Made by a program: the position numbers and the translations under genes. From the NCBI GenBank assembly GCA_038659295.1, contig JASNGC010000002.1:558001-622000 (forward strand): 64,000 nucleotides of DNA, written 5' to 3'. This DNA is from Enterocytospora artemiae. Lineage: Eukaryota; Microsporidia. The notes under the pieces were generated by a model. It was not told the origin of the DNA and did not search any database. It saw nothing but the letters and a program-made list of their open reading frames with translations. Of the stretch, positions 1-64,000 are shown piece by piece; position 1 is the stretch's first letter; each line of letters opens with the position of its first letter.

Positions 1-667
1 TGGTTGAACTCGGGCCCAATACGTTTATTTCAGGAAAACTACTATAATCATTCGCCTCTTGTTTTATCTAATGCTATTTTTGCGGCTTTGCTCTTCCAAA
101 AATAATTTTTGGTTTTGTCTGCAATTTCTAATCAAAAAATATAAATTTAGCACGAATGGAATTTGTTCGAGGAACAGACAATGAAGAAGAAAAAACACAA
201 AACATTTAAAGTGTTTAAATGGCTTGTGGTGTGTAATATAACTCTACCTTTCTGGAATGAAAATACAGCTGCTTTACTATCTTTTCGTTTAGAGCAGTTT
301 ACATCTCCAAACAAAGAAATTATTTTGAAACGTCAAATTGGCGAAAGGCCTTGAACGAAAAGGAGGGAAAGAAATTTTTTAAAGATTTGAAAAAATCGAT
401 ATAATCAGCTTTAAATGATAAAAAGTTAATTTCTTATGTGCCAATCAAAATAAGCAGCTATTCGGAAGTAGCAATGATGCGAAAAGATATGATTTATAAA
501 AAAGTCACTGAAAGATTTAAAAATGTATCCACACTATAATCAATTATTGCAAATTGTTGAATGGTAGATCAACCCACAGGTTAACAACAATATCAAGCTA
601 TATTTCATCTTTATTTTATAAAGTTAGGTATGTGGACTATGATATGATTCCATGGTTTTTTGAGCCC
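1..667. other. Region with decayed coding trace, no intact gene
   Basis: No intact gene with an ATG and the upstream CCC signal is visible. Between about 154 and 540 there are consecutive open stretches in changing plus-strand frames, separated by single stops. One runs to the TGA at 352-354, and a Lys-rich stretch in another frame follows directly. This looks like an old gene that has collected frameshifts and stops. I could not assign a family. It may equally be chance open sequence, because the longest stretch is only about 65 codons and begins with no ATG. Confidence 0.3.
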
Positions 668-1462
668 ATGAATATTTCATATAAACATTTAGGAAAAATT
701 ACCATGATATGCTTGGGATACATTGCTTTAGATTTGATCAAAGGCATCTTATTCGCTGATCGCATACAAGTCTATACTGTAAAAAATTATTTGGAAGCCT
801 GGCTTTCATCTCCTACGGTAGCTTTGGTCTCCTATTTGTGGTGTTCGCATCACAAATATAAACTTGGTTTACAAGACTTCATCTATGGAGTTATTTTGGG
901 AGTATTGGATGTCTTTGTTCAGGAGAATCCGTCTGTCGATCAAATGCGAATTGAGGTGATCAAACTGAGTGATTTGCTTGGGATTATCCTGATTTTCTTT
1001 GTTACTGAGTTACTTTCTGGAAGAATTAAAAAATTAGAACTAAACATGTCTTTTATTCTTACAATAGTTGCTATTTTCTCTCAGATTATTTTTAAGGAAA
1101 AATATTCATCTCAATTGAATTTTTCCGAATTTGCAATAATCTTCTGTTTGAGAGGATTAAACAATATGCTACTACACATCTTCTATATTAAAAGAACAAT
1201 GGGAATTTTGATGATTAAGTCTGCAGTAAAATTTACCCTATATGTTCTTAATAAAAGAGAATTCTTTACCTCTTTAGTTGCAAAGTTCGTTAGAAATTAT
1301 TGGAACAGATTCTTTGTTACATATTTGAGTTATGTTTTTACAGATGCTTTGCTTATTCTTTATGAGTTCTATGTATATAAACATATTGATCTTGATCAAA
1401 TATTTTTATTGAAGACACTAAATCTGGGTGGCTGGTTAATGTACAGAAATGTAGGAAAATAG
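668..1462 (+). CDS. Hypothetical multi-pass membrane protein
   Basis: A 264-residue protein that I do not recognise. The start is the ATG placed directly after CCC; the open frame extends further upstream, but without this signal. The sequence is mostly hydrophobic, with about five or six likely membrane spans. The clearest are near residues 10-28, 78-95 and 108-125, followed by further hydrophobic stretches in the C-terminal half. Short basic loops separate them. There are no recognisable catalytic motifs and no long hydrophilic domain. It is probably an ER or plasma-membrane protein. The gene is convergent with the CCA-adding enzyme gene. Confidence 0.6.
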   Translation: MNISYKHLGKITMICLGYIALDLIKGILFADRIQVYTVKNYLEAWLSSPTVALVSYLWCSHHKYKLGLQDFIYGVILGVLDVFVQENPSVDQMRIEVIKLSDLLGIILIFFVTELLSGRIKKLELNMSFILTIVAIFSQIIFKEKYSSQLNFSEFAIIFCLRGLNNMLLHIFYIKRTMGILMIKSAVKFTLYVLNKREFFTSLVAKFVRNYWNRFFVTYLSYVFTDALLILYEFYVYKHIDLDQIFLLKTLNLGGWLMYRNVGK

Positions 1463-1731
1463 TAGTCACCTACAAAGTAAACTTATCATCGAATGAATAA
1501 AGATTTTACAGAATTTGTTCTAGAAAGTAACAGGATAACCAGGCCTTGTTTGTTTTAATCTGTCTACAATATTGTTGCACAGGTAGTTTTTTATTAAATA
1601 ATAATAGGTATCGCAATACAGCTTTAAATAATACAGATTGCCTGTTACTTGGGTTGTCAGAATTCAAGATATAGCACAGTTGTATAAAACTTATACTCAC
1701 ACTCTCAACTTTCAGTCATTGTGAGTCCTAT

Positions 1732-3066
1732 TTATTCAATAATTTTATTTCCAAAATACCATTTCAACAAATCATCTTTTACTAGATGAGGATTTTCAAT
1801 TTGATGGGTAAGTATTTCACGCATGATTGATTTTAGTTCCTTAACATCTTTTACAAATCCTATAAGATCATTTCCACCGACAATGTTTTTGGTTTTATTA
1901 CAATTTGAGATACCTAGCTCATAGATCTTACAAATTACTTGATTGAATATTTCGTTATCGTACAAAAAATAGCAAATGACTAAGCTCTCAAGCCAATTTT
2001 CTCCACAATCCAGCATGATTGAAATGAATGCTTTGGTGGTAGTTGGTAACTCTACACCTGGTTTGTTAAGTTTGTTTTGAAGATACTCGATATTACTCTC
2101 AATTTTGGTCACTGCAACCACAAGAGACTTAGGTGCCTTCAACGAATTCTGAAGAATTGCTGAATTTACGTAAATATCCTTTTTTTCAACCTTGATCTTA
2201 AGTGTTGCAAAATTGTGTAAGATTCCATATAACGAAATTATTAATTTGTTACATTCGTATTGAGACTGATTCCATTTTTCTATAAACTCACCAACACCTC
2301 TAATTTGAACATCTATCATGGGCTTAAATATCGGATCGATATAATCATTTCTTGCTATTTCAATCAGCCCTAGATTTCCTCGTTCGTATCCAAGCATTTT
2401 GGACAGTTCTTTCCATATTCTTTCGTTGGAAACCTTAGTTTTCAATGCTTCACGAATTCTATCATCATCAATTGCTTCGATAATACGCTTATGAATTGTA
2501 AATCCAAATTTTGCCTGAAACCTGAATATTCTTAAAATTCGTAGTGGATCGTCAAAAAGAGTAATTTTTGGATCGAGAGGAGTATCTATAATTCCTAATT
2601 TGATGTCTGAGATGCCCCTCTCGGAAAAGTCTTCAACTGTACGGGTTAAAATGTTGTAAAACAAGGAGTTAATGGTAATATCTCTTCTCATTGCATCGCT
2701 CTTGGCTGTGCCGCAGCTAACAACTGGAATCCGGGTTGTGGAATAGGTTTCGTCTCTTAGATGAACAAAGTCCACATCCATTCCGTAAATCTTTACAACG
2801 GCAGTTTCCAGGTGCTTTGATTTTTCCGGATTTGCCAAAATTTTGTGAATACTTGGTGTTTCCGTGGATAGGCTTTCCACCAGTCCGGATGCGAATTCAA
2901 ATCCAGTCATATTATCGACAGACACATCCATATCGTCCGAGTCCAGTCCCATTATTTTGTCCCTGACCCATCCACCAGCAATTCTTGGAGTTGTAGGGGA
3001 GCTTAAGGATCTGGCATATTTGGCAATGGAGTCTATTATGGATTTTTCTGACTCTGTCAATTTCAT
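1732..3066 (-). CDS. CCA1: CCA-adding tRNA nucleotidyltransferase
   Basis: Adds or repairs the 3'-terminal CCA of tRNAs, using CTP and ATP without a template. The 444-residue protein has the class II poly(A) polymerase/nucleotidyltransferase head at its N-terminus: a GGWVRD motif near residue 31, followed by DSDDMDVS with the metal-binding acidic residues. Next come RRDITINSLFYN and the DPLRILRIFRFQAKF segment of the neck region. The C-terminal half is divergent and helical, as usual for the body and tail. The start lies behind CCCCC with a short spacer. In eukaryotes one gene often serves all compartments; no targeting peptide is obvious here. Confidence 0.95.
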   Translation of the reverse strand: MKLTESEKSIIDSIAKYARSLSSPTTPRIAGGWVRDKIMGLDSDDMDVSVDNMTGFEFASGLVESLSTETPSIHKILANPEKSKHLETAVVKIYGMDVDFVHLRDETYSTTRIPVVSCGTAKSDAMRRDITINSLFYNILTRTVEDFSERGISDIKLGIIDTPLDPKITLFDDPLRILRIFRFQAKFGFTIHKRIIEAIDDDRIREALKTKVSNERIWKELSKMLGYERGNLGLIEIARNDYIDPIFKPMIDVQIRGVGEFIEKWNQSQYECNKLIISLYGILHNFATLKIKVEKKDIYVNSAILQNSLKAPKSLVVAVTKIESNIEYLQNKLNKPGVELPTTTKAFISIMLDCGENWLESLVICYFLYDNEIFNQVICKIYELGISNCNKTKNIVGGNDLIGFVKDVKELKSIMREILTHQIENPHLVKDDLLKWYFGNKIIE

Positions 3067-3366
3067 CGTATGGGGGAAAATATTTAAACAAGAAGGACTT
3101 ACATACTATGGGTCATTTTTCTGGTATTGATTATCTACATGGAATAAAAGATCATGTAAGGCAGGACCAGACGAATCAGAATACTAGTCTATGAACACTA
3201 GTCAATTTGGCTCTAAAACAAACAATAATGGTTTTCTGTTACAACAGTTGATTTATTCCAAAAGACTTTGCTCTCAAAATGTAGATTGATGGCTGATATA
3301 CAAATTTATTCGGTGAGATGGTACGCATACGTCAAACTAGGCATTCTGTAGACCCAATTTTTTCAT

Positions 3367-3969
3367 TCAACAACAACTACGCCTTTCTCTGGTTATCTTA
3401 AATGCAACCTTAGATGTTTTTCCACCCCCAAGCTTACCAAACTTTTCAACCAATGAAGAAGTCATATTCACAAATGCAGTTTCGACCTCAAGATTTTCTT
3501 TAGCACTCACCTCATAGTAGTTTGAATGAGGTATATTATACTTTTTTAGAAAGGGCAAAACATCCTCTTTTGTCACCTGAATATGCTCTTTTTCATCAAC
3601 CTTGTTGCCCAAAATAACTATTTCCGATCCCAAAGTAGCATTTTTTTTTTGTAAGTCCTTGATCCATATATCCAAATGATCAAATGATTCCCTGTTAAGT
3701 AAATCAAACACAACTATTAAGCCATTCGCTCCTCTGTAATAATTCGAAACAATTGATTTAAATCGTTCTTGGCCTGCTGTATCCCAAATCTGAAGCTTGA
3801 CTCGCTTTGAATTTATGGTGATAGTTTTGATTTTAAAATCTACGCCAATAGTTGAGGCAGTGCCTTCAGAGTATATTCCATCAGTATATCTTCTCATTAA
3901 ACTAGTTTTTCCGACTCCACTGTCTCCAATAAGAATGATTTTCAGTAAATAATCATGCTCCTCCTCCAT
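3367..3969 (-). CDS. YPT1: Rab GTPase, Rab1/Ypt1-like (or Rab8/Sec4)
   Basis: A 200-residue small GTPase of vesicle traffic. It has a P-loop (GDSGVGKTS), switch I with TIGVDFKIKTI, WDTAGQERF in switch II, a GNKVD base-recognition motif, an SAK motif, and a C-terminal CC for geranylgeranylation. The switch I and interswitch sequence fits the Rab1/Rab8 group, with Rab1 (ER to Golgi) the best guess; the assignment within that group is inference. The open frame continues five codons upstream with a TTG, but the ATG preceded by CCCTT is the likely start and gives the usual short Rab N-terminus. Confidence 0.93.
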   Translation of the reverse strand: MEEEHDYLLKIILIGDSGVGKTSLMRRYTDGIYSEGTASTIGVDFKIKTITINSKRVKLQIWDTAGQERFKSIVSNYYRGANGLIVVFDLLNRESFDHLDIWIKDLQKKNATLGSEIVILGNKVDEKEHIQVTKEDVLPFLKKYNIPHSNYYEVSAKENLEVETAFVNMTSSLVEKFGKLGGGKTSKVAFKITRERRSCC

Positions 3970-4432
3970 AAGGGTTAGTGACAAAACAAAAAATTATTAT
4001 ATAAAAATGTTTGAAGATACCTCTCTGGTCATCAACACTAAAATAGGACAATATTTCTAAATATAAACGGTTTGAGATATATTTATATGATTGATAATAT
4101 ATAATATACAAATTTGGTATTTTAGATTGCAAAGAGCTGAATGTTATAGTGGAATGATCATTCCAGTTCCAGAGAACTAGTAAGAATATTCTTTAACATG
4201 TACAAACCAGATTATAGCAGATTTAATATAGAACTTGAGTATTATATATCTTTTAAACAATTATTTTTAATCTGAAGCGATATTGAACTACTTTTGATTG
4301 AAATCAGGTAGTTAATACTCGATTATTCATGATAGAATTATTTTCAAGCTACTTTTAATTTTGATTTGTAGATATCCAATAGCTTTGGAGTATCTGTTTC
4401 AAATTTCATTGTTGAAACACTAATTTAAGTTT
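3970..4432. other. Gene-free AT-rich spacer
   Basis: An intergenic stretch between two divergently oriented genes. I see no open frame of note, no tRNA-like cloverleaf and no repeat. It presumably holds the promoters of both neighbours. Confidence 0.6.
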
Positions 4433-6340
4433 ATGCCTGAGTCTATAATGATGCAGAAAATACTTGAGAACATACGAGTTTACATTCTAGGAAATCCAAT
4501 AAAAATATCTGAAAAGACAACCATCATAGATGCAATGGTATATCAACTTTTTAGAAATACCAAATTTGTGGGAGTATTTTTTGTACTTTTGCTAATTATT
4601 GCCACAAATCTCATATTGCTAGTAACAACTAAATCAAGAATTAGAAGCCAGTTCTACTTGTATGTTGCTGGTCTCTTCCTCGTATTTTCATCCTTGAATT
4701 ATAAGTATAGTGCAGATATTGTCTCTACGTCTATGCATCCTGGGACAACAACTCATATGGGCTCAAAGTTTGTCACAAATGGTTTGAAAAATGCAGTCTA
4801 CCTGATGCAAAGTAATCTTAATCCATTCAAAATCCAAAAATTATCATACGTCAATCTTTTAAAAAACGGATTTTGGAGGCATCGAACCACTCAAGTAGAC
4901 AAAGTTGAAAATAACTCCGATGATTCCAAAGAATTTGGCAATTCAAGTCAAACTACAAAATCAAATTCTGTGGAACGTATGGCAAAAGAATTGCCGAACT
5001 TTCCAAATGGAGCCTCCGGCGAAAGTAATGATCTATCCAATGAAAACAAGGCACTGTCGAATGGGGTATCCACCTCAAATCACCAAGATAAAATATTCAA
5101 GAATAGTGAATCGACCAAAGATAATTTTGGAGATCTCGATCAAAACCTATATCTAAAAAGAATTGTAAAGAATTTAAATTCTGAATTTCAGGCAAACTGT
5201 AGATTAGAAGGATTCGTTTTGGAAATAAAATCGACTATTGAAAATTTACAGAAGGAAACAAAAAAGTTTATCTGTGATTTTAAGCCATTCTATTCCGAAG
5301 CATTGAAAATTGAAGGTGAGATGGCATCATTTAATGCTGCTGTTACAAACTATAGCCGTGAAGCAAAACAAATGGTTGCTGATGTGTTTGAATCATTTAA
5401 GATTCAAGGCACTTTAAAACAATTGGCATCTAAGACCAAAGATGAAGGCCTAAATATGATTATTGCAGGAGAGAATTTGGGTGGAATGAGACATTCCCAG
5501 AATGGAACATTTACAAATGACTCGAAATCGACAGTAACCTTTCTCAATGCATATTTTTGTTTCCAGGCTGCATTAAGCATATACTTTCTTATTATTATAG
5601 TTTGTGAAATTGATCTTGCATTTGTGTTGAGATTCTTAACATTCATCTGCCTTGCATCGGACCTGCTATTTGGACTTTACATGCTTGTATTTACACATTT
5701 CTTGGACAAAACATGTGTTATTGGAAATGTCGACGGATGTCCCGCATCTTTTAGTAATGGATTTGCTGAATTTGCTGCAACCACAAATATTGACTTGAAA
5801 TCTAATGGAAATGTTGAAAAAGACAAGCTTCATACCGCCATAAATTTAATCCAAAAGAACTCGGAGGAAATAATTCAAGAATTCCATAATTTTTTCCAAA
5901 ATGATCCCACAGAGAAATTCAAATTCAGAGCAATTTTATTCACAAATTTGTTTGATAAAATCGAATTTGTTTTTGATGATTTCGAAAATTTAACCCATGA
6001 AAAGGTTCACAAGAAGCGGTTTTTCAAATATATTCGCAATATGAAGCAAAATCTTGAAAATATTAAATTAAATTTCGATCATTCAATTAATAGGGATAAG
6101 TTACTTGCAGTTTATGAAAGAGAAGTGGCTTTTTTGTCATTTCTAAAAAATGAAAAGGATAATTTGTTTAACACTATAGATAGACAAATATTACAGGGCG
6201 AGAATACGGCCATAACTGAAAAAGAAAGACAATGTGAAGCAAAGAAGAAGAAAATATGCCATTCGAAAAAAGTTGGAGACTACTTGTGGGCATCACTAAT
6301 TCTAGGAGGTATTCTGTTCATGATTTTGGTTTCGATTTGA
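4433..6340 (+). CDS. Large membrane protein, two long lumenal-type loops
   Basis: A 635-residue protein of unknown family. Membrane segments are visible at about residues 45-64 and 73-88, a hydrophobic pair at about 373-424, and a last segment at the extreme C-terminus (about 616-635). Between them lie two long hydrophilic, Asn/Ser- and Lys-rich helical regions with scattered Cys. Spans in N-terminal and central pairs separated by large loops resemble the plan of Prm1, tweety and prominin-type proteins, but I see no diagnostic residues, so this is only a topology comparison. No CCC signal precedes the ATG, so the start is less certain than for the neighbours; another ATG lies a few codons downstream. 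Confidence 0.75.
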   Translation: MPESIMMQKILENIRVYILGNPIKISEKTTIIDAMVYQLFRNTKFVGVFFVLLLIIATNLILLVTTKSRIRSQFYLYVAGLFLVFSSLNYKYSADIVSTSMHPGTTTHMGSKFVTNGLKNAVYLMQSNLNPFKIQKLSYVNLLKNGFWRHRTTQVDKVENNSDDSKEFGNSSQTTKSNSVERMAKELPNFPNGASGESNDLSNENKALSNGVSTSNHQDKIFKNSESTKDNFGDLDQNLYLKRIVKNLNSEFQANCRLEGFVLEIKSTIENLQKETKKFICDFKPFYSEALKIEGEMASFNAAVTNYSREAKQMVADVFESFKIQGTLKQLASKTKDEGLNMIIAGENLGGMRHSQNGTFTNDSKSTVTFLNAYFCFQAALSIYFLIIIVCEIDLAFVLRFLTFICLASDLLFGLYMLVFTHFLDKTCVIGNVDGCPASFSNGFAEFAATTNIDLKSNGNVEKDKLHTAINLIQKNSEEIIQEFHNFFQNDPTEKFKFRAILFTNLFDKIEFVFDDFENLTHEKVHKKRFFKYIRNMKQNLENIKLNFDHSINRDKLLAVYEREVAFLSFLKNEKDNLFNTIDRQILQGENTAITEKERQCEAKKKKICHSKKVGDYLWASLILGGILFMILVSI

Positions 6341-6524
6341 GACCTAAACTTCATGTCGATTTCTTCTAATTACCTTGAATAAAAACCTGAGATAAATTCT
6401 TTTATAATTGTTTGTCATCTGTTTAATCAAGCCAGCTTATTTTTTGGATTTTACAAGTAGTCACCAATTAAGTTTGAAAAATCAAAGTGTGTGCTCTTTT
6501 GTGGAAAATAATCCTGTTAAATAA

Positions 6525-7298
6525 CTATTTAATATTATTACATGATTTGACATATTTCAAAGCATTGGAAATACTGTCAATAACATCTGTTGCCATCATT
6601 GAATACCCATGGGCTTCAAATGCTATTTTACTTGATAATCTAGTAAGCTGACTAGCTGATACACATGCTTCTATATGGTCATGAGGGCATAAAGAAAGAG
6701 CAGTTGCAGTTATGCCTGCCAAAATATCTCCCTGTCCCCCACATCTTTTACCTGATCCTTCATTGCAAACCATATGAGTGTTACCCTGAAAAATGATTTT
6801 ATCACATATCCCCTTTCTAATAACAATATGGGCTGGAGATACTTTTAAATCAATTCCCTCATGCTCATTTGGAGTAATGACAATTTTGTCATATGCCGAG
6901 AAATATCCACTTTTGTAGTAGTGTATAATATCGGCATCCAAAATAACCGGGATTTGATTAGATGATAGGTAGTCCATGATGTTAGTAATTATCTTCAAGA
7001 ATTCCGAAGATATAATACCTAGCCCTGGTCCTATTATGCAAGCTGTAATTTTTCTCAGTATCTGTTCATCGTAGACCAACTTGTAAATAGCAGCTTCTGG
7101 AAACCCCTTTAAGGTGTTTACACAAATATCAGATGGAGATAGGATAAATAAAAGGTCGCTCCCGCTTCTCAGTGCGGCTTTTCCTGCAAATAATGGTGCG
7201 CCAGTGTACAAGTCGCTTCCACCAATTACCAAAATTGTACCACTTTCACCTTTTACATAATCTTTTTTGTGCCTTATGAATGCCTTAGCTAGCTGCAT
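6525..7298 (-). CDS. NAXD: NAD(P)H-hydrate dehydratase
   Basis: Repairs damaged NADH and NADPH by ATP-dependent dehydration of the hydrated cofactors (ADP-dependent in bacteria). The 257-residue protein has the ribokinase-like fold motifs of the CARKD/YjeF C-terminal family: GGSDLYTGAP near residue 27, GPGLG, LDADIIHYY, TPNEHEG, and the catalytic loop GGQGDILAG. The YjeF N-terminal epimerase domain is not fused here. CCC lies just before the ATG. The gene is divergent from DOM34 with only 97 bp between start codons, so the two probably share a promoter region. Confidence 0.92.
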   Translation of the reverse strand: MQLAKAFIRHKKDYVKGESGTILVIGGSDLYTGAPLFAGKAALRSGSDLLFILSPSDICVNTLKGFPEAAIYKLVYDEQILRKITACIIGPGLGIISSEFLKIITNIMDYLSSNQIPVILDADIIHYYKSGYFSAYDKIVITPNEHEGIDLKVSPAHIVIRKGICDKIIFQGNTHMVCNEGSGKRCGGQGDILAGITATALSLCPHDHIEACVSASQLTRLSSKIAFEAHGYSMMATDVIDSISNALKYVKSCNNIK

Positions 7299-7395
7299 TT
7301 GGGGTCTTTTAAAAATTGTTTTAACTCTGTAATCGAGGAGTAATTTTTAAGTATTGAGTCCTTTTTATTAATTATCCAATATGCCACACCCCTAG

Positions 7396-8436
7396 ATGAA
7401 AATTTTACGGAATCTTGTTGACCAAAAGTCCGAAAGCGGTGAAATGACTTTAATTGCCTCTAATAGTGATGATATATACAGCTTGGGCCTAATAATTTCT
7501 GAAGGAGACAGAGTCAAAACTATGACCACAAGGAAAGTTTCATTTGACGGAGGAAAGACACAGCAAAAGATCTCCTGCCAATTAGAAATTAGAGTTGAAG
7601 CAGTCACGGCAGATCTTGCTGATGGGATTTTATATATAAAAGGAAAGATTTCACAAGAGCATGAATATATTAGTGTAGGTAGTTATCATACACTTAATAT
7701 TTCTACGGATCACAAGTTTAATATTAAAAAAGACAATTGGTCTCATATTGATATAAAAACTATCAAAGATGCCACTCACGAATCACCAGAATTATGTTTT
7801 ATTGTGTTTTTTGCGAAGGATTGTGTAGTGTCTCTTGTTAGTGCAAGTTCAATAAAGATTCTATCCAAACACGATCCAAAACCAAAAAATTTTAAGAGTA
7901 TCAGCAACGGTCTTTCGAGTTTAAAAAGTAAAATTAAAACATTTGTAATTGCAAGTGTTTCAGAAATTCGAAATGATTTTTTTAAGACTTTTTCCAAGGA
8001 CCTGAAGCATTTAGTTGCCAATACGATTGTTCTGAAACTATCACCAGAATATAAAAATATTTCAAATACAAAAACCATTAGCAGAATCTTGACAGACAAA
8101 GCATTCGAAAATTCTTTTTCGGAAGTTAAGTATGTTGAAGATTTGCATGAAATTAATGAGTTTTTCATTAAGCTAGATAAACAGGATCCAACACTATTTA
8201 TAGGTAAAGAAGAAACCAATGAGGCATTCGAATATGGTGCCGTCAAAACGCTTTTTATTACAGACGAGGTATACCGACCAAAAACAATTGAAGAGCGTCA
8301 GGCAATTGAGTTGGTAGTTAAAGAGGCTACTGAGTTGAGGGCTAAAATATGTGTTATACCAGTTTCACATGAACATGGGGAGAAACTGAAGAAGCTTGGA
8401 GGAATTGCAGGGATATCTCTATTTTCCTACCGATGA
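7396..8436 (+). CDS. DOM34: Pelota/Dom34 ribosome-rescue factor
   Basis: An eRF1-related factor that, with Hbs1, dissociates stalled ribosomes in no-go and non-stop decay. The 346 residues cover the whole family length. The N-terminal Sm-like domain begins MKILRN and contains the family segment EGDRVKTMTTRKVS. A central domain and the C-terminal eRF1 domain 3 follow (FEYGAVKTLFITDEVYRP, near residues 277-294). As expected for Pelota and unlike eRF1, no GGQ motif is present. The start follows CCCC by three nucleotides. Confidence 0.93.
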   Translation: MKILRNLVDQKSESGEMTLIASNSDDIYSLGLIISEGDRVKTMTTRKVSFDGGKTQQKISCQLEIRVEAVTADLADGILYIKGKISQEHEYISVGSYHTLNISTDHKFNIKKDNWSHIDIKTIKDATHESPELCFIVFFAKDCVVSLVSASSIKILSKHDPKPKNFKSISNGLSSLKSKIKTFVIASVSEIRNDFFKTFSKDLKHLVANTIVLKLSPEYKNISNTKTISRILTDKAFENSFSEVKYVEDLHEINEFFIKLDKQDPTLFIGKEETNEAFEYGAVKTLFITDEVYRPKTIEERQAIELVVKEATELRAKICVIPVSHEHGEKLKKLGGIAGISLFSYR

Positions 8437-8616
8437 TATCGATTTTCTCACACACGAATGAATGAAAAATATTTTTATAACTGTTTTTGATTTTCAGACC
8501 AGATAAGGGTTCTATGGTTTAATTCGATGCTCTGAGAGGAAATAGCTCCATTCCTCTGCGATCTTTTACATTCACCAAAAATTTATCATATATTCCTTAA
8601 AAAATAATACCCATTC

Positions 8617-9879
8617 ATGAAAAACATTTTGTATTTACATGATGATGAAATTGTGAATTACAACTATGCTCGTGGGCACCCAATGAAGCCACTGAGGATA
8701 GGCATGACTCATTCGTTGGTTGTAAATTATGACCTGTACAAACATATGGATATGGCCAAGCCATCAAAAGCATCCTATGAGAATCTATTAAATTTTCATT
8801 CTGCAGATTATATCAATTTTCTTGCGAGTGTCTCTGGAGACAATATGGATGGCTTAGTGGCAGATTTACATAAATTCAATGTTAGGGAGGACTGTCCTGT
8901 ATTCGCAGGATTGTTTGATTATTGTAAGTCTGTTGCAGGAGGCACATTATTAGCAGCTAGGAAAATCAATTTGGGTGAGTATAGCACTGTTATCAATTGG
9001 TCTGGAGGTTTGCATCACGCAAAGAGGAATGAAGCAAGTGGATTCTGCTACGTAAATGACATAGTTCTTGGGATTCTGGAGCTGCTTAAGGTACATGAAA
9101 GAATACTATACATAGATATTGATGTACACCATGGAGACGGGGTGGAAGAGGCCTTTTATATTTCCGATCGAGTCATGACGTTGTCGTTCCACAAGTATGG
9201 AGAATTTTTTCCTGGAACAGGGAAGATAGAAGATGTGGGATTTGATAAGGGAAGGAATTATTCTGTGAATGTTCCTCTAAAGGATGGTGTGGATGATGAA
9301 ACCTATCTGGCTATTTTTAAACCTATCGTACAGAGAATTATGGAAGTCTTTCAACCGTGTGTGGTTGTGTTACAATGCGGAGCAGATTCACTTTCGGGTG
9401 ATAAACTAGGATGTTTTAATTTAACCCAAGTTGGGCATGGTGGCTGTGTGGAGTTTGTAAAGTCATTTAATATTCCAATGATTATGCTTGGTGGTGGGGG
9501 ATATACTATCGAAAATGTTGCAAAGGTTTGGACTTATGATACCGGTGTTGCACTAAATATGAAACTTGATTCTGATATTCCATTTAATGAATATCTAGAA
9601 TACTACGGCCCAAACTACAAGCTTTCAATTCCAAAACTAAACATTAAAAATATGAATTCATCAGAAAGTTGTGATCAAATTGTTAGTCAGATTTACGAAA
9701 ATTTGAGGAATATTACACCTACTCCTTCTGTACAGATGGCAGTTACGCCAGGATGCTTCATAGATGATGAAAGTGACGAGGACGCTCTTTTTGATATTGT
9801 TCAGGAAGAAAACAATAATGTGTTTACTAGAATGGAACTGCTAAAAAACAAACATGCATTTGATTCATTTACGAAATAA
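8617..9879 (+). CDS. RPD3: Class I histone deacetylase, Rpd3-like
   Basis: Removes acetyl groups from histone lysines. The 420-residue protein matches the full class I HDAC domain. The active-site segment around residues 130-175 contains GGLHHAKRNEASGFCYVND and YIDIDVHHGDGVEEAFY with the zinc-binding Asp and His. It is followed by SFHKYGEFFPGTG, QCGADSL and GGGGYTIENVAK. The C-terminal tail is short and acidic (DDESDEDALFDI). CCC lies shortly upstream of the ATG. The gene is probably nuclear, acting with the divergent H3 and H4 encoded elsewhere in the window. Confidence 0.96.
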   Translation: MKNILYLHDDEIVNYNYARGHPMKPLRIGMTHSLVVNYDLYKHMDMAKPSKASYENLLNFHSADYINFLASVSGDNMDGLVADLHKFNVREDCPVFAGLFDYCKSVAGGTLLAARKINLGEYSTVINWSGGLHHAKRNEASGFCYVNDIVLGILELLKVHERILYIDIDVHHGDGVEEAFYISDRVMTLSFHKYGEFFPGTGKIEDVGFDKGRNYSVNVPLKDGVDDETYLAIFKPIVQRIMEVFQPCVVVLQCGADSLSGDKLGCFNLTQVGHGGCVEFVKSFNIPMIMLGGGGYTIENVAKVWTYDTGVALNMKLDSDIPFNEYLEYYGPNYKLSIPKLNIKNMNSSESCDQIVSQIYENLRNITPTPSVQMAVTPGCFIDDESDEDALFDIVQEENNNVFTRMELLKNKHAFDSFTK

Positions 9880-10206
9880 AACTTCTGAATAAAGATCAAA
9901 TTTTTTGATAAAGGTCCATATTCTTCGAGGTGGTATTGTACGATTTTTATAACCATCACTTAAAACCTTATTTCTGCGCCTAAGAATTAATTTGTTTCTG
10001 CTCACAAACAACTTCGTGGACCACATTGATATCGTCTGATAAATACTGATCAAACCTTGGATAAAAAACAAGCAGTTATAATCTGAAAAAGGATAGTTTA
10101 CTTTAAACATCCTCTTTTAATATCTCAAAGAAAATATTAACCCCTTTTATACTACCCAATCCTCTTTGCGACCCTCCTATTTATTTTTACGAAATCATGT
10201 CCCTTA
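9880..10206. other. Gene-free spacer, AATAAA after the HDAC gene
   Basis: An AATAAA polyadenylation-type signal lies about ten bases after the HDAC stop codon. An 81-codon minus-strand frame crosses this stretch but lacks the upstream C signal and any family resemblance, so it is not called. The CCC just before 10207 belongs to the next gene. Confidence 0.5.
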
Positions 10207-10563
10207 ATGAATGTTGAGACTGTACAAGTTGGCACATTGACATTACAAGAACTGCAATGTGTTGATAATGGGATAATGTCCTGCCAACCAAGATATGAGA
10301 GCAATATACATAAAAAACTACAGATAGGAATTTCGGAAGAGTTAGCAGTAGTTCGAGTACCAGAAGAAAATCTTCAAACCGGTATTTCCACTCAAACAAC
10401 GGAAGGTGTAGCTAAAAGAGCATTTCAATTTTTGAAAATGATAACTAGGCATGCAAAGCACCAGGTTTCCAAGACTATTATCTCTCTTGAGTATACTTTC
10501 TGCTGCTTGGTATTCTATGGACCGGAACGCAGGAGGGACATTATTAGATCTGTAAGGATTTAA
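10207..10563 (+). CDS. Hypothetical small protein
   Basis: A 118-residue open frame whose ATG is preceded by CCCTTA, the same signal seen at most genes here; this is the main reason to accept it. The product has no membrane span and no motif I recognise. It is moderately basic at the C-terminus (PERRRDIIRSVRI). A 126-codon frame lies antisense to its 3' half, without the start signal, and is the less likely of the two. The function is unknown. Confidence 0.5.
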   Translation: MNVETVQVGTLTLQELQCVDNGIMSCQPRYESNIHKKLQIGISEELAVVRVPEENLQTGISTQTTEGVAKRAFQFLKMITRHAKHQVSKTIISLEYTFCCLVFYGPERRRDIIRSVRI

Positions 10564-10726
10564 TTGAATATTGTGAATACAAATTTTCAGTTGGAGCGAT
10601 GCAAACCATGTTGGAAAATCTCCATCAATGTATAAGCTGTAGATCTTCATGAAGGAAACAATAGGCTCCTGTGTTAAACAGTTTTTATGGCAGCATACAA
10701 AGTCAAAATGATAGCTCAACATAATT

Positions 10727-11656
10727 TTATTTCTGATTCTCCAACTCCAGAGTCATCTCACACATTTTTAAGGCACCTTCCAAAGACATTGCGCCACCTG
10801 TAAATCCAGAAGCGTGCACAAATACTGCATCGGGAACTTTACAGGCTTTTATTAGTTCTTCACCTCTTAAGCCTCTCCAAGACGACCATAGTGGCAAACG
10901 AGACTTAAATTCTGTTTTTGAAACACGCAGGGCATAGATTCTAAACATATCGTTTGATTTTAAGACAATAAATTTTAGATTTTTCTGTAACAATTTATCG
11001 ATATCAAAAATCATCGAAGTGTCGGCACAAGTATTACTTATAAAAATAGAACCTGTGCAGCTTTTAACCCTCTCGTACAACTCTGTGTAAGATGGAACAT
11101 AGCTGATGAAAATGTAGTCTAAATAATTTTTTAAATCTGTTTTTACAATCTCAAGGACTTCCAGAAACCGATTGTATTGCTCTGATTCATAATCCTGCCC
11201 ACTTAGTGGCCCAGAATAGTTGAATGAGCCCACAAGATCTGCCATAGTCCTTGGTTTTATTTCTCCAAAGATGTCATAGCCATTATCAATAGCATCTGCA
11301 GAGAGAAAGTACTCTTCATAAATCTTATCTACAATGTAATTATACAAAAAATGGTCCTTTCTGAATCCTCTCCCCTCAAATAACTTCTCATGAAAATATT
11401 TGAAAATTAGACCTGCTGAACTTAGTTTAATTTTGTATTTTTCCGAAAATGTCTCTGTAAATGAAGCCATATGGTGATCAAACCTATTTCTTTTTACATC
11501 AAAAACATTGCCCACATCGTAAACAATGTCTCCTTCATCGATCACACTCTGAACCCTACTTCTTATTAATGTATTGTCTGGATAGATTTGCTGTAAAAAA
11601 GCTGTTGCCAATACTTCATCATAGTGGAATGAATTTGAATGCGTTATTAGTTTCAT
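10727..11656 (-). CDS. MYG1: MYG1 family exonuclease
   Basis: MYG1 proteins are DHH-fold 3'-5' RNA exonucleases; in animals they act in nucleus and mitochondria. The 309 residues span the family's core length. The N-terminus reads MKLITHSNSFHYDEVLA, with the family's His and Asp ligands. DIVYDVGN and FDHHMASFTETF follow near residues 44-70 and carry the signature DHH. ADAIDNGYD lies near residue 118. FVHASGFTGGA close to the C-terminus matches the typical family end. No mitochondrial leader is seen, consistent with mitosome-only cells. CCCC is immediately before the ATG. Confidence 0.93.
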   Translation of the reverse strand: MKLITHSNSFHYDEVLATAFLQQIYPDNTLIRSRVQSVIDEGDIVYDVGNVFDVKRNRFDHHMASFTETFSEKYKIKLSSAGLIFKYFHEKLFEGRGFRKDHFLYNYIVDKIYEEYFLSADAIDNGYDIFGEIKPRTMADLVGSFNYSGPLSGQDYESEQYNRFLEVLEIVKTDLKNYLDYIFISYVPSYTELYERVKSCTGSIFISNTCADTSMIFDIDKLLQKNLKFIVLKSNDMFRIYALRVSKTEFKSRLPLWSSWRGLRGEELIKACKVPDAVFVHASGFTGGAMSLEGALKMCEMTLELENQK

Positions 11657-12189
11657 GGGGTAAAGTTTTTCAAAAATTAGTCAAAACCACCAGTTATTGA
11701 GAAAGCTTGTATATTTCGGTATTATAAATACTTCATAGTTTCATTGCAACATTTGTAAATGTAATATCGTGAAAAATGTTGTTTACTTCTTTGCTTTCAG
11801 GATTACCATGTTAAAAAATTCTAAGTAATAAAGGCGTTAACTAATTATTGTTTTTATTACTTTAGAAATAAAGCCTTTTCCTCTAGAAAATATGTTCTTT
11901 TAGAAGTTTAACCATTAAACATTTTCCTGTAAAATAGTTAGCAAACCAAACAATCACGACTATGACTGCTCACTTTCCGTATAATTTAAGTCGGAGATAC
12001 ATCGATTTATGGAATTAAAGTAATTTGTATCTGCGATAGATGATTTTAAGTCATCAAAATCAAACATCTATATCATCCATTTTGCACAATCAAGTTAAAA
12101 TAGAAATACTATGTTGTTTTTAAAGAAGTTTGGAAAGCTTAGTGGATATGCATTGGTATAACAGAAAATAGCCATTACTATTTATTAGA
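11657..12189. other. Gene-free AT-rich spacer
   Basis: About 530 bases with no open frame longer than a few dozen codons, no tRNA-like arms and no repeat that I can see. It contains the upstream region of MYG1. Confidence 0.6.
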
Positions 12190-12675
12190 TTATGCCAATT
12201 CAACGTGTCCCGAAATGATATGGGCGTATACATCATCAATAGAACCTACAAAGAAATTTCCACGTTCCATATCGACAATTTCCCCATCTATTTGTATATT
12301 TTCTATTCTTTTTACACATATGAAACCCACAAACTCTATATCCGTGGATTTTTTGTTTACTAAAACATCTCGCTCAATTAAAAGAGATTTGTATTTGTTA
12401 TAGAAAACCAATTCTTTCTGGCTAAGTAAGTTTTCTTCCAAAAACAAATTTGCTCTTATTTTTTCTAGACGTACATGGAGATATTCCTTTATAAAATACT
12501 TCAAACGGAACTCCTCAATCTCCTGTAACGATTTAAGAATGGGATTTGATGAACTTTCTGGGGCCGTGATTTGCAAACGAAGTAAGAGATCTTCCACAAC
12601 GCTTTTATATGGAAGGAGTCTCTTAGTACACTTTTCATTTCTATATGCTCGAACCAGATCAGATGTAATACTCAT
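12190..12675 (-). CDS. SLD5: GINS complex subunit Sld5
   Basis: A subunit of the GINS tetramer that activates the CMG replicative helicase. The 161-residue protein has the Sld5 helical A domain: YRNEKCTKRLLPY near residue 10, then EEFRLKYFIKEYLHVRLEKI around residues 60-80. It ends in the small B domain, with GEIVDMERGNFFVG and ISGHVELA, matching the typical Sld5 C-terminus. A longer frame begins 17 codons upstream, but the chosen ATG is the one behind a CCCC signal and starts where Sld5 proteins normally start. Length is lower than in yeast (294), as expected in a reduced genome. Confidence 0.85.
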   Translation of the reverse strand: MSITSDLVRAYRNEKCTKRLLPYKSVVEDLLLRLQITAPESSSNPILKSLQEIEEFRLKYFIKEYLHVRLEKIRANLFLEENLLSQKELVFYNKYKSLLIERDVLVNKKSTDIEFVGFICVKRIENIQIDGEIVDMERGNFFVGSIDDVYAHIISGHVELA

Positions 12676-12781
12676 GTATGGAAGGGGCTGGAAAATTCGG
12701 AATGAGTGAGAAATAATTACACACATCAGATAAAAAACCTGAGCCTGAGAAAATCTAATATTAATTAAATTTATCTATTAG

Positions 12782-13501
12782 CTATGAGTTTATCATATTT
12801 TTCAGGGTACCCGTAAACTTTACAGTTTGCTTACACAGCGGACAGGATACGTCATATTCGAACCAAGACTGAATACATTCGGTGTGAAATATGTGTGTAC
12901 ACTTAAGTGTCGAGAGCTTTTCTTTCTCTTCAAAGTCACATCGGCATATCAAGCACTCTGTGACTGACCAAGTTAAATTTGGGTCAAACTCTTCCGTTTT
13001 TTGAGTAAAGTCACTTAAATAGTAAACCCATCCTATTACCGTTAAAACAACAAGTTCTATCATTGTGGGAAATAACATCATTAATGCCGATGTCTTCATA
13101 AAATTCACGTACACTTTAAACTGGTACTTCTCCAGACCTTTGCCAAGCCATATGGAAAGAAAAACATTGTTGACCACAATCAGACAAATATTTTTTTGTT
13201 CCATATCCATTCTATTATCCGGAAATACCAGAGGTATCAAACTAGGATAGCAGTAGCAAATTTTTTTGTTTAAAAAATGTGGAACATAATATGCTTCTAT
13301 AGCTAGATAGATTACTGCAGGTAAAAAATAAATGTGCTCCGAAATATGAGCCCGTAGATCAGATACACCATGTACGATGTAATACATAAAGGAAGCATAA
13401 TATACTACAAACGCTATTTTGACAAACGTATTCTTATGAAAAGAGCTAAAGCGTTGGCTTAAATCGGTTTTCTTTTGGAGCCCAGTAAGAAATCTATCCA
13501 T
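12782..13501 (-). CDS. Membrane RING-H2 E3 ubiquitin ligase (A)
   Basis: A 239-residue protein with about four membrane spans in the first 170 residues and a RING-H2 domain at about 185-228. The zinc ligands are C-x2-C, then C-x-H-x2-H-x2-C, then C-x10-C-x2-C (CLIC, CTHIFHTEC, CPLC). The plan, multi-span N-terminus with cytosolic C-terminal RING, is that of ER ligases such as Hrd1, gp78 and TRC8, but it is too divergent to name. CCCTTG precedes the ATG. It neighbours a second protein of the same plan and lies about 3 kb from UBC7, which suggests ER-associated degradation as its role (inference). Confidence 0.8.
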   Translation of the reverse strand: MDRFLTGLQKKTDLSQRFSSFHKNTFVKIAFVVYYASFMYYIVHGVSDLRAHISEHIYFLPAVIYLAIEAYYVPHFLNKKICYCYPSLIPLVFPDNRMDMEQKNICLIVVNNVFLSIWLGKGLEKYQFKVYVNFMKTSALMMLFPTMIELVVLTVIGWVYYLSDFTQKTEEFDPNLTWSVTECLICRCDFEEKEKLSTLKCTHIFHTECIQSWFEYDVSCPLCKQTVKFTGTLKNMINS

Positions 13502-13733
13502 CAAGGGTGACTCTCATGATAAAATGTTAAGGAGAAGATATTGGGAATATTGAACAAATTGAGAGGCCCAAAGGGACCAGGTTATTATACAGCAGTTCAT
13601 TCTGGTTGAAGCCAAAATTTGATCAGATGTATATATAGTGTCATAAATTAAAATACTGTCACCATCTTTAAATCTATGATTGTTGATGATCCTAAACATC
13701 TACAATTCTTAAAAGGATTTATTCTGTTTAAAA

Positions 13734-14477
13734 TTAAATATTTGTATCCTCAGCATCAACTAAATCATAAAGAAGGTTAATATTCTTTTTACAAAGTGGA
13801 CAGGAGTCCTTGACGTGAAACCACTCGTCAATACATTCAGAGTGAAAATGATGGTCACAAGGAAGTATCTTTACTCGCGTCCCATTCCGATAATCATCAT
13901 AGCAAATTGTACACTTGTTGTTGTCGTTTGGCAACCTATCATCATCAGAATAGGTAATTACCTTTAGTTTGGGTCTGATATAGGCAATTAATGTCAACAG
14001 TAGAACAATTGCTAGGAGAGGAGCTACAAATGCAAAGAATCCTAACGTTACCCATAAAACAGTAGTATAATATAGAAGAGGATGGGAAATTTTACACATT
14101 TCGCACTCCTGAATCCAGTGAAATCCAAGGATATACCAGGCTAACATAGTAGCCTCCAATAAATTATTTACTAGTGTAATGTCATTATTTTCTTCAAAAT
14201 CGGGTATTCGTCTAATCACGAAAAACGACCTATTCTTATAATAAAAGGTCAGACCCTTTGCAGCACTTAATATTGCATAAACCCCCAAAAATATTCTCAG
14301 GTTCTGTTGAGAGGTTTGCTGTCTCGTTATGTAAAGTACAATTCCAATGGATACCACCTTAAATACCTTGATTGCTATTTCGAACCATATCAGAAATCTA
14401 ATGCAGCTTAGTGCATTTACCCTCTCAAAATATCGTCTGAGTGCTCTTTCCTCTCCAATTCCAATCTCATTCTCCAT
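13734..14477 (-). CDS. Membrane RING-H2 E3 ubiquitin ligase (B)
   Basis: A 247-residue protein with about four membrane spans (for example near residues 28-50, 60-76, 105-120 and 132-165) and a C-terminal RING-H2 at about 191-234 (CTICYDDY, CDHHFHSEC, CPLC). It has the same layout and strand as the RING-H2 protein encoded just downstream, so the pair may be a diverged tandem duplication, though identity outside the RING is low. No CCC precedes the ATG; a GGAGGAG stretch lies about 10 nt upstream instead. Likely an ER or endomembrane E3; its substrates are unknown. Confidence 0.8.
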   Translation of the reverse strand: MENEIGIGEERALRRYFERVNALSCIRFLIWFEIAIKVFKVVSIGIVLYITRQQTSQQNLRIFLGVYAILSAAKGLTFYYKNRSFFVIRRIPDFEENNDITLVNNLLEATMLAWYILGFHWIQECEMCKISHPLLYYTTVLWVTLGFFAFVAPLLAIVLLLTLIAYIRPKLKVITYSDDDRLPNDNNKCTICYDDYRNGTRVKILPCDHHFHSECIDEWFHVKDSCPLCKKNINLLYDLVDAEDTNI

Positions 14478-14674
14478 ACACTGTTACTCCTCCGATGATT
14501 TCTTATGAAAAAAAGGAGTAACTCGAACCAATAAAAAAAATTAAAATACATAGACTGGGATGGCATAGAATGCTTAGAAACATATCAACTTTCGATTTAT
14601 GAACATTACAAGTTATATTGCTAAATTTAATGGTAGCTTGATAAGGTTTGTTCGAAAAAACAAGAATCCGGTAA

Positions 14675-15805
14675 TTAGTAACTGACTTCACTATTCTTAA
14701 ACTCAAGCTTCAAAACAGCTTTGGATGGTGAAACCATCCTGACTAATCTTATCCACTCTGGCCTGACTTGAAGACCTGTTACACTCAATACATGAGTGAC
14801 AGGATCAATATTATGCTGGCAAAAGAAATAACAGTGAATCGTTGTGTCAGAAAAATATTTCGTATAAGATATGTAATTAAGTGAAAATTCTGGTAAATTG
14901 AGTATACAATGGTCTATCCTTGTACTTTTCAAATTACTTAAAAAATCACCTGCATCTAGATTATAGATGGTATTGCAGACTAGTTTGTTCAACTCTAGAG
15001 ATATGCGAAGACACCTTATAGCATCTGGATTAAGATCATTGGCATACACTTTGCAGCCTTTCTTCAAACTAGGCAGGATATGAGGGCCTGCCCCACAAAA
15101 AGGATCACAGATCACATCAGATGCCTTAAATTTAGAAAGGAGATTACGTCTTTCTTGCTGCAATCTGGAACACCAGTACACCCTGGACAAATCAATGAAT
15201 ATTTTAACTCCATTCTCAGAATGAATTGTCTCTAGCGAATTGTTCCCCGCCAATACATCAAATTCATAAAATCTGTAAATATTCTCTATTTGTCCCTTCT
15301 TACAAATAACAGTTTTATTAGTTTTCCAATGAATAATTTTGCCAATTACGTTTTTGTATATTATTTGATCGTCTGTTAGATTAAGATGAACAATATTGCC
15401 TACAATTTCATATGCGGATATTCTAATCGAACCTGGTAGAATTTTATGGAGAAGTTCAGAATGTGTAAAATAGTTGGCATTTAATACCAAATCCATTGGA
15501 AAGATAAAAAATCGTTTTGACCATCTCATTGCATCGTCTTTTAATAATATAATGGTATTTCCCTTCAAACTTTGGCTCAACTTTTCATCAAATTCAATTA
15601 AAAAATTATCATATTTCTTAAGCCGGTCTATAAATATGGGAATTCTAGGAATTTTCAGTAAACAATGCTCTAGCACTTGTTCAGCCATTCTTATATCACA
15701 TGGGTGGACACACGTTGCATACACTCTGTGTGCTTCACAAATTAAATTGGTAAAATCATTATCTGGAAATTTTTCTAAAATTTCACTTTCATTGAAATCA
15801 GACAT
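14675..15805 (-). CDS. TRM5: tRNA (guanine37-N1)-methyltransferase
   Basis: Makes m1G37 next to the anticodon, which prevents frameshifting. The 376-residue protein has the Trm5 catalytic core. SRVYWCSRLQQERRNLL lies near residue 209. The SAM site DPFCGAGPHILPSLKKGC follows (usually D-x-x-A-G-V-G-P, so the Val is Ala and the first Ala is Cys). Then come VYANDLNPDA and LNLPEFSLNYI, the counterpart of the MNLP catalytic motif. The N-terminal part is divergent. The ATG follows CCCCGAAAG. TYW-type wybutosine genes are not in the window. Confidence 0.9.
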   Translation of the reverse strand: MSDFNESEILEKFPDNDFTNLICEAHRVYATCVHPCDIRMAEQVLEHCLLKIPRIPIFIDRLKKYDNFLIEFDEKLSQSLKGNTIILLKDDAMRWSKRFFIFPMDLVLNANYFTHSELLHKILPGSIRISAYEIVGNIVHLNLTDDQIIYKNVIGKIIHWKTNKTVICKKGQIENIYRFYEFDVLAGNNSLETIHSENGVKIFIDLSRVYWCSRLQQERRNLLSKFKASDVICDPFCGAGPHILPSLKKGCKVYANDLNPDAIRCLRISLELNKLVCNTIYNLDAGDFLSNLKSTRIDHCILNLPEFSLNYISYTKYFSDTTIHCYFFCQHNIDPVTHVLSVTGLQVRPEWIRLVRMVSPSKAVLKLEFKNSEVSY

Positions 15806-16185
15806 CTTTCGGGGTCAAATTTTGCTTTGAAACTTGTAATTAATTCTTTAGCTCCGTGAATTAACGAAATCTAGGGTATAATAGATTCTAATAAATTCAG
15901 CATTAATATTTTGAATCGAAAATTGACGGCACTTGAATGTGCTATTTTTACACGAACATAATGTTTTTGAGATTGTATTTATTGGACATACTTTTCTCTT
16001 CCATTCATTTACGATATTTTTATTATATGAAGGTGTCAGCAAATAGATGATATTAATATCAAATGATGCACACAAAGATAAGGAGCACACGATCATTTAA
16101 TCCTACGATAGGTATATAGGTATCTGCACAACTAGGAGAACAGCAGATTCAATATTATGCCAAAAACTACACTGATAATACAAAT
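15806..16185. other. Gene-free spacer
   Basis: Between TRM5 and UBC7. An 82-codon minus-strand frame crosses it, but it has no start signal and no recognisable sequence. Nothing else is seen. Confidence 0.5.
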
Positions 16186-16707
16186 TTATAAATATGACTC
16201 TTCCAATGTTTTTTCCGATAACTTTCTTACCGTTTTATTGTATTCTTTAATTGATTCCCTGTATTGTTGTGCAGCCTCAATGTTGGCTGGACTATCACAG
16301 TTAGGGGAGTTTAGCAGACTGATTATACTGATGATTATAGTTTCTGGAGATCGTACAGGGAGCCATCTTTCATTTAGATCTTCATATCCATATTCGTCAT
16401 CTCCTGGCTTATGAAGAATACTTATACACACATTTCCCTTGGTGTCGATGTTAGGGTGCCACATCTTGGTTAAGAACTTAAAGGTGGGTGGTGCTTCTGG
16501 ATAGTTCAGTGGAAATATCATCTCTGCCCTAAATATTCCAGATTCATACGGAGTATCCTGAGGTCCAATAATTACAACTTCCCAGGTATATATATTGTCG
16601 TTAATAAGTCCAACGCTAAAATCGTAAACATTGTTCTTGTTCATAGAAAGCCTCTTGTAATCATTCATGACAAATGCTCTACTTCTCCCACCCTCACTTT
16701 TTGTCAT
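16186..16707 (-). CDS. UBC7: Ubiquitin-conjugating enzyme E2, Ubc7 type
   Basis: A 173-residue E2. The UBC core includes the HPN motif and active-site Cys in WHPNIDTKGNVCIS, followed by the acidic loop insertion GDDEYGYEDLNERW near residues 105-118. That insertion is typical of the Ubc7/UBE2G and Cdc34 subgroup and is followed by SPETIIISIISLLNSPN. Within the subgroup, the short C-terminus without an acidic tail favours Ubc7/UBE2G, the E2 of ER-associated degradation. CCCATAA stands before the ATG. Two membrane RING-H2 proteins encoded within 4 kb are plausible partners. Confidence 0.9.
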   Translation of the reverse strand: MTKSEGGRSRAFVMNDYKRLSMNKNNVYDFSVGLINDNIYTWEVVIIGPQDTPYESGIFRAEMIFPLNYPEAPPTFKFLTKMWHPNIDTKGNVCISILHKPGDDEYGYEDLNERWLPVRSPETIIISIISLLNSPNCDSPANIEAAQQYRESIKEYNKTVRKLSEKTLEESYL

Positions 16708-16891
16708 TTATGGGTGTTTTTGTAAATATTATATTTTCAACCTCGTTGATGAAACTCTTAAAACAAATCCAAAAATATTTTGTTACACATCGGACATCCT
16801 GTTTATTTGGATACACCCAGGGATGGACTCCAAATAGGTTATTTTTGCTTCTGAAGAATTTTTACAAATTTTTATTTTTTCCGTAGCCCTA

Positions 16892-17365
16892 ATGATTAAA
16901 ATTATTGTGAAAGACAAAGTATTTCCGAGACAGCATGGGGTGAAGATATCTCCATATGCAACGAAGGAGGAGATTTTGGCCTCCAGGAGAATTAATAATG
17001 TTGGGTTTGGGATAGAAACCCCGCTTACGGCCATAAAAGATACTTATGTCGACAAGAAGTGCCCGTTTACTGGGAATGTCCATGTTAGGGGAAGGATTTT
17101 CAATGGAGAAGTTATCAAGATGAAGGCTGAAAGGACTATTGTTGTTTCAATGAAGTACTTGTTTTATGACAAGAAGTATAAGAGATATGCAAGGAGAAAC
17201 ACTAAGATAAATGTTCATCTCAGTGATTGTTTTAAAGGTCTTGTTCAAATAGGAGATGTTGTGACTTGTGGAGAAACACGCCCACTTAGCAAAACAAAGG
17301 CTTCAGTCGTTATTGCCATTGCAAAGAAGGCTGAGGACAAAAGTGCAAAGGTTTTCAGCTTATAA
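16892..17365 (+). CDS. RPS11: 40S ribosomal protein uS17 (S11)
   Basis: A 157-residue ribosomal protein of the small subunit, near full eukaryotic length (158 in human). The N-terminal eukaryote-specific extension has VFPRQHGVKISPYATKEE. The uS17 core follows, with YVDKKCPFTGNVHVRGRI, MKAERTIVVSMKYLFYDKKY and GDVVTCGETRPLSKTK. CCCTA precedes the ATG. The gene is divergent from UBC7, with about 180 bp between starts. No intron is present, although ribosomal protein genes are the usual place for the few microsporidian introns. Confidence 0.97.
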   Translation: MIKIIVKDKVFPRQHGVKISPYATKEEILASRRINNVGFGIETPLTAIKDTYVDKKCPFTGNVHVRGRIFNGEVIKMKAERTIVVSMKYLFYDKKYKRYARRNTKINVHLSDCFKGLVQIGDVVTCGETRPLSKTKASVVIAIAKKAEDKSAKVFSL

Positions 17366-17476
17366 TTAAATTCATTTCTTATTTTAGAACTTAAGACATG
17401 GCCGTCAATTGCTTCTGTTCATCCAAATAATCAAAAATGAGGTGTTCTCTTGTTTGGCTTTGGATCTATAAATATT

Positions 17477-18325
17477 ATGGTTTGTTTTGTTTGTTTTAAA
17501 GATAATTTGTTTCTGTTTACATCTATGCTTTTCTGGCTTTACTGCATTATTCTTATAGAGGTTAAATGCGAATATCCCATTCCGATTTTGGAGTTGGTTA
17601 ATATGGCCGAAAACACCTATTCATCGACAAACCTACCAAATACACTTTTTACCATTAAGAGGCCATCGGGAATTACCATAAAGGTTTTCCAATACGAAAA
17701 ATACATTGTTCTAGCAATAAAAGGAACAACTTTAAATATATTCGGTATACATCTGGGAAATACATCGACTTCTGATCAACAAATGGATAATGCACTATTT
17801 TCCTGTGATGTTGGCCCAGGAGGTATCACACAAAAGTCAAGAATCATTAATTCTTTACACTATATCGCCGATTGCACAAGTATTCTGAAAGATATATTAA
17901 AAATCTTCCCGAATATGGAGGTTATTCTAACTGGTCACTCTTTGGGTGCAGCCATTGCCAGTATTGTAGCAGCAAACAATGGCATGGTTGCTTACGTCTT
18001 CAGCACTCCAGGTGAAAAATACATCTATGAACTTTTAGGTTTCAATAAGTACCAAACCACGAGAATAAAGCATTTTGGGCTTTGTAACGATCCAATATAT
18101 ACTGGAAAATGTAACGGTAGATTTAGTAGTTGTGAAGTTCTGGATTATGTGATGGACACTAAATGTCATATTGGTCAAACATTCTGTCTAGGCCCATCAT
18201 CGGGTGTTACCATTGCAAATCATCCCATAGAAATGCTCAAATATGCTTTTCGTCTGCATGTTCCAGTCAAAGAAACAACTGATTTGAGTTGTACGGATTG
18301 CTCAGATCTAAGTTCATTTAAATAA
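17477..18325 (+). CDS. Secreted class 3 lipase
   Basis: A 282-residue alpha/beta hydrolase. The nucleophile elbow GHSLGAA lies near residue 155, and SDLxD-like and His positions follow towards the C-terminus. The N-terminus (LFLFTSMLFWLYCIILIEVKC) is hydrophobic and ends before a Cys, as a signal peptide would; many Cys in the C-terminal half suggest disulphides in an exported protein. The start is uncertain: no CCC signal is present, and ATGs at 17477 and 17525 both leave a usable signal peptide. The substrate is probably triacylglycerol or phospholipid; host lipid use is inference. Confidence 0.82.
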   Translation: MVCFVCFKDNLFLFTSMLFWLYCIILIEVKCEYPIPILELVNMAENTYSSTNLPNTLFTIKRPSGITIKVFQYEKYIVLAIKGTTLNIFGIHLGNTSTSDQQMDNALFSCDVGPGGITQKSRIINSLHYIADCTSILKDILKIFPNMEVILTGHSLGAAIASIVAANNGMVAYVFSTPGEKYIYELLGFNKYQTTRIKHFGLCNDPIYTGKCNGRFSSCEVLDYVMDTKCHIGQTFCLGPSSGVTIANHPIEMLKYAFRLHVPVKETTDLSCTDCSDLSSFK

Positions 18326-18538
18326 TATTGAATAACTTAGCCACAATAAAATTGCTTGTCGATTGTAGTTCGTATTACGGGAATACACAAGCAAAGTGTC
18401 TACAATTCAAATTCTACAATGCCAATTAGTTTGTTGTACCCAACATCTTTACAGACAGTTATAACAAATATATGCAAGTGAACCATCAAATGGAATCTTA
18501 GATACCGATTATAGCTGCATTCCATCTTTTTAGCCCTT

Positions 18539-19081
18539 ATGGTTCCAGTTGCTTTCGATAAAATGAAGATTGAGAATATTGAGCTTGAGGCATATACGGA
18601 GGGAGAAATAAAGCCAATCAGAATTGATGAGCTGAAAACCAAATACACTATATTGATTTTCTACCCTCTTGATTTCACCTTTGTGTGTCCCACTGAACTG
18701 GTAAAGTTTTCGTCTCTTCATGAGAAATTTAAGAAGAGAGACTGCACTGTTCTGTATATTTCAACCGATTCAGTATATGCACATAAGGCATGGTCAACCA
18801 TAAGCCAAGAGCATGGTGGTATTGGTAGGCTTAATTGGCCAATGGTATCAGACAAGTCAGGTAAGCTCTCAAGATTATTTAATGTTTATGATGAAGACAA
18901 GTCACAGGTTTGCAGAGCAACGGTGATTTATAATAATCATGAAAAACGTGTCAAACACCTTAGTATCAACTGTGACATGATTGGAAGATCTTCAAAGGAA
19001 GTTTTGAGATTGATTGAGGCCTGTGACTTTTCAGATAAGCACGGCAGTATCTGTCCAATTGATTTTGAAGAGTTTGAATAA
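18539..19081 (+). CDS. Typical 2-Cys peroxiredoxin
   Basis: Reduces hydrogen peroxide and alkyl hydroperoxides with thioredoxin as donor. The 180-residue protein has FYPLDFTFVCPTE, placing the peroxidatic Cys at residue 50, and a resolving Cys at residue 172 in GSICPIDFEEF. This corresponds to the VCPA motif of the family, with Val replaced by Ile and Ala by Ile. The usual GGLG loop reads GGIGRLNWPM. The C-terminal tail is short, without the YF helix of overoxidation-sensitive forms. CCCTT precedes the ATG. Probably cytosolic. Confidence 0.95.
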   Translation: MVPVAFDKMKIENIELEAYTEGEIKPIRIDELKTKYTILIFYPLDFTFVCPTELVKFSSLHEKFKKRDCTVLYISTDSVYAHKAWSTISQEHGGIGRLNWPMVSDKSGKLSRLFNVYDEDKSQVCRATVIYNNHEKRVKHLSINCDMIGRSSKEVLRLIEACDFSDKHGSICPIDFEEFE

Positions 19082-19131
19082 ATTTTTCAATTTAAGAGTA
19101 ATGTTTTTACGGTCTTTGGGTTTTTCGCCCC

Positions 19132-19485
19132 ATGCTTTTCAATAATTGGAGCAAGACACCAATAATTTCTGAAAAGGACATTAAGCATTTCAGATTTCTA
19201 AATGATAACGGATTCATTACTTTGATTGAAGATGGATTTTACTACTTAAATACCTCAGTTTTAATAGTAGAAGAAGAATTTTATAGATTGGAGAATATCC
19301 GTCTAATGGATGAGCTACAAATAAAGAATCCAGATGAGGAAATAAAGAAGTATATCAAAAGATTAAACAAATATAACGAAGTCAAAGATGCTTTACAAAG
19401 TTTAATAGGAAAAATTGCTGAATTTCGGGGTCAAACGATCAAAGAAATCAACAAAGAGCTTAATATTACATTTGATAATGATTAA
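19132..19485 (+). CDS. SWI5: Swi5-like recombination mediator
   Basis: The C-terminal half of this 117-residue protein (about 65-117) matches the Swi5 family: an amphipathic helix with NPDEEIKKYIKRLNKYNEVKD, then ALQSLIGKIAEFRGQTIKEI and a short acidic end. Swi5 pairs with Sfr1 or Mei5 to load and stabilise Rad51 or Dmc1 filaments. The N-terminal 60 residues are not recognisable. CCCC stands directly before the ATG and 50 bp separate it from the peroxiredoxin stop codon. The identification rests on my recollection of the helix pattern and should be tested by profile search. Confidence 0.72.
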   Translation: MLFNNWSKTPIISEKDIKHFRFLNDNGFITLIEDGFYYLNTSVLIVEEEFYRLENIRLMDELQIKNPDEEIKKYIKRLNKYNEVKDALQSLIGKIAEFRGQTIKEINKELNITFDND

Positions 19486-19917
19486 AGACAAGCTTAGATT
19501 ATCAATGTGAAGATTGGTTATAATTGAATACAATGTGCAGAAATCAGTATTTGGAGATTTTGACCCTGCACATACAATTTTTATTTGACAAATCGTTATT
19601 CCATATATTACTGCTATGTAAATGACCCTAAATAACTTAATACTTATAGCTATCAACAGTAAAGATTTTTTAAAGTGAGTAGTAAATAGTTGAGTTTTCC
19701 TCGTATGCTCTGGAACATTTATTCGCAACTCTCCATAAAATTAGTCAATTTTTAGACCTATGATTTTCATCCTTAAATTGAAAGGGCAATACTCTCTTTA
19801 AGTAGTTATGCTGTTAGGATCCCAAGATACGTCATTCCTGCAAAAAAATTTTAACATCGTGAAACTATCATCAAAAATTAGCGTGTTGTTTTGAAAAGTT
19901 TGTAACCCTACACTTCA
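19486..19917. other. Gene-free spacer
   Basis: About 430 bases. A 108-codon minus-strand frame overlaps the SWI5 end and enters this stretch; it has no C-rich start signal and looks like chance. The CCCTACACTTCA before 19918 belongs to the next gene. Confidence 0.5.
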
Positions 19918-21501
19918 ATGATGAATGGTATTGTAGAAGAGCAAATTTTAGAATATAAATTCTATAAGAATGCTGATTATTTTTTAGTGAGGTGGTCTGA
20001 CGGCTCAGAATCGTGGATGAAACTAACCAATATAAGTGCAAAAAGTTTGATATGCGATTTTATCCATGTTTGTCTCCTTGCACTTAGAGATAAAAAAAAG
20101 AGAGAACAAGCAGAAGTACTAGAACAGAATAAAAAAATATTTGCTGATGAATTATGGCAGCGTAATGCAAGGAACGAAAGTATGAGATACGAAATGGAGA
20201 AATCAAAAGAAAGAGATTTGATAACGAACATTATTGCTAACAGTGAAAATAAAAAGTGGTATTGCAAGGAAAATGAAGGGACAGATATAAAACGAAAGCA
20301 AGGGATAAATTACCACTCCGCTTCCAATATAAGCTACATCATCCCCAATTTACCCAGGCAGGAAGACAATTTTTTGAATCGACAGGCTATTAATCGTGTT
20401 GCAATCACTTATGTGAATATTGTACACATTGATAAAGTGTTGACAACTTTTGCATACCATTCGTCACCAACCAATTCCACTATTGAAATTGATATTTCAA
20501 AGTCAATATTTGTCAATGAAAGGCACCTAATCGCATACATTTACCAACTTTACTATTCTGAAAAGCAAACCATAAAGGTCTACGTTCCTTCCAAATTTAC
20601 AAATTGGGAGTGTATTGATTTTTCTGAATTGAAGTCTCACATGCAAAGCAAAGGACTCTTTATGCTTAGCTATCAGGGGGATTTTGTATATTTGTTATAT
20701 TTTTTGCGTAGTAATTCGATGCTCGGATTTCAAATTGATACAAGCTGTCTATTTTTAAGGATTAATCTGGATCAAAAACTGGAGGATATCCGGGACTCCA
20801 TTCTCAGTACCCAATATACTACAAACTGGTTTTCTAACTCATTCAAGGCAGGGATGTCTTATTTTGGAGACAAGCTTTTATCTGATTTTAGACTTGTTTT
20901 AGAGAACTCAAACCCAATATTCTATTTTGGAGAAAAAAATACATATAAAGGGAAATCTGTATTGAATTTTCTCGAGAGACACAGTATATTGAACAAATCC
21001 TTGGAGAATAAATCGGGCATTCTCGTTCAAGATTCGTACAAGAATTATTTTCACCAAATTCCTGATATTGACACATTGTTTTCCAAAAACGTAAAAATAT
21101 TCTTCAATACTGACTATTCACTTTTCGAGGTCTTAAAGAAGGGAGGTGTTGTTAACTTTTCTTCAGAATTCTTAGATACTGGATTTATTGATCACTTGTT
21201 CGATGGAATTGTTCTTTTGAAGGCTCATCCAGACTGGATAACAAGAATTTCATCGCTCCAATTTGGAATTTTCAAGAAGAGACTCTCTGTTATGGATATT
21301 CCTAGACAACTGAACAGCAGGCTTAAGGAGGCTTATAATTTTTTGAAATCCAATATTGTAAATAGCAATAAATCAGATCTGGAGTTTTTCAAAACCCTAC
21401 GGGACCAATATGCAATGAAGTACAGAAATATTTTACAAATATGTCTTGAACACCATGGACCATATGAGATTTCTATTCAAGAATTGCGTCTGATAATTTG
21501 A
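19918..21501 (+). CDS. Protein with N-terminal chromo/chromoshadow-like domain
   Basis: A 527-residue protein. Residues about 5-55 resemble a chromo or chromoshadow fold (VEEQILEYKFYKNADYFLVRW, then SWMKL and a closing helix). Only the central Trp of the methyl-lysine aromatic cage is seen; the first aromatic and the one after the Trp are missing, so a shadow-type or non-reader domain is more likely than a K9me reader. A highly charged helical segment follows (about 60-125). Then comes a long region of about 370 residues with an alternating strand/helix look that I cannot name. CCC lies about 9 nt before the double ATG. A chromatin role is inference. Confidence 0.6.
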   Translation: MMNGIVEEQILEYKFYKNADYFLVRWSDGSESWMKLTNISAKSLICDFIHVCLLALRDKKKREQAEVLEQNKKIFADELWQRNARNESMRYEMEKSKERDLITNIIANSENKKWYCKENEGTDIKRKQGINYHSASNISYIIPNLPRQEDNFLNRQAINRVAITYVNIVHIDKVLTTFAYHSSPTNSTIEIDISKSIFVNERHLIAYIYQLYYSEKQTIKVYVPSKFTNWECIDFSELKSHMQSKGLFMLSYQGDFVYLLYFLRSNSMLGFQIDTSCLFLRINLDQKLEDIRDSILSTQYTTNWFSNSFKAGMSYFGDKLLSDFRLVLENSNPIFYFGEKNTYKGKSVLNFLERHSILNKSLENKSGILVQDSYKNYFHQIPDIDTLFSKNVKIFFNTDYSLFEVLKKGGVVNFSSEFLDTGFIDHLFDGIVLLKAHPDWITRISSLQFGIFKKRLSVMDIPRQLNSRLKEAYNFLKSNIVNSNKSDLEFFKTLRDQYAMKYRNILQICLEHHGPYEISIQELRLII

Positions 21502-21804
21502 AGCTTTCAAAGATGATCAATAAATTATTTTAAATTCTAATTGAGTCTAACCGACTGCTCAATAAAGCATTTACCAAAACAAAAAGAATTGAAGTAATAA
21601 TCAACACAACAGTTATGGTTGCAAAGGTGAGCATACTTGTATTTTAATACGGACTGTTCATGATATAATGAATGCTATATAAATACTCATGGTGGAATCA
21701 GGCCAAATAGATAATGCTTATACTACATGAGCTTTGGTGCATATTTAGAATATGAAATTATCCTAGAGGCTTGACTTAATTATATAAGAATTTGAATACC
21801 CTCA
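21502..21804. other. Gene-free spacer
   Basis: About 300 bases, AT-rich, with an AATAAA-like signal (around 21518) shortly after the preceding stop codon. Nothing else is seen. Confidence 0.5.
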
Positions 21805-23136
21805 ATGGAAAGAGTTGGAATTACAAAATTTTACAACAATGAGGTTTCTTCTTGTGAAGGCTGCACAATTAAGGATAAATGCGAGGAATTCGTGGTTCAG
21901 GAAGTTAATTCTGAAGGTTACATCTGCCAGTTTGATACCCTACTTAATTTAGAAAAATATCAATATGCAAAAGAAAAAATTTCTAATATTCCAAAAAATT
22001 TAGACAAGAATCAGAGAAAAGAAATATATAGTATTTTCCATTACTATCCCCTGAAAAATGTAAAAACAGTTAATGGTGAAATTGTTTTAATAGATTCTCT
22101 TGTCGATATTTTCAACTTTACGGTCATGAAATGCGATTTGAATACATCAGACATGATTGGGATTTTATCCAAAAGACTCGGAATACCCTATAACTCCATC
22201 CATATCTCTGGAAACAAAGATAAAAAAGCAGTAACATTCCAAGAAGTTAGTGCAGTTGTTTCATTTGATGTACTTTTTAATTATGCCAGGTCTTTAAATA
22301 GCAAGACCTTTCTAAACTATGAGAAGTACGGATACAGAAAAGACCACGACAGCATCAATAGCCAAATAGTAGACTTGATGTCAGAACATATCTCGATTCT
22401 TCCTCTAGAGGAATATTCGGAAAATATTAAGATATTTAATATCAGGAAAGGCCCAAATAAGAAGCTTGGATCCCATAATGGAAACGTTTTTACGATAAAA
22501 ATTACTGGATTGTCCGAATTAAAAACCGCTCCAAGGAAATTTATAAATTATTTCGGGCAACAGCGATTTGGTAAACATTTTAACAATCATCTGATTGGCA
22601 AGTCTATTTTAGAAAAATCTTATCAAGAAGCTGTGGATATGATTTTAGACAATGGCTTTTTGAATGAAAAGGGCGAACCGTGCAAAGAAAACGATGTTGC
22701 CTTATCGGACAGTAAAGTTCAAAAATATATTCGAAAGCAGCTTGAGAAGAAGTGCAAGCCTAAATATATCATTGAGGGATTAAATAGAGAATTTATAATG
22801 CTTTATCTCCATTCGTACCAGAGTTATTTGTTTAATGTGGAGATATCCAAAAAAATAGAGACCAGGAAATTTGATTCTACCGATAAAATAAAGGTTGGTG
22901 ATAAATTTGTGGATATTACCGAGGAGACAAAGATTGATGATATTTATGCAGAACTTAAGAAGCTACCAAGTAAATTTCTAAAAGGATCGAACAGAAAGAT
23001 TATTGAGGATTTCAAAGATTTCGATAGTTGGACAGAAGGTGGTTCGATTATTGTGAAATTCAAGCTAAATAACTCAGCATATGCTACTATGGCACTTAGG
23101 GAAATTATTGGAAATGCAGTCAACCGATTTGAATGA
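21805..23136 (+). CDS. PUS7: tRNA/mRNA pseudouridine synthase, TruD/Pus7 family
   Basis: Converts U to pseudouridine (U13 and U35 of certain tRNAs, and U35 of U2 snRNA in yeast). The 443-residue protein has the TruD catalytic motif as GNKDKKAVTFQEVS near residue 140, with the catalytic Asp. KLGSHNGNVFTIKI and NYFGQQRFG, which close the active site, follow. LYLHSYQSYLFN near residue 333 matches another family block. It is shorter than yeast Pus7 (676) but covers both core and TRUD domain. CCCTCA precedes the ATG. Confidence 0.93.
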   Translation: MERVGITKFYNNEVSSCEGCTIKDKCEEFVVQEVNSEGYICQFDTLLNLEKYQYAKEKISNIPKNLDKNQRKEIYSIFHYYPLKNVKTVNGEIVLIDSLVDIFNFTVMKCDLNTSDMIGILSKRLGIPYNSIHISGNKDKKAVTFQEVSAVVSFDVLFNYARSLNSKTFLNYEKYGYRKDHDSINSQIVDLMSEHISILPLEEYSENIKIFNIRKGPNKKLGSHNGNVFTIKITGLSELKTAPRKFINYFGQQRFGKHFNNHLIGKSILEKSYQEAVDMILDNGFLNEKGEPCKENDVALSDSKVQKYIRKQLEKKCKPKYIIEGLNREFIMLYLHSYQSYLFNVEISKKIETRKFDSTDKIKVGDKFVDITEETKIDDIYAELKKLPSKFLKGSNRKIIEDFKDFDSWTEGGSIIVKFKLNNSAYATMALREIIGNAVNRFE

Positions 23137-23231
23137 ACCTTATTGATTTACTATTATTCTGCCTCCAATATCAGTATAAGAGTATATATTATAATTTTAG
23201 AGGTGAAAAGCTATTTATTTTTCCAAAGCCG

Positions 23232-23873
23232 CTAACAGCACCAACTTCCCTGTGTTTTCTGTTTAGAATGTAGACTCAGCTTTTTGCCTTTTAAATCTTC
23301 TCTACGGATTTCCTTCTTTTGGCTTGGAATGTCTTTGATTTTTTTTCTATCATAAACTTCTCTAAGAAATTTCTCAAATGCTTCGTTGATATTTAGTCCT
23401 GATTTTGCAGAGGTTTCATAAAATGCCAAGTTATTTGCAATTGCTGCATCTCGACCTTCCTCCATTGTTAATTCTCTTTCTGAGGTTTTGTCTGCCTTGT
23501 TTCCAAGCAACATTATCGGAATATTTTCTACACAAGCCTCCTTCAGATTTTTAAGCCAAATGTTTGTGGCTTTTTGAAGGCTATCTTTTTTGGCTACATC
23601 ATAAACTATAACAGCCCCACATGCGCCTCTATAGTATGCGGAAATGATTGCATGGTATCTTTCTTGGCCGGCAGTATCCCATATCTGTGCCTTAATAGAT
23701 GAATCATTAAATCTGAACATTTTGGTTCCAAATTCAACACCAATCGTAGGGTTTGAGTTACCCAGAAACTTTCCCTGGGTTAATCTAGCAAGGATATTTG
23801 TTTTTCCTACATTGGATTCCCCGATAAGTACAATTTTAAACAAATAATCAAAACTATCTATTCTAGCTGCCAT
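23232..23873 (-). CDS. YPT31: Rab GTPase, Rab11/Ypt31-like
   Basis: A 213-residue Rab with P-loop GESNVGKTN, switch I TIGVEFGTKMF, KAQIWDTAGQERY followed by HAIISAYYRGACGAVIVYD, GNKAD, ETSAKSG, and a C-terminal CC. The AQIWDTAGQERY-x-AI-x-SAYYRGA block is characteristic of Rab11 (recycling endosome and trans-Golgi). It differs clearly from the Rab1-like protein elsewhere in the window. Before the prenyl Cys lies a long Lys-rich hypervariable tail. The ATG lacks a CCC signal. Confidence 0.92.
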   Translation of the reverse strand: MAARIDSFDYLFKIVLIGESNVGKTNILARLTQGKFLGNSNPTIGVEFGTKMFRFNDSSIKAQIWDTAGQERYHAIISAYYRGACGAVIVYDVAKKDSLQKATNIWLKNLKEACVENIPIMLLGNKADKTSERELTMEEGRDAAIANNLAFYETSAKSGLNINEAFEKFLREVYDRKKIKDIPSQKKEIRREDLKGKKLSLHSKQKTQGSWCC

Positions 23874-24241
23874 GAGGTTGTTGCGGTTGTTTGATTAAGT
23901 CTGAAATGAGTCGTTTGTTTCAGGATAAAACAGCTTATTTTAAAACATTCTAAAACAGCACTGGGTAGTGTACATATTATTGGGTGTAGGCTTTTAACCA
24001 TTGCATTCAGAACAGTATTATAAAAATATCTTCCTACTCTGTGGTTGATCATTGATACTTTGCACTTCAGATGATTAAATTAAACTGTATTATTCAAATA
24101 GACATTTCAAACTTTATCGCAAGAATGAATGTAGCGGGTATTTTAAAAATGATTTGTTAGTCAGTAGTGGTTTCTAATTATATTAGAATTGCTATGGATA
24201 ATAATGGTGTCTGGATTATTAATACTCCTAAAGTAGTTTAT
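23874..24241. other. Gene-free AT-rich spacer
   Basis: Nothing with coding character is seen. Similarity to the minus strand of the 43-44 kb region begins at about 24242; any older similarity before that is too weak to read by eye. Confidence 0.5.
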
Positions 24242-26160
24242 CTAATCCATGTCAAAATTCTATACAAATCATAAGGAAATGTAGAAGAGATTTCAAGCAT
24301 CATATTTCTTATCTACAAATAATTTAATACTATATATGATTTGTTATCCTTCACGATGCTACAGATAATTCTGCTCATCTTAACTCATACCTGTTTGATA
24401 TTTTAAAATGATTATAATTCTGAAATACCATATTTAAATCGCCTTAATATAATCTGAAATTAATAGAAATTTATACATATATGATACAAAGAGACTATTA
24501 AATACTTGACCTGTCTAGTTAAATAACTATATGAGTTGTTTTGTCGAAACATTCTTATACAGTATAAACAGTCTGTCTTTATCATTATAGTATTAATTTG
24601 TCATATGGGATATTTATGATTAATCCAAAATTTACAGATGATTTTTCAATTCGTTGATTTCATACTTAAAGTATTGGTATTCAGAAACCTGAACAATTAA
24701 GAGAAACAACATTCAATATTCCAGTATTTTATACTTTGATGAAAACTTTCTACAATCTGCAAAATCAATATCCGAATGTGTGATTTCGATTATTTAAAAT
24801 GAAAACAACCAACCCACAAATATGTTGGCAACATATATGATTGCGGTGTGTAATTTTTATCTTGTGGAAAATAGTGATTTAACTATGTATGTACCTAATC
24901 GTGCAACAATACCTGTTGATGATGATACATATAAAACCTATGACTATATCGATAATGATAACAAAATTCCATCCAGTTATATGCTCGTTTGTCCAGATGA
25001 ATATGTACCAAAAATCGTGTCGAATAATGATTATTGAATCGGGATTTATCTGGATGCTCGAGTAAAGAATCAATTAGTTGTGCATATGATTTCAATACAG
25101 AAGGGATAATTTAACCTGGATGTCGAGCAGTTTGTAAGAATTGGCTTTATCCAAAGATTGTTCCAATATCTGATGATACCCATATTCAAAGTGGGAAGAT
25201 TCTGCCTGGATACGAGTTTGCTTGCGGAGATGGATCTAAACTACAAATTAGAGCGGCAGATGATTATTCACCAATAGGTGTTCCAATTCCAACGCCATCA
25301 TTAGATCAGGATTTTTCTAATGATAAGACTTATAATACAAAGAGTCTTCCGAGTTTAAATGAAGATTCAATTTATTGTGCATATGTTTTCAAAACGGAAG
25401 GAATAATTTCACCCGAATGCCTGCCAGCCTGTAAGGATGGCAATTCCCCTATAGCCATTCCAATACTTGATAGAAGTTATCATGAAGATACAATCTTAAA
25501 AAGCAAACTAATCAGAGCTAGTTTTGATGCTAAATCTGGACATAGATATCTTTCACTTATCTCGGATATGTCGATGATGCTATTACTAAGGGAATTGACA
25601 CCATGCCAGTGGATACTTCTCACGATTATTGTTTTCACAGTTATACTTTTAATTATCCACTACTGCCCTGACTTCATTTCCCAAGAACTATTTATGATTT
25701 AGCTTTGGTTCTTAGTATATGGTGGGGATGTGTGTTATCTGTCAATTTCATGATTCTAACATAATTTTTGTAAATTCCGTTCTATCCCATCCTAGTGGCT
25801 TATAATAACATTATTGACTCAATAATAAATAATTATTAATTTTATCTAAAAAATTTCAGTGAGATTTAAGTCAAATCCTTACAACCCGATTACAAACAAT
25901 TTATCTTCTCTATTGGCACAACTTGATATGTTACCTTCATAATGGTTATTATTTTTTAGTTATAATGTTGATCTATCAGTATATCCTAATCAATTCCATA
26001 AATACTTGTTAATATATTATCAAATACACTATTCTAACTTCTCTATGTTATTTAATCTGGTTCCTATGTATTTTTTGAATTTTACTGACTAATCACTACT
26101 ACATATAACATCCAATGGTTTTGTGATTCTACAATAATATATGATAAACACATATAGTAG
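24242..26160 (+). repeat. Inverted duplication, arm A
   Basis: This segment pairs, in reverse complement, with 43077-44199. The core 24380-24998 is nearly identical to 43442-44026: I count four substitutions in 585 aligned bases plus one 34-bp gap. Outside the core, similarity continues at a visibly lower level (roughly three quarters identical by eye) on both sides: 24242-24330 against the 44 kb end, and about 25810-26160 against 43077-43350. The middle part, 24999 to about 25800, has no counterpart in the other arm. The arms are 16.9 kb apart. Confidence 0.9.
24822..25702 (+). pseudogene. Decayed surface-protein gene with repeat ectodomain
   Basis: The first frame (24822-25037, ATG preceded by CCC) gives a hydrophobic start (MLATYMIAVCNFYLV) and an Asp/Tyr-rich segment. 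After a frameshift near 25030 the coding character continues in another frame to the TAG at 25700-25702, interrupted by one TAA at 25112-25114. That frame holds two copies of a unit of roughly 90 residues, seen as SISCAYDFNTEGII and SIYCAYVFKTEGII followed by Cys pairs. It ends in a C-terminal membrane span (WILLTIIVFTVILLIIHYC). The TAA lies where the second unit has TCA, so it is a single-base nonsense change. The product was probably a secreted, membrane-anchored protein of unknown function. Confidence 0.8.
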
Positions 26161-26286
26161 TTCAATACCAAGTTGTTATGGTGAATTTATTTTCAGCAAA
26201 TTATGATGAATATTATTCAAAATAAAAGTGAAACCTTATCTATTATATTCCAAGATACTAAAAAGTTTTGAAAAATTTACTCCTAA
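25703..26286. other. Non-coding flank of arm A
   Basis: No gene is seen. From about 25810 the sequence is a diverged match, in inverted orientation, to 43077-43350. Confidence 0.6.
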
Positions 26287-27066
26287 ATGTATGCAAGGAT
26301 ACCTACACCCAACAAGATTCTTTGTTTGACTGCAATAGATTCTATTTTTTATTCTGGTGACAATCGTGGAAATTTATCAGAAATTGATCCTTCGAAAAAT
26401 CAAATGCGAACAGTAGATAAAGCCAATTTTCCAATTTCTGCTGTGTGTGTTGGCAAGAAAAAGTTTTGTGGGAATTGGAATGGTGATATATATTGCATTG
26501 AGACATCAGCCAAGGTTAATCTAGGGAGTGGAATAATCAAAGGACTAGTAATATTCAAGGAAAAACTTGTCGCCGGAATAGAGAAAAAGATTTACATTCT
26601 GAGCCAGGATCTAGAAGTGTTAGAACAATATGAAACCAAGCAAAAAGTTCAATGCATGTATAAAGTGGATGAGAAAAATGTCATAATTGGATGTAGCTTA
26701 GGATACTTGGGAACTTATGATGGGTCTTCTTATCACCTTCTTAGAAGATCTAAACATGAGCAAAACATATTGTCTATTGCATCAATAGATGGCAAAATTG
26801 TTACAGGTTCATGTGATGGAACAGTCAGGATAGAAGATGAAAAGATATATGAGGGTGATCAATGGGTTAGATCAGTTTGCTCTTGTGAATTATTCTCATC
26901 TGGAAATAATGTAATTAGAAATAATAAGATTCTCTTTTCACATAATGATCATGCCACTGCTATCAAAGAGAATGATAAGTATATTGTTTCTGTTGGACTT
27001 GATGGTTGCATAATAATCTATTCGAAGAGCGAAAATTACTCCGACGATAAGGTTGGATCAAACTAG
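26287..27066 (+). CDS. WD-repeat-like beta-propeller protein
   Basis: A 259-residue protein of short repeated beta-strand segments with G-D/N turns, such as YSGDNRGNLSEI, CGNWNGDIYCI, IGCSLGYLGTY, VTGSCDGTVRI and VSVGLDGCIIIYS. Canonical WD dipeptides are mostly lost. Five to seven blades can be drawn, spaced about 40 residues, which fits one small propeller with nothing else attached. I cannot name the family; reduced WDR55/Jip5 or a similar nucleolar protein are possibilities. CCTAA stands before the ATG, a weak form of the start signal. Confidence 0.75.
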   Translation: MYARIPTPNKILCLTAIDSIFYSGDNRGNLSEIDPSKNQMRTVDKANFPISAVCVGKKKFCGNWNGDIYCIETSAKVNLGSGIIKGLVIFKEKLVAGIEKKIYILSQDLEVLEQYETKQKVQCMYKVDEKNVIIGCSLGYLGTYDGSSYHLLRRSKHEQNILSIASIDGKIVTGSCDGTVRIEDEKIYEGDQWVRSVCSCELFSSGNNVIRNNKILFSHNDHATAIKENDKYIVSVGLDGCIIIYSKSENYSDDKVGSN

Positions 27067-27822
27067 TGGTTTGAAGAAAATATTGAATGAAAAGACACTG
27101 TTTATTCCCATAATATGACTTTTATTTGAATTTTAACTCAAATCTCTTTTTAAATACATTAACCTCTTAATAACACAGATGCACTGGTGTCTTAATTGGT
27201 AAGAATTTGATTCCTATCAATTTGTAACAAAAATGTTATTTTTTATGATCAGAGCCTTGTGAGTCTTTTGTATAGTCAAAAATCTAGCTTATGATCAATT
27301 AGTTAACAATATAGTATTGAGAAAATATTATACATCGTACATATTCAAGAGTATTGAATTGAAATCATGGTTACTATTATTCATTTGCTTGCCTAACAAA
27401 ATACTCTGAAGGATGATATGTTACATAATAAAGATATCCGAATAAAATTTAAAATAAAATGGAAAGCTTCCAATACCTTCATAGTGTCCAAAGTTTATAG
27501 ATTCATTTATTAACCTATCTCACGAGACTATTAAATTCTCATACGGATTATCGATATTTTAAATAATCTCATGAGACTTTAAGACACAGAGTACCGAAAA
27601 ATTATATAGTTTTGGGCAATCCGATTAAATTAAAGATTTATAAAGGAGGTTATATATTTTAGAGGTGATTGAGAACATATTATTACTATCTACACTAATT
27701 AAGATTTCTTCAAGACATTTAAATAGCCGTATGCTTTGAATTTGGAAACTTTCATACATAATCTAAAACAGAGATATTCAAGGCTGCAATTGTTAGCTTT
27801 CGTTTTTTCTGAAACCCAAAAC
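27067..27822. other. Gene-free AT-rich spacer
   Basis: About 750 bases without a credible gene. The open frame of the phosphatase extends to 27736 through a TTG, but this part lacks an ATG and precedes the CCC signal, so it is counted as leader. Confidence 0.5.
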
Positions 27823-28710
27823 ATGGAAAATATTTTTGAGAAGAATATTTTCTCAATAATGCTAGAAAAAATATTGAGGAAGAAAACCCTTTCAGAATAT
27901 GAAGTTAATATCATATGCTCTAAAGTAGTGGAAATATTGATTTGTGAGCCTAATATTCCATACGTTTTCAGTCCTATAGCAATTATTGGGGATATTCATG
28001 GCCAGTTTGATGATTTGGTTAAACTAATTGAAATAAAAGGAATACCTGATAAGTTTAAGTATATCTTCTTGGGAGATTATGTAGATCGGGGAGACAACTC
28101 AATGGGCTGCATCATGCTGCTCTTCATATACAAAATTTTATATCCAGATAGGATATATCTTATTAGAGGTAATCATGAACAAAGACAGATTAACAGAATA
28201 TATGGGTTCTATGACGAAATAGTACACATATACGGGATGGAACACTTGTGGAACACGATAAATGATGTTTTTGCATTTCTTAATATTGGGTGCATTGTGG
28301 ACAGAAAATACCTGTGCTTGCATGGAGGAATTTCTAATAGAATTTCAATTTCTAATCTCCAAAAAATTGATAGATTTCAACCTATCAAAGAGGGGGATTT
28401 GTTTAATGATGTTTTGTGGAGTGATCCCGGAGATACGGCTGAATGTGTACCTAATCAGAGGGGATGTGGAGTAATGTTTGGGCTGGATACTGCAAAGCAG
28501 TTCATTATGGAAAACAATATTGACTTGATTATTCGTTCACACCAGTGTGTTCAGAAAGGATACCAGTTTGATCTGGAAAGTCTTGTTCTAACTGTCTGGA
28601 GTGCTCCAAACTATATGAATCGGGGAATAAATCCTGGAACTGTATTAGTGTTAGAGCCGGATTTGCCAATAACAGTAGATAGCTTTAGATTTTACAGAAG
28701 ACCTCTATAA
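27823..28710 (+). CDS. PP2A-like Ser/Thr phosphatase catalytic subunit
   Basis: A 295-residue PPP-family phosphatase with all metal and catalytic motifs: GDIHGQ, GDYVDRG, RGNHE, LHGG, the later His in RSHQCVQKG, and SAPNY. The RQINRIYGFYDE segment places it in the PP2A/PP4/PP6 subgroup. The C-terminus ends YRRPL rather than the methylated DYFL of PP2A, so regulation by leucine methylation is still conceivable but PP2A proper is doubtful. The chosen ATG follows CCCAAAAC; a longer frame has only a TTG start. Confidence 0.92.
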   Translation: MENIFEKNIFSIMLEKILRKKTLSEYEVNIICSKVVEILICEPNIPYVFSPIAIIGDIHGQFDDLVKLIEIKGIPDKFKYIFLGDYVDRGDNSMGCIMLLFIYKILYPDRIYLIRGNHEQRQINRIYGFYDEIVHIYGMEHLWNTINDVFAFLNIGCIVDRKYLCLHGGISNRISISNLQKIDRFQPIKEGDLFNDVLWSDPGDTAECVPNQRGCGVMFGLDTAKQFIMENNIDLIIRSHQCVQKGYQFDLESLVLTVWSAPNYMNRGINPGTVLVLEPDLPITVDSFRFYRRPL

Positions 28711-28973
28711 AGAGATTCTGTAGGGTGTCTTTGCAATTAATTGAATGATTAAATTTGATGGTATTTTATTAGTTTCCTGGCCATTGGTGTTGAATTCATT
28801 TAACTGACTTAAATCTGTATCAGATGCATAAATCGACAAAATAAGACTATGAGAACTCTGTATATATGCCACTTTAAAATTTGGTAGTATGATACCCAGC
28901 AGTCATTATCAAGTTTGATTATTAAAATATTCTTGCTTTTTAAAAACAAATGTTTCATAATTTTGAATCCCAA

Positions 28974-30941
28974 ATGTCTGAGATTCTTGTTCCAAGAAAG
29001 GCTACAAAGTATAATTTTGCAGAGGAAGAGCTAATAATGAAAGAAGATTACTGCAACTGTCCAATATGGGTAAATTACAATGCATTAATTATTCTGGAAA
29101 CATTTCAAAAGAACTCTAGGCAAGCTATTGACTTCTTAATAGCCATATCGGAGCCAGTCTCCAGGCCAGAAAAAATACATGAATATCAAATCACAGCCTA
29201 CTCTCTGTATGCTGCAGCGTCTGTTGGGTTGACAACTGATCACATAATCAATACCCTTCAAAGATTCAGCAAAAATATCCTTCCAAAAGGTGTTCAGAAT
29301 TTCATAACAGATTGCACTCTTTCATACGGGAAATTAAAATTGATTAGAGCTCATATGAAATTCTTTATCGAAGCACAAAATGATGAAATATTCCTTATGG
29401 TATTGAATGATGAAATACTGTCCAAGTATTCGATTAATTCCGATCCCAAATTGCTTCTTATAGAGATTACAGACGTGGAAAATGCAAAAAAAAGATGCAT
29501 CGAGTTAGACTATCCACTGATCGAAGAATTTGATTTCATCAATGCAACTCAATTGTCTAAATTAAGCATGGATCTGAAACCAACGTGTCAAATTCGCTCA
29601 TATCAAGAAATTTGCCTGAACAAAATGTTTGGGAATGGCCGGGCAAGATCTGGAATCATAGTTTTACCTTGTGGATCTGGGAAAACTTTGGTGGGAATCA
29701 CAGCAATATCTACCATAAAGAAGTCTGGTTTAATATTGTGTACATCAGCGGTTTCTGTTGAGCAATGGAGACAGTCCATATTAAATTTTACGAATATCAA
29801 GCCTACCTCACTTGCTAGATTTACTTCAGATAAGAAGGAATGGTTCGAGGAGTCTGAATCCCAAAGAGGATCTGGAATATTAATAACTACTTATTCTATG
29901 CTTAGTTACAGTGGTAAGAGATCGTTTGAGGCCCAAAAAATAATGAATAATATAAGCCAACACGAGTGGGGAATTATGATTATGGATGAAGTTCACGTTG
30001 TACCAGCTCAAATGTTTCGAAAAACAGTTTCTACAGTATCCCATCATTGTAAGCTGGGTCTTACAGCTACCTTGGTCAGAGAAGATGATAAAATAGAAGA
30101 TTTGAATTTTTTAATTGGTCCAAAGTTGTATGAGGCTGATTGGCAAGACTTAAGTACTCAGGGTCATATTGCAAAGGTTGAAGGTGCGGAAGTCTGGTGC
30201 GGAATGACTTCCGAATTTTATAGAGAGTACTTAGTCCAAAATTCCGCTAAAAAAAGGGTATTGGCCATAATGAATCCTACAAAGATTCAGATATGCGAGT
30301 ATCTTATCGAAAAGCATGAAAAAAGAGGAGACAAAATTATCGTGTTTAGTGACTCAGTTTTAGCCTTAAAGGAATACGCAGTAAAAATGGGGAAACCATT
30401 CATTTATGGTCCGACTGGACAGACTGAACGAATGAGGATATTAAAGCAATTCCAAACAAATCGTAAAATAAATACCATCTTTCTTAGTAAGGTGGGAGAT
30501 ACCTCAATAGATTTGCCTGAAGCAACTTGTTTGATACAGATATCAAGTCATTTTGGAAGTAGAAGACAAGAAGCCCAGAGGCTTGGCAGAGTTTTGAGGG
30601 CAAAGAAGAGGAACGACCCTAATTTCAAGGTGTTCTTCTACTCTCTTGTAAGCAAAGATACGGATGAAATGTTCTACTCTGCCAAAAGACAACAATTTTT
30701 AATTGATCAAGGATATTCGTTTAACATAATTCCGGATATGCCGGAAGTTAATCAAAGGGAAAACAGGATTTATAGATCAAAATTGCAACAAAAGGAGTTG
30801 TTGGCGTCCATCCTGATGGCAACTGATAGAGATTTGCAAAGTGAGGAAAGTGAAGATGCAGACCGTACAGTAACCAGAAAAATAAGCGGATTCAGTGGTG
30901 CTGATGGGATGGCATATATGGAAAGACGAAAGCCTCATTGA
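28974..30941 (+). CDS. SSL2: TFIIH helicase/translocase XPB
   Basis: A DNA translocase of TFIIH needed for promoter opening and nucleotide excision repair. In the 655-residue protein the Walker A Lys is near residue 237 (PCGSGKT) and the DEVH box near 338. The RED motif ([23 protein letters not shown] region) follows, with helicase motifs V and VI at [13 protein letters not shown] and [20 protein letters not shown]. The N-terminal damage-recognition-type domain is shortened. The ATG behind CCCAA is chosen over one eight codons upstream. Confidence 0.96.
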
Positions 30942-31207
30942 ACTGTGGCAGTATGATGGCTTATTTAAGTGTTGAAAATATTTGGAAGAGGAAAAGTTGA
31001 TTAAAATTGTTCGGATGCAGTAAATCTACTCAGATTTTATTTTATACTTTTATGTAATCCAATAATATAAAAAACACAATCAAACCATGGAGCAATTATT
31101 GAGTTATTTATTTTTAGCTTAGTCACAGGCATTATTTTTGGTTTTAGAAATGACTCAATCAGATAATATCATCACTTGGAGACAGTTTCATAGCACCAAA
31201 TATTGAA

Positions 31208-33862
31208 CTATTCAAAACTAATATCAATGAGTGTTTCTCGGTTTAGTACTGAAAGCAAGCTAAAAATGCAAATATTTGCTTCAAGATTCATTAAATTAGT
31301 AGTTTCATCTATTGTAACAGTTATTGTAAGTATTTCCTTCTTGTCGAGTTCCTGAATGCGTACAACTATGCTTTTTGGAACAACTATTTCTGCAATATAA
31401 TTAGTATATACTGATTTTGGAATTGAGATATTGACACTGTACTCTGTTAAATTTATTGTGGTAAAGTTGTACTTGAGACTTTCATGCTTTCTATGCCCAT
31501 TCTTTATCAATACATACAGAACATCCTTTAGAACATTTACGACATACAGATCAAAACCCACACGATGATTAAGATTCATTGATTTGAAGCTTATATCCTT
31601 GATATTTTTACTTTTAAAAACTTTGTATAGTTTTGCCTTTACTTTTACTGGCTCTGGGAAGTATAGAAGCAGCTGATTATCAGCAAAAGTAATATTCAAT
31701 GAAATGAAATCAGAACCAACAATTCCCAAAACTTCCTTTGAACCATCTAAATCTTCAACCTCAACAGTAAATCCAGGGTGATTATAACAAATCTCATTCC
31801 GGATAATTACTTGGAATGGGCTGTTATCTGAATCGATTTGCCAGAAATCTTTTATGTTGTAGGGATGATTTTCAACATTGCAGTGAACTTCTAATGCATC
31901 ATGAAGGGGAACAAGAGATAGCTTTAGCCTGGCAAATTTTACGACAAGTTTTGGTCTATTTGTTTTGACTAGTCTGAAAAGTGAATAATCTTCATTCAAC
32001 TGATTCAGCAAATCTTGTGATTTCCGTTCGTAAAATGTACTGGATGGTTTTTGGAGCTGGCTCAAAGAGAATGGACTTAATTTACCAACGCAAATCTGTG
32101 TTTCTTGGCCAAATAATATATCGAATATATCTAAATTCGTATATTTTTTGGATTCCAATGCTGTTTTGGAGAAATGGACAACACTATCGAATCGTATATC
32201 TCCGAATAGCTTCTTATTTAGCATATCATCACACATCTTAAACAATATCGTGGTCTCCTTAAAGTCTGCACAAATTATTAATTTAGCACTTTTGACCAGA
32301 AAAGGAAAGTTTGGAAGTGAAATTGAAACAATATCTCCACTTCTCTCACCTAACAGTGGTGACATTATTGGTAAAAAGGGCATATGACTACGAATTTGAC
32401 ACTGCTCCGGAGAAGATAAATCCGATATAACCGTGTGCTTCAACATCAAATCTTTAGGAGGGAAAACATTCTTTTGAAAGATAAGATATGATTTATAATT
32501 ATAATAAAAATATCCTCTACTTGTAAAATCAGTTTGAATCTCCAATCCTTGAAAAAGTTCGTATGGATTTATTCGTCTGTGATTCAACTGATTGATTCGA
32601 GGAGTAGATATTAGCCCCTGATTTATGGAAAAGCTTATTAGAGGATGATTCTCCTTTAATATCTGAAGAAAGTGAGGTATACTTAACTTATCCAGTTCAA
32701 ATAATAACTTAAACTTGTATGGAGCTATGGTGATAATACCAACTTCCTTGAGATTGGTCCTAGCGATCAAATGTATCTTATCCTTTGGAAAGAATATATA
32801 AAGCATGGAGATCAAAAAGTTACAAATGGATTTCCGAGCAAAAAATATTTCGCCCAAAATTGTTTTATCCACTTTTAGAATATTAAAAAATATTTTAGGT
32901 TCTGTAGATGAGATGCTTTTTTCGGCCTTGAATTGTTGTCTACGAAAATTGATGTGATGGGAATTTGTATAACTCCAAGGAACTCCCAAAGAAGTCCCAA
33001 AAATTCCAACCAAAAATATTTCGATGTTTTTTTCACAAACCATCTTTATGAGTGGTTCGAGGAAGTCAGCATTATCTGCAGGAAGGGTGAGTGTTGCCAG
33101 GGTTACTCTTTCTTTACTTTGTTCGGAAAAACTAAAGCTCTTCAACAGAATTTTGGAAAAAATCCTTGGAGAAAAGATAAATTCTACATCATTCCTTACA
33201 TTTATAATGTATTTTTCAAAAATTGGAACAGCTTGCTGAAGCTTCCCTGCATCTAAAGAAATCGCTATTTCTTTCAAACCATCTTTCTCAATTTCATAGG
33301 TTTCAATTTGAATTCCAAAATTATTAATATATTTTATATAAGCCGAAAAGGTATCTCCTGGTTTTGATGATTGTGATTTCAAAAGGTTGATAGATTTTGA
33401 AAACCTTTTAAAGAAGAATAGAGGAATCCAAAAGAAACGGGTAGATATTGAAAATTCCCCCGTTACTCCAATTATGCCCATGGGAGATTTTAAGAATCTA
33501 TCGACATCTGCTGCTATTTTGATAACAGAGGAGATTGCACATCCATTTTTCAAACATATTTCATCTGTTTTGAAGGTCAGAGAGTCATTAATAACCAGAC
33601 TTACGTTGCTGGCTTTGATAAACACCGGTATACTACCATTGGTGATTTCAGCGTTAATCCTTATTTCTGTGGGATTATCCAAATCGAAATCTAAGTTAGT
33701 TATCTTAAAGTTGGCGTAACGAACATTATACACTGACCTGAGAATAAATGCTGCTCTAGCCAGAATTAAGCATGTAATAAAGAAAAAAAATGATGCAATT
33801 CTTTTTTTTCCATAGAATACATCGGATTCGCGTTGTGGAGATCTTTTCTTATAGATCAGCAT
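31208..33862 (-). CDS. Large single-anchor membrane protein, LEA2/DUF3712-like look
   Basis: An 884-residue protein. CCC is immediately before the chosen ATG; the frame runs 35 codons further upstream without it. A basic N-terminus (about 1-25) is followed by one strong membrane span (ASFFFFITCLILARAAFIL, about 27-45). All the rest looks beta-rich and extracytoplasmic, with Asn-Pro turns such as LDFDLDNPTEIRINAEITN soon after the span. This resembles the repeated LEA2-like/DUF3712 domains of fungal vacuolar membrane proteins such as yeast Tag1, but the match is by pattern only. Function unknown. It is divergent from the gene at 33941 with 78 bp between starts. Confidence 0.7.
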   Translation of the reverse strand: MLIYKKRSPQRESDVFYGKKRIASFFFFITCLILARAAFILRSVYNVRYANFKITNLDFDLDNPTEIRINAEITNGSIPVFIKASNVSLVINDSLTFKTDEICLKNGCAISSVIKIAADVDRFLKSPMGIIGVTGEFSISTRFFWIPLFFFKRFSKSINLLKSQSSKPGDTFSAYIKYINNFGIQIETYEIEKDGLKEIAISLDAGKLQQAVPIFEKYIINVRNDVEFIFSPRIFSKILLKSFSFSEQSKERVTLATLTLPADNADFLEPLIKMVCEKNIEIFLVGIFGTSLGVPWSYTNSHHINFRRQQFKAEKSISSTEPKIFFNILKVDKTILGEIFFARKSICNFLISMLYIFFPKDKIHLIARTNLKEVGIITIAPYKFKLLFELDKLSIPHFLQILKENHPLISFSINQGLISTPRINQLNHRRINPYELFQGLEIQTDFTSRGYFYYNYKSYLIFQKNVFPPKDLMLKHTVISDLSSPEQCQIRSHMPFLPIMSPLLGERSGDIVSISLPNFPFLVKSAKLIICADFKETTILFKMCDDMLNKKLFGDIRFDSVVHFSKTALESKKYTNLDIFDILFGQETQICVGKLSPFSLSQLQKPSSTFYERKSQDLLNQLNEDYSLFRLVKTNRPKLVVKFARLKLSLVPLHDALEVHCNVENHPYNIKDFWQIDSDNSPFQVIIRNEICYNHPGFTVEVEDLDGSKEVLGIVGSDFISLNITFADNQLLLYFPEPVKVKAKLYKVFKSKNIKDISFKSMNLNHRVGFDLYVVNVLKDVLYVLIKNGHRKHESLKYNFTTINLTEYSVNISIPKSVYTNYIAEIVVPKSIVVRIQELDKKEILTITVTIDETTNLMNLEANICIFSLLSVLNRETLIDISFE

Positions 33863-33940
33863 GGGCAAACATATTTTGCATTGTAAAATAAGAGAAAATA
33901 AATTTTTTAAGTTAAAATTTATTAAACTTTTCAGCCCAAA

Positions 33941-34300
33941 ATGGAAGAAAAAAAATCTGGTAAGCACGATTCAAGAAAGCAGAACGGAAATCCTATCTGT
34001 GCACTGGGTGTTCATAATAGATCGAAGAACTCGCTATTGGATGAAGATGTCGAATTTGAGACCACATTGCTCAATATTCCCATTACAAGTGAGGACAATG
34101 CAGAAGTCATAAAATATATTAACTTACGATTTAAAGAAAAAACTTTTGACAACTACAGATTTGAAGAAATTGTCGAGAAAATAGAGGAGGAAACATATGA
34201 TACTTCTTGCTGTGAGAACGGAAAGGGATTAATCAAGCTCTATGAAGAAATTGATGAAGAATTTCGGAAGCTAGTTGATCATGGGAAAAGTGGACTTTAA
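33941..34300 (+). CDS. Hypothetical acidic helical protein
   Basis: A 119-residue protein with CCCAAA before its ATG. The N-terminal 30 residues are basic and Ser/Asn-rich; the rest is strongly acidic and helical (FEEIVEKIEEETY, YEEIDEEFRKL) with one CC pair near residue 90. No family is recognised. It shares a 78-bp intergenic region with the large membrane protein gene on the other strand. Confidence 0.6.
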   Translation: MEEKKSGKHDSRKQNGNPICALGVHNRSKNSLLDEDVEFETTLLNIPITSEDNAEVIKYINLRFKEKTFDNYRFEEIVEKIEEETYDTSCCENGKGLIKLYEEIDEEFRKLVDHGKSGL

Positions 34301-34798
34301 GAGAAATTTGGCCATATTCAACAAGCTGGCTGCGTAGGCGATTGATTTATCTATTGGCTTTGAATGCGTTCACTAATTCTTGGTGCTTATGAGTGAATTA
34401 ATTTCATATTACTTCTCAAAATGCTATTTCCTATACTAGTAAATTTTTAATAGAACTTGATTCAAACGCTTAATTTCCAATGTATTAAATAGATATTGTA
34501 CAGAGAAACAATTCGGCTTTATTCGTGCTTTCATTAAAACTAAGAAAGATTGTGAATATTTTGTGTATTGCCCAAAATCTACGAATATCAGTTATTTGAA
34601 TTAAAAGCTTGCAAATCAAGTCTATTTCTAGTCAATTCTGATATAACAATTATATTGGACGGTGTCTGTTTAATGGGATATTTTATAACTATTCAAACAT
34701 TATTCGATAATTTTAAATATACCCTACAAATTTTTTAATTAATATTATAACGTATAAGATTGACTCCTATATATAACCTCTGAAGCATTTAAATACAT
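34301..34798. other. Gene-free AT-rich spacer
   Basis: About 500 bases between convergent genes. No open frame, RNA gene or repeat is seen. Confidence 0.6.
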
Positions 34799-35119
34799 TT
34801 ATTTAATTGATCTATAAATCTTTGAACCAGAAAAAAGAGAAGGCTCAATCTCAATTAGGTTATTTTCAATATCATTAAATAAACATCGAAGAGCATCATC
34901 ATCACTTTTGGATACAAAGTCTGAGGAATGGTCGTGAAAATCTTTGAGTCCAACGATAGTGTCAACAAAATCACTATGGTGATTTTGGATGTCCTCCGAG
35001 ATATCCTCATATTGTGTTGGCTTTAAATCCAGGACACATGTGTCTTGCTCAGTAAAATGCGCCTGAGTATGACAATTTTCGCATCCCTTGCCACTATAAT
35101 GCATCGATATTATCTTCAT
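34799..35119 (-). CDS. Hypothetical small acidic protein
   Basis: A 106-residue protein. The ATG follows TCCT, a weak form of the local start signal; the frame also extends 14 codons upstream from a TTG. Near the N-terminus is a Cys/His cluster (GKGCENCHTQAH) that could bind a metal. The rest is acidic with several His. No family is recognised. Confidence 0.45.
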   Translation of the reverse strand: MKIISMHYSGKGCENCHTQAHFTEQDTCVLDLKPTQYEDISEDIQNHHSDFVDTIVGLKDFHDHSSDFVSKSDDDALRCLFNDIENNLIEIEPSLFSGSKIYRSIK

Positions 35120-35296
35120 AGGAGTAAATAAAAAAATGATTTTTAAGTAGATTCCCGCCAAATAATAGTTTTATTGGCCAATTTTGAATAAGCCAATAAA
35201 AAGTATAGGAGGAAAAATAATCAAATTAGTTAATGAATTAGAACATCAATTTCCCCAAAATAGAAGATATCAATTTCAAAAAGTCTGCAAAAAACA

Positions 35297-35370
35297 TACC
35301 CGACGTGGGATTCGAACCCACAACCCTCAGATTAAGAGTCTGATGCTCTAACCGATTGAGCCAGCCAGGC
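35297..35370 (-). tRNA. tRNA-Lys (CTT anticodon)
   Basis: A 74-nt cloverleaf on the minus strand. The acceptor arm pairs over seven positions with several G-U pairs. The D arm is GCTC/GAGC and the anticodon stem TCAGA/TCTGA encloses loop CTCTTAA. The T arm GTGGG/CCCAC encloses TTCGAAT, and the discriminator base is A. No intron and no encoded CCA. A run of six T follows and serves as Pol III terminator. Confidence 0.95.
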
Positions 35371-35600
35371 TTAGCACCACAAAGTAATTGGGTAACATGT
35401 GAAAAAATCGTGGTCAAAAATTAACTAATACAAAACAAAGACTAATCTAGACAATATTATATTAACAAGTTTATTTCACTTAATATGTCATTACCATCCA
35501 CCATAATAAATTTTACTAAAATTACTCAATACTAATATCTTTCGCAATTCCATGCGGCTGTAAATAAACTCTGGGAAACTAACTTGTTATAAAAAATTAC

Positions 35601-35840
35601 TTATTCGAATAAGTTTTCATAGAAAGGTGCCTCTGTTTCTTTCAAAGCATTCCTTATATCATCATTGATAACTATTTTCCTTTTGTGACTTTTACAATAT
35701 ACATCTGCCCTCTCCAAAAGATATAGCAAATACTCTTCTGTCTTTTCTGCAATATATTCTCTTAATTCACTGCATATATTTAATTTTTCTAAATCGGAGA
35801 TTAGGTTTATATTCTTAAGAATCCCATTACAAACTACCAT
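35601..35840 (-). CDS. TAF6: TAF6-like histone-fold protein
   Basis: A 79-residue protein that is little more than one histone fold: a first helix and loop (LEKLNICSELREYIAE), a long central helix (EYLLYLLERADVYCKSHKR), loop 2 with KIVINDDIRNAL, and a short end APFYENLF. The order and the R-K-x-x-x-x-x-D-D-I-x-x-A-L pattern match the TAF6 histone fold of TFIID, which pairs with TAF9. The HEAT repeats of full TAF6 are absent. The alternative is another histone-fold factor such as a CENP-S-type protein. CCC lies 11 nt before the ATG. Confidence 0.62.
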   Translation of the reverse strand: MVVCNGILKNINLISDLEKLNICSELREYIAEKTEEYLLYLLERADVYCKSHKRKIVINDDIRNALKETEAPFYENLFE

Positions 35841-36008
35841 GAAATGTTAGGGTCAATTATATTCTTTTTAACAAACTTTTGTTATACTTAGCTAGTTACC
35901 CTTAAACCAAATACCTGTTGTTGATAATAGAAGTAGAAATGACCTCCATAACTCTCATATTCCACAGAGTTGTTTTAGTATCTTCCCAAAATTTTTAATT
36001 TTGCCCCA

Positions 36009-36701
36009 ATGACTTCAAATATTTTTACTAAGAGACTTGCCATTATAGCCATCGATTTTGAAGTTATCCCAATTTCTCGAATATACAAGATATTCGAGAC
36101 CATTCTTGGGAAAGCATTGCCACATGTGCGACAGTATGTCAAGGACGATAAAATTTTTGCAGTTGCTGAATTTAGTACGATCGAAGATGCCAAGTTCATC
36201 TATGATTCCTGTGATGATTCTACTATTGATAATACAAAAGAACAATTTAACTTAAGCTTTGTACCAGACTCGTTTGAGCTTCCAGATCATGTGGACGAAT
36301 CCATTTCCAGCAAAGAATATTTTCATAAAAAATCAATCCATAAGTCTGAAATAGATTACGAAAATATGATCGAAGCTTCAGATTGTGAAAGTCTAGAGGA
36401 ATCATCTTGCGATAAAAATGGGGAGAGTGTAGATACTGAAGATAAGTCTAATTTTAAAGAAAAGTCACCCAAGGACATGAAAGGAGGGAGGTTGGCAAAG
36501 GCCATAGAGAATGAAGGAATTTTAAATGAAGCAGTTGGATTTAAGCCAAATGTTATTGATGATCCCCGATTTTCCAATATATTTACCTCTAGTGAATTTG
36601 GATTAGATGCATCAAATCCCAAGTTCAAGAATCAGAAGTGCTCATTTCAAATTGTAGAGGAAAAACGAAAACGTCATGCCCTGGAAGATAGATCTAAATA
36701 G
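36009..36701 (+). CDS. ESF1: Pre-rRNA processing protein Esf1, reduced
   Basis: A nucleolar factor for early 18S rRNA processing. The 230-residue protein starts with the Esf1 RRM-like segment (KRLAIIAIDFEVIPISRIYKIF) and has the later FAVAEFSTIEDAKFIYDSCD and FVPDSFELP. After an acidic low-complexity middle it ends with the NUC153 motif: DDPRFSNIFTSSEFGLDASN plus PKFKNQK. Yeast Esf1 has 628 residues, so linkers and charged domains have been removed. CCCCA precedes the ATG. The combination of both end blocks makes the call good despite the size. Confidence 0.85.
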   Translation: MTSNIFTKRLAIIAIDFEVIPISRIYKIFETILGKALPHVRQYVKDDKIFAVAEFSTIEDAKFIYDSCDDSTIDNTKEQFNLSFVPDSFELPDHVDESISSKEYFHKKSIHKSEIDYENMIEASDCESLEESSCDKNGESVDTEDKSNFKEKSPKDMKGGRLAKAIENEGILNEAVGFKPNVIDDPRFSNIFTSSEFGLDASNPKFKNQKCSFQIVEEKRKRHALEDRSK

Positions 36702-36895
36702 ATAACTAAATTTGCATGCCTTTCATATCTGCTCTTGAAAATCTTGACAGACTTCGGTCGTAACAATCTATTCTTTTCTAGATTTATTTTGTACTTGAAT
36801 ATTCTTAATATCCTTAATCAACAACCTGCATTTTTCAAAAAATTTAACCAGCCATTTTAAAATAGTTATGGATTTGTAGAATATCAAATCCCAAA

Positions 36896-38065
36896 ATGCG
36901 TACTGAAAATTTTGGAGTAAAATTAGAAAACCAAAACCAAATCAATGAATTGTTTTCTGTTTTGAAACGAATTTTGGGTTTAACTAGGTCAGGTACGTTT
37001 TTTGGAAATCATCCAGTGGGCTTGAATGAAGAAAGAATGAATTTTTTATTGGAAAATGACTATTTTGTTTGTGAAAAAAGTGATGGAATTAGAGTAATGT
37101 TACTAACATACCAAACCCATGTATTCTTTTATGACAGGATGAATGTATTTTTTGAGCTGGATTATATCACCAATGAAAATGCCATTTACTTATTTGACGG
37201 AGAACTCTATGAAGAGGAGGGCAGGTTTGTGTATGCTATATTTGATACTCTTATTTATAACGAAAAGAACATGATGCCTTTAGACCTAACGAGAAGATTG
37301 GGGGTCGCAAATTTATTTGTGAAGAATATAGTATCAAAGCTATTTCTGAGGCAAAATAATAGTAAGTTTTATCCATTTTTTACGATAATGAAGTATATGA
37401 TTCGAAGTTATGGGTTTCCAGGAATTCTTGATGAAATTCCAAACTTAAAGCATAAAAATGACGGGCTGATTTTCACTCCTGTAAATTTACCATACGTACC
37501 ATTTGAGAGGTCGCAGATTTTGAAGTGGAAACCTCCTTACCTGAATACTGTTGATTTGACTATTTACAAAACCGATACTCCAGGGGTATACGATTTATGT
37601 TGTGATGTGGAAGAGAACCAGTTGAAGAAGTATTCATTAGGTTCTTTTGGTAAGAGGCAGATTCATTTTGGAACGTATATTGTGGGAATTGATATCAAAA
37701 GATGTAAAGAGTCTGAACTTGCCATAACCTATGCAGAGGAACAGTTTGGAGATGGCCATCCGAAAGATCCATCAAGTATAGTATCCGATCCGTTAGATGG
37801 GAAAATAGGTGAATTTACATTTAATAAAGAAATGTGGACTTGGGACATATCCACTTTATCTCTGGTAAAGGGTGGCTGGTCCCTATATAAAGTTAGAACA
37901 GATAAGGACAGCCCAAACAATATTAAAATTGTTATTGATTTGTGCAATACATTCCATGAAAACCTTGATCAATGGAAGTTGAAATCATACCATAAATTGA
38001 TGAGGGAACAATATAAGCTTCGAGAAGCAGATGCTAATCTAAAAGTTGTAAAAAGAAGAAAATAA
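36896..38065 (+). CDS. CEG1: mRNA-capping enzyme guanylyltransferase
   Basis: Transfers GMP from GTP to the 5' diphosphate of mRNA. The 389-residue protein has the covalent nucleotidyltransferase motifs: EKSDGIRVM with the GMP-accepting Lys at residue 61, FDGELYE (motif III), HKNDGLIFTP (IV), and ILKWKPP (V). The OB-fold region ends with WTWDISTLSLVKGGWSLYKVRTDK. As in fungi, no triphosphatase domain is fused. CCCAAA precedes the ATG. Confidence 0.95.
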   Translation: MRTENFGVKLENQNQINELFSVLKRILGLTRSGTFFGNHPVGLNEERMNFLLENDYFVCEKSDGIRVMLLTYQTHVFFYDRMNVFFELDYITNENAIYLFDGELYEEEGRFVYAIFDTLIYNEKNMMPLDLTRRLGVANLFVKNIVSKLFLRQNNSKFYPFFTIMKYMIRSYGFPGILDEIPNLKHKNDGLIFTPVNLPYVPFERSQILKWKPPYLNTVDLTIYKTDTPGVYDLCCDVEENQLKKYSLGSFGKRQIHFGTYIVGIDIKRCKESELAITYAEEQFGDGHPKDPSSIVSDPLDGKIGEFTFNKEMWTWDISTLSLVKGGWSLYKVRTDKDSPNNIKIVIDLCNTFHENLDQWKLKSYHKLMREQYKLREADANLKVVKRRK

Positions 38066-38555
38066 CTGTAACCTCACTGGATGGATTACATTGTTCGATG
38101 ACATTAAATTTTGGAGATAGAGCTATTATTATCTTTTTATAAGGATGTGCGGTTCTGCTATTCAGCCTCTAATGCATAATTCCTCATTGGACTTATCTGG
38201 AAAAGAACTTTAATAACTTAATTAATGGTCAAAATTGTAGTAAAGATTTTTCCTTTGAAGAAGTTCACAGTTTCACGTTCAGATTTTGAATTGATGGACA
38301 CGAATACTAGAGATATATTGAGTAAACTTAAAAAGAGGAGAGTGTGTATTGATATTACAAAACACTTACGGGCTTTTTAAGTTAAAATATTGATTGTATG
38401 GTTGTGAATAAATCTATATTTCTCAACACAGCAAGAGGTTTAATAAATATAATGATGCTTTTTTAATCTTTTATAGCGCTATACAATTTGTCCAAATTCT
38501 GATCACCTGCCCTTGGACCACTCATAGAAGTAACATAGCCTTTATATTCTGTACA
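38066..38555. other. Spacer with one possible tiny gene
   Basis: Apart from the 51-codon frame at 38225-38380 described separately, there is nothing with coding character. The stretch separates the convergent CEG1 and HIT genes. Confidence 0.5.
38225..38380 (+). CDS. Possible 51-residue basic protein
   Basis: A short open frame with an ATG start encodes a basic product (MVKIVVKIFPLKKF at the start, LKKRRVC near the end). It has an amphipathic look, and its codon use resembles real genes more than the surrounding DNA. No CCC signal is present and no family is recognised, so it may be chance. Confidence 0.25.
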   Translation: MVKIVVKIFPLKKFTVSRSDFELMDTNTRDILSKLKKRRVCIDITKHLRAF

Positions 38556-39371
38556 TTAGTCAGTTGTATCAACATTTCTTGGTGTAACCTCTGACTTTAT
38601 TACCGGAATGATCTTGGTATGTGCATAATCAATCTCACAACCTTCAAAAATCATCGCACAATCATCAACATCCATAGCTTGTTTAAGCAAGATATTAACA
38701 GTGTAGCTAGCTCCTAGAATTTTCAAATACTCATCATGTTTCAAACTAAATATATCACTCGATAGGTGTTTTCTAGGCACAAGCACTGTGAACCCTGGTG
38801 TGTTTGGAAATGGAGTTAAAAATGCAATATGCTCTTTGTCTTCCCACACTCGCCACTGTTCAGCTTGACCTGTCACAATTTTGGTAAATAAATTGTTGTC
38901 ATTATGGTCCCCATGGAAGTTAAAACTCTGCTCCTGTATTTGTAGTCTAGTTCTTACTTGATTCTGTATCAATTTAAGACTGTCATCGGTTGCCCTTGGT
39001 CCATTTTTTGAGGTACAATAGCCAGGGTATTTCTCATGAAATTCAAGATGTCCAGCCAAAATAGGCTTCCAATTGGCATCCAAACCGTGCAGTGGCATCA
39101 GTTTTATTTGTGCATGACTATCTGTTGGTATTGTAATCATGGCACACCTTTCGACTTGCAACTTTTCAGATAGTATCTTTGCCCACTGCTTAGCTACCAA
39201 AAACATTTTGTTATAATCTTCTATTGGTAATTGAAATACGCTTGTGCATTTATCTTTCTTTGTCTGTATTATAGTTGTACCTGGTATGAATGGACAACTA
39301 TCTAAGTAAACGGTATGATCTTGGTCATCTGACAATATCCACTTCGTACCTTGTGTGGCATTTAGTGTCAT
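38556..39371 (-). CDS. Tandem-duplicated HIT-like protein
   Basis: A 271-residue protein made of two HIT-like halves. Each ends in an H-rich strand followed by a Pro: SHAQIKLMPLHG in the first half (near residue 107) and DYAHTKIIPV in the second (near 255). HIT nucleotide hydrolases use H-x-H-x-H, with the middle His as nucleophile. Aligned on the Lys and Pro, the second half keeps that middle His while the first has Gln there, and neither half has the full triad. Both halves show the same VLVP/TIIQ and CAMI blocks, so they come from an internal duplication. CCCT precedes the ATG. Nucleotide binding is likely; activity is uncertain. Confidence 0.75.
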   Translation of the reverse strand: MTLNATQGTKWILSDDQDHTVYLDSCPFIPGTTIIQTKKDKCTSVFQLPIEDYNKMFLVAKQWAKILSEKLQVERCAMITIPTDSHAQIKLMPLHGLDANWKPILAGHLEFHEKYPGYCTSKNGPRATDDSLKLIQNQVRTRLQIQEQSFNFHGDHNDNNLFTKIVTGQAEQWRVWEDKEHIAFLTPFPNTPGFTVLVPRKHLSSDIFSLKHDEYLKILGASYTVNILLKQAMDVDDCAMIFEGCEIDYAHTKIIPVIKSEVTPRNVDTTD

Positions 39372-39818
39372 AGGGATTGATTCTAGGAAAATTCTACTAA
39401 AACAACTTTTTAAATTGTATAAATTATAGACTATTCAAAGTTAATAAAAAATTACATTTCAACCGGTTTAATCACAATGTAAATTATATATATTTTACAT
39501 TAGTATTCAATGATTTAGTTAGCTAAATAATATCTGTAGTTTAAAGCTCAAATACTTGTCCCTTGTGACGAGAATATTTTCAGGTTTTAAATATCCATGA
39601 ATGACTTTTATGAAGACGATGGACATCATAAACTAACTGATGTTCCAAATAGGAATATTGTTTTTTACATATAATTTTAATTAATTTTATAATGTTCAAT
39701 TACTATGGTGTATCTAATAAAGGGGAGAGAAGTGTCTTGGGATAAAGTGACGCATAGCACAACATGTTGAAAATTAAATAATCTAGAGCACGATATATTG
39801 AAAAAATTATTTGAACCC
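39372..39818. other. Gene-free spacer
   Basis: Between the divergent HIT and Nudix genes. The Nudix open frame begins 21 bp before 39819 at a TTG, but the CCC-ATG marks the likely start. Nothing else is seen. Confidence 0.5.
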
Positions 39819-40259
39819 ATGAGAAATGACACACTGGTTATATTGAGACGTGGGGATGAGTTTCTCTTTGCAAGGAAAGGTAGGAAGATAGGAGTTGGAC
39901 TCTGGAATGCATACGGAGGAAAGAAGGAGCCTGGTGAGACTATTCTTGAATGTGCAAAGAGAGAGCTTCTTGAGGAATCTGGCATATTGTGTGAGGAACT
40001 TGTTGATGTTGGGATGCTTATGGTCAAAATAGATAATGAAGATCTGTGCATACACTTATTTGTTGGGGAGAGGTGGGAAGGTGTCCCACAGGAAACTGAG
40101 GAGATGTTGAATCCTACATGGTTTAGTTTTGATGAATTACCATACTCTGAAATGTTTCCTAACACCAAGCACTGGTTCCCTTTCATCTTCAAGAGAAAGA
40201 GAATTATAGTAGATGAAGTAATGGGTGATATTAGGGTTAATGTTGTGGGATCATATTGA
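39819..40259 (+). CDS. Nudix hydrolase, MTH1-like
   Basis: A 146-residue Nudix protein. The Nudix box is perfect: G34, E40, R48, E49, E52, E53, G55. WNAYGGKKEPGE before it matches the MTH1/8-oxo-dGTPase subgroup (WNGFGGK-x-x-x-GE). WFSFDELPY and FPNTKHWFPFIF near the C-terminus correspond to MTH1's WFQLDQIPF and MWPDDSYWFP blocks. Likely role: removing oxidised purine nucleotides. CCC is directly before the ATG, seven codons inside a longer frame. Confidence 0.92.
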   Translation: MRNDTLVILRRGDEFLFARKGRKIGVGLWNAYGGKKEPGETILECAKRELLEESGILCEELVDVGMLMVKIDNEDLCIHLFVGERWEGVPQETEEMLNPTWFSFDELPYSEMFPNTKHWFPFIFKRKRIIVDEVMGDIRVNVVGSY

Positions 40260-40508
40260 ATGCATATCTATTGGTTGGGTTTATACTGTTTGCTGGTTTT
40301 ATACAAATCAAAAGTGAATAAAAGTAGTTCTTACAACCTAACTCGGTCATAGCATCCACGGACAAAACCTAACTTCTCGTTTCTTGAGTTGCATATTTTA
40401 AAGTGTGTATCTGAAATAAAGGGTATTCACGTAACACAAACCGGTTTTTGAAGTACATTTCACAAACTATAATACCTCACTTGATGTCAAATAATTTATT
40501 CAGCACGA

Positions 40509-42533
40509 CTATGTTGCAATAGAGACACACACTCCTCTGTCTTTGAGAAGATCTAATAATTCCCTAGTATCCTCATTCATTGATTCAAAGTCGCTACAAC
40601 AAATCTCAAATTTCTTCAAACTAGGAAGTTTTGCAACCGATTTAAGTATCATATTCCAATTAGAAATGTTAAATCTCATATTATCCATATCTAAATCTGT
40701 TAAATCCTCCAAAGATTCAAGTGCAGTTGCAAAATGTTGAATCACCTCTGATCTCACAACAATCCTTTCGTCCAACTCCTTACCTAATTGGTTCTCCGAC
40801 AGATTCAATGCCTTAATGGACTCATTATTTTTAATGATTTTTGTTATCATATCCAGATCATTTAGATGTAAATTATTTCCTCCTAGATTTATGGATGTCA
40901 CTTTCTTTGAACTTGTTATCCCATCTAAAATGTGTGAAAAGCCTGTTGATCCTGGATTACACCAATTAAGAGTTATAGTCTTCAATTCTGACATATGCCT
41001 CAACACCTCCTCGATTTCCTTGGTATGTTTGCAATTCAGATCACTAATTGAAATATCAAGTGATTCTATTCTAAAATTGTCATCAATAGGTTCTTCATCA
41101 CACAACTGGGTATCAGAGTGATATCCTTCAATCTTTACATCAGTTATTTTTTCATGCTTATGCATTATATTAAAGAACTTTGTAATACTTATCTTGTTCA
41201 TATAACTTTCCGCCAAGCCTAAACCTTTTAAATTGGGAAACCATTCCAAAATTTTCTCAGCTTCTTCTATAGATCTGCAACATGAATTATAGCCACACAA
41301 GCTTAGATTATTCTATCTTGTCCCAGGGCAGTATGATGAACCAATGACCTTTTTCATGTTCAGATTCTTCAGTATGACCTAGTAACAACTTGTTACTATC
41401 CATGATAGATAAAATATGTCTTGGAGCCAACCCATTGCTATCCAAGTAGAGCATCTTTAACTTCGGCATCTTTGGCAATAATTTTGAAAAAACTGATGCG
41501 GTTTCATTTCTATTCAATTCATTTGAAGAATAATCTAAACTTTCGATATTCAGCCCTGTTATTGATTCCACAAACATCCCAGTTCCCTTCAATCCAAGTT
41601 CATTATAACCAATATTTAGTTTTTTCAATGATTTCATTTTTCCTATAGCTCTGAACAGTCGTGGCCAGCAGGATGAATCACACCATCCAATACTATTGCC
41701 ATTGATGTCAAGAGACTCAAGGCTCTGACAACTCTCCAATACTTGAGTAAATAGATCCATCCTGACATTGTAATTATACAATGAAAGAAACCTCAACAAT
41801 TTAAGATGCCTTAAGGTCTTGACGCACTCCAACGACTCTGCAATACAATTTAAACTTGCTCCACTCAAATCTTCACTTACAGATAATTCCAAATGTTTCA
41901 ACTTCTTAACGTTCTTAAGTAATTCCACCAGAAACGACACATCTCTATCCTCATTAATTAGAATCTTCAATACTTCCAAAGTACTATAAGATACATATTC
42001 CAGTATTTCATCAATCGCATCACTATAATTATGTGGCACTGTTAGGTCAATTGAGTTAAGTTTGGATACCTCCTTCCCCCAATGCTCTTTCAAAGCATTA
42101 GATTGCAATTTTCATGCCTCCACAAACACATCAAATGTATTGTATCCTATGTATGGTGTGCTACTGGGTAAGAACATCTTCTGTGTAGCTGAATCTGTTA
42201 ATTCAACTGTATCTAGTAGTTGCTTTGTAATTTCATTTAGTGCTCCACGGATTCCTCGTCACTCTTTTTTTCAATCCTCTGTTCAAACAAGCATGTCAGT
42301 ACTTTTATTTTGTCCTTGTCACTACTAACACTTGACAAGAGCCCAATTGTCTCAAATGGCTCACAAGTAGTGTCCATCAGCACTTCATAAAAAAATGAAG
42401 TTACCTGATGTAGAAACAACAGACCACATAATAACTGCTGAGTATGCTTCATGGGCACTGGGGTTAATTCTTTGTATTGATATATTTTTATTTTCCATTT
42501 AAAAATTATCAAATAAACTATTTTGGACATCAT
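40509..42533 (-). pseudogene. Broken leucine-rich-repeat gene
   Basis: Three open segments on the minus strand continue one another. 42533-42237 gives a helical N-terminal part. Then, after a one-base frame change near 42240, coding continues to a TGA at 42112-42114, and in the same frame on to 41308, with LRR pattern (LESLDINGNSIGW, LKKLNIGYNELGL, LKMLYLDSNGL). After a second frame change near 41310, LRRs continue to 40509 (INLGGNNLHLNDL, LNLSENQLGKEL). Neither downstream segment has an ATG at its head. This is an LRR protein of about 670 residues broken at three places. Assembly or base-calling error could explain one of these, hardly all three. Function unknown. Confidence 0.8.
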
Positions 42534-43076
42534 ATGAAATGAGGTAATTTCATAATAAAATACAATTTTCTTCTACACTATTGATTGAATTAAACCAAGT
42601 CGATCAAAAACCAAGGAATCATCTATTCATCAATATGCAAGATTAATTCAATTGCATAATATTGTTAGATTTTTTGATAAGGTAAAATGAAATAATAACC
42701 ATACAAATAAGAACCTAATTGGCTAAAGATATTATTTAGAAAAAGATAAAAATTGAATTTATCGCCCAATTATTAAAATAATATACAATGAAAACAATAT
42801 TATTTCAAAGTGTTGTGTTTATGGAAGATTATTTGTGTCTGTCTCATATATGCCACCCAGGACACTTCTCTGTATGACTCGATGTAAAGAGTATTCCTCA
42901 AAATATTTGTTTAAACCATTTATTGTATTATTTTACAAATCTTAGTAAATAATTTGAATGTCTGTTAAGTATTTATATAAAACAAAGTAATTTTTAAAAC
43001 ATATGATAATATTCTTGAGGTAATCATTTTGTATAACCATTAACATTCATTATAGCAGCTCTATCTTAGAATAATA
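42534..43076. other. Gene-free AT-rich spacer
   Basis: Very AT-rich, without coding character or RNA gene. It may contain the old promoter of the LRR pseudogene. Confidence 0.5.
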
Positions 43077-44199
43077 CTATATGTATTCATCATATGTTGT
43101 TGTCGAATAACAATATCATTGGATGATATATGTAATGATAATTTATCAATAAAACTCAAGAAATACATAGGAGTTTGGGACAAATAGTGTGTAAATGTAG
43201 CAAATCACTACAGGGGAATATAGGCCATGGTAGTCTTTAATAGTTAGCTGGTTATATCGATGAAGAAAAATTTGTAGTTGAATTGTAAAAATTAATTTAT
43301 ACCCTATTGGAAAACTTTAGCCAGAAGTTGTAATAATTATTTATTATTAAATCAATAATATGGACGGAGGAATAGAATAGTAGAAGTAATGACAAGAATG
43401 AGAAGTATGGAGATAAAGGAGGATGTAGTTGATTTATACGAATCTGGACAAACGAGCATATAATCGGATGGGATTTTGTTATCATTATCGATATAGTCAT
43501 AGGTTTTATATGTATCATCATCAACAGGTATTGTTGCACGATTAGGTACATACATAGTTAAATCACTATTTTCCACAAGATAAAAATTACACACCGCAAT
43601 CATATATGTTGCCAACATATTTGTGGGTTGGTTGTTTTCATTTTAAATAATCGAAATCACACATTCGGATATTGATTTTGCAGATTGTAGAAAGTTTTCA
43701 TCAAAGTATAAAATACTGGAATATTGAATGTTGTTTCTCTTAATTGTTCAGGTTTCTGAATACCAATACTTTAAGTACGAAATCAACGAATTGAAAAATC
43801 ATCTGTAAATTTTGGATTAATCATAAATATCCCATATGACAAATTAATACTATAATGATAAAGACAGACTGTTTATACTGTATAAGAATGTTTCGACAAA
43901 ACAACTCATATAGTTATTTAACTAGACAGGTCAAGTATTTAATAGTCTCTTTGTATCATATATGTATAAATTTCTATTAATTTCAGAATTATAATCATTT
44001 TAAAATATCAAACAGGTATGAGTTAAAATTAGCACATTAGTAAAATTATTTATAGCATTTAAAAGATAATAAAGCATGTAGAATATATTCAATGAGAAGA
44101 CGTTTACATTTCATTAAATTATTTGTAGATTAAGAAATGTAATGATTGAAATATCTTCCGTCTTTCTTATGATTTGTGTAGAATTTTGGATGGTATTAG
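43077..44199 (-). repeat. Inverted duplication, arm B
   Basis: Reverse-complement partner of 24242-26160. The core 43442-44026 is almost identical to 24998-24380; the outer parts are diverged. Compared with arm A it lacks a 34-bp piece (next to a TGAAAT direct repeat in arm A) and about 0.8 kb covering the middle of the surface-protein gene. Confidence 0.9.
43352..43618 (-). CDS. Miniature signal-peptide plus membrane-anchor protein
   Basis: An intact 88-residue frame. Its first 59 residues are those of the decayed gene in arm A (one substitution, Ser to Asp). Then, instead of the repeat ectodomain, it goes almost directly into a C-terminal membrane span (SFISILLILVITSTILFL). The ATG has the same CCCACAAAT leader as arm A. 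It looks like an internal-deletion derivative that kept promoter, signal peptide and anchor. Whether it is expressed is not known. Confidence 0.5.
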   Translation of the reverse strand: MLATYMIAVCNFYLVENSDLTMYVPNRATIPVDDDTYKTYDYIDNDNKIPSDYMLVCPDSYKSTTSSFISILLILVITSTILFLRPYY

Positions 44200-44799
44200 C
44201 TAGATATATAATGTTTTAAGTAGTTGTTAAACCATGGGAAGAACTCTTGGATAGAAATGGAATAGAGAGATTGGAAAAATAAATTGTATGATTCCTCTCG
44301 TAACACAACAGATTCATGCATACTTTGCATTTAAGAGCAATGTTAACATGACTATACTAGCATGCACCATAATGAATGAAATATAAACCATAGGTTGTGA
44401 CAACTATCAGGCCATATCGGTAGAAGATATGATTTTTCGCTGTTGAATCTTAAAGAATTAACTCTTCGCGCCTTATTGAAAATCTTTTAAATAAAAATTG
44501 GTGTAATATTTATTAAACTCATACACTCTAAACTCACAATATCATAATATAGCTCTGATTCTAATATTAAATCATAGTCTCTACCTGATCAAATCACCCA
44601 CCAATACTTATACAGAGTCTGGACTAGTTCATGATGATCATCGCACACCCTTCATTTGTAGCCGTACAGAAAATTCACCTCACTATTGAAATAGTTTCGA
44701 TTCTAACATTCATTGGTCGCTTATAGAAATCACACATATAATGGATATACAAATCCGTGCCTGAATCTATTGAAATTTCTCATCTCATTTCTTCTCTAG
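44200..44799. other. Gene-free spacer
   Basis: About 600 bases beyond arm B. No open frame of note, RNA gene or repeat is seen. Confidence 0.5.
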
Positions 44800-45600
44800 T
44801 TAACCTGATGTTAATACCCTTTTATACGCTGAGAATATTTTGTTCCAGGACGTAAATATAACTAAAATAAAACCTGTGATTATAAGTGATACTATTAGAG
44901 CAGGAATTTCAGGTAATAATGCATACATAATGCAAGTCTGTAGCCAAATTGATGGAAAAAATATGATTACACAAATGATATCAATAAACAACATCCTTCT
45001 TGAGTACTCATTTCCTCTATATAATAACTTTACAGCTACTACAACAATAAAAACGAATACATTGACTATAATCATAATTCTAAGAGAAGGAGTACCTACA
45101 AGGGTAATGGCTTCAATAAGCCTTTCAAAAAATGAATGAGGTTTCTCGCCACATAAGGATGGTAAGGAGGGAGGAAGTATTTCTTCACTACAGAGAAGTA
45201 TTTCGGTACCGGAGGATGTTTCAGGATTACACTGAAATGATATAAAGGGAGAAGATGCATTTTCAGGCGACTTACAGAGAAATCCTTTAGTATCATTGCT
45301 GGAATGTGATTCTGGGCTACAAATATAAGAATGGGACATTCCAGAGTTTTCAGGTGTTTTAGGACTACAATGGAATGTTTTAACGCTATCGTTGTGTGAT
45401 GACACTTTTTCATCACAAACATAAGATATTGGACCTAGGGTATACTTACAAGACAATACCTTACTATCTTTCCATATCTCAGGTTCGCAATGCAGCATAG
45501 CAGCGCCAGAAGATGTTTCTGTACAATGTAGCTTATTATCAACAGATATTTCATTATTACAGTGAAATTGTTTATCAATGACATCTGGAAATGCATTGTT
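44800..45600 (-). pseudogene. Cys-repeat membrane protein gene lacking its start
   Basis: Open from a TAA at 45601-45603 down to 44800. The N-terminal 145 or so residues are about eleven imperfect repeats of 13 to 15 residues, each with one Cys, often followed by Pro-Glu and a Ser run (FHCSPKTPENSG, YICSPESHSSND, FQCNPETSSGTE). Then come three or four membrane spans (for example LRIMIIVNVFVFIVVVAVKLLY). The first ATG (45498) lies inside the third repeat, so a normal start and signal peptide are missing and the 5' end has probably been lost. It could still be translated from 45498 as a 232-residue protein. Family unknown; probably surface-exposed. Confidence 0.6.
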
Positions 45601-45849
45601 TTATCTCTTAAATTTTTATCAAAATATAAAGCTATAACTGGTTATAGTCCACCACAAATAATATTCTCAATGACAAGAGAATTATAGGCTTTATAGTGAA
45701 TGGATACAATCAATTACTAACAGGAAATAGGTAGTAGATCCTTGGGTCTCTTTTAGTTTTCAATGATGATTCTTCACACCATTGGTCTTAATAATAATTT
45801 CTAAACATCAATTCGATATAGTTGTATAATAATCTTGTATATCTTGATC

Positions 45850-47880
45850 TCAAAAATTAAATTCATCAGAAAGTACATTCTCACGCTCTTTAATAAGTAA
45901 AATAAGTTCTGAACCAGTGAGAAAATCCCTAAGGTGCATTTCTTTTATTTTTTCGAATGTTTCCTTATCATCTTCTGCAACGTTTACTAAGTCTAACATT
46001 CCATTAGAAATTACTTCTTCTGATTCTCTAGAATCTTCTCCATCATAGCAAATAGGGTCAACCTCTATCACTGCTTCCTTCTTTAATGGAATCCCATAAT
46101 TGAATAAACTCATTATATCCTTCTGGATAAGTGTACTGGGATTCTTCAATATTTTTTTACTTAAGCAATCTTTATATATTTGCTTCTGATAAATTTTTTC
46201 TTCAACTGTATTTCTACATATAATTCTGTATATTTCTACATTGGATTGCTGCCCATGCCTGTATATTCGTTCTTTTGCTTGGTTGTCCACCGATGGATTC
46301 CAATCTGGATCATATATTACAATTCGATTAGCACCAGTCAAGTTTAATCCCAAACCACCAACTTTAGTGGTTAATAAAAAGCAGAATACGTCAGGATTAG
46401 TATTAAATAGGGATATTATCTCCCTCCGTTTCGCTATATTTGTTGTTCCCGACATTATCGAGAACGTTAATTTGCGCTGAACTTCCAAGAATTGACTGTT
46501 AAACTTATTTATTGCATCAACAATAATTTTTTGCATTTGAATAGTTTGTGTAAATACAAGAACCTTGTCATCATTATTTCTCCACTTAGCCAACAATTCC
46601 ATTAGTATCTTCATTTTACAGGAAGATTCAATAATATCCAAGTATGAATTACCTGTTAGGAGATACGGATGATTGCACACCTTCCTTAGAATGTCTATGG
46701 ATTTAAGATAAGAATCGTTTCTTCTACTAAGTGATCTAGTTTGAATCTTTTCAATTTCTTTTATGTACAAGTTGTTCTGTACATCAGTCAAGGTAGTAAA
46801 AATAACTTTATCAATTTTTTTCGGTAAACTATGCTTATAATCACATTTGAGTCTCCTTAGAATAAATGGCTCTACAATGGACCGTAGAAGAACAGAATAT
46901 CTGTATGATTTGTCATTATTTCCTTTTATATTCTCTACAAACTCATCGGTAAAGTCTTTTTCAGATCCCAAAATACGAGGATTTATAAAATTAAAAATAG
47001 ACCATAGCTCTATTAAATTATTTTGTATGGGTGTTCCAGAAATGACATATTTGATTGGGCTTTGAATGTTTTTCACCAATTTTGATATTTGGGTACAGTC
47101 ATTTTTTATTCGATGGCCTTCATCCAAGGCTACCAAGTCAAATTCCATTCTGTAGTCTGAACAGCCAAATTTTTTGCCGAAAATTCCGGTTTTTGACATT
47201 TTACAGTGTGATTGGTTGGTGTTGTAATTGAGATAGTCCTTACAAATCACCTTGTATCTATCATATCCCAATATAAAAACACCCGGATTTGGATCTATAG
47301 CATCTGAAACCCTTAGATCTGTTAATCGTCCGAACTCTTCATTCCATTGATAAACAACAGTTGCAGGAGATAAAATCAATACCCTGCTTGCATTTCCATT
47401 CCTAAAAAGTGTTGAAATGAAAGCAATAAACTGTACTGTTTTCCCTAGGCCCATTTCGTCGGCTAAGACTCCCCCTTGGTTACGAATCTGCAAATCAATC
47501 ATCCACTTTAATCCCACTTTTTGGTAATCGAACAGGTAACTGTATAGTTTACCAGAAATTATAAACCCCTGATAAGTAAAATCCTCAACAATATCTTTTG
47601 AGTTATGTTTTAAAGTATCCAGAGCTGAATGTTCCTTACTGTCAACCTCCTTATTCTCAGAAGATGTTTCATTTTTCAGATTTTCCAAATCAATCCTTAA
47701 AACTTCTTTAATATTTTTTATTTCCTCCAAGCACTTTGCTTTGGTTGCCTCGGTATTCGAATTAGCCAATTTTACCCTTAACGATTTAATCTTCTCTCCA
47801 GCCACCATTTTCAAATAATTCTCCATAAAATTCTGCTCATAGTCCTCGGCATCTTGACAATTTGTTTTTTCATTTGACAT
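45850..47880 (-). CDS. RAD26: SWI2/SNF2 ATPase, Rad26/CSB-like
   Basis: A DNA translocase of transcription-coupled repair. The 676-residue protein has helicase motifs DEMGLGKTVQ (I), DEGHRIKN (II), SGTPIQNNLIELW (III), KVLVFTQTIQMQK (IV), and TKVGGLGLNLTGANRIVIYD with DPDWNPSVDNQAKERIYRHGQ (V, VI). DEGH instead of DEAH, with RIKN after it, fits the Rad26/ERCC6 subfamily. N- and C-terminal extensions are short compared with yeast (1085). The ATG lacks a clear CCC; only CC is seen upstream. Confidence 0.88.
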   Translation of the reverse strand: MSNEKTNCQDAEDYEQNFMENYLKMVAGEKIKSLRVKLANSNTEATKAKCLEEIKNIKEVLRIDLENLKNETSSENKEVDSKEHSALDTLKHNSKDIVEDFTYQGFIISGKLYSYLFDYQKVGLKWMIDLQIRNQGGVLADEMGLGKTVQFIAFISTLFRNGNASRVLILSPATVVYQWNEEFGRLTDLRVSDAIDPNPGVFILGYDRYKVICKDYLNYNTNQSHCKMSKTGIFGKKFGCSDYRMEFDLVALDEGHRIKNDCTQISKLVKNIQSPIKYVISGTPIQNNLIELWSIFNFINPRILGSEKDFTDEFVENIKGNNDKSYRYSVLLRSIVEPFILRRLKCDYKHSLPKKIDKVIFTTLTDVQNNLYIKEIEKIQTRSLSRRNDSYLKSIDILRKVCNHPYLLTGNSYLDIIESSCKMKILMELLAKWRNNDDKVLVFTQTIQMQKIIVDAINKFNSQFLEVQRKLTFSIMSGTTNIAKRREIISLFNTNPDVFCFLLTTKVGGLGLNLTGANRIVIYDPDWNPSVDNQAKERIYRHGQQSNVEIYRIICRNTVEEKIYQKQIYKDCLSKKILKNPSTLIQKDIMSLFNYGIPLKKEAVIEVDPICYDGEDSRESEEVISNGMLDLVNVAEDDKETFEKIKEMHLRDFLTGSELILLIKERENVLSDEFNF

Positions 47881-48068
47881 TTTTATGGTTTAAAAACACC
47901 AAAAAATACAAACACAAATTAGTTTTACACGTCCTGTATAAAATCCATAGTCACGCTTCTATGTCACAAAAAATAACTTTTGAGGCAATTTTAAGGCTAA
48001 AAATCACATATCGCACAAATTCTCAGCAGTTTAAAATAAAACATTGGAATATATAAAAACTTTAATAA

Positions 48069-51000
48069 TCACCAGTCAAGTTGATTGATCTTATCCAATT
48101 TCTCTTGAATTGGAACAATTTCACTCTTAACTTTAGTTCTCATGTAAAATATAGGACAATCTCTATTGACACATAAAACAGTATTCATGATACTTCCCAT
48201 ACATCTTTGGCATTCTCTCCAGCATTCATGAAACCTTTGGGTTTTATTGTTATATTCACTTTGTAAAGTAACTAGATGTTTTGGAAAGTCTGATTTACAG
48301 CCCTCACAAATAATTGATCCAACTTTTTTACAACCTACACACACCTCCTTCTTTACCATAAACGCGTTCAAAGGCCCCGTTACATTTGTCGTGTTAATCA
48401 CCCTTGCATGCTCTCCCTGGAATAGTGAAGAAATGTTATCCATAATCGGATCAAACAACCTGTATATCGGTTTTGATAATTGATTTTCAATATAATACTC
48501 TTGGTCAATTGGGACATTATTCTCCAGTGCGTAGAGAGGATCTTCGGTTCTTTCGTAAATCTTACTATTCTTATCTCCCCTGACAATCACATAGGGAATT
48601 CTGTCTCCAATTCTGATTTCTACCCCTCTATTACGTAATTTATCAACTAATTCAACATGTGCAGATTTTACAGCATAGTTTGATTTAGTATAGGATTTGG
48701 AAATCACCAATTGTGATAGATCGATTTTGTCTTGATATAATTCAGATACCTTGGCCTTTACAAAATCTACGGCCGCTGATATGTCCTTTCTATAAAGAAT
48801 GGCGTTTAAGCAATTATCTATAATTGTCTTGACCAGTTCACAGTTATCTCTTCTGACGGTTTCAATTCCCTTTGTATCAATTTTATCCGCACGTTCAGGA
48901 TTCGTATAGATCAATCCAGCATATCTTTTTTTGTTCATCAATAGGTATGGGGAATATACCTTTTCGAACTCCAAGCTAACAGGTTTATCAAATGTATCTG
49001 ATACATACTTAGCTATATGCTTGCTCATCTCAAAAACCTTCTTGATATCTGGTTCAAAAAAATTGATCATTACAGAATCAGTATCTCCATAAATGACCTG
49101 TGTATCATGTGTATAGTCATTTTTTTTGGAAAAATCATTTTCTATTAAATTTTTGGTCTTTATAATCATTTCTCTTCCAAAGGCAGTTGTACTTTGTGAA
49201 ATTTCAAGACAAGGCAGCTGACCAACCTTTGCACCCGTAAACCCATAAATACTGTTGGCACAAATCTTCAAGGCCAATTGACGTCCATTAAGTGCTGCTT
49301 TTAGAGATAAGTCATCTGTTTGTTTTAATTGAATTCTTGCCTCCCTTCTTCTTTGTAACAGGTTTTTTAGAATAGTCGGCAACAGGCCAGGACGAAGCTT
49401 TTCCGTAGCAAAATAATTCCCAGATGGTGTTTCAATAGCAAGTGGTTCGGAAGTTACCTGGGTGCCATCCTTTTCCTTGGTCTTCTGATCCTGAATGATT
49501 TTATTATATTGTGATTTGGTTAAGTGGGTAGTGTAGCATAAATTCTTTGAAATCATAATGGACGGGTATAGTGAGCAGAAATCAAGTACAGCAATAGGAT
49601 TTTCGTAGAATCCTTTAATAGGATCCATTACAAATGCTCCTTCATAGGTTGAATCATCATCGTTAACTTCCAAATCAGGAATAACATATCCATTACGGCT
49701 AGATTCAAGGTATATTTGTGACAAAACCTTTATCGATGATCCCCTGGTTGAAAAGTAATCTATTGGAACGTGGGTAGCCCTTGAAAGCTCCGAGTAGTTA
49801 ACTATAATGTTCAGCTTCATCAAAAGTCTCACGGGTAAAAGAGTATCTTTCAGGCAATAACTTGCAATTCTTCTTCTAGTTTCCTTATCTCCATTTTGAA
49901 GAGCATGCATTGAAGAATATGGTACATCTTCTTTCTGTTCTCCAAGAAAATAAACACTGACAGAGTTTAATGAATAGCTTCTTAGCTTATAATCACGCTT
50001 GAAAATATGGAAAAGATCAAAGATAAGTCTCCCATCCAAATATATATCTGAAGTTTCCAATGTTCCAAATCCCGTTGAACTTTGAGTTCTTTTTACAATT
50101 TTAGATACTTTTTCAGTCCTGCCCAATCGACCAAAGTCCTTGATCTTTAACATTGAGGCACGCTCGAGAATATACGGAAAATCAAAATTCTTAATATTGT
50201 ATCCTGTAATTATATCTGGATCCTCACTCAAGACAAAATCTTTCCATGCCTCCAAAAGTTCGATTTCAGTTTCAAAACTGTGTACATTGGCACCAGGAAT
50301 ATTATTGGTTTCTTTTAGGCAGAAGATATCTTGTTGATATTCATCCTTTCCGTGGTGATAAGTAGTGTTTCCTATCTGAATGATTGGGTCTGAGATAGCT
50401 TGTGGAAATGCATCAGTACTACCACAGCATTCAATATCAAATGACATAATTTTCAATGGCAGTAATTTAATATATTCATTTTCCAATGGTATTGGCTCAA
50501 TATTTTTGTAGGAGGCATTGATCATATATGGTTTGTCATTCGTCACAGTGAAATCTCTTATGCGAATATAACTCATTCCGGTGATATTCATGTCATTCAT
50601 GAATCTCAGCACGAATGGAAAATTACTCTCGAATATTTTACAGCGAACTAATACTCCATCAATTCTAAGGCCATTCTCCAAAAAGGCTTTTGCACTCTTG
50701 AAAACTGAAGGACTATTGAATGATATTTTATAATAGAGTGACTTTCCCTCTGAGAACCCATATATACTTTCTCTTATTGTTTCTTCAACATCTAAAACTT
50801 TCCCTTTGGTAAAATTCGATGTCAAACACTTACTTAGCTTATTGGCGTCTACTATCTTATCGGTCTGAATGTAAAAATATGGCAGAAAATCCTGTACTTT
50901 TATTTGGATTGGAATGCCTATATCAAAGGTATCCTGTGGAATTTTTGTATTCCTTGGCTTATCTGGTGTTGAAACTTCAGAATTACAATCTGCCATTTCA

Positions 51001-51125
51001 TTGAGCTCTGGATTAATTCTAATCGCAGTATTTCCGAATATAGTAATTGTAGCAGAGGCAGATTCTAATGATGTGAAGTCCATGACTGAATCTACATGAG
51101 TTTGTAGAATTACCAATTCAGCCAT
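48069..51125 (-). CDS. POL3: DNA polymerase delta catalytic subunit
   Basis: A family B replicative polymerase of 1018 residues. The exonuclease domain has FDIECCG (Exo I), NIKNFDFPYI (Exo II) and YCLKDTLLP (Exo III). The polymerase motifs are DFCSLYPSIM (A), KICANSIYGFTGA (B) and YGDTDSVM (C). The C-terminus carries CysA (CVGCKKVGSIICEGC) and CysB (CWRECQRC and CVNRDC), the site of an Fe-S cluster and the contact to small subunits. The usual long N-terminal extension is shortened. CCCCAA precedes the ATG. Confidence 0.97.
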   Translation of the reverse strand: MAELVILQTHVDSVMDFTSLESASATITIFGNTAIRINPELNEMADCNSEVSTPDKPRNTKIPQDTFDIGIPIQIKVQDFLPYFYIQTDKIVDANKLSKCLTSNFTKGKVLDVEETIRESIYGFSEGKSLYYKISFNSPSVFKSAKAFLENGLRIDGVLVRCKIFESNFPFVLRFMNDMNITGMSYIRIRDFTVTNDKPYMINASYKNIEPIPLENEYIKLLPLKIMSFDIECCGSTDAFPQAISDPIIQIGNTTYHHGKDEYQQDIFCLKETNNIPGANVHSFETEIELLEAWKDFVLSEDPDIITGYNIKNFDFPYILERASMLKIKDFGRLGRTEKVSKIVKRTQSSTGFGTLETSDIYLDGRLIFDLFHIFKRDYKLRSYSLNSVSVYFLGEQKEDVPYSSMHALQNGDKETRRRIASYCLKDTLLPVRLLMKLNIIVNYSELSRATHVPIDYFSTRGSSIKVLSQIYLESSRNGYVIPDLEVNDDDSTYEGAFVMDPIKGFYENPIAVLDFCSLYPSIMISKNLCYTTHLTKSQYNKIIQDQKTKEKDGTQVTSEPLAIETPSGNYFATEKLRPGLLPTILKNLLQRRREARIQLKQTDDLSLKAALNGRQLALKICANSIYGFTGAKVGQLPCLEISQSTTAFGREMIIKTKNLIENDFSKKNDYTHDTQVIYGDTDSVMINFFEPDIKKVFEMSKHIAKYVSDTFDKPVSLEFEKVYSPYLLMNKKRYAGLIYTNPERADKIDTKGIETVRRDNCELVKTIIDNCLNAILYRKDISAAVDFVKAKVSELYQDKIDLSQLVISKSYTKSNYAVKSAHVELVDKLRNRGVEIRIGDRIPYVIVRGDKNSKIYERTEDPLYALENNVPIDQEYYIENQLSKPIYRLFDPIMDNISSLFQGEHARVINTTNVTGPLNAFMVKKEVCVGCKKVGSIICEGCKSDFPKHLVTLQSEYNNKTQRFHECWRECQRCMGSIMNTVLCVNRDCPIFYMRTKVKSEIVPIQEKLDKINQLDW

Positions 51126-51477
51126 TTGGGGATAAAAACTTAAAGCAGTTAGATTGTTTTGTCTAGGTAATTACATATTATGGTATTTCTTTGGGAATGT
51201 TATTTATTCTATTCATCGGTATCTACCTATAGAGATCCGAATGTTAGGCCCTCTCCTGAAACTTAACTTATCGTATATGGATATTTCCATTATTAAATTT
51301 TTTAGTTGTTGTTATAAAAATTCGTTTTTGAACAAACATTTTTGACTATACCAAATAGATATAACACAAGAATACTTTTGAAAACTACTACAAACCATAT
51401 GGTATTCTATCTCTACAGAGACATTTCCTGGATCCCAGCAATTGTTTTTATTTTTCAAATCTGCTTTTACCAAACCC
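51126..51477. other. Gene-free spacer
   Basis: Between the divergent POL3 and P-type ATPase starts. A short Phe/Tyr-rich frame here has no start signal. Presumed promoters for both genes. Confidence 0.5.
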
Positions 51478-54400
51478 ATGAGTCAAAGTAAAGTACCCAC
51501 AAGCCAACTGGTTGGAAAAAAATCACTATTCGAAACTTATAATGTTCAATTTGACGCTAGAGGACGTCTAGTCGGAAGAAGCATACCCGAAGAGAGAGTT
51601 GTGTTTAATAACATTGTAAATATCTCAGGTAATAGTACTAATAAGAAGCATTTACAGTCTACACCAAAAGACTCTATGGGATCAGAATCTTTTAATAACA
51701 GTCAGAGTTATTCCAAAAAACCACGGGCAAATGTTGGTTTCAATCAAAAACTTATTGACAAATTGGAAAATATCTGCCGGTATGTGTATTCTATCGTTTT
51801 GCTTTGTACAGAACCGATTAATGTTATTCTTCTTTGTGCTACATGCTCCCTTGGCATTTTGTATTATTTTAATAGAGAGGAAAAGATGCACTTATCAGTG
51901 ATTTTTTTTTCTCTTGCAATTATGATCTTTAATATTATGCTTGAATTACACCATGATGGAAACATAAAACATTTTTACGATGAAACTAAAAATGGAAGGA
52001 TGTACAAAATCAAAACAATCAATTTTAATCAACCAGATGACGATAATATATTGGAAGAACCAGATTGTAAATTTTTAATTCGAAACAAGGATATGCAGTG
52101 CTCAAAGAACTTGGATAGCAATGCTGAACAACATAAAATTTATCAGGATGGAAAGTTTTCTAAGGCTCAAGGTAGAAAATTCACACATGGCCAAGCGTAT
52201 GTTTCAAGTCTTCAGCCTGGTGATATTTTGATCCTTTGTTCTGGAGATGTTGTTGGAGAAGACTGTTTTGTAGTTACAAGTTATTCATTGGAGACTGATA
52301 AGATCAATGATAAAAACTCTGAAGTTTCCAGTCAATTTAGTAGGAATTCAAATCTAACTAACCTACTATCTACAAATATATCCAATGACAATGAGGTATT
52401 GGGACTCAAAAAATTTACGAAAATTTTGTCTGGAAAAGCATTTGGTATAGTTATTGATAAAAATATCCACAATATTGCAGATTCGACGGTCTATTTTAGC
52501 CATCCGCGTCAATTTGAAGACAGAGAAAGTGTACCGACCAGATGCGATCACAGTCGATGGAGCAAGCTACATATTGAGTTAACTATTTTTTTCTACTTAT
52601 CACTTTTATTCGCAACAGGAATATCCATTTGTATTCTAATTTACAACCTAGTTATACTAAGAAAGTTTAATAATAATTGGAAAATTGATGTTAACGAGAT
52701 TCTGTCTATTATTGTTGGTGTATACATAGGATTTGTTCCCGAAGGAATTCCATCGGCCGTAAAGTCATTGCTCTTTGAATCTTCCTATAAATTATACAGC
52801 AAGGGAATATTGGTAAGGGATGTTGAGGTGATTACAAAGATTACCCAAATACAGCAGCTTATTCTTCATGACAAAATTATATTTGAGGATGAAATGACGG
52901 TTGATACACTTTATGATGGGCTGGATTGTTTAGATGTGCAAACAACCTTATCTGAGGGATCGCAATACCAGAAGTCAATACTGTTTGAAATAGGTGATTT
53001 ATGTAACAAGTTGAATTTTGACTTATTGAGGAGCATTAATAAGAAGGATAAAATAAGCAGAAGCAAACTCTTCAAGTTGATTTCCATGAATGGTCAGAGT
53101 AGGGACAATCAAATTTCAAGGGAAGGGGTGGTTGTTAAAGCCATACGTAAGTTTGGTAAAGTGTGTAGGGATGTCGCAAAATCAACTGGCTATTCAAAAC
53201 ACCAAAAGATAGCGAATAGTTTTCGCCATTCTCTGTTGGAAACTTCAACCAATAGCGATATTATTGCCTCTCGTAAAGCATGGCGTAATAGTTATGTAAA
53301 TTCAAAACATCAAATAACTGAGCCTACATTCTTCCTCTGTAGCTCTCGAACCTGTTTGAAACTGTGTAAAAGTAAGTTTGTAAATAAAAAGCTCATTAAG
53401 ATGGATAATCATGAAAAGAATAAAACAAAAAAAGCAATACACAGAATAGAATTAAAAGGAGGTAAAGCTGTTGCTATAGTAAGGTATAATGCAACCATGG
53501 ACGATTTTTCAACATTTGCAAAACATCAGAATTCAGCATATACATTCAGTCTGGTTTCTATTGTTGGACTCACGGCTGTTCCAAGATCAGGTGTTAAAAT
53601 CACATGTGATATTATTAAATCTGCAGGGATAAGCATAGGTTTTATAACTCGTAACAATATCAAACAGTCTCTAAATGTTGCAGAGGATATTCTAGGTGTA
53701 CGAATATCTAACAAGGACAAACTATTTGCGAAAAGTTCATCATTTTCAAGTTTTGAACTAAATGATCCATTTTTTAACCTATCTAGTTCAACAATTCTAC
53801 AAGCAAGTGAATCACATTCAAGGAGTAAGTCCAATTCTATTAAAAATATGATCAATTCCGACATGTTTGATCAACTGGCAATTTGTGATAAGATGAAATT
53901 TCTTTTGCAGAAAGAATATTTTCTGTGTAAAATAAACGAAGGCATAGAATCTGTTTATAATAATGAATTACACGGAATTTCATCAATTAATTTTGTTCAA
54001 ACGATCGATGATGTTAAAAATAATAAGGTTGAAAATTCTGTTGTTGTTTGTCTTTCTAGCGCATCTGATACAATCAAGGATATGGCTGATATTGTCCTGA
54101 CAAATTTCTATGATATTATTTATGTAATTGAAGAAGGTAGATTGTACTTTGTAAATCTAAAAAAATCAGTAAGATATATCTTAACTCACATTTCTCCACA
54201 GGTGGTTCCGATTTTATTTCATATTTTCCTTGGTGTACCCTTACCAATATCAGCAATTCTTCTATTATTTCTTGATCTACTCTTGGAAATTTTGCCTGTA
54301 ATATTTTTTTCATATGAAGAACCCGAAATTAATTTAGTTGACTTTGAAGAAAGTCTACAAAAAGATGAATCTTTAACAGATGTCGATGTGGAATACCTAT

Positions 54401-55293
54401 CCGATGGTAATGTTCATGAGAACACTGGTTCTAGCATAGATATATCCAATACTCCAGCCAGTAAATCAAATATATCTTACGAAAGTCATGATTCTGCAAA
54501 CTCTTCAGCATTCGATCCGGATCGGAATATCACATTTGTTCCATCTCTTGTTGAAAATATTCCCTTGTTGATAAATTTGGAAAATTTCAGAAGTGACCAT
54601 GAGGAAGAAACCTCCCAAAATGCACCATATGCGTTGGCTTGGAATTATATAAAAGATTTCTCACTGAATCTTTTATACCAACTAAAAAGAATAACAGCAA
54701 AAAATAGCCTCTATTCTAAAGATAATCTTAGATGGGCGCTTTTTGATGCCGGAATGATTACTACAATTGGCTGTCTTGTATCATTTTTCATTTCTTTATC
54801 AAGATCTGGAATCCCATTCAAATACTTTTTCTTTGCTGATGAGTATTTTAATCCGCATGCAAAGCCAATGGAAATCAAAGAACTGAGTTCTTTTTCACAC
54901 ATATTTAAGGGAAAGAGTAAAGAAGACGCCCCATTTTCACTTTCTGCAGAGGATCAGCTCCATGTTCTTTACTCTGCCCAATCTACATATTTTATAGGGT
55001 TGATGATTTGTCAGTTTTGTAATATGCTTGTCTGTAGAAGGCAATATGACTTATTTTATATAAACTTTTTCAATAATCTTAAGTTGTTAATTAGTAGCGT
55101 TCTTGGTATGATAATTACTATTGGGATTGTTTATACCTCGTTTTTTGAGGACATTTTAGTGATCAGACGTCCAGATGCCTTAGCTTTACTGTCTCCATTG
55201 GTGGCGGGTATACTTATAGTATTCCTAGATAGTTACAGAAAAATAATAAATAAGATAGCAAATTATTCAGAATGTTCCAACCATTATAATTAA
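51478..55293 (+). CDS. Degenerate P2C-type P-ATPase, probably inactive
   Basis: A 1271-residue protein with the full layout of a Na/K- or H/K-type ATPase alpha chain. Membrane spans come before and after an actuator-like domain, followed by GFVPEGIPSAV (PEG at about 421-423). A large cytosolic region follows, then GRLYFVNLKKSVRYILTHIS leading into M5 and M6 (VPLPISAILLLFLDLLLEILP), and last spans. The catalytic motifs are altered. DKTGT reads DKIIF (Asp465 kept), TGES reads ETDK, TGD reads TRN (about 724-726), and GDGVND is absent before SASD (about 861-864). A transport role is unlikely; a structural or regulatory role is inference. CCC stands directly before the ATG. Confidence 0.82.
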   Translation: MSQSKVPTSQLVGKKSLFETYNVQFDARGRLVGRSIPEERVVFNNIVNISGNSTNKKHLQSTPKDSMGSESFNNSQSYSKKPRANVGFNQKLIDKLENICRYVYSIVLLCTEPINVILLCATCSLGILYYFNREEKMHLSVIFFSLAIMIFNIMLELHHDGNIKHFYDETKNGRMYKIKTINFNQPDDDNILEEPDCKFLIRNKDMQCSKNLDSNAEQHKIYQDGKFSKAQGRKFTHGQAYVSSLQPGDILILCSGDVVGEDCFVVTSYSLETDKINDKNSEVSSQFSRNSNLTNLLSTNISNDNEVLGLKKFTKILSGKAFGIVIDKNIHNIADSTVYFSHPRQFEDRESVPTRCDHSRWSKLHIELTIFFYLSLLFATGISICILIYNLVILRKFNNNWKIDVNEILSIIVGVYIGFVPEGIPSAVKSLLFESSYKLYSKGILVRDVEVITKITQIQQLILHDKIIFEDEMTVDTLYDGLDCLDVQTTLSEGSQYQKSILFEIGDLCNKLNFDLLRSINKKDKISRSKLFKLISMNGQSRDNQISREGVVVKAIRKFGKVCRDVAKSTGYSKHQKIANSFRHSLLETSTNSDIIASRKAWRNSYVNSKHQITEPTFFLCSSRTCLKLCKSKFVNKKLIKMDNHEKNKTKKAIHRIELKGGKAVAIVRYNATMDDFSTFAKHQNSAYTFSLVSIVGLTAVPRSGVKITCDIIKSAGISIGFITRNNIKQSLNVAEDILGVRISNKDKLFAKSSSFSSFELNDPFFNLSSSTILQASESHSRSKSNSIKNMINSDMFDQLAICDKMKFLLQKEYFLCKINEGIESVYNNELHGISSINFVQTIDDVKNNKVENSVVVCLSSASDTIKDMADIVLTNFYDIIYVIEEGRLYFVNLKKSVRYILTHISPQVVPILFHIFLGVPLPISAILLLFLDLLLEILPVIFFSYEEPEINLVDFEESLQKDESLTDVDVEYLSDGNVHENTGSSIDISNTPASKSNISYESHDSANSSAFDPDRNITFVPSLVENIPLLINLENFRSDHEEETSQNAPYALAWNYIKDFSLNLLYQLKRITAKNSLYSKDNLRWALFDAGMITTIGCLVSFFISLSRSGIPFKYFFFADEYFNPHAKPMEIKELSSFSHIFKGKSKEDAPFSLSAEDQLHVLYSAQSTYFIGLMICQFCNMLVCRRQYDLFYINFFNNLKLLISSVLGMIITIGIVYTSFFEDILVIRRPDALALLSPLVAGILIVFLDSYRKIINKIANYSECSNHYN

Positions 55294-55431
55294 TTATAGT
55301 TATTCCGCCAATTCTTATGGAATATTTGTCCAACGCATAAACTTTACTTCAATTAAATTACGGCAACAACAATAGATTTTACAATCAATGTATGCTAAAC
55401 AAAATACTTAGAATATTCATATTTATTTCGA

Positions 55432-55857
55432 TTAAAACATTGGAGTTGTCATCATTCCAGCGTGCTTGATTTTGTAAATCAGTAGGATATCTCTGGGTAA
55501 AAGTGTTACCCTCTTAGCATGAATGGCGCAGCGATACGAATCCTCTAACATTCCTACCAAAAAGTTTTCTGTAGCTTCCTGCAAAACAGAAAGCGACGCC
55601 TTTTGAAACTTTAGTGTATTATCTGGTGAAACGATTTGAACAGTGGATCTGATTAATCTGTGGAATGGACGACATTTGATCAACAGACTAGTTGATTTTT
55701 GATACTTTCTAATTTCCCTCAGAGCTACAGTTCCGGGCTTGAACTTCTTCTTTTCAGCAGAGAGAAGCACAGTACTCTTTACAAGTCTCTTACCAGATGT
55801 TTTTGCGATATGCTTACCATGCGCATTCAGTGAAGAATCTAATTTCGTTCTTGCCAT
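55432..55857 (-). CDS. HHT1: Divergent histone H3
   Basis: A 141-residue H3. The tail begins ARTK, keeps a Lys at the K14 and K18 positions, but has Leu at position 9. The core has KPGTVALREIRKYQKST, CAIHAKRVTLLPRDI and a long final helix with an extra tail (KHAGMMTTPMF). Loop 1 (VSPDNTLKFQ) is two residues longer than in canonical H3, as in CENP-A. Being paired head to head with H4 argues for the bulk H3 gene. CCCCA precedes the ATG. If the genome has another H3, this one could be the centromeric variant. Confidence 0.9.
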   Translation of the reverse strand: MARTKLDSSLNAHGKHIAKTSGKRLVKSTVLLSAEKKKFKPGTVALREIRKYQKSTSLLIKCRPFHRLIRSTVQIVSPDNTLKFQKASLSVLQEATENFLVGMLEDSYRCAIHAKRVTLLPRDILLIYKIKHAGMMTTPMF

Positions 55858-56283
55858 TGGGGAAAAAACATATTTTGAATATAAATGATATTTGGAGGGA
55901 GATTTTGGAGGGAAAAGAGAGTGAAGGACAACCAGTATTGAAATTTTTAAACATTATTCATTAATATTGAAAATATAATATTATTTTGGCATTTCTTCAA
56001 AGCCATTCATTTTTTATTTTATTTTCTGCTATATTTTCCTAGTAATCTTCTAGAAGTTTTGCAGTTCAAATCAGTCTCAGTTCTGTTATTTTGCTCCTTG
56101 TAACATAATTCTACTTTTATTTTTCGTTATGATTGTCTACTTTTATAAAAATTCCAGATTTACTCATAGCATTTTCTTGTTTCCCTCCAAAACTTCATTT
56201 CCATCTCCTAAAATCAACCAAATCCTCCTTTTGAAACTTTTCCCGCCTTTTTAGGTTATAAAAGCTCTTTGCTTTGTTACCCC
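55858..56283. promoter_or_regulatory. Shared H3/H4 promoter with 12-bp element
   Basis: The divergent histone genes are 426 bp apart. TTCCCTCCAAAA occurs at 56181-56192 in H4 orientation, and its exact reverse complement lies at 55903-55914, which is the H3 orientation. A second near copy (TCCCTCCAAA in H3 orientation) is at 55891-55900. A TATA-like TTATAAAAG lies near 56257, about 25 bp before the H4 start, and an AT-rich TATA-like ATTTATATTC near 55880 before H3. The element is 46 and 92 bp from the two start codons. Confidence 0.65.
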
Positions 56284-56592
56284 ATGTCGATCCCAGCAAG
56301 TAAAGGAAAAGGAGCTAAGGGGGCAGCCAAGCGTCACAGAAAGCAAACAGTAACAAGTAACAAGGTGGGGGGACCAGCCATAAGAAGGTTAGCCAGGAGG
56401 GCTGGTGTAACCAGAGTGGGTAAGGGTTGCTTCCCAGAAGTCAATGCAATTACAACTAGCTATTTGACGAATGTTTTAGAGTCTTGCAAAGCTTACTGTT
56501 CACATGCAAAAAGGAAGACAATTAATTGCCAAGATGTGGTTTATGCACTTAGAAGAATTGGTGTGAGATACATGGGACATTCGTTTAAATAA
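56284..56592 (+). CDS. HHF1: Divergent histone H4
   Basis: A 102-residue H4, the normal length. The tail is GK-rich, with AKRHRK keeping the K16 and K20 positions. PAIRRLARRAGVTRV begins the fold, and HAKRKTINCQDVVYALRRIG is well kept. The middle helix (about residues 45-72) is strongly divergent, with CFPEVNAITTSYLTNVLESC in place of the usual IYEETR-type sequence. Such change is extreme for H4 but parallels the partner H3. CCC is directly before the ATG; a longer frame from a TTG is rejected. Confidence 0.93.
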   Translation: MSIPASKGKGAKGAAKRHRKQTVTSNKVGGPAIRRLARRAGVTRVGKGCFPEVNAITTSYLTNVLESCKAYCSHAKRKTINCQDVVYALRRIGVRYMGHSFK

Positions 56593-56688
56593 AATGCTTA
56601 CATAATATATTTCCTTTTTGTTAAAATTTTGGTATCTCCTCCATAATTGTTCCATGTTGTTATTTTTCCTGATCTACCCTACCCCCTT

Positions 56689-56991
56689 ATGGGCTATGAT
56701 TCTTCTGAAGAAGAGTTAGATGATTTCAATGTGAAAGAATCCGATTTCACCATAACTAATGTGGAGTTTACAAATACTGAAATGCCAGATGGTAATGAGT
56801 TCAAAGGAATCAATAGTCTATATGGTGTGGAGGGTGGATATCATGGTGTTCGCAACATTAATGGTAGATACAAGATGCCAATATGTGACGATGCCAACTA
56901 TTTTTTTGGTAAGATGGGATTTCCAGTAGGTAACTTTTTCGAGGGAGAAAAGAATATTTACAATAAATCAAAGAGGAGGTATGTAAATTAA
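56689..56991 (+). CDS. Hypothetical small protein
   Basis: A 100-residue frame. CCCCCTT stands before the chosen ATG, the clearest support that it is a gene. The N-terminus is acidic (DSSEEELDDF), the middle Gly/Tyr-rich (YGVEGGYHGVRNINGRY), and the end basic (KSKRRYVN). No family is recognised. It follows H4 on the same strand by about 100 bp. Confidence 0.55.
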   Translation: MGYDSSEEELDDFNVKESDFTITNVEFTNTEMPDGNEFKGINSLYGVEGGYHGVRNINGRYKMPICDDANYFFGKMGFPVGNFFEGEKNIYNKSKRRYVN

Positions 56992-57148
56992 AAGTTTTAA
57001 ATAGCAATGAAATATGTCATCTGGTATATTTGAATTTAAAATTTTTTATGATCAAGCTAGCTTATTCCAAGGATTTTTCAGTTGTATACAGTATATACTA
57101 CAATATAAAAACTGGAGATAAATCAATAAATTCGTCTACCAAAAGCGA

Positions 57149-57219
57149 TGGTTCTACCGAGATTCGAACTCGGGTCGCTGGATTCAAAGTCCAGAGTGAT
57201 GCCACTACACTATAAAACC
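57149..57219 (-). tRNA. tRNA-Gln (TTG anticodon)
   Basis: A 71-nt cloverleaf on the minus strand. Acceptor arm GGTTTTA/TAGAACC, anticodon stem CTGGA/TCCAG around loop CTTTGAA, T arm CCGAG/CTCGG around TTCGAAT, discriminator A. No intron and no encoded CCA. A TTTT run follows shortly downstream as Pol III terminator. Confidence 0.95.
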
Positions 57220-57388
57220 TGACATGGAGGAAATATGCTAATAATGATTTAAATTGTATGTGCCATAAGCTCATTTTATACTTAGGTATTGTATGTAATT
57301 TCTTAAGGTTCATCTGCAAAACAAGCCTTTACTCAGTTACTGAATAAAAGAATTTTTAAATATATTTCATTTTTTTGGGCCCTTTCGA

Positions 57389-59128
57389 ATGCAAGGAAAG
57401 ATGCTCGACATGTACACCCATATGAACATAAATAATGAGGAAGAAAGGAAAGATGATGCTATTTTGTCCATAAAATCTGGTGTTTCATTTGTTGGTGAAA
57501 TTATCAAATCCACACTTGGTCCAAAGGGATCTTTGAAAATACTACAGTCCGACTCATCTACCAATGTCACAAATGACGGGGCTTTCATTTTGAAAAATCT
57601 GCTTATAGATTCTCCCTCAGCAAGAATTCTAGTTGATTCTTCAATAAGTCAGGATTATGAAGAAGGAGACGGTACCACTTCCATTGCAGTACTGACAAGC
57701 CTGATTTTAAAGCATTGCTACGATTTAAATATTCATCCTAGCAAGATTATAAGGGGATTATCCCTATCATTGAGAAAGATAGAAGAAATATTAGAAAAGA
57801 AGAAATTTATTGCCACAGAAGTCGATATTTTGAATTTGGTCAAAACCACCTTGAATTCGAAAATTTTATCAACTAACTTAGAAACATTCTCAAAAATCTG
57901 TATAAATGCAATAAATGGTTTAAGAAGACGAGGAGAGATAGATATAAATCTGATTAACATTATTAAACTAGAAGGTGATTTGGCAGAAAGTGTACTGATG
58001 GATGGATTAGTTATAGATAAGGAGTTGTTTTGTCCCCGTAATATTGATAATGACATATCATATGGGTTATCAAATTTATCTCTGAATTCTCATTGCCTAA
58101 ATAACCCTAAGATTCTATTGGCAAACACGTCTTTGGATTCTGATAAAGTTAAAATATTTTCATCGAAAATAAGTGTCAATTCCATTAGAGAATTGTCACA
58201 AATTGAGAAGGCAGAGAAAGATAGAATGAAAAATAAGATTGGTTTGATCTGTGAATATCCAATTAATTTGTTCATCAATAGACAAATAATCTATGATTAT
58301 CCTCAGCAATTGTTGGCCAAAAAGGGAATAAGTTTTATTGACAACGCAGGTTTTGATGACATTGAAAGATTGCAAGCTGTCTTAGGGGGTACAATAATTG
58401 GTCATTTTATTGACGACAAGAGTAGGTTGAACAAGGAAGGAGATAATGATATTGCTTTTGAGTCTCTTTTAAGTTCGCCTTCGATTCCATCCTCTGATAG
58501 TTTAACATCTACATCAAACAGTCATTTCAAAGACACTGTACTAACAACTTGTGAAAAGGTTGAAAGTATAAAGATTAAGGATAAGGTATTAACCAAATTT
58601 ACGTGTGCTCAAAATACGGTAAGTACAATAATATTGCATGGATCCTCGAAAACTGTCTTGGATGAAGCAGAGAGATCCATCCATGATGCTCTGTGTGTTT
58701 TAAAGAGAATTTATGAATGTAAAGACACACCATATTTATTGTATGGTGGTGGAAATACAGAAGTTATTTTAGCCCAGGAGCTGATGAAATATTCCATGGA
58801 AATCAAGACTAAAGAATCTGATGTGATAGTAGCCTTCAGTAATGCATTGATGGATATCCCCAAAATAATTTGTGATAACTGTGGATTCGATGGAGACAAT
58901 GGTAAAAATCTCCTTAAGTCGAAATACAACAGTATGAAAAATTTAAAGAACTTTACTCATGGTATTGATATTAAGAGTGGCCTTTCCATCTGTATGAAGG
59001 AAATCGGAGTATTAGAAGGATTTGAAATGAAGAGAAGAGTGATAGCTGCAGCATGTGAAACAGCCCAGACGATTCTTAAAGTCGATGGAGTTGTTAAATG
59101 TGCCCCACGTGAAAGATCTAGACCTTAA
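57389..59128 (+). CDS. CCT2: CCT/TRiC chaperonin subunit beta
   Basis: A subunit of the cytosolic chaperonin ring that folds actin and tubulin. The 579-residue protein has STLGPKGSLKIL, NVTNDGAFILKNL and DYEEGDGTTSI near the N-terminus, INLFINRQIIYDYP in the apical domain, and LYGGGNTEV. The end VVKCAPRERSRP matches the beta subunit's IIKAAPRKR, and the DSPSARILVD block also favours beta. A Ser-rich insertion of about 45 residues lies in the apical domain (about 58410-58545). CCCTTTCGA precedes the ATG. Confidence 0.9.
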   Translation: MQGKMLDMYTHMNINNEEERKDDAILSIKSGVSFVGEIIKSTLGPKGSLKILQSDSSTNVTNDGAFILKNLLIDSPSARILVDSSISQDYEEGDGTTSIAVLTSLILKHCYDLNIHPSKIIRGLSLSLRKIEEILEKKKFIATEVDILNLVKTTLNSKILSTNLETFSKICINAINGLRRRGEIDINLINIIKLEGDLAESVLMDGLVIDKELFCPRNIDNDISYGLSNLSLNSHCLNNPKILLANTSLDSDKVKIFSSKISVNSIRELSQIEKAEKDRMKNKIGLICEYPINLFINRQIIYDYPQQLLAKKGISFIDNAGFDDIERLQAVLGGTIIGHFIDDKSRLNKEGDNDIAFESLLSSPSIPSSDSLTSTSNSHFKDTVLTTCEKVESIKIKDKVLTKFTCAQNTVSTIILHGSSKTVLDEAERSIHDALCVLKRIYECKDTPYLLYGGGNTEVILAQELMKYSMEIKTKESDVIVAFSNALMDIPKIICDNCGFDGDNGKNLLKSKYNSMKNLKNFTHGIDIKSGLSICMKEIGVLEGFEMKRRVIAAACETAQTILKVDGVVKCAPRERSRP

Positions 59129-59597
59129 CCAAATTAATTAGAATTGGAACATGATAATTATAAATAAAATTGTTCCTATTAAATCATTTATAATTCCAAC
59201 CAATTGAAAGTGTCCACTAAAGTAGGATGTCTTGTTGGTTATAAAACCCTAAATTATAAACACCTAATAATGTGGCTTGAAGTTATAGGCAATTGTTTTC
59301 GATTTTGGAAGTTGATAGTTTGCAATTGTAAGCTATTTCTTCTTTTTTACAAATAGGCTGATTGATAAATATTTCCTACAGAACAAATATGGAACTTTAC
59401 TTATATTGTGAAATTATATGAAAATAATCTAGATATTTCCGATCCCTTTTCCATTACAGTAAGCTTTTAACAAACATTTGATTTATTGATGACTGCTAAA
59501 TTATATAAAATGATTCTATTAGAAATCAGCAATGCTAGAATTTTTTATCTAACACCTCAATGATTTAGTAAAAGTAACCTATTTTTAGCCCTGAAAT
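59129..59597. other. Gene-free spacer
   Basis: About 470 AT-rich bases between CCT2 and the LRR gene on the same strand. Nothing is recognised. Confidence 0.55.
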
Positions 59598-60281
59598 ATG
59601 TTTATCAATGAATTTGATGATAGTAAGTGCTATATTCATGTGAACTCACCAAATAACATTATTGAAATCCCAGATTCTGCAGTTGCAGTAGAAATTAGAA
59701 GAAATAAACTAGAAGACATTCCATGCCTTCCAACACGGATTGAATATTTGGACATATCAGATAACTTAATTTCTAAAACTGATGATGTAAATTTTTATAA
59801 AGAGCTGAGAGTGGTTGATTTCGGATATAATTTATTAAAGAATTATGAGATAACTTTGGAAAATGTAGAGGAAATTTATCTAACTGCCAATGATATTGAG
59901 TTCATGTCTAATTTACCTAATAGATGCAAGTTTCTCAAAAAATTTGATATTGCTAACAATAGAATTAGAGATATTGAAATATCTCAGATTTTGACAAATT
60001 CCCTGGAGGAGCTCTATCTGGGTGCAAATAAAATTGAGGAGGTACCTGATATAACCCCACTCAATGGCCTGAAGATACTTGATCTTCAGTTTAATTATAT
60101 CAAGGAGATTGACTGTGATAATCTACCCAAATCTATTCATACTCTCCTTTTAAATAATAATAAAAGACTTAAGAATCTGAAAAATATTGAAAAAATGATA
60201 AACTTAAAATTAATTGGACTTACTAATACTCAGGTTTGTAATATAAAATTAAGGGAAAGTGTAGAAAAATGGATAGAATGA
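59598..60281 (+). CDS. SDS22-like leucine-rich-repeat protein
   Basis: A 227-residue protein of about eight short LRRs of 21 to 23 residues (YLDISDNLISKTDD, IYLTANDIEFMSN, LYLGANKIEEVPDI, LDLQFNYIKEIDC, LLLNNNKRLKNL). The short repeat type and the absence of other domains fit SDS22, a nuclear regulator of protein phosphatase 1, but other small LRR proteins are possible. It is intact, unlike the LRR gene near 41 kb, and shows no close similarity to it. CCCTGAAAT precedes the ATG. Confidence 0.8.
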   Translation: MFINEFDDSKCYIHVNSPNNIIEIPDSAVAVEIRRNKLEDIPCLPTRIEYLDISDNLISKTDDVNFYKELRVVDFGYNLLKNYEITLENVEEIYLTANDIEFMSNLPNRCKFLKKFDIANNRIRDIEISQILTNSLEELYLGANKIEEVPDITPLNGLKILDLQFNYIKEIDCDNLPKSIHTLLLNNNKRLKNLKNIEKMINLKLIGLTNTQVCNIKLRESVEKWIE

Positions 60282-60741
60282 TGAAATGTCTAATAAAATT
60301 AGTGCTGTTTTCAACTACAAATATTGATATTATTATATCTGATGAGATTTAGTATGTGTAATAGGTAATAAGTCTTTTAAGTTTGGAAATTACTGAACAA
60401 TTATTTCGCACTTAGTTATTACAACAGTTCTTCATTACTTGAATTTTCAACTGATCAGTGTTTTTGATTCGATTAATATAGTTTTAGGTAGTAGAATAGG
60501 TATCATCCAAAGATTTTGGTATATATTTACCATATATGTTGTTTTCTTGAAAAGAAAGTTCTAAGATATGTACCATTGTAAATCTATCTTTATGACGATC
60601 TATATAATATATATTCACGAAAACTTGTTGTTCTCTGTCTGAAAATATTGAAACAATGTATATTTGATGAATGGTTCATGTCAACATCTGCCACCTTAAT
60701 TAATAATTTATCTTAAATAATTTAAATTTTCCAACCCCTAA
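60282..60741. other. Gene-free spacer
   Basis: About 460 AT-rich bases. Nothing with coding or RNA character is recognised. Confidence 0.55.
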
Positions 60742-62619
60742 ATGAATGAAAAATTATCTACGAGCAATTCATCATGTAGTAAGTTGTTTTCCAGTACTAT
60801 TATGCCCACTTCTTTATCTAATAATACTTCAGAAGTAAGTAATATTACGTCTATACCAACTACTGGTTCATCCCTCAAGAGTATTGGGAACATTTCCCCA
60901 ATAGTTTCCAAACCTTTTACAATTAACAACTACACACACTTGATTACTCTTCTAAAGATAAAGCAGATGAAATACAAGAAATACTCCATTTCTCCATCAA
61001 ACTTCCCAGTTTTTCTCTCTGCAAAAAGAGAGATTTTCTCTACAGAAACAATCTTTGATGGATTTTTACAAAATTCTTTAAAAAACAAGTTCTATGTTCT
61101 GAAAAATTCTATCTTGAAGTCTCACGACAAAATAATTTCTGAGAGAATTAAGAACATCAAGAAGGAAAATGAACTGACTATGAGGGCCTCCAGTATTTGT
61201 CCAAATACGGAATTGTCCCTTTTTTTGGCACCGTCTTCTATTTCTTTTGGAGATCAACTTCTGTTTGACATGTATTCTTATCTTCAAGAACATATGGCCC
61301 CTCTAGAATATTTACAGAAATCATACCTTATTTTTATTGAAAGCTTTCTAAAAAAGTTTGATAAAATGAATATCAAGCAAAAAATTACAGAATTTTGTCG
61401 ACTAAAATTTAATAAAAACGAATTCAATATGTCTGTATTTGAAGGTCGATGCTTGTGGGCTGAAATATACGTTCTCTATAGAATTGGATATTATACAGAA
61501 ATCGAAGAGTTGTTGGAAGAGTTTGAAAGTTATTTTGAGTTTATGAATGAGGGTTTCAAAAGTCGATTCAAAGCCTTCATTGATAGAAATGAATTCTCTA
61601 ATATTCAATTAAAAACAAATGATGATAAATTTAAAATATTTCTAGTAAATCTCATGAATCAGACCATGGTATCTGATGGATTTGTGATTCAAACTGTAGA
61701 AGACTATATTTTTACTGTTCTTAAATTGAACAATGGAAGTTGTGATAGGTTAAAAATTGAGGATTTTGAGAGGAGTAACGTAAGGTTAATGGTTAGCTTG
61801 TTCAAAAACGAAAAGAAGACGGCGATATCACTCCTATTGAAATCGGATTTTTCGTTAGTTTCTAAGTTTTATCTTCTTAGAGAGCTTTGTTTCAGCAATG
61901 ATAGTATGGAAGTGGAGGACTCAACAGTAAGTTTGGTGTCAGAAGCTAATGATGATCCTTCACAATACAATGTTTCTACTCAATTGAACTATAGAACTAT
62001 ATTTCTTAAATTTGTATTCAACATAACTTCAAATCTGTCTTCTTCCGAAAATAAAATCAAGTTGTTGTCTCTTCTAAAAGATATCCCAGATTATCACAAT
62101 GTTATCCCGGTATATTTGGTTAAATATGGTTTATTTGATTTAATCAAATGCAGGGACAATCCACTTGATCAAAAGATAGTTACCGGTGTGATCAGTCTGT
62201 TACAGAAGACGAATAAGAAAGGACTACTCCAAGTTAGTGAACTAGTTGATGAGCATGTGTTATCCAGTGTAATTGAAGAAGTAATAGAGCAGTCAATTTT
62301 GACTGACTCTCCTATTAAAGAGGAGGTTTTTACTCATATTTCTATTGTAAATAGTAGTTTGAAGGACTTGAAGGGGTTCTATTATTTCAACTTTGATCCT
62401 TGTATTAAAACTCTGAATCGTACTTGTCTATTTGATATTGACTATGATCTTACAAACTTTAAATTGATAATAGAGCACTTATTTCCCAAGGTGGTGAGTG
62501 TTCTTAAATATAGCTTTGAGAAGGATAAGGCTAGAAAGCTGTTTGAAATATGTGGAACACTTGGCTTGAATGAAGAATGTACACAAATGATTGCTCAGGA
62601 TTTGGTAATGTTAATTTAA
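60742..62619 (+). CDS. NIC96: Nucleoporin, NIC96/NUP93-like
   Basis: A 625-residue protein. Residues 1-65 are Ser/Thr/Asn-rich and disordered, without FG repeats. The rest is all-helical. Around residue 237, EGRCLWAEIYVLYRIGYYTEIEELL resembles the Nic96/Nup93 block in which a Trp-x-x-Ile-Tyr helix is followed by a C-x-R-x-G-type turn. Later helix pairs (KIKLLSLLKDIPDYHN, IPVYLVKYGLFDLI) fit the ACE1-type U-shaped helical stack. It is shorter than yeast Nic96 (839). CCCCTAA precedes the ATG. The alternative is another helical scaffold protein. Confidence 0.6.
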   Translation: MNEKLSTSNSSCSKLFSSTIMPTSLSNNTSEVSNITSIPTTGSSLKSIGNISPIVSKPFTINNYTHLITLLKIKQMKYKKYSISPSNFPVFLSAKREIFSTETIFDGFLQNSLKNKFYVLKNSILKSHDKIISERIKNIKKENELTMRASSICPNTELSLFLAPSSISFGDQLLFDMYSYLQEHMAPLEYLQKSYLIFIESFLKKFDKMNIKQKITEFCRLKFNKNEFNMSVFEGRCLWAEIYVLYRIGYYTEIEELLEEFESYFEFMNEGFKSRFKAFIDRNEFSNIQLKTNDDKFKIFLVNLMNQTMVSDGFVIQTVEDYIFTVLKLNNGSCDRLKIEDFERSNVRLMVSLFKNEKKTAISLLLKSDFSLVSKFYLLRELCFSNDSMEVEDSTVSLVSEANDDPSQYNVSTQLNYRTIFLKFVFNITSNLSSSENKIKLLSLLKDIPDYHNVIPVYLVKYGLFDLIKCRDNPLDQKIVTGVISLLQKTNKKGLLQVSELVDEHVLSSVIEEVIEQSILTDSPIKEEVFTHISIVNSSLKDLKGFYYFNFDPCIKTLNRTCLFDIDYDLTNFKLIIEHLFPKVVSVLKYSFEKDKARKLFEICGTLGLNEECTQMIAQDLVMLI

Positions 62620-63345
62620 TAAATATCAATTTCTTTATCTTTATAGTGGAGAGCTTACCAAAGATTGAATGAATAAACTTCACACATAACAAATAGTTTT
62701 TATGTTTTATATGAATATATTTATTATTCATTTGTTTCTGTCATGGTTGCTTGATCAATAACTATGCTATGTATGTTAATATAATATGTTGAAGATATTT
62801 TTCTAGATAATCAAATTAAAATGCACAGTATATATTTGAATGCAATATGCTTAAACTTCTAAATCATCAATTGTATCTAATATCAGTTTCCATCCATAAG
62901 AGGAATAAGTTAATTTTCAAAAACCTTGCATTTACCTCTTCTTATTGAACATAATTGAAATCATTCATCATATTATGGGTATTTATTCTATAACCATGAT
63001 GCACTTCTATACGGTTATAGATTTCAAATTTATGTTTACGTTCGAAAAAAACGAACAATCAATTACCTAATATAGTGATACAATGGCAATTGTCCAATTA
63101 TCATTCATTCTTACAAATAAAAACATTTTGATGAGATTAAAAGAAATTAGTGATAATGACGGGAATGGTCCAGACCTCAAGCGTAGGAGGTATATGAAAG
63201 CTCGGGGAAAATAAATAAATCTTAATTCACTAACTATATAGGTTTTACAAGTACCAGGAGAGTAAACTATGAAAACTTGTACATAGTTCTTTTATTATGC
63301 ATTTTCTAGTAAGGCCATTGGAAATATCAAACATAAAAGTAATAT
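62620..63345. other. Gene-free AT-rich spacer
   Basis: About 730 bases between convergent genes. Only a 27-codon Arg-rich frame near 63131 stands out; it lacks the start signal. Nothing else is seen. Confidence 0.55.
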
Positions 63346-64000
63346 TTAATTGCCGCTTTGTTGCTTCTCGTTTTCTACAATTCTATAAAAGTCTGCTGGA
63401 TTTCCAAAACTAAGCTCTTCCTCGTTTTCTGTAGAAATCAATGTTTTTAAATATCTTCTACAATTCTTAGAACAGTCTAACTCTTCAATATCAATAAATT
63501 GAGTAACAAAATCCTTATTTTTTACAAATGGGCAACCGGTTGCTTGTGGATCATTGGATAGCCCAATCAATTTATGGCAAGAAAAACATTGATATCTAGC
63601 CCTTTTCCCTTCAAGACCATAATTATGCCGAATACTATAGATCAATTCCTTTTCTTTCATTTGGATTAGTTTAGATCTAAAAAAGTTTACAGTATCCAAT
63701 ACAGGAACATTCAAATCCTTAAAAAATAAGCAAAGGGCATTTCTATCATTGAATTTCAAATGCTTTTCGACATTCAACTTGTGAAGAATTGCTCTTATAC
63801 AAAGTGGAATAGAATTACTTTCAATAATTTGGGAAATGCTATTTGTGCCTTCCTTTACAATAGCATAGTTTGTGAGTACATCTGAATTTAACTTAATCAA
63901 TCTTTCATCAAAATTGCGCACAACAGTCTCGTAGAGCAAGTCCATTCTATTTTCCAAATTTCTGCGGAACTCAGAAGCTATAAATGCCTTTTTGGTGTCT
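63346..64000 (-). CDS. PRI2: DNA primase large subunit, C-terminal part
   Basis: Partial: the frame is still open at the right edge of the window, so the N-terminus is missing. The visible 218 residues are the Fe-S domain of the large primase subunit. IPLCIRAILHKL is followed by HLKFNDRNALCLFFKDL, then SIRHNYGLEGKRARYQCFSC, TGCPF and CSKNCRRYL. The four cluster Cys of the family can be placed: in PLC, in QCFSC, in GCPF and in NC near the end. It works with Pri1 in Pol alpha to make RNA primers. The AEP catalytic subunit is not in the window. Confidence 0.9.
   Translation of the reverse strand, partial: DTKKAFIASEFRRNLENRMDLLYETVVRNFDERLIKLNSDVLTNYAIVKEGTNSISQIIESNSIPLCIRAILHKLNVEKHLKFNDRNALCLFFKDLNVPVLDTVNFFRSKLIQMKEKELIYSIRHNYGLEGKRARYQCFSCHKLIGLSNDPQATGCPFVKNKDFVTQFIDIEELDCSKNCRRYLKTLISTENEEELSFGNPADFYRIVENEKQQSGN

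Follow-up and report, generated by a model that had tools for sequence, protein, structure and literature searches.

The closest described systems are the mosaic chromosome ends of Encephalitozoon cuniculi, the rearranged genomes of microsporidia and certain inversions of Drosophila. At the chromosome ends of E. cuniculi, families of membrane-protein genes are described as lying in mosaic segmental duplications; they include pseudogenes, recombination sites fall within genes, and in interD an N-terminal mosaic segment reaches over the promoter (PMC4704409). The same account calls inversion of the EXT repeats rare (PMC4704409), and one microsporidian is said to lack such subtelomeric mosaics (PMC13174016). 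Microsporidian genomes are further reported to tolerate segmental duplication and to rearrange at a high rate (PMC12558613). In Drosophila mojavensis, inversions 2h and 2q are flanked by inverted duplications, a structure explained via staggered single-strand breaks (PMC3355041). Concerted evolution has been argued to be reduced for dispersed rDNA copies (PMC3566094), an argument that counsels caution against assuming frequent conversion.

The locus analyzed here lies in the 3.0-Mb genome of Enterocytospora artemiae, which is assembled in five contigs (C1 to C5); the window, that is, the whole 64,000-nucleotide stretch analyzed, corresponds to C2:558001-622000 (Table 1). It likely records two linked processes: ectopic conversion among paralogues (arms A and B in the window and a third copy, C, on contig 3), followed by duplication of a segment (S) and inversion of a block. 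As in the EXT and inter systems described for E. cuniculi (PMC4704409), the setting is microsporidian, membrane-protein genes form mosaic duplications, and rDNA lies near the contig ends: a microsporidian SSU rRNA model scored ~1179 bits at five places, each at most 29 kb from a contig end, with scoring covering 5 of 45 first-look candidates. In contrast to the EXT repeats as described there, two of the mosaic islands here occupy a chromosome interior and an inverted 52-kb block lies between copies. Arm A is a solitary island bordered on one side by a gene for a Ras-family GTPase and on the other by a WD40-like gene (Pfam; the WD40 model falls slightly below its cut-off), whereas arm B sits within S. 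The two copies of S are 51.8 kb apart and the second lies outside the window.

Table 1. Features of the analyzed window; positions count from its first letter.
Feature	Position	Strand	Remarks
Window share of inferred inverted block	1..39013	.	From junction analysis
Arm A	24239..26160	+	Island holding a disrupted cysteine-rich membrane-protein family copy
Upstream patch	24239..24380	+	A resembles the contig-3 copy; B diverged
Core, arm A	24381..24998	+	Probable donor type
107-bp upstream block	24644..24750	+	Conserved among contig-end copies; possible promoter
Arm A ORF	24822..25037	+	71 codons, truncated
HIT-domain gene	38556..39371	-	271 aa, intact here; spans junction J2 at 39014
Segment S, window copy	39014..45593	-	6,580 bp; inverted duplicate of C2:538623-545202
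NUDIX-domain ORF inside S	39798..40259	+	Pfam NUDIX, 4e-16
Two adjacent leucine-rich-repeat-like ORFs inside S	40509..42108	-	Different frames; LRR models below cut-offs
Arm B	44202-43075	-	Counterpart of arm A
Arm B ORF	43352..43618	-	88 codons; shared N-terminus, different C-terminal hydrophobic segment (residues 66-84)
Core, arm B	43442..44026	-	Probable conversion recipient
B/contig-3 tract	44206..44655	-	B close to the contig-3 copy; A without clear homologue
F1, window copy	44800..45498	-	5'-truncated by junction J1 at 45593

The original prediction of inverted arms with a near-identical core is borne out. The main alignment pairs 24239-24998 (+) with 44202-43442 (-), followed by a 29-bp block and by a further block at 82% identity (26062-26159 versus 43172-43075). 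Aligned base by base, the arms are uneven in identity: the core matches at 580 of 584 aligned bases (99.3%; 4 mismatches) plus a 34-base gap in B, and the flank at 24252-24380 matches at 103 of 127 (81%). When the 28 mismatches were redistributed over the 711 columns, none of 20000 shuffles reached a 585-column run with four or fewer of them. The core joins an upstream stretch (406/407 bases matching) to the start of a coding region (174/177), with the ATG at 24822 and the first 59 codons common to both arms, as predicted. Its edges had been described as sharp, and this holds for the upstream edge, a true step within homologous DNA from 81 to 99.3%. The downstream edge is not an identity step; similarity stops there because the homology of A and B ends. 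An 8-base direct repeat, identified by eye, bounds the 34 additional bases in arm A, so the gap in B fits a deletion in A-type sequence; by eye, one copy of this repeat is incomplete in copy C.

Searching the genome for further copies of the core with a 760-bp query returned six places: A, B, a second B (C2:540014), copy C (C3:24923-25679) and short matches near contig ends on C1 and C4, to which a short match at C2:690101-690206 can be added. Copy C served as an internal control for the proposal of gene conversion within an older duplication, which it supports. Arm A and C3:23805-25679 are 91% identical over 1.9 kb. Starting at 24239, the match comprises the upstream patch (126/129 over 24252-24380, 97.7%), the core (605/614, 98.5%) and a downstream stretch (397/402, 98.8%), beyond which identity declines to 92% and then 85%. 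From 24252 to 25400, A and C thus stay at 97.7-98.8% identity with no comparable step at the core. The comparison of B with C is patchier: 56-62% far upstream, 94-99% over B 44655-44206, 83-89% over 44205-44028 and 97-99% in the core, after which there is no clear homology until a 72% stretch further down. Copy C is a chimera, B-like upstream and A-like from the patch onward. Its divergence from its two partners is similar, with mismatches at 17/1145 positions in A (24252-25400) and at 4/296 in B (44500-44206), or 12/430 when 44655-44500 is added.

These patterns support the interpretation of the core as one tract of patchwork ectopic gene conversion among family copies. Identity rises abruptly inside older paralogues at the upstream edge, and the A-C pair, which lacks the step, indicates that constraint is not its cause. 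The 12 variable core sites are shared by A and B in eight cases, by A and C in four and by B and C in none. Since A and C show no step at the core and B steps against both, B is the likelier recipient; on the evidence of three copies and 12 core sites, with no outgroup, A-type sequence was most likely written over B. Copy C being chimeric, other histories with more exchanges fit too. An inversion through the A and B cores was also considered and rejected. The B-type upstream and A-type downstream sequence of C is what an exchange of inner flanks predicts, but this pattern is reversed in the patch upstream of the core, and a crossover within the core therefore does not fit.

The three copies are best explained as old paralogues within a fast-changing, lineage-specific family of cysteine-rich membrane proteins whose members are largely subtelomeric. 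The N-terminus of the core ORF matches that of F1, a cysteine-rich protein of 489 aa with C-terminal hydrophobic segments. A search with F1 gave 24 matches, a number that counts several fragments of one gene separately; they lie close to the ends of all five contigs and also at interior positions on C1 and C2. No significant Pfam family was found for F1, the truncated F1, the B and A ORFs or the C1 copy (best match of the latter non-significant at 0.36), and a search of ~5.8 billion proteins (E 0.001) with F1 and the C1 family member recovered no relatives. A possible difference from the inter families described for E. cuniculi (PMC4704409) lies in these negative Pfam and protein searches. Mosaic identity of the EXT/inter kind is present among the end copies of C1, C2 and C4, and the C2 and C3 ends show it relative to each other as well. 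For example, the C1 and C4 copies are identical at 500/500 positions from the ATG and drop to 42-74% beyond +700, whereas C1 and C2 keep 94-100% there.

Segment S resembles these chromosome-end blocks. Parts of it share 76-78% identity with blocks close to the C2 and C3 ends, so that S looks like a subtelomeric-type block in a chromosome interior. Its leucine-rich-repeat-like region, probably one broken gene, is 76% identical to C2:680919-682760. A whole-genome search with S listed 43 matches, a lower bound, and no third near-identical copy was among them. Within 194 kb of C2, each of the 29 listed repeat pairs (E 1e-8) involves S, arm A, S-adjacent DNA or the contig end. Both copies of S carry the converted core, and the simplest order therefore puts conversion before duplication; later homogenization of one copy would be the alternative.

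The two boundaries of S, J1 and J2, indicate how its copies arose. F1 is intact in the left copy only (C2:537947-539416) and lacks its first 225 codons in the window. The HIT-domain gene, conversely, is intact in the window only and breaks off after codon 119 in the left copy; among the 120 relatives listed of 445, 82-100% of the query was aligned, and these proteins are 294-425 aa long. Paralogues extend across both junctions. An F1-like copy on contig 3 crosses J1 (residues 168-279, 39% identity, with J1 at 226). Four matches at C2:680919-683926 keep the window-copy order across J2, as do two at C3:27382-27689. This collinearity is inexact: spacings differ, three other matches at the C2 end are arranged in another way, and C2:680919-683926 has 40 bases in place of 1169 window bases that include most of the HIT gene. 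The old junctions are thus found in opposite copies, F1 on the left and the HIT gene on the right. Together with the paralogues across J1 and J2, the opposite intact genes point to an old order of left flank, S and Y, with the block Y-Z inverted today.

We conclude that 51.8 kb (C2:545203-597013) appears to have been inverted, apparently recently. When the block is turned back, the far break falls between two convergent genes with stops at C2:545392 and C2:603850. The rejoined far junction, used as a query in a search covering part of the genome sequence, recovered its own two halves; the other matches were an internal repeat and 45 bp near contig ends at 80% identity. For the suggestion that the arms could invert the 17 kb separating them, no junction evidence was found. 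The junctions support another, larger event with 6.58-kb arms that run past arm B. GC skew, tried within the window as a clue to orientation, was too noisy. As described for inversions 2h and 2q of D. mojavensis (PMC3355041), an originally single-copy segment (here 6580 bp, one mismatch) is now inverted at both ends of the block, and one of its two copies holds a gene in incomplete form, as reported for 2q.

Conservation without conversion offers another explanation for the core, as a constrained promoter and signal-peptide region whose flanks drifted. The 107-bp upstream block, which may contain a promoter, is indeed 79-83% identical between A and three end copies (C1, C4 and C2), against 44-60% in the adjoining stretches. 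However, A and C show no drop outside the core, which is therefore not slower-evolving; both are disrupted genes, broken after 71 codons (in arm A the family repeats continue in another frame after the stop); and, among the distant members compared, conservation does not extend to the remainder of the core, with even the 107-bp block reaching just 56/93 (60%) in F1. The A-C comparison largely refutes constraint as the cause of the identity, and we regard this explanation as highly improbable. The same observations leave the original interpretation of the core as an expression module, a promoter plus signal peptide acting as the selected unit, weak. Not only are A and C disrupted, but conversion tracts between other copies begin and stop elsewhere. 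A signal peptide at the family N-terminus is plausible on inspection, yet its hydropathy peak is moderate (0.92 for both arms, 1.17 for F1 and 1.47 for the C1 copy).

Three further explanations concern the S pair. A simple inverted duplication of S to a second place, leaving the block between uninverted, would likewise yield a near-identical inverted pair. Its source copy should hold both old junctions, whereas the old form of J1 is on the left and that of J2 in the window; on the strength of the two junctions we reject this scenario as very unlikely. That the pair reflects an assembly artefact or a mixture of haplotypes, each genome having one copy, would account for the single mismatch in 6580 bases and has a precedent in the polyploid microsporidian genomes with haplotype rearrangements described in PMC12558613. 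Against this, each S copy borders on unique sequence of its own, the truncated gene differs between the two, and paralogous blocks back both ancestral junctions. Another recent duplication, in direct orientation on C1 (2839 bp, 8 mismatches) and holding a family-like ORF, also argues against an artefact, although it belongs to the same assembly; its copy measures those 2839 bp and 10/10 probe pairs placed outside it failed to match, eliminating a large tandem duplication. An artefact therefore seems quite unlikely. The inverted pair could instead be a working switch, with the 52-kb block flipping repeatedly and both orientations coexisting. Arms of 6.58 kb differing by one mismatch are compatible with this, as is the likely role of homologous recombination as the chief repair route, but flipping would, judging from the junction layout, keep F1 and the HIT gene intact either way and would have no obvious output, making a switch of this kind unlikely.

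Conversion followed by duplication and inversion remains our preferred scenario. Ectopic homologous recombination would have copied short tracts between A, B and C, the core being one of them. Afterwards, duplication would have placed S, carrying B, in opposite orientations on either side of the 51.8-kb block, and this block would have been inverted, either in a single event, by staggered breaks or template-switching repair, or by duplication of S and later recombination between the inverted copies. Staggered breaks, template switching and duplication followed by recombination all leave the same structure, and the order of events and the repair pathway are inferred. The model presented for D. 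mojavensis ends in non-homologous end joining (PMC3355041), whereas no Ku gene was found here (0 of 1 genome), in a search whose control genomes were prokaryotic and whose sensitivity for eukaryotic Ku is thus not established. The Rad52 family was found, and classical end joining is reported lost in microsporidia (PMC6635534). Together, these observations favor replication repair by template switching, or recombination between the arms after a duplication, over staggered breaks with end joining. No microhomology was seen by eye at either new join, which lends no support to microhomology-mediated repair. More speculatively, the S arms could be an active homologous-recombination switch in a Ku-less microsporidian, kept identical by conversion and by repeated flips of the 52-kb block within populations, with the interior islands of subtelomeric-type genes acting as recurrent inversion engines, a doubtful proposition at present.

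Conversion and inversion with breakpoint duplication are both already known, and this example of them is unusually clear. Their combination at base resolution in a microsporidian chromosome interior is unusual, as judged against a limited literature rather than a full survey. The rearrangements treated in PMC12558613 are described at genome scale, without a base-level inversion breakpoint in that description, whereas the breakpoints here are resolved to the base. According to the same source, microsporidian gene order has been rearranged too fast for confident reconstruction of ancestral linkage groups (PMC12558613). At this locus, the old and new junctions of an inversion can be recognized and placed to the base, in a genome where no Ku gene was detected, and the inversion is linked to islands of membrane-protein genes of subtelomeric type. 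A role of such islands in driving inversions becomes testable, as does any reshuffling of the ends of the encoded proteins by conversion tracts.

Contig C1 carries a second duplication of recent date, with its two copies separated by 45.9 kb in the interior of the contig. An ORF within the duplicated sequence resembles the C-terminal part of F1, the 489-aa cysteine-rich membrane-protein family member that is intact in the left copy of the inverted segment S.

Coordinates of the features discussed (C1 and C2, contigs)
Feature	Position	Strand or orientation	Length and divergence
C1 duplicate pair	C1:438000-440838 and C1:483907-486745	direct	2839 bp, 8 mismatches
Conserved upstream block	window 24644-24750		107 bp
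Leucine-rich-repeat-like gene	window 40509-42108		
HIT-domain gene	window 38556-39371	-	
Stretch at far breakpoint	C2:545213-545257		45 bp

The upstream block is far more conserved than the adjoining coding sequence in comparisons with copies near the ends of C1, C2 and C4, whereas such conservation is absent in the comparison with F1. Within segment S, the leucine-rich-repeat-like gene is broken across at least two frames, matches a copy near the end of C2 at 76%, and seems to have decayed. The inferred inversion has, at its far breakpoint and 10 bases inside the block end, a short stretch with 80% identity to sequence near the ends of C1, C2, C3 and C4.

Among the 120 matches listed of 445, the top three relatives of the HIT-domain protein are encoded on short contigs (55-60% identity), and the named relatives are animal proteins (40-51% identity). 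In a subtelomeric paralogous block that lacks the HIT-domain gene, the pieces that flank it here are 40 bp apart. The gene may have been acquired from an animal host and inserted into a block of subtelomeric type.
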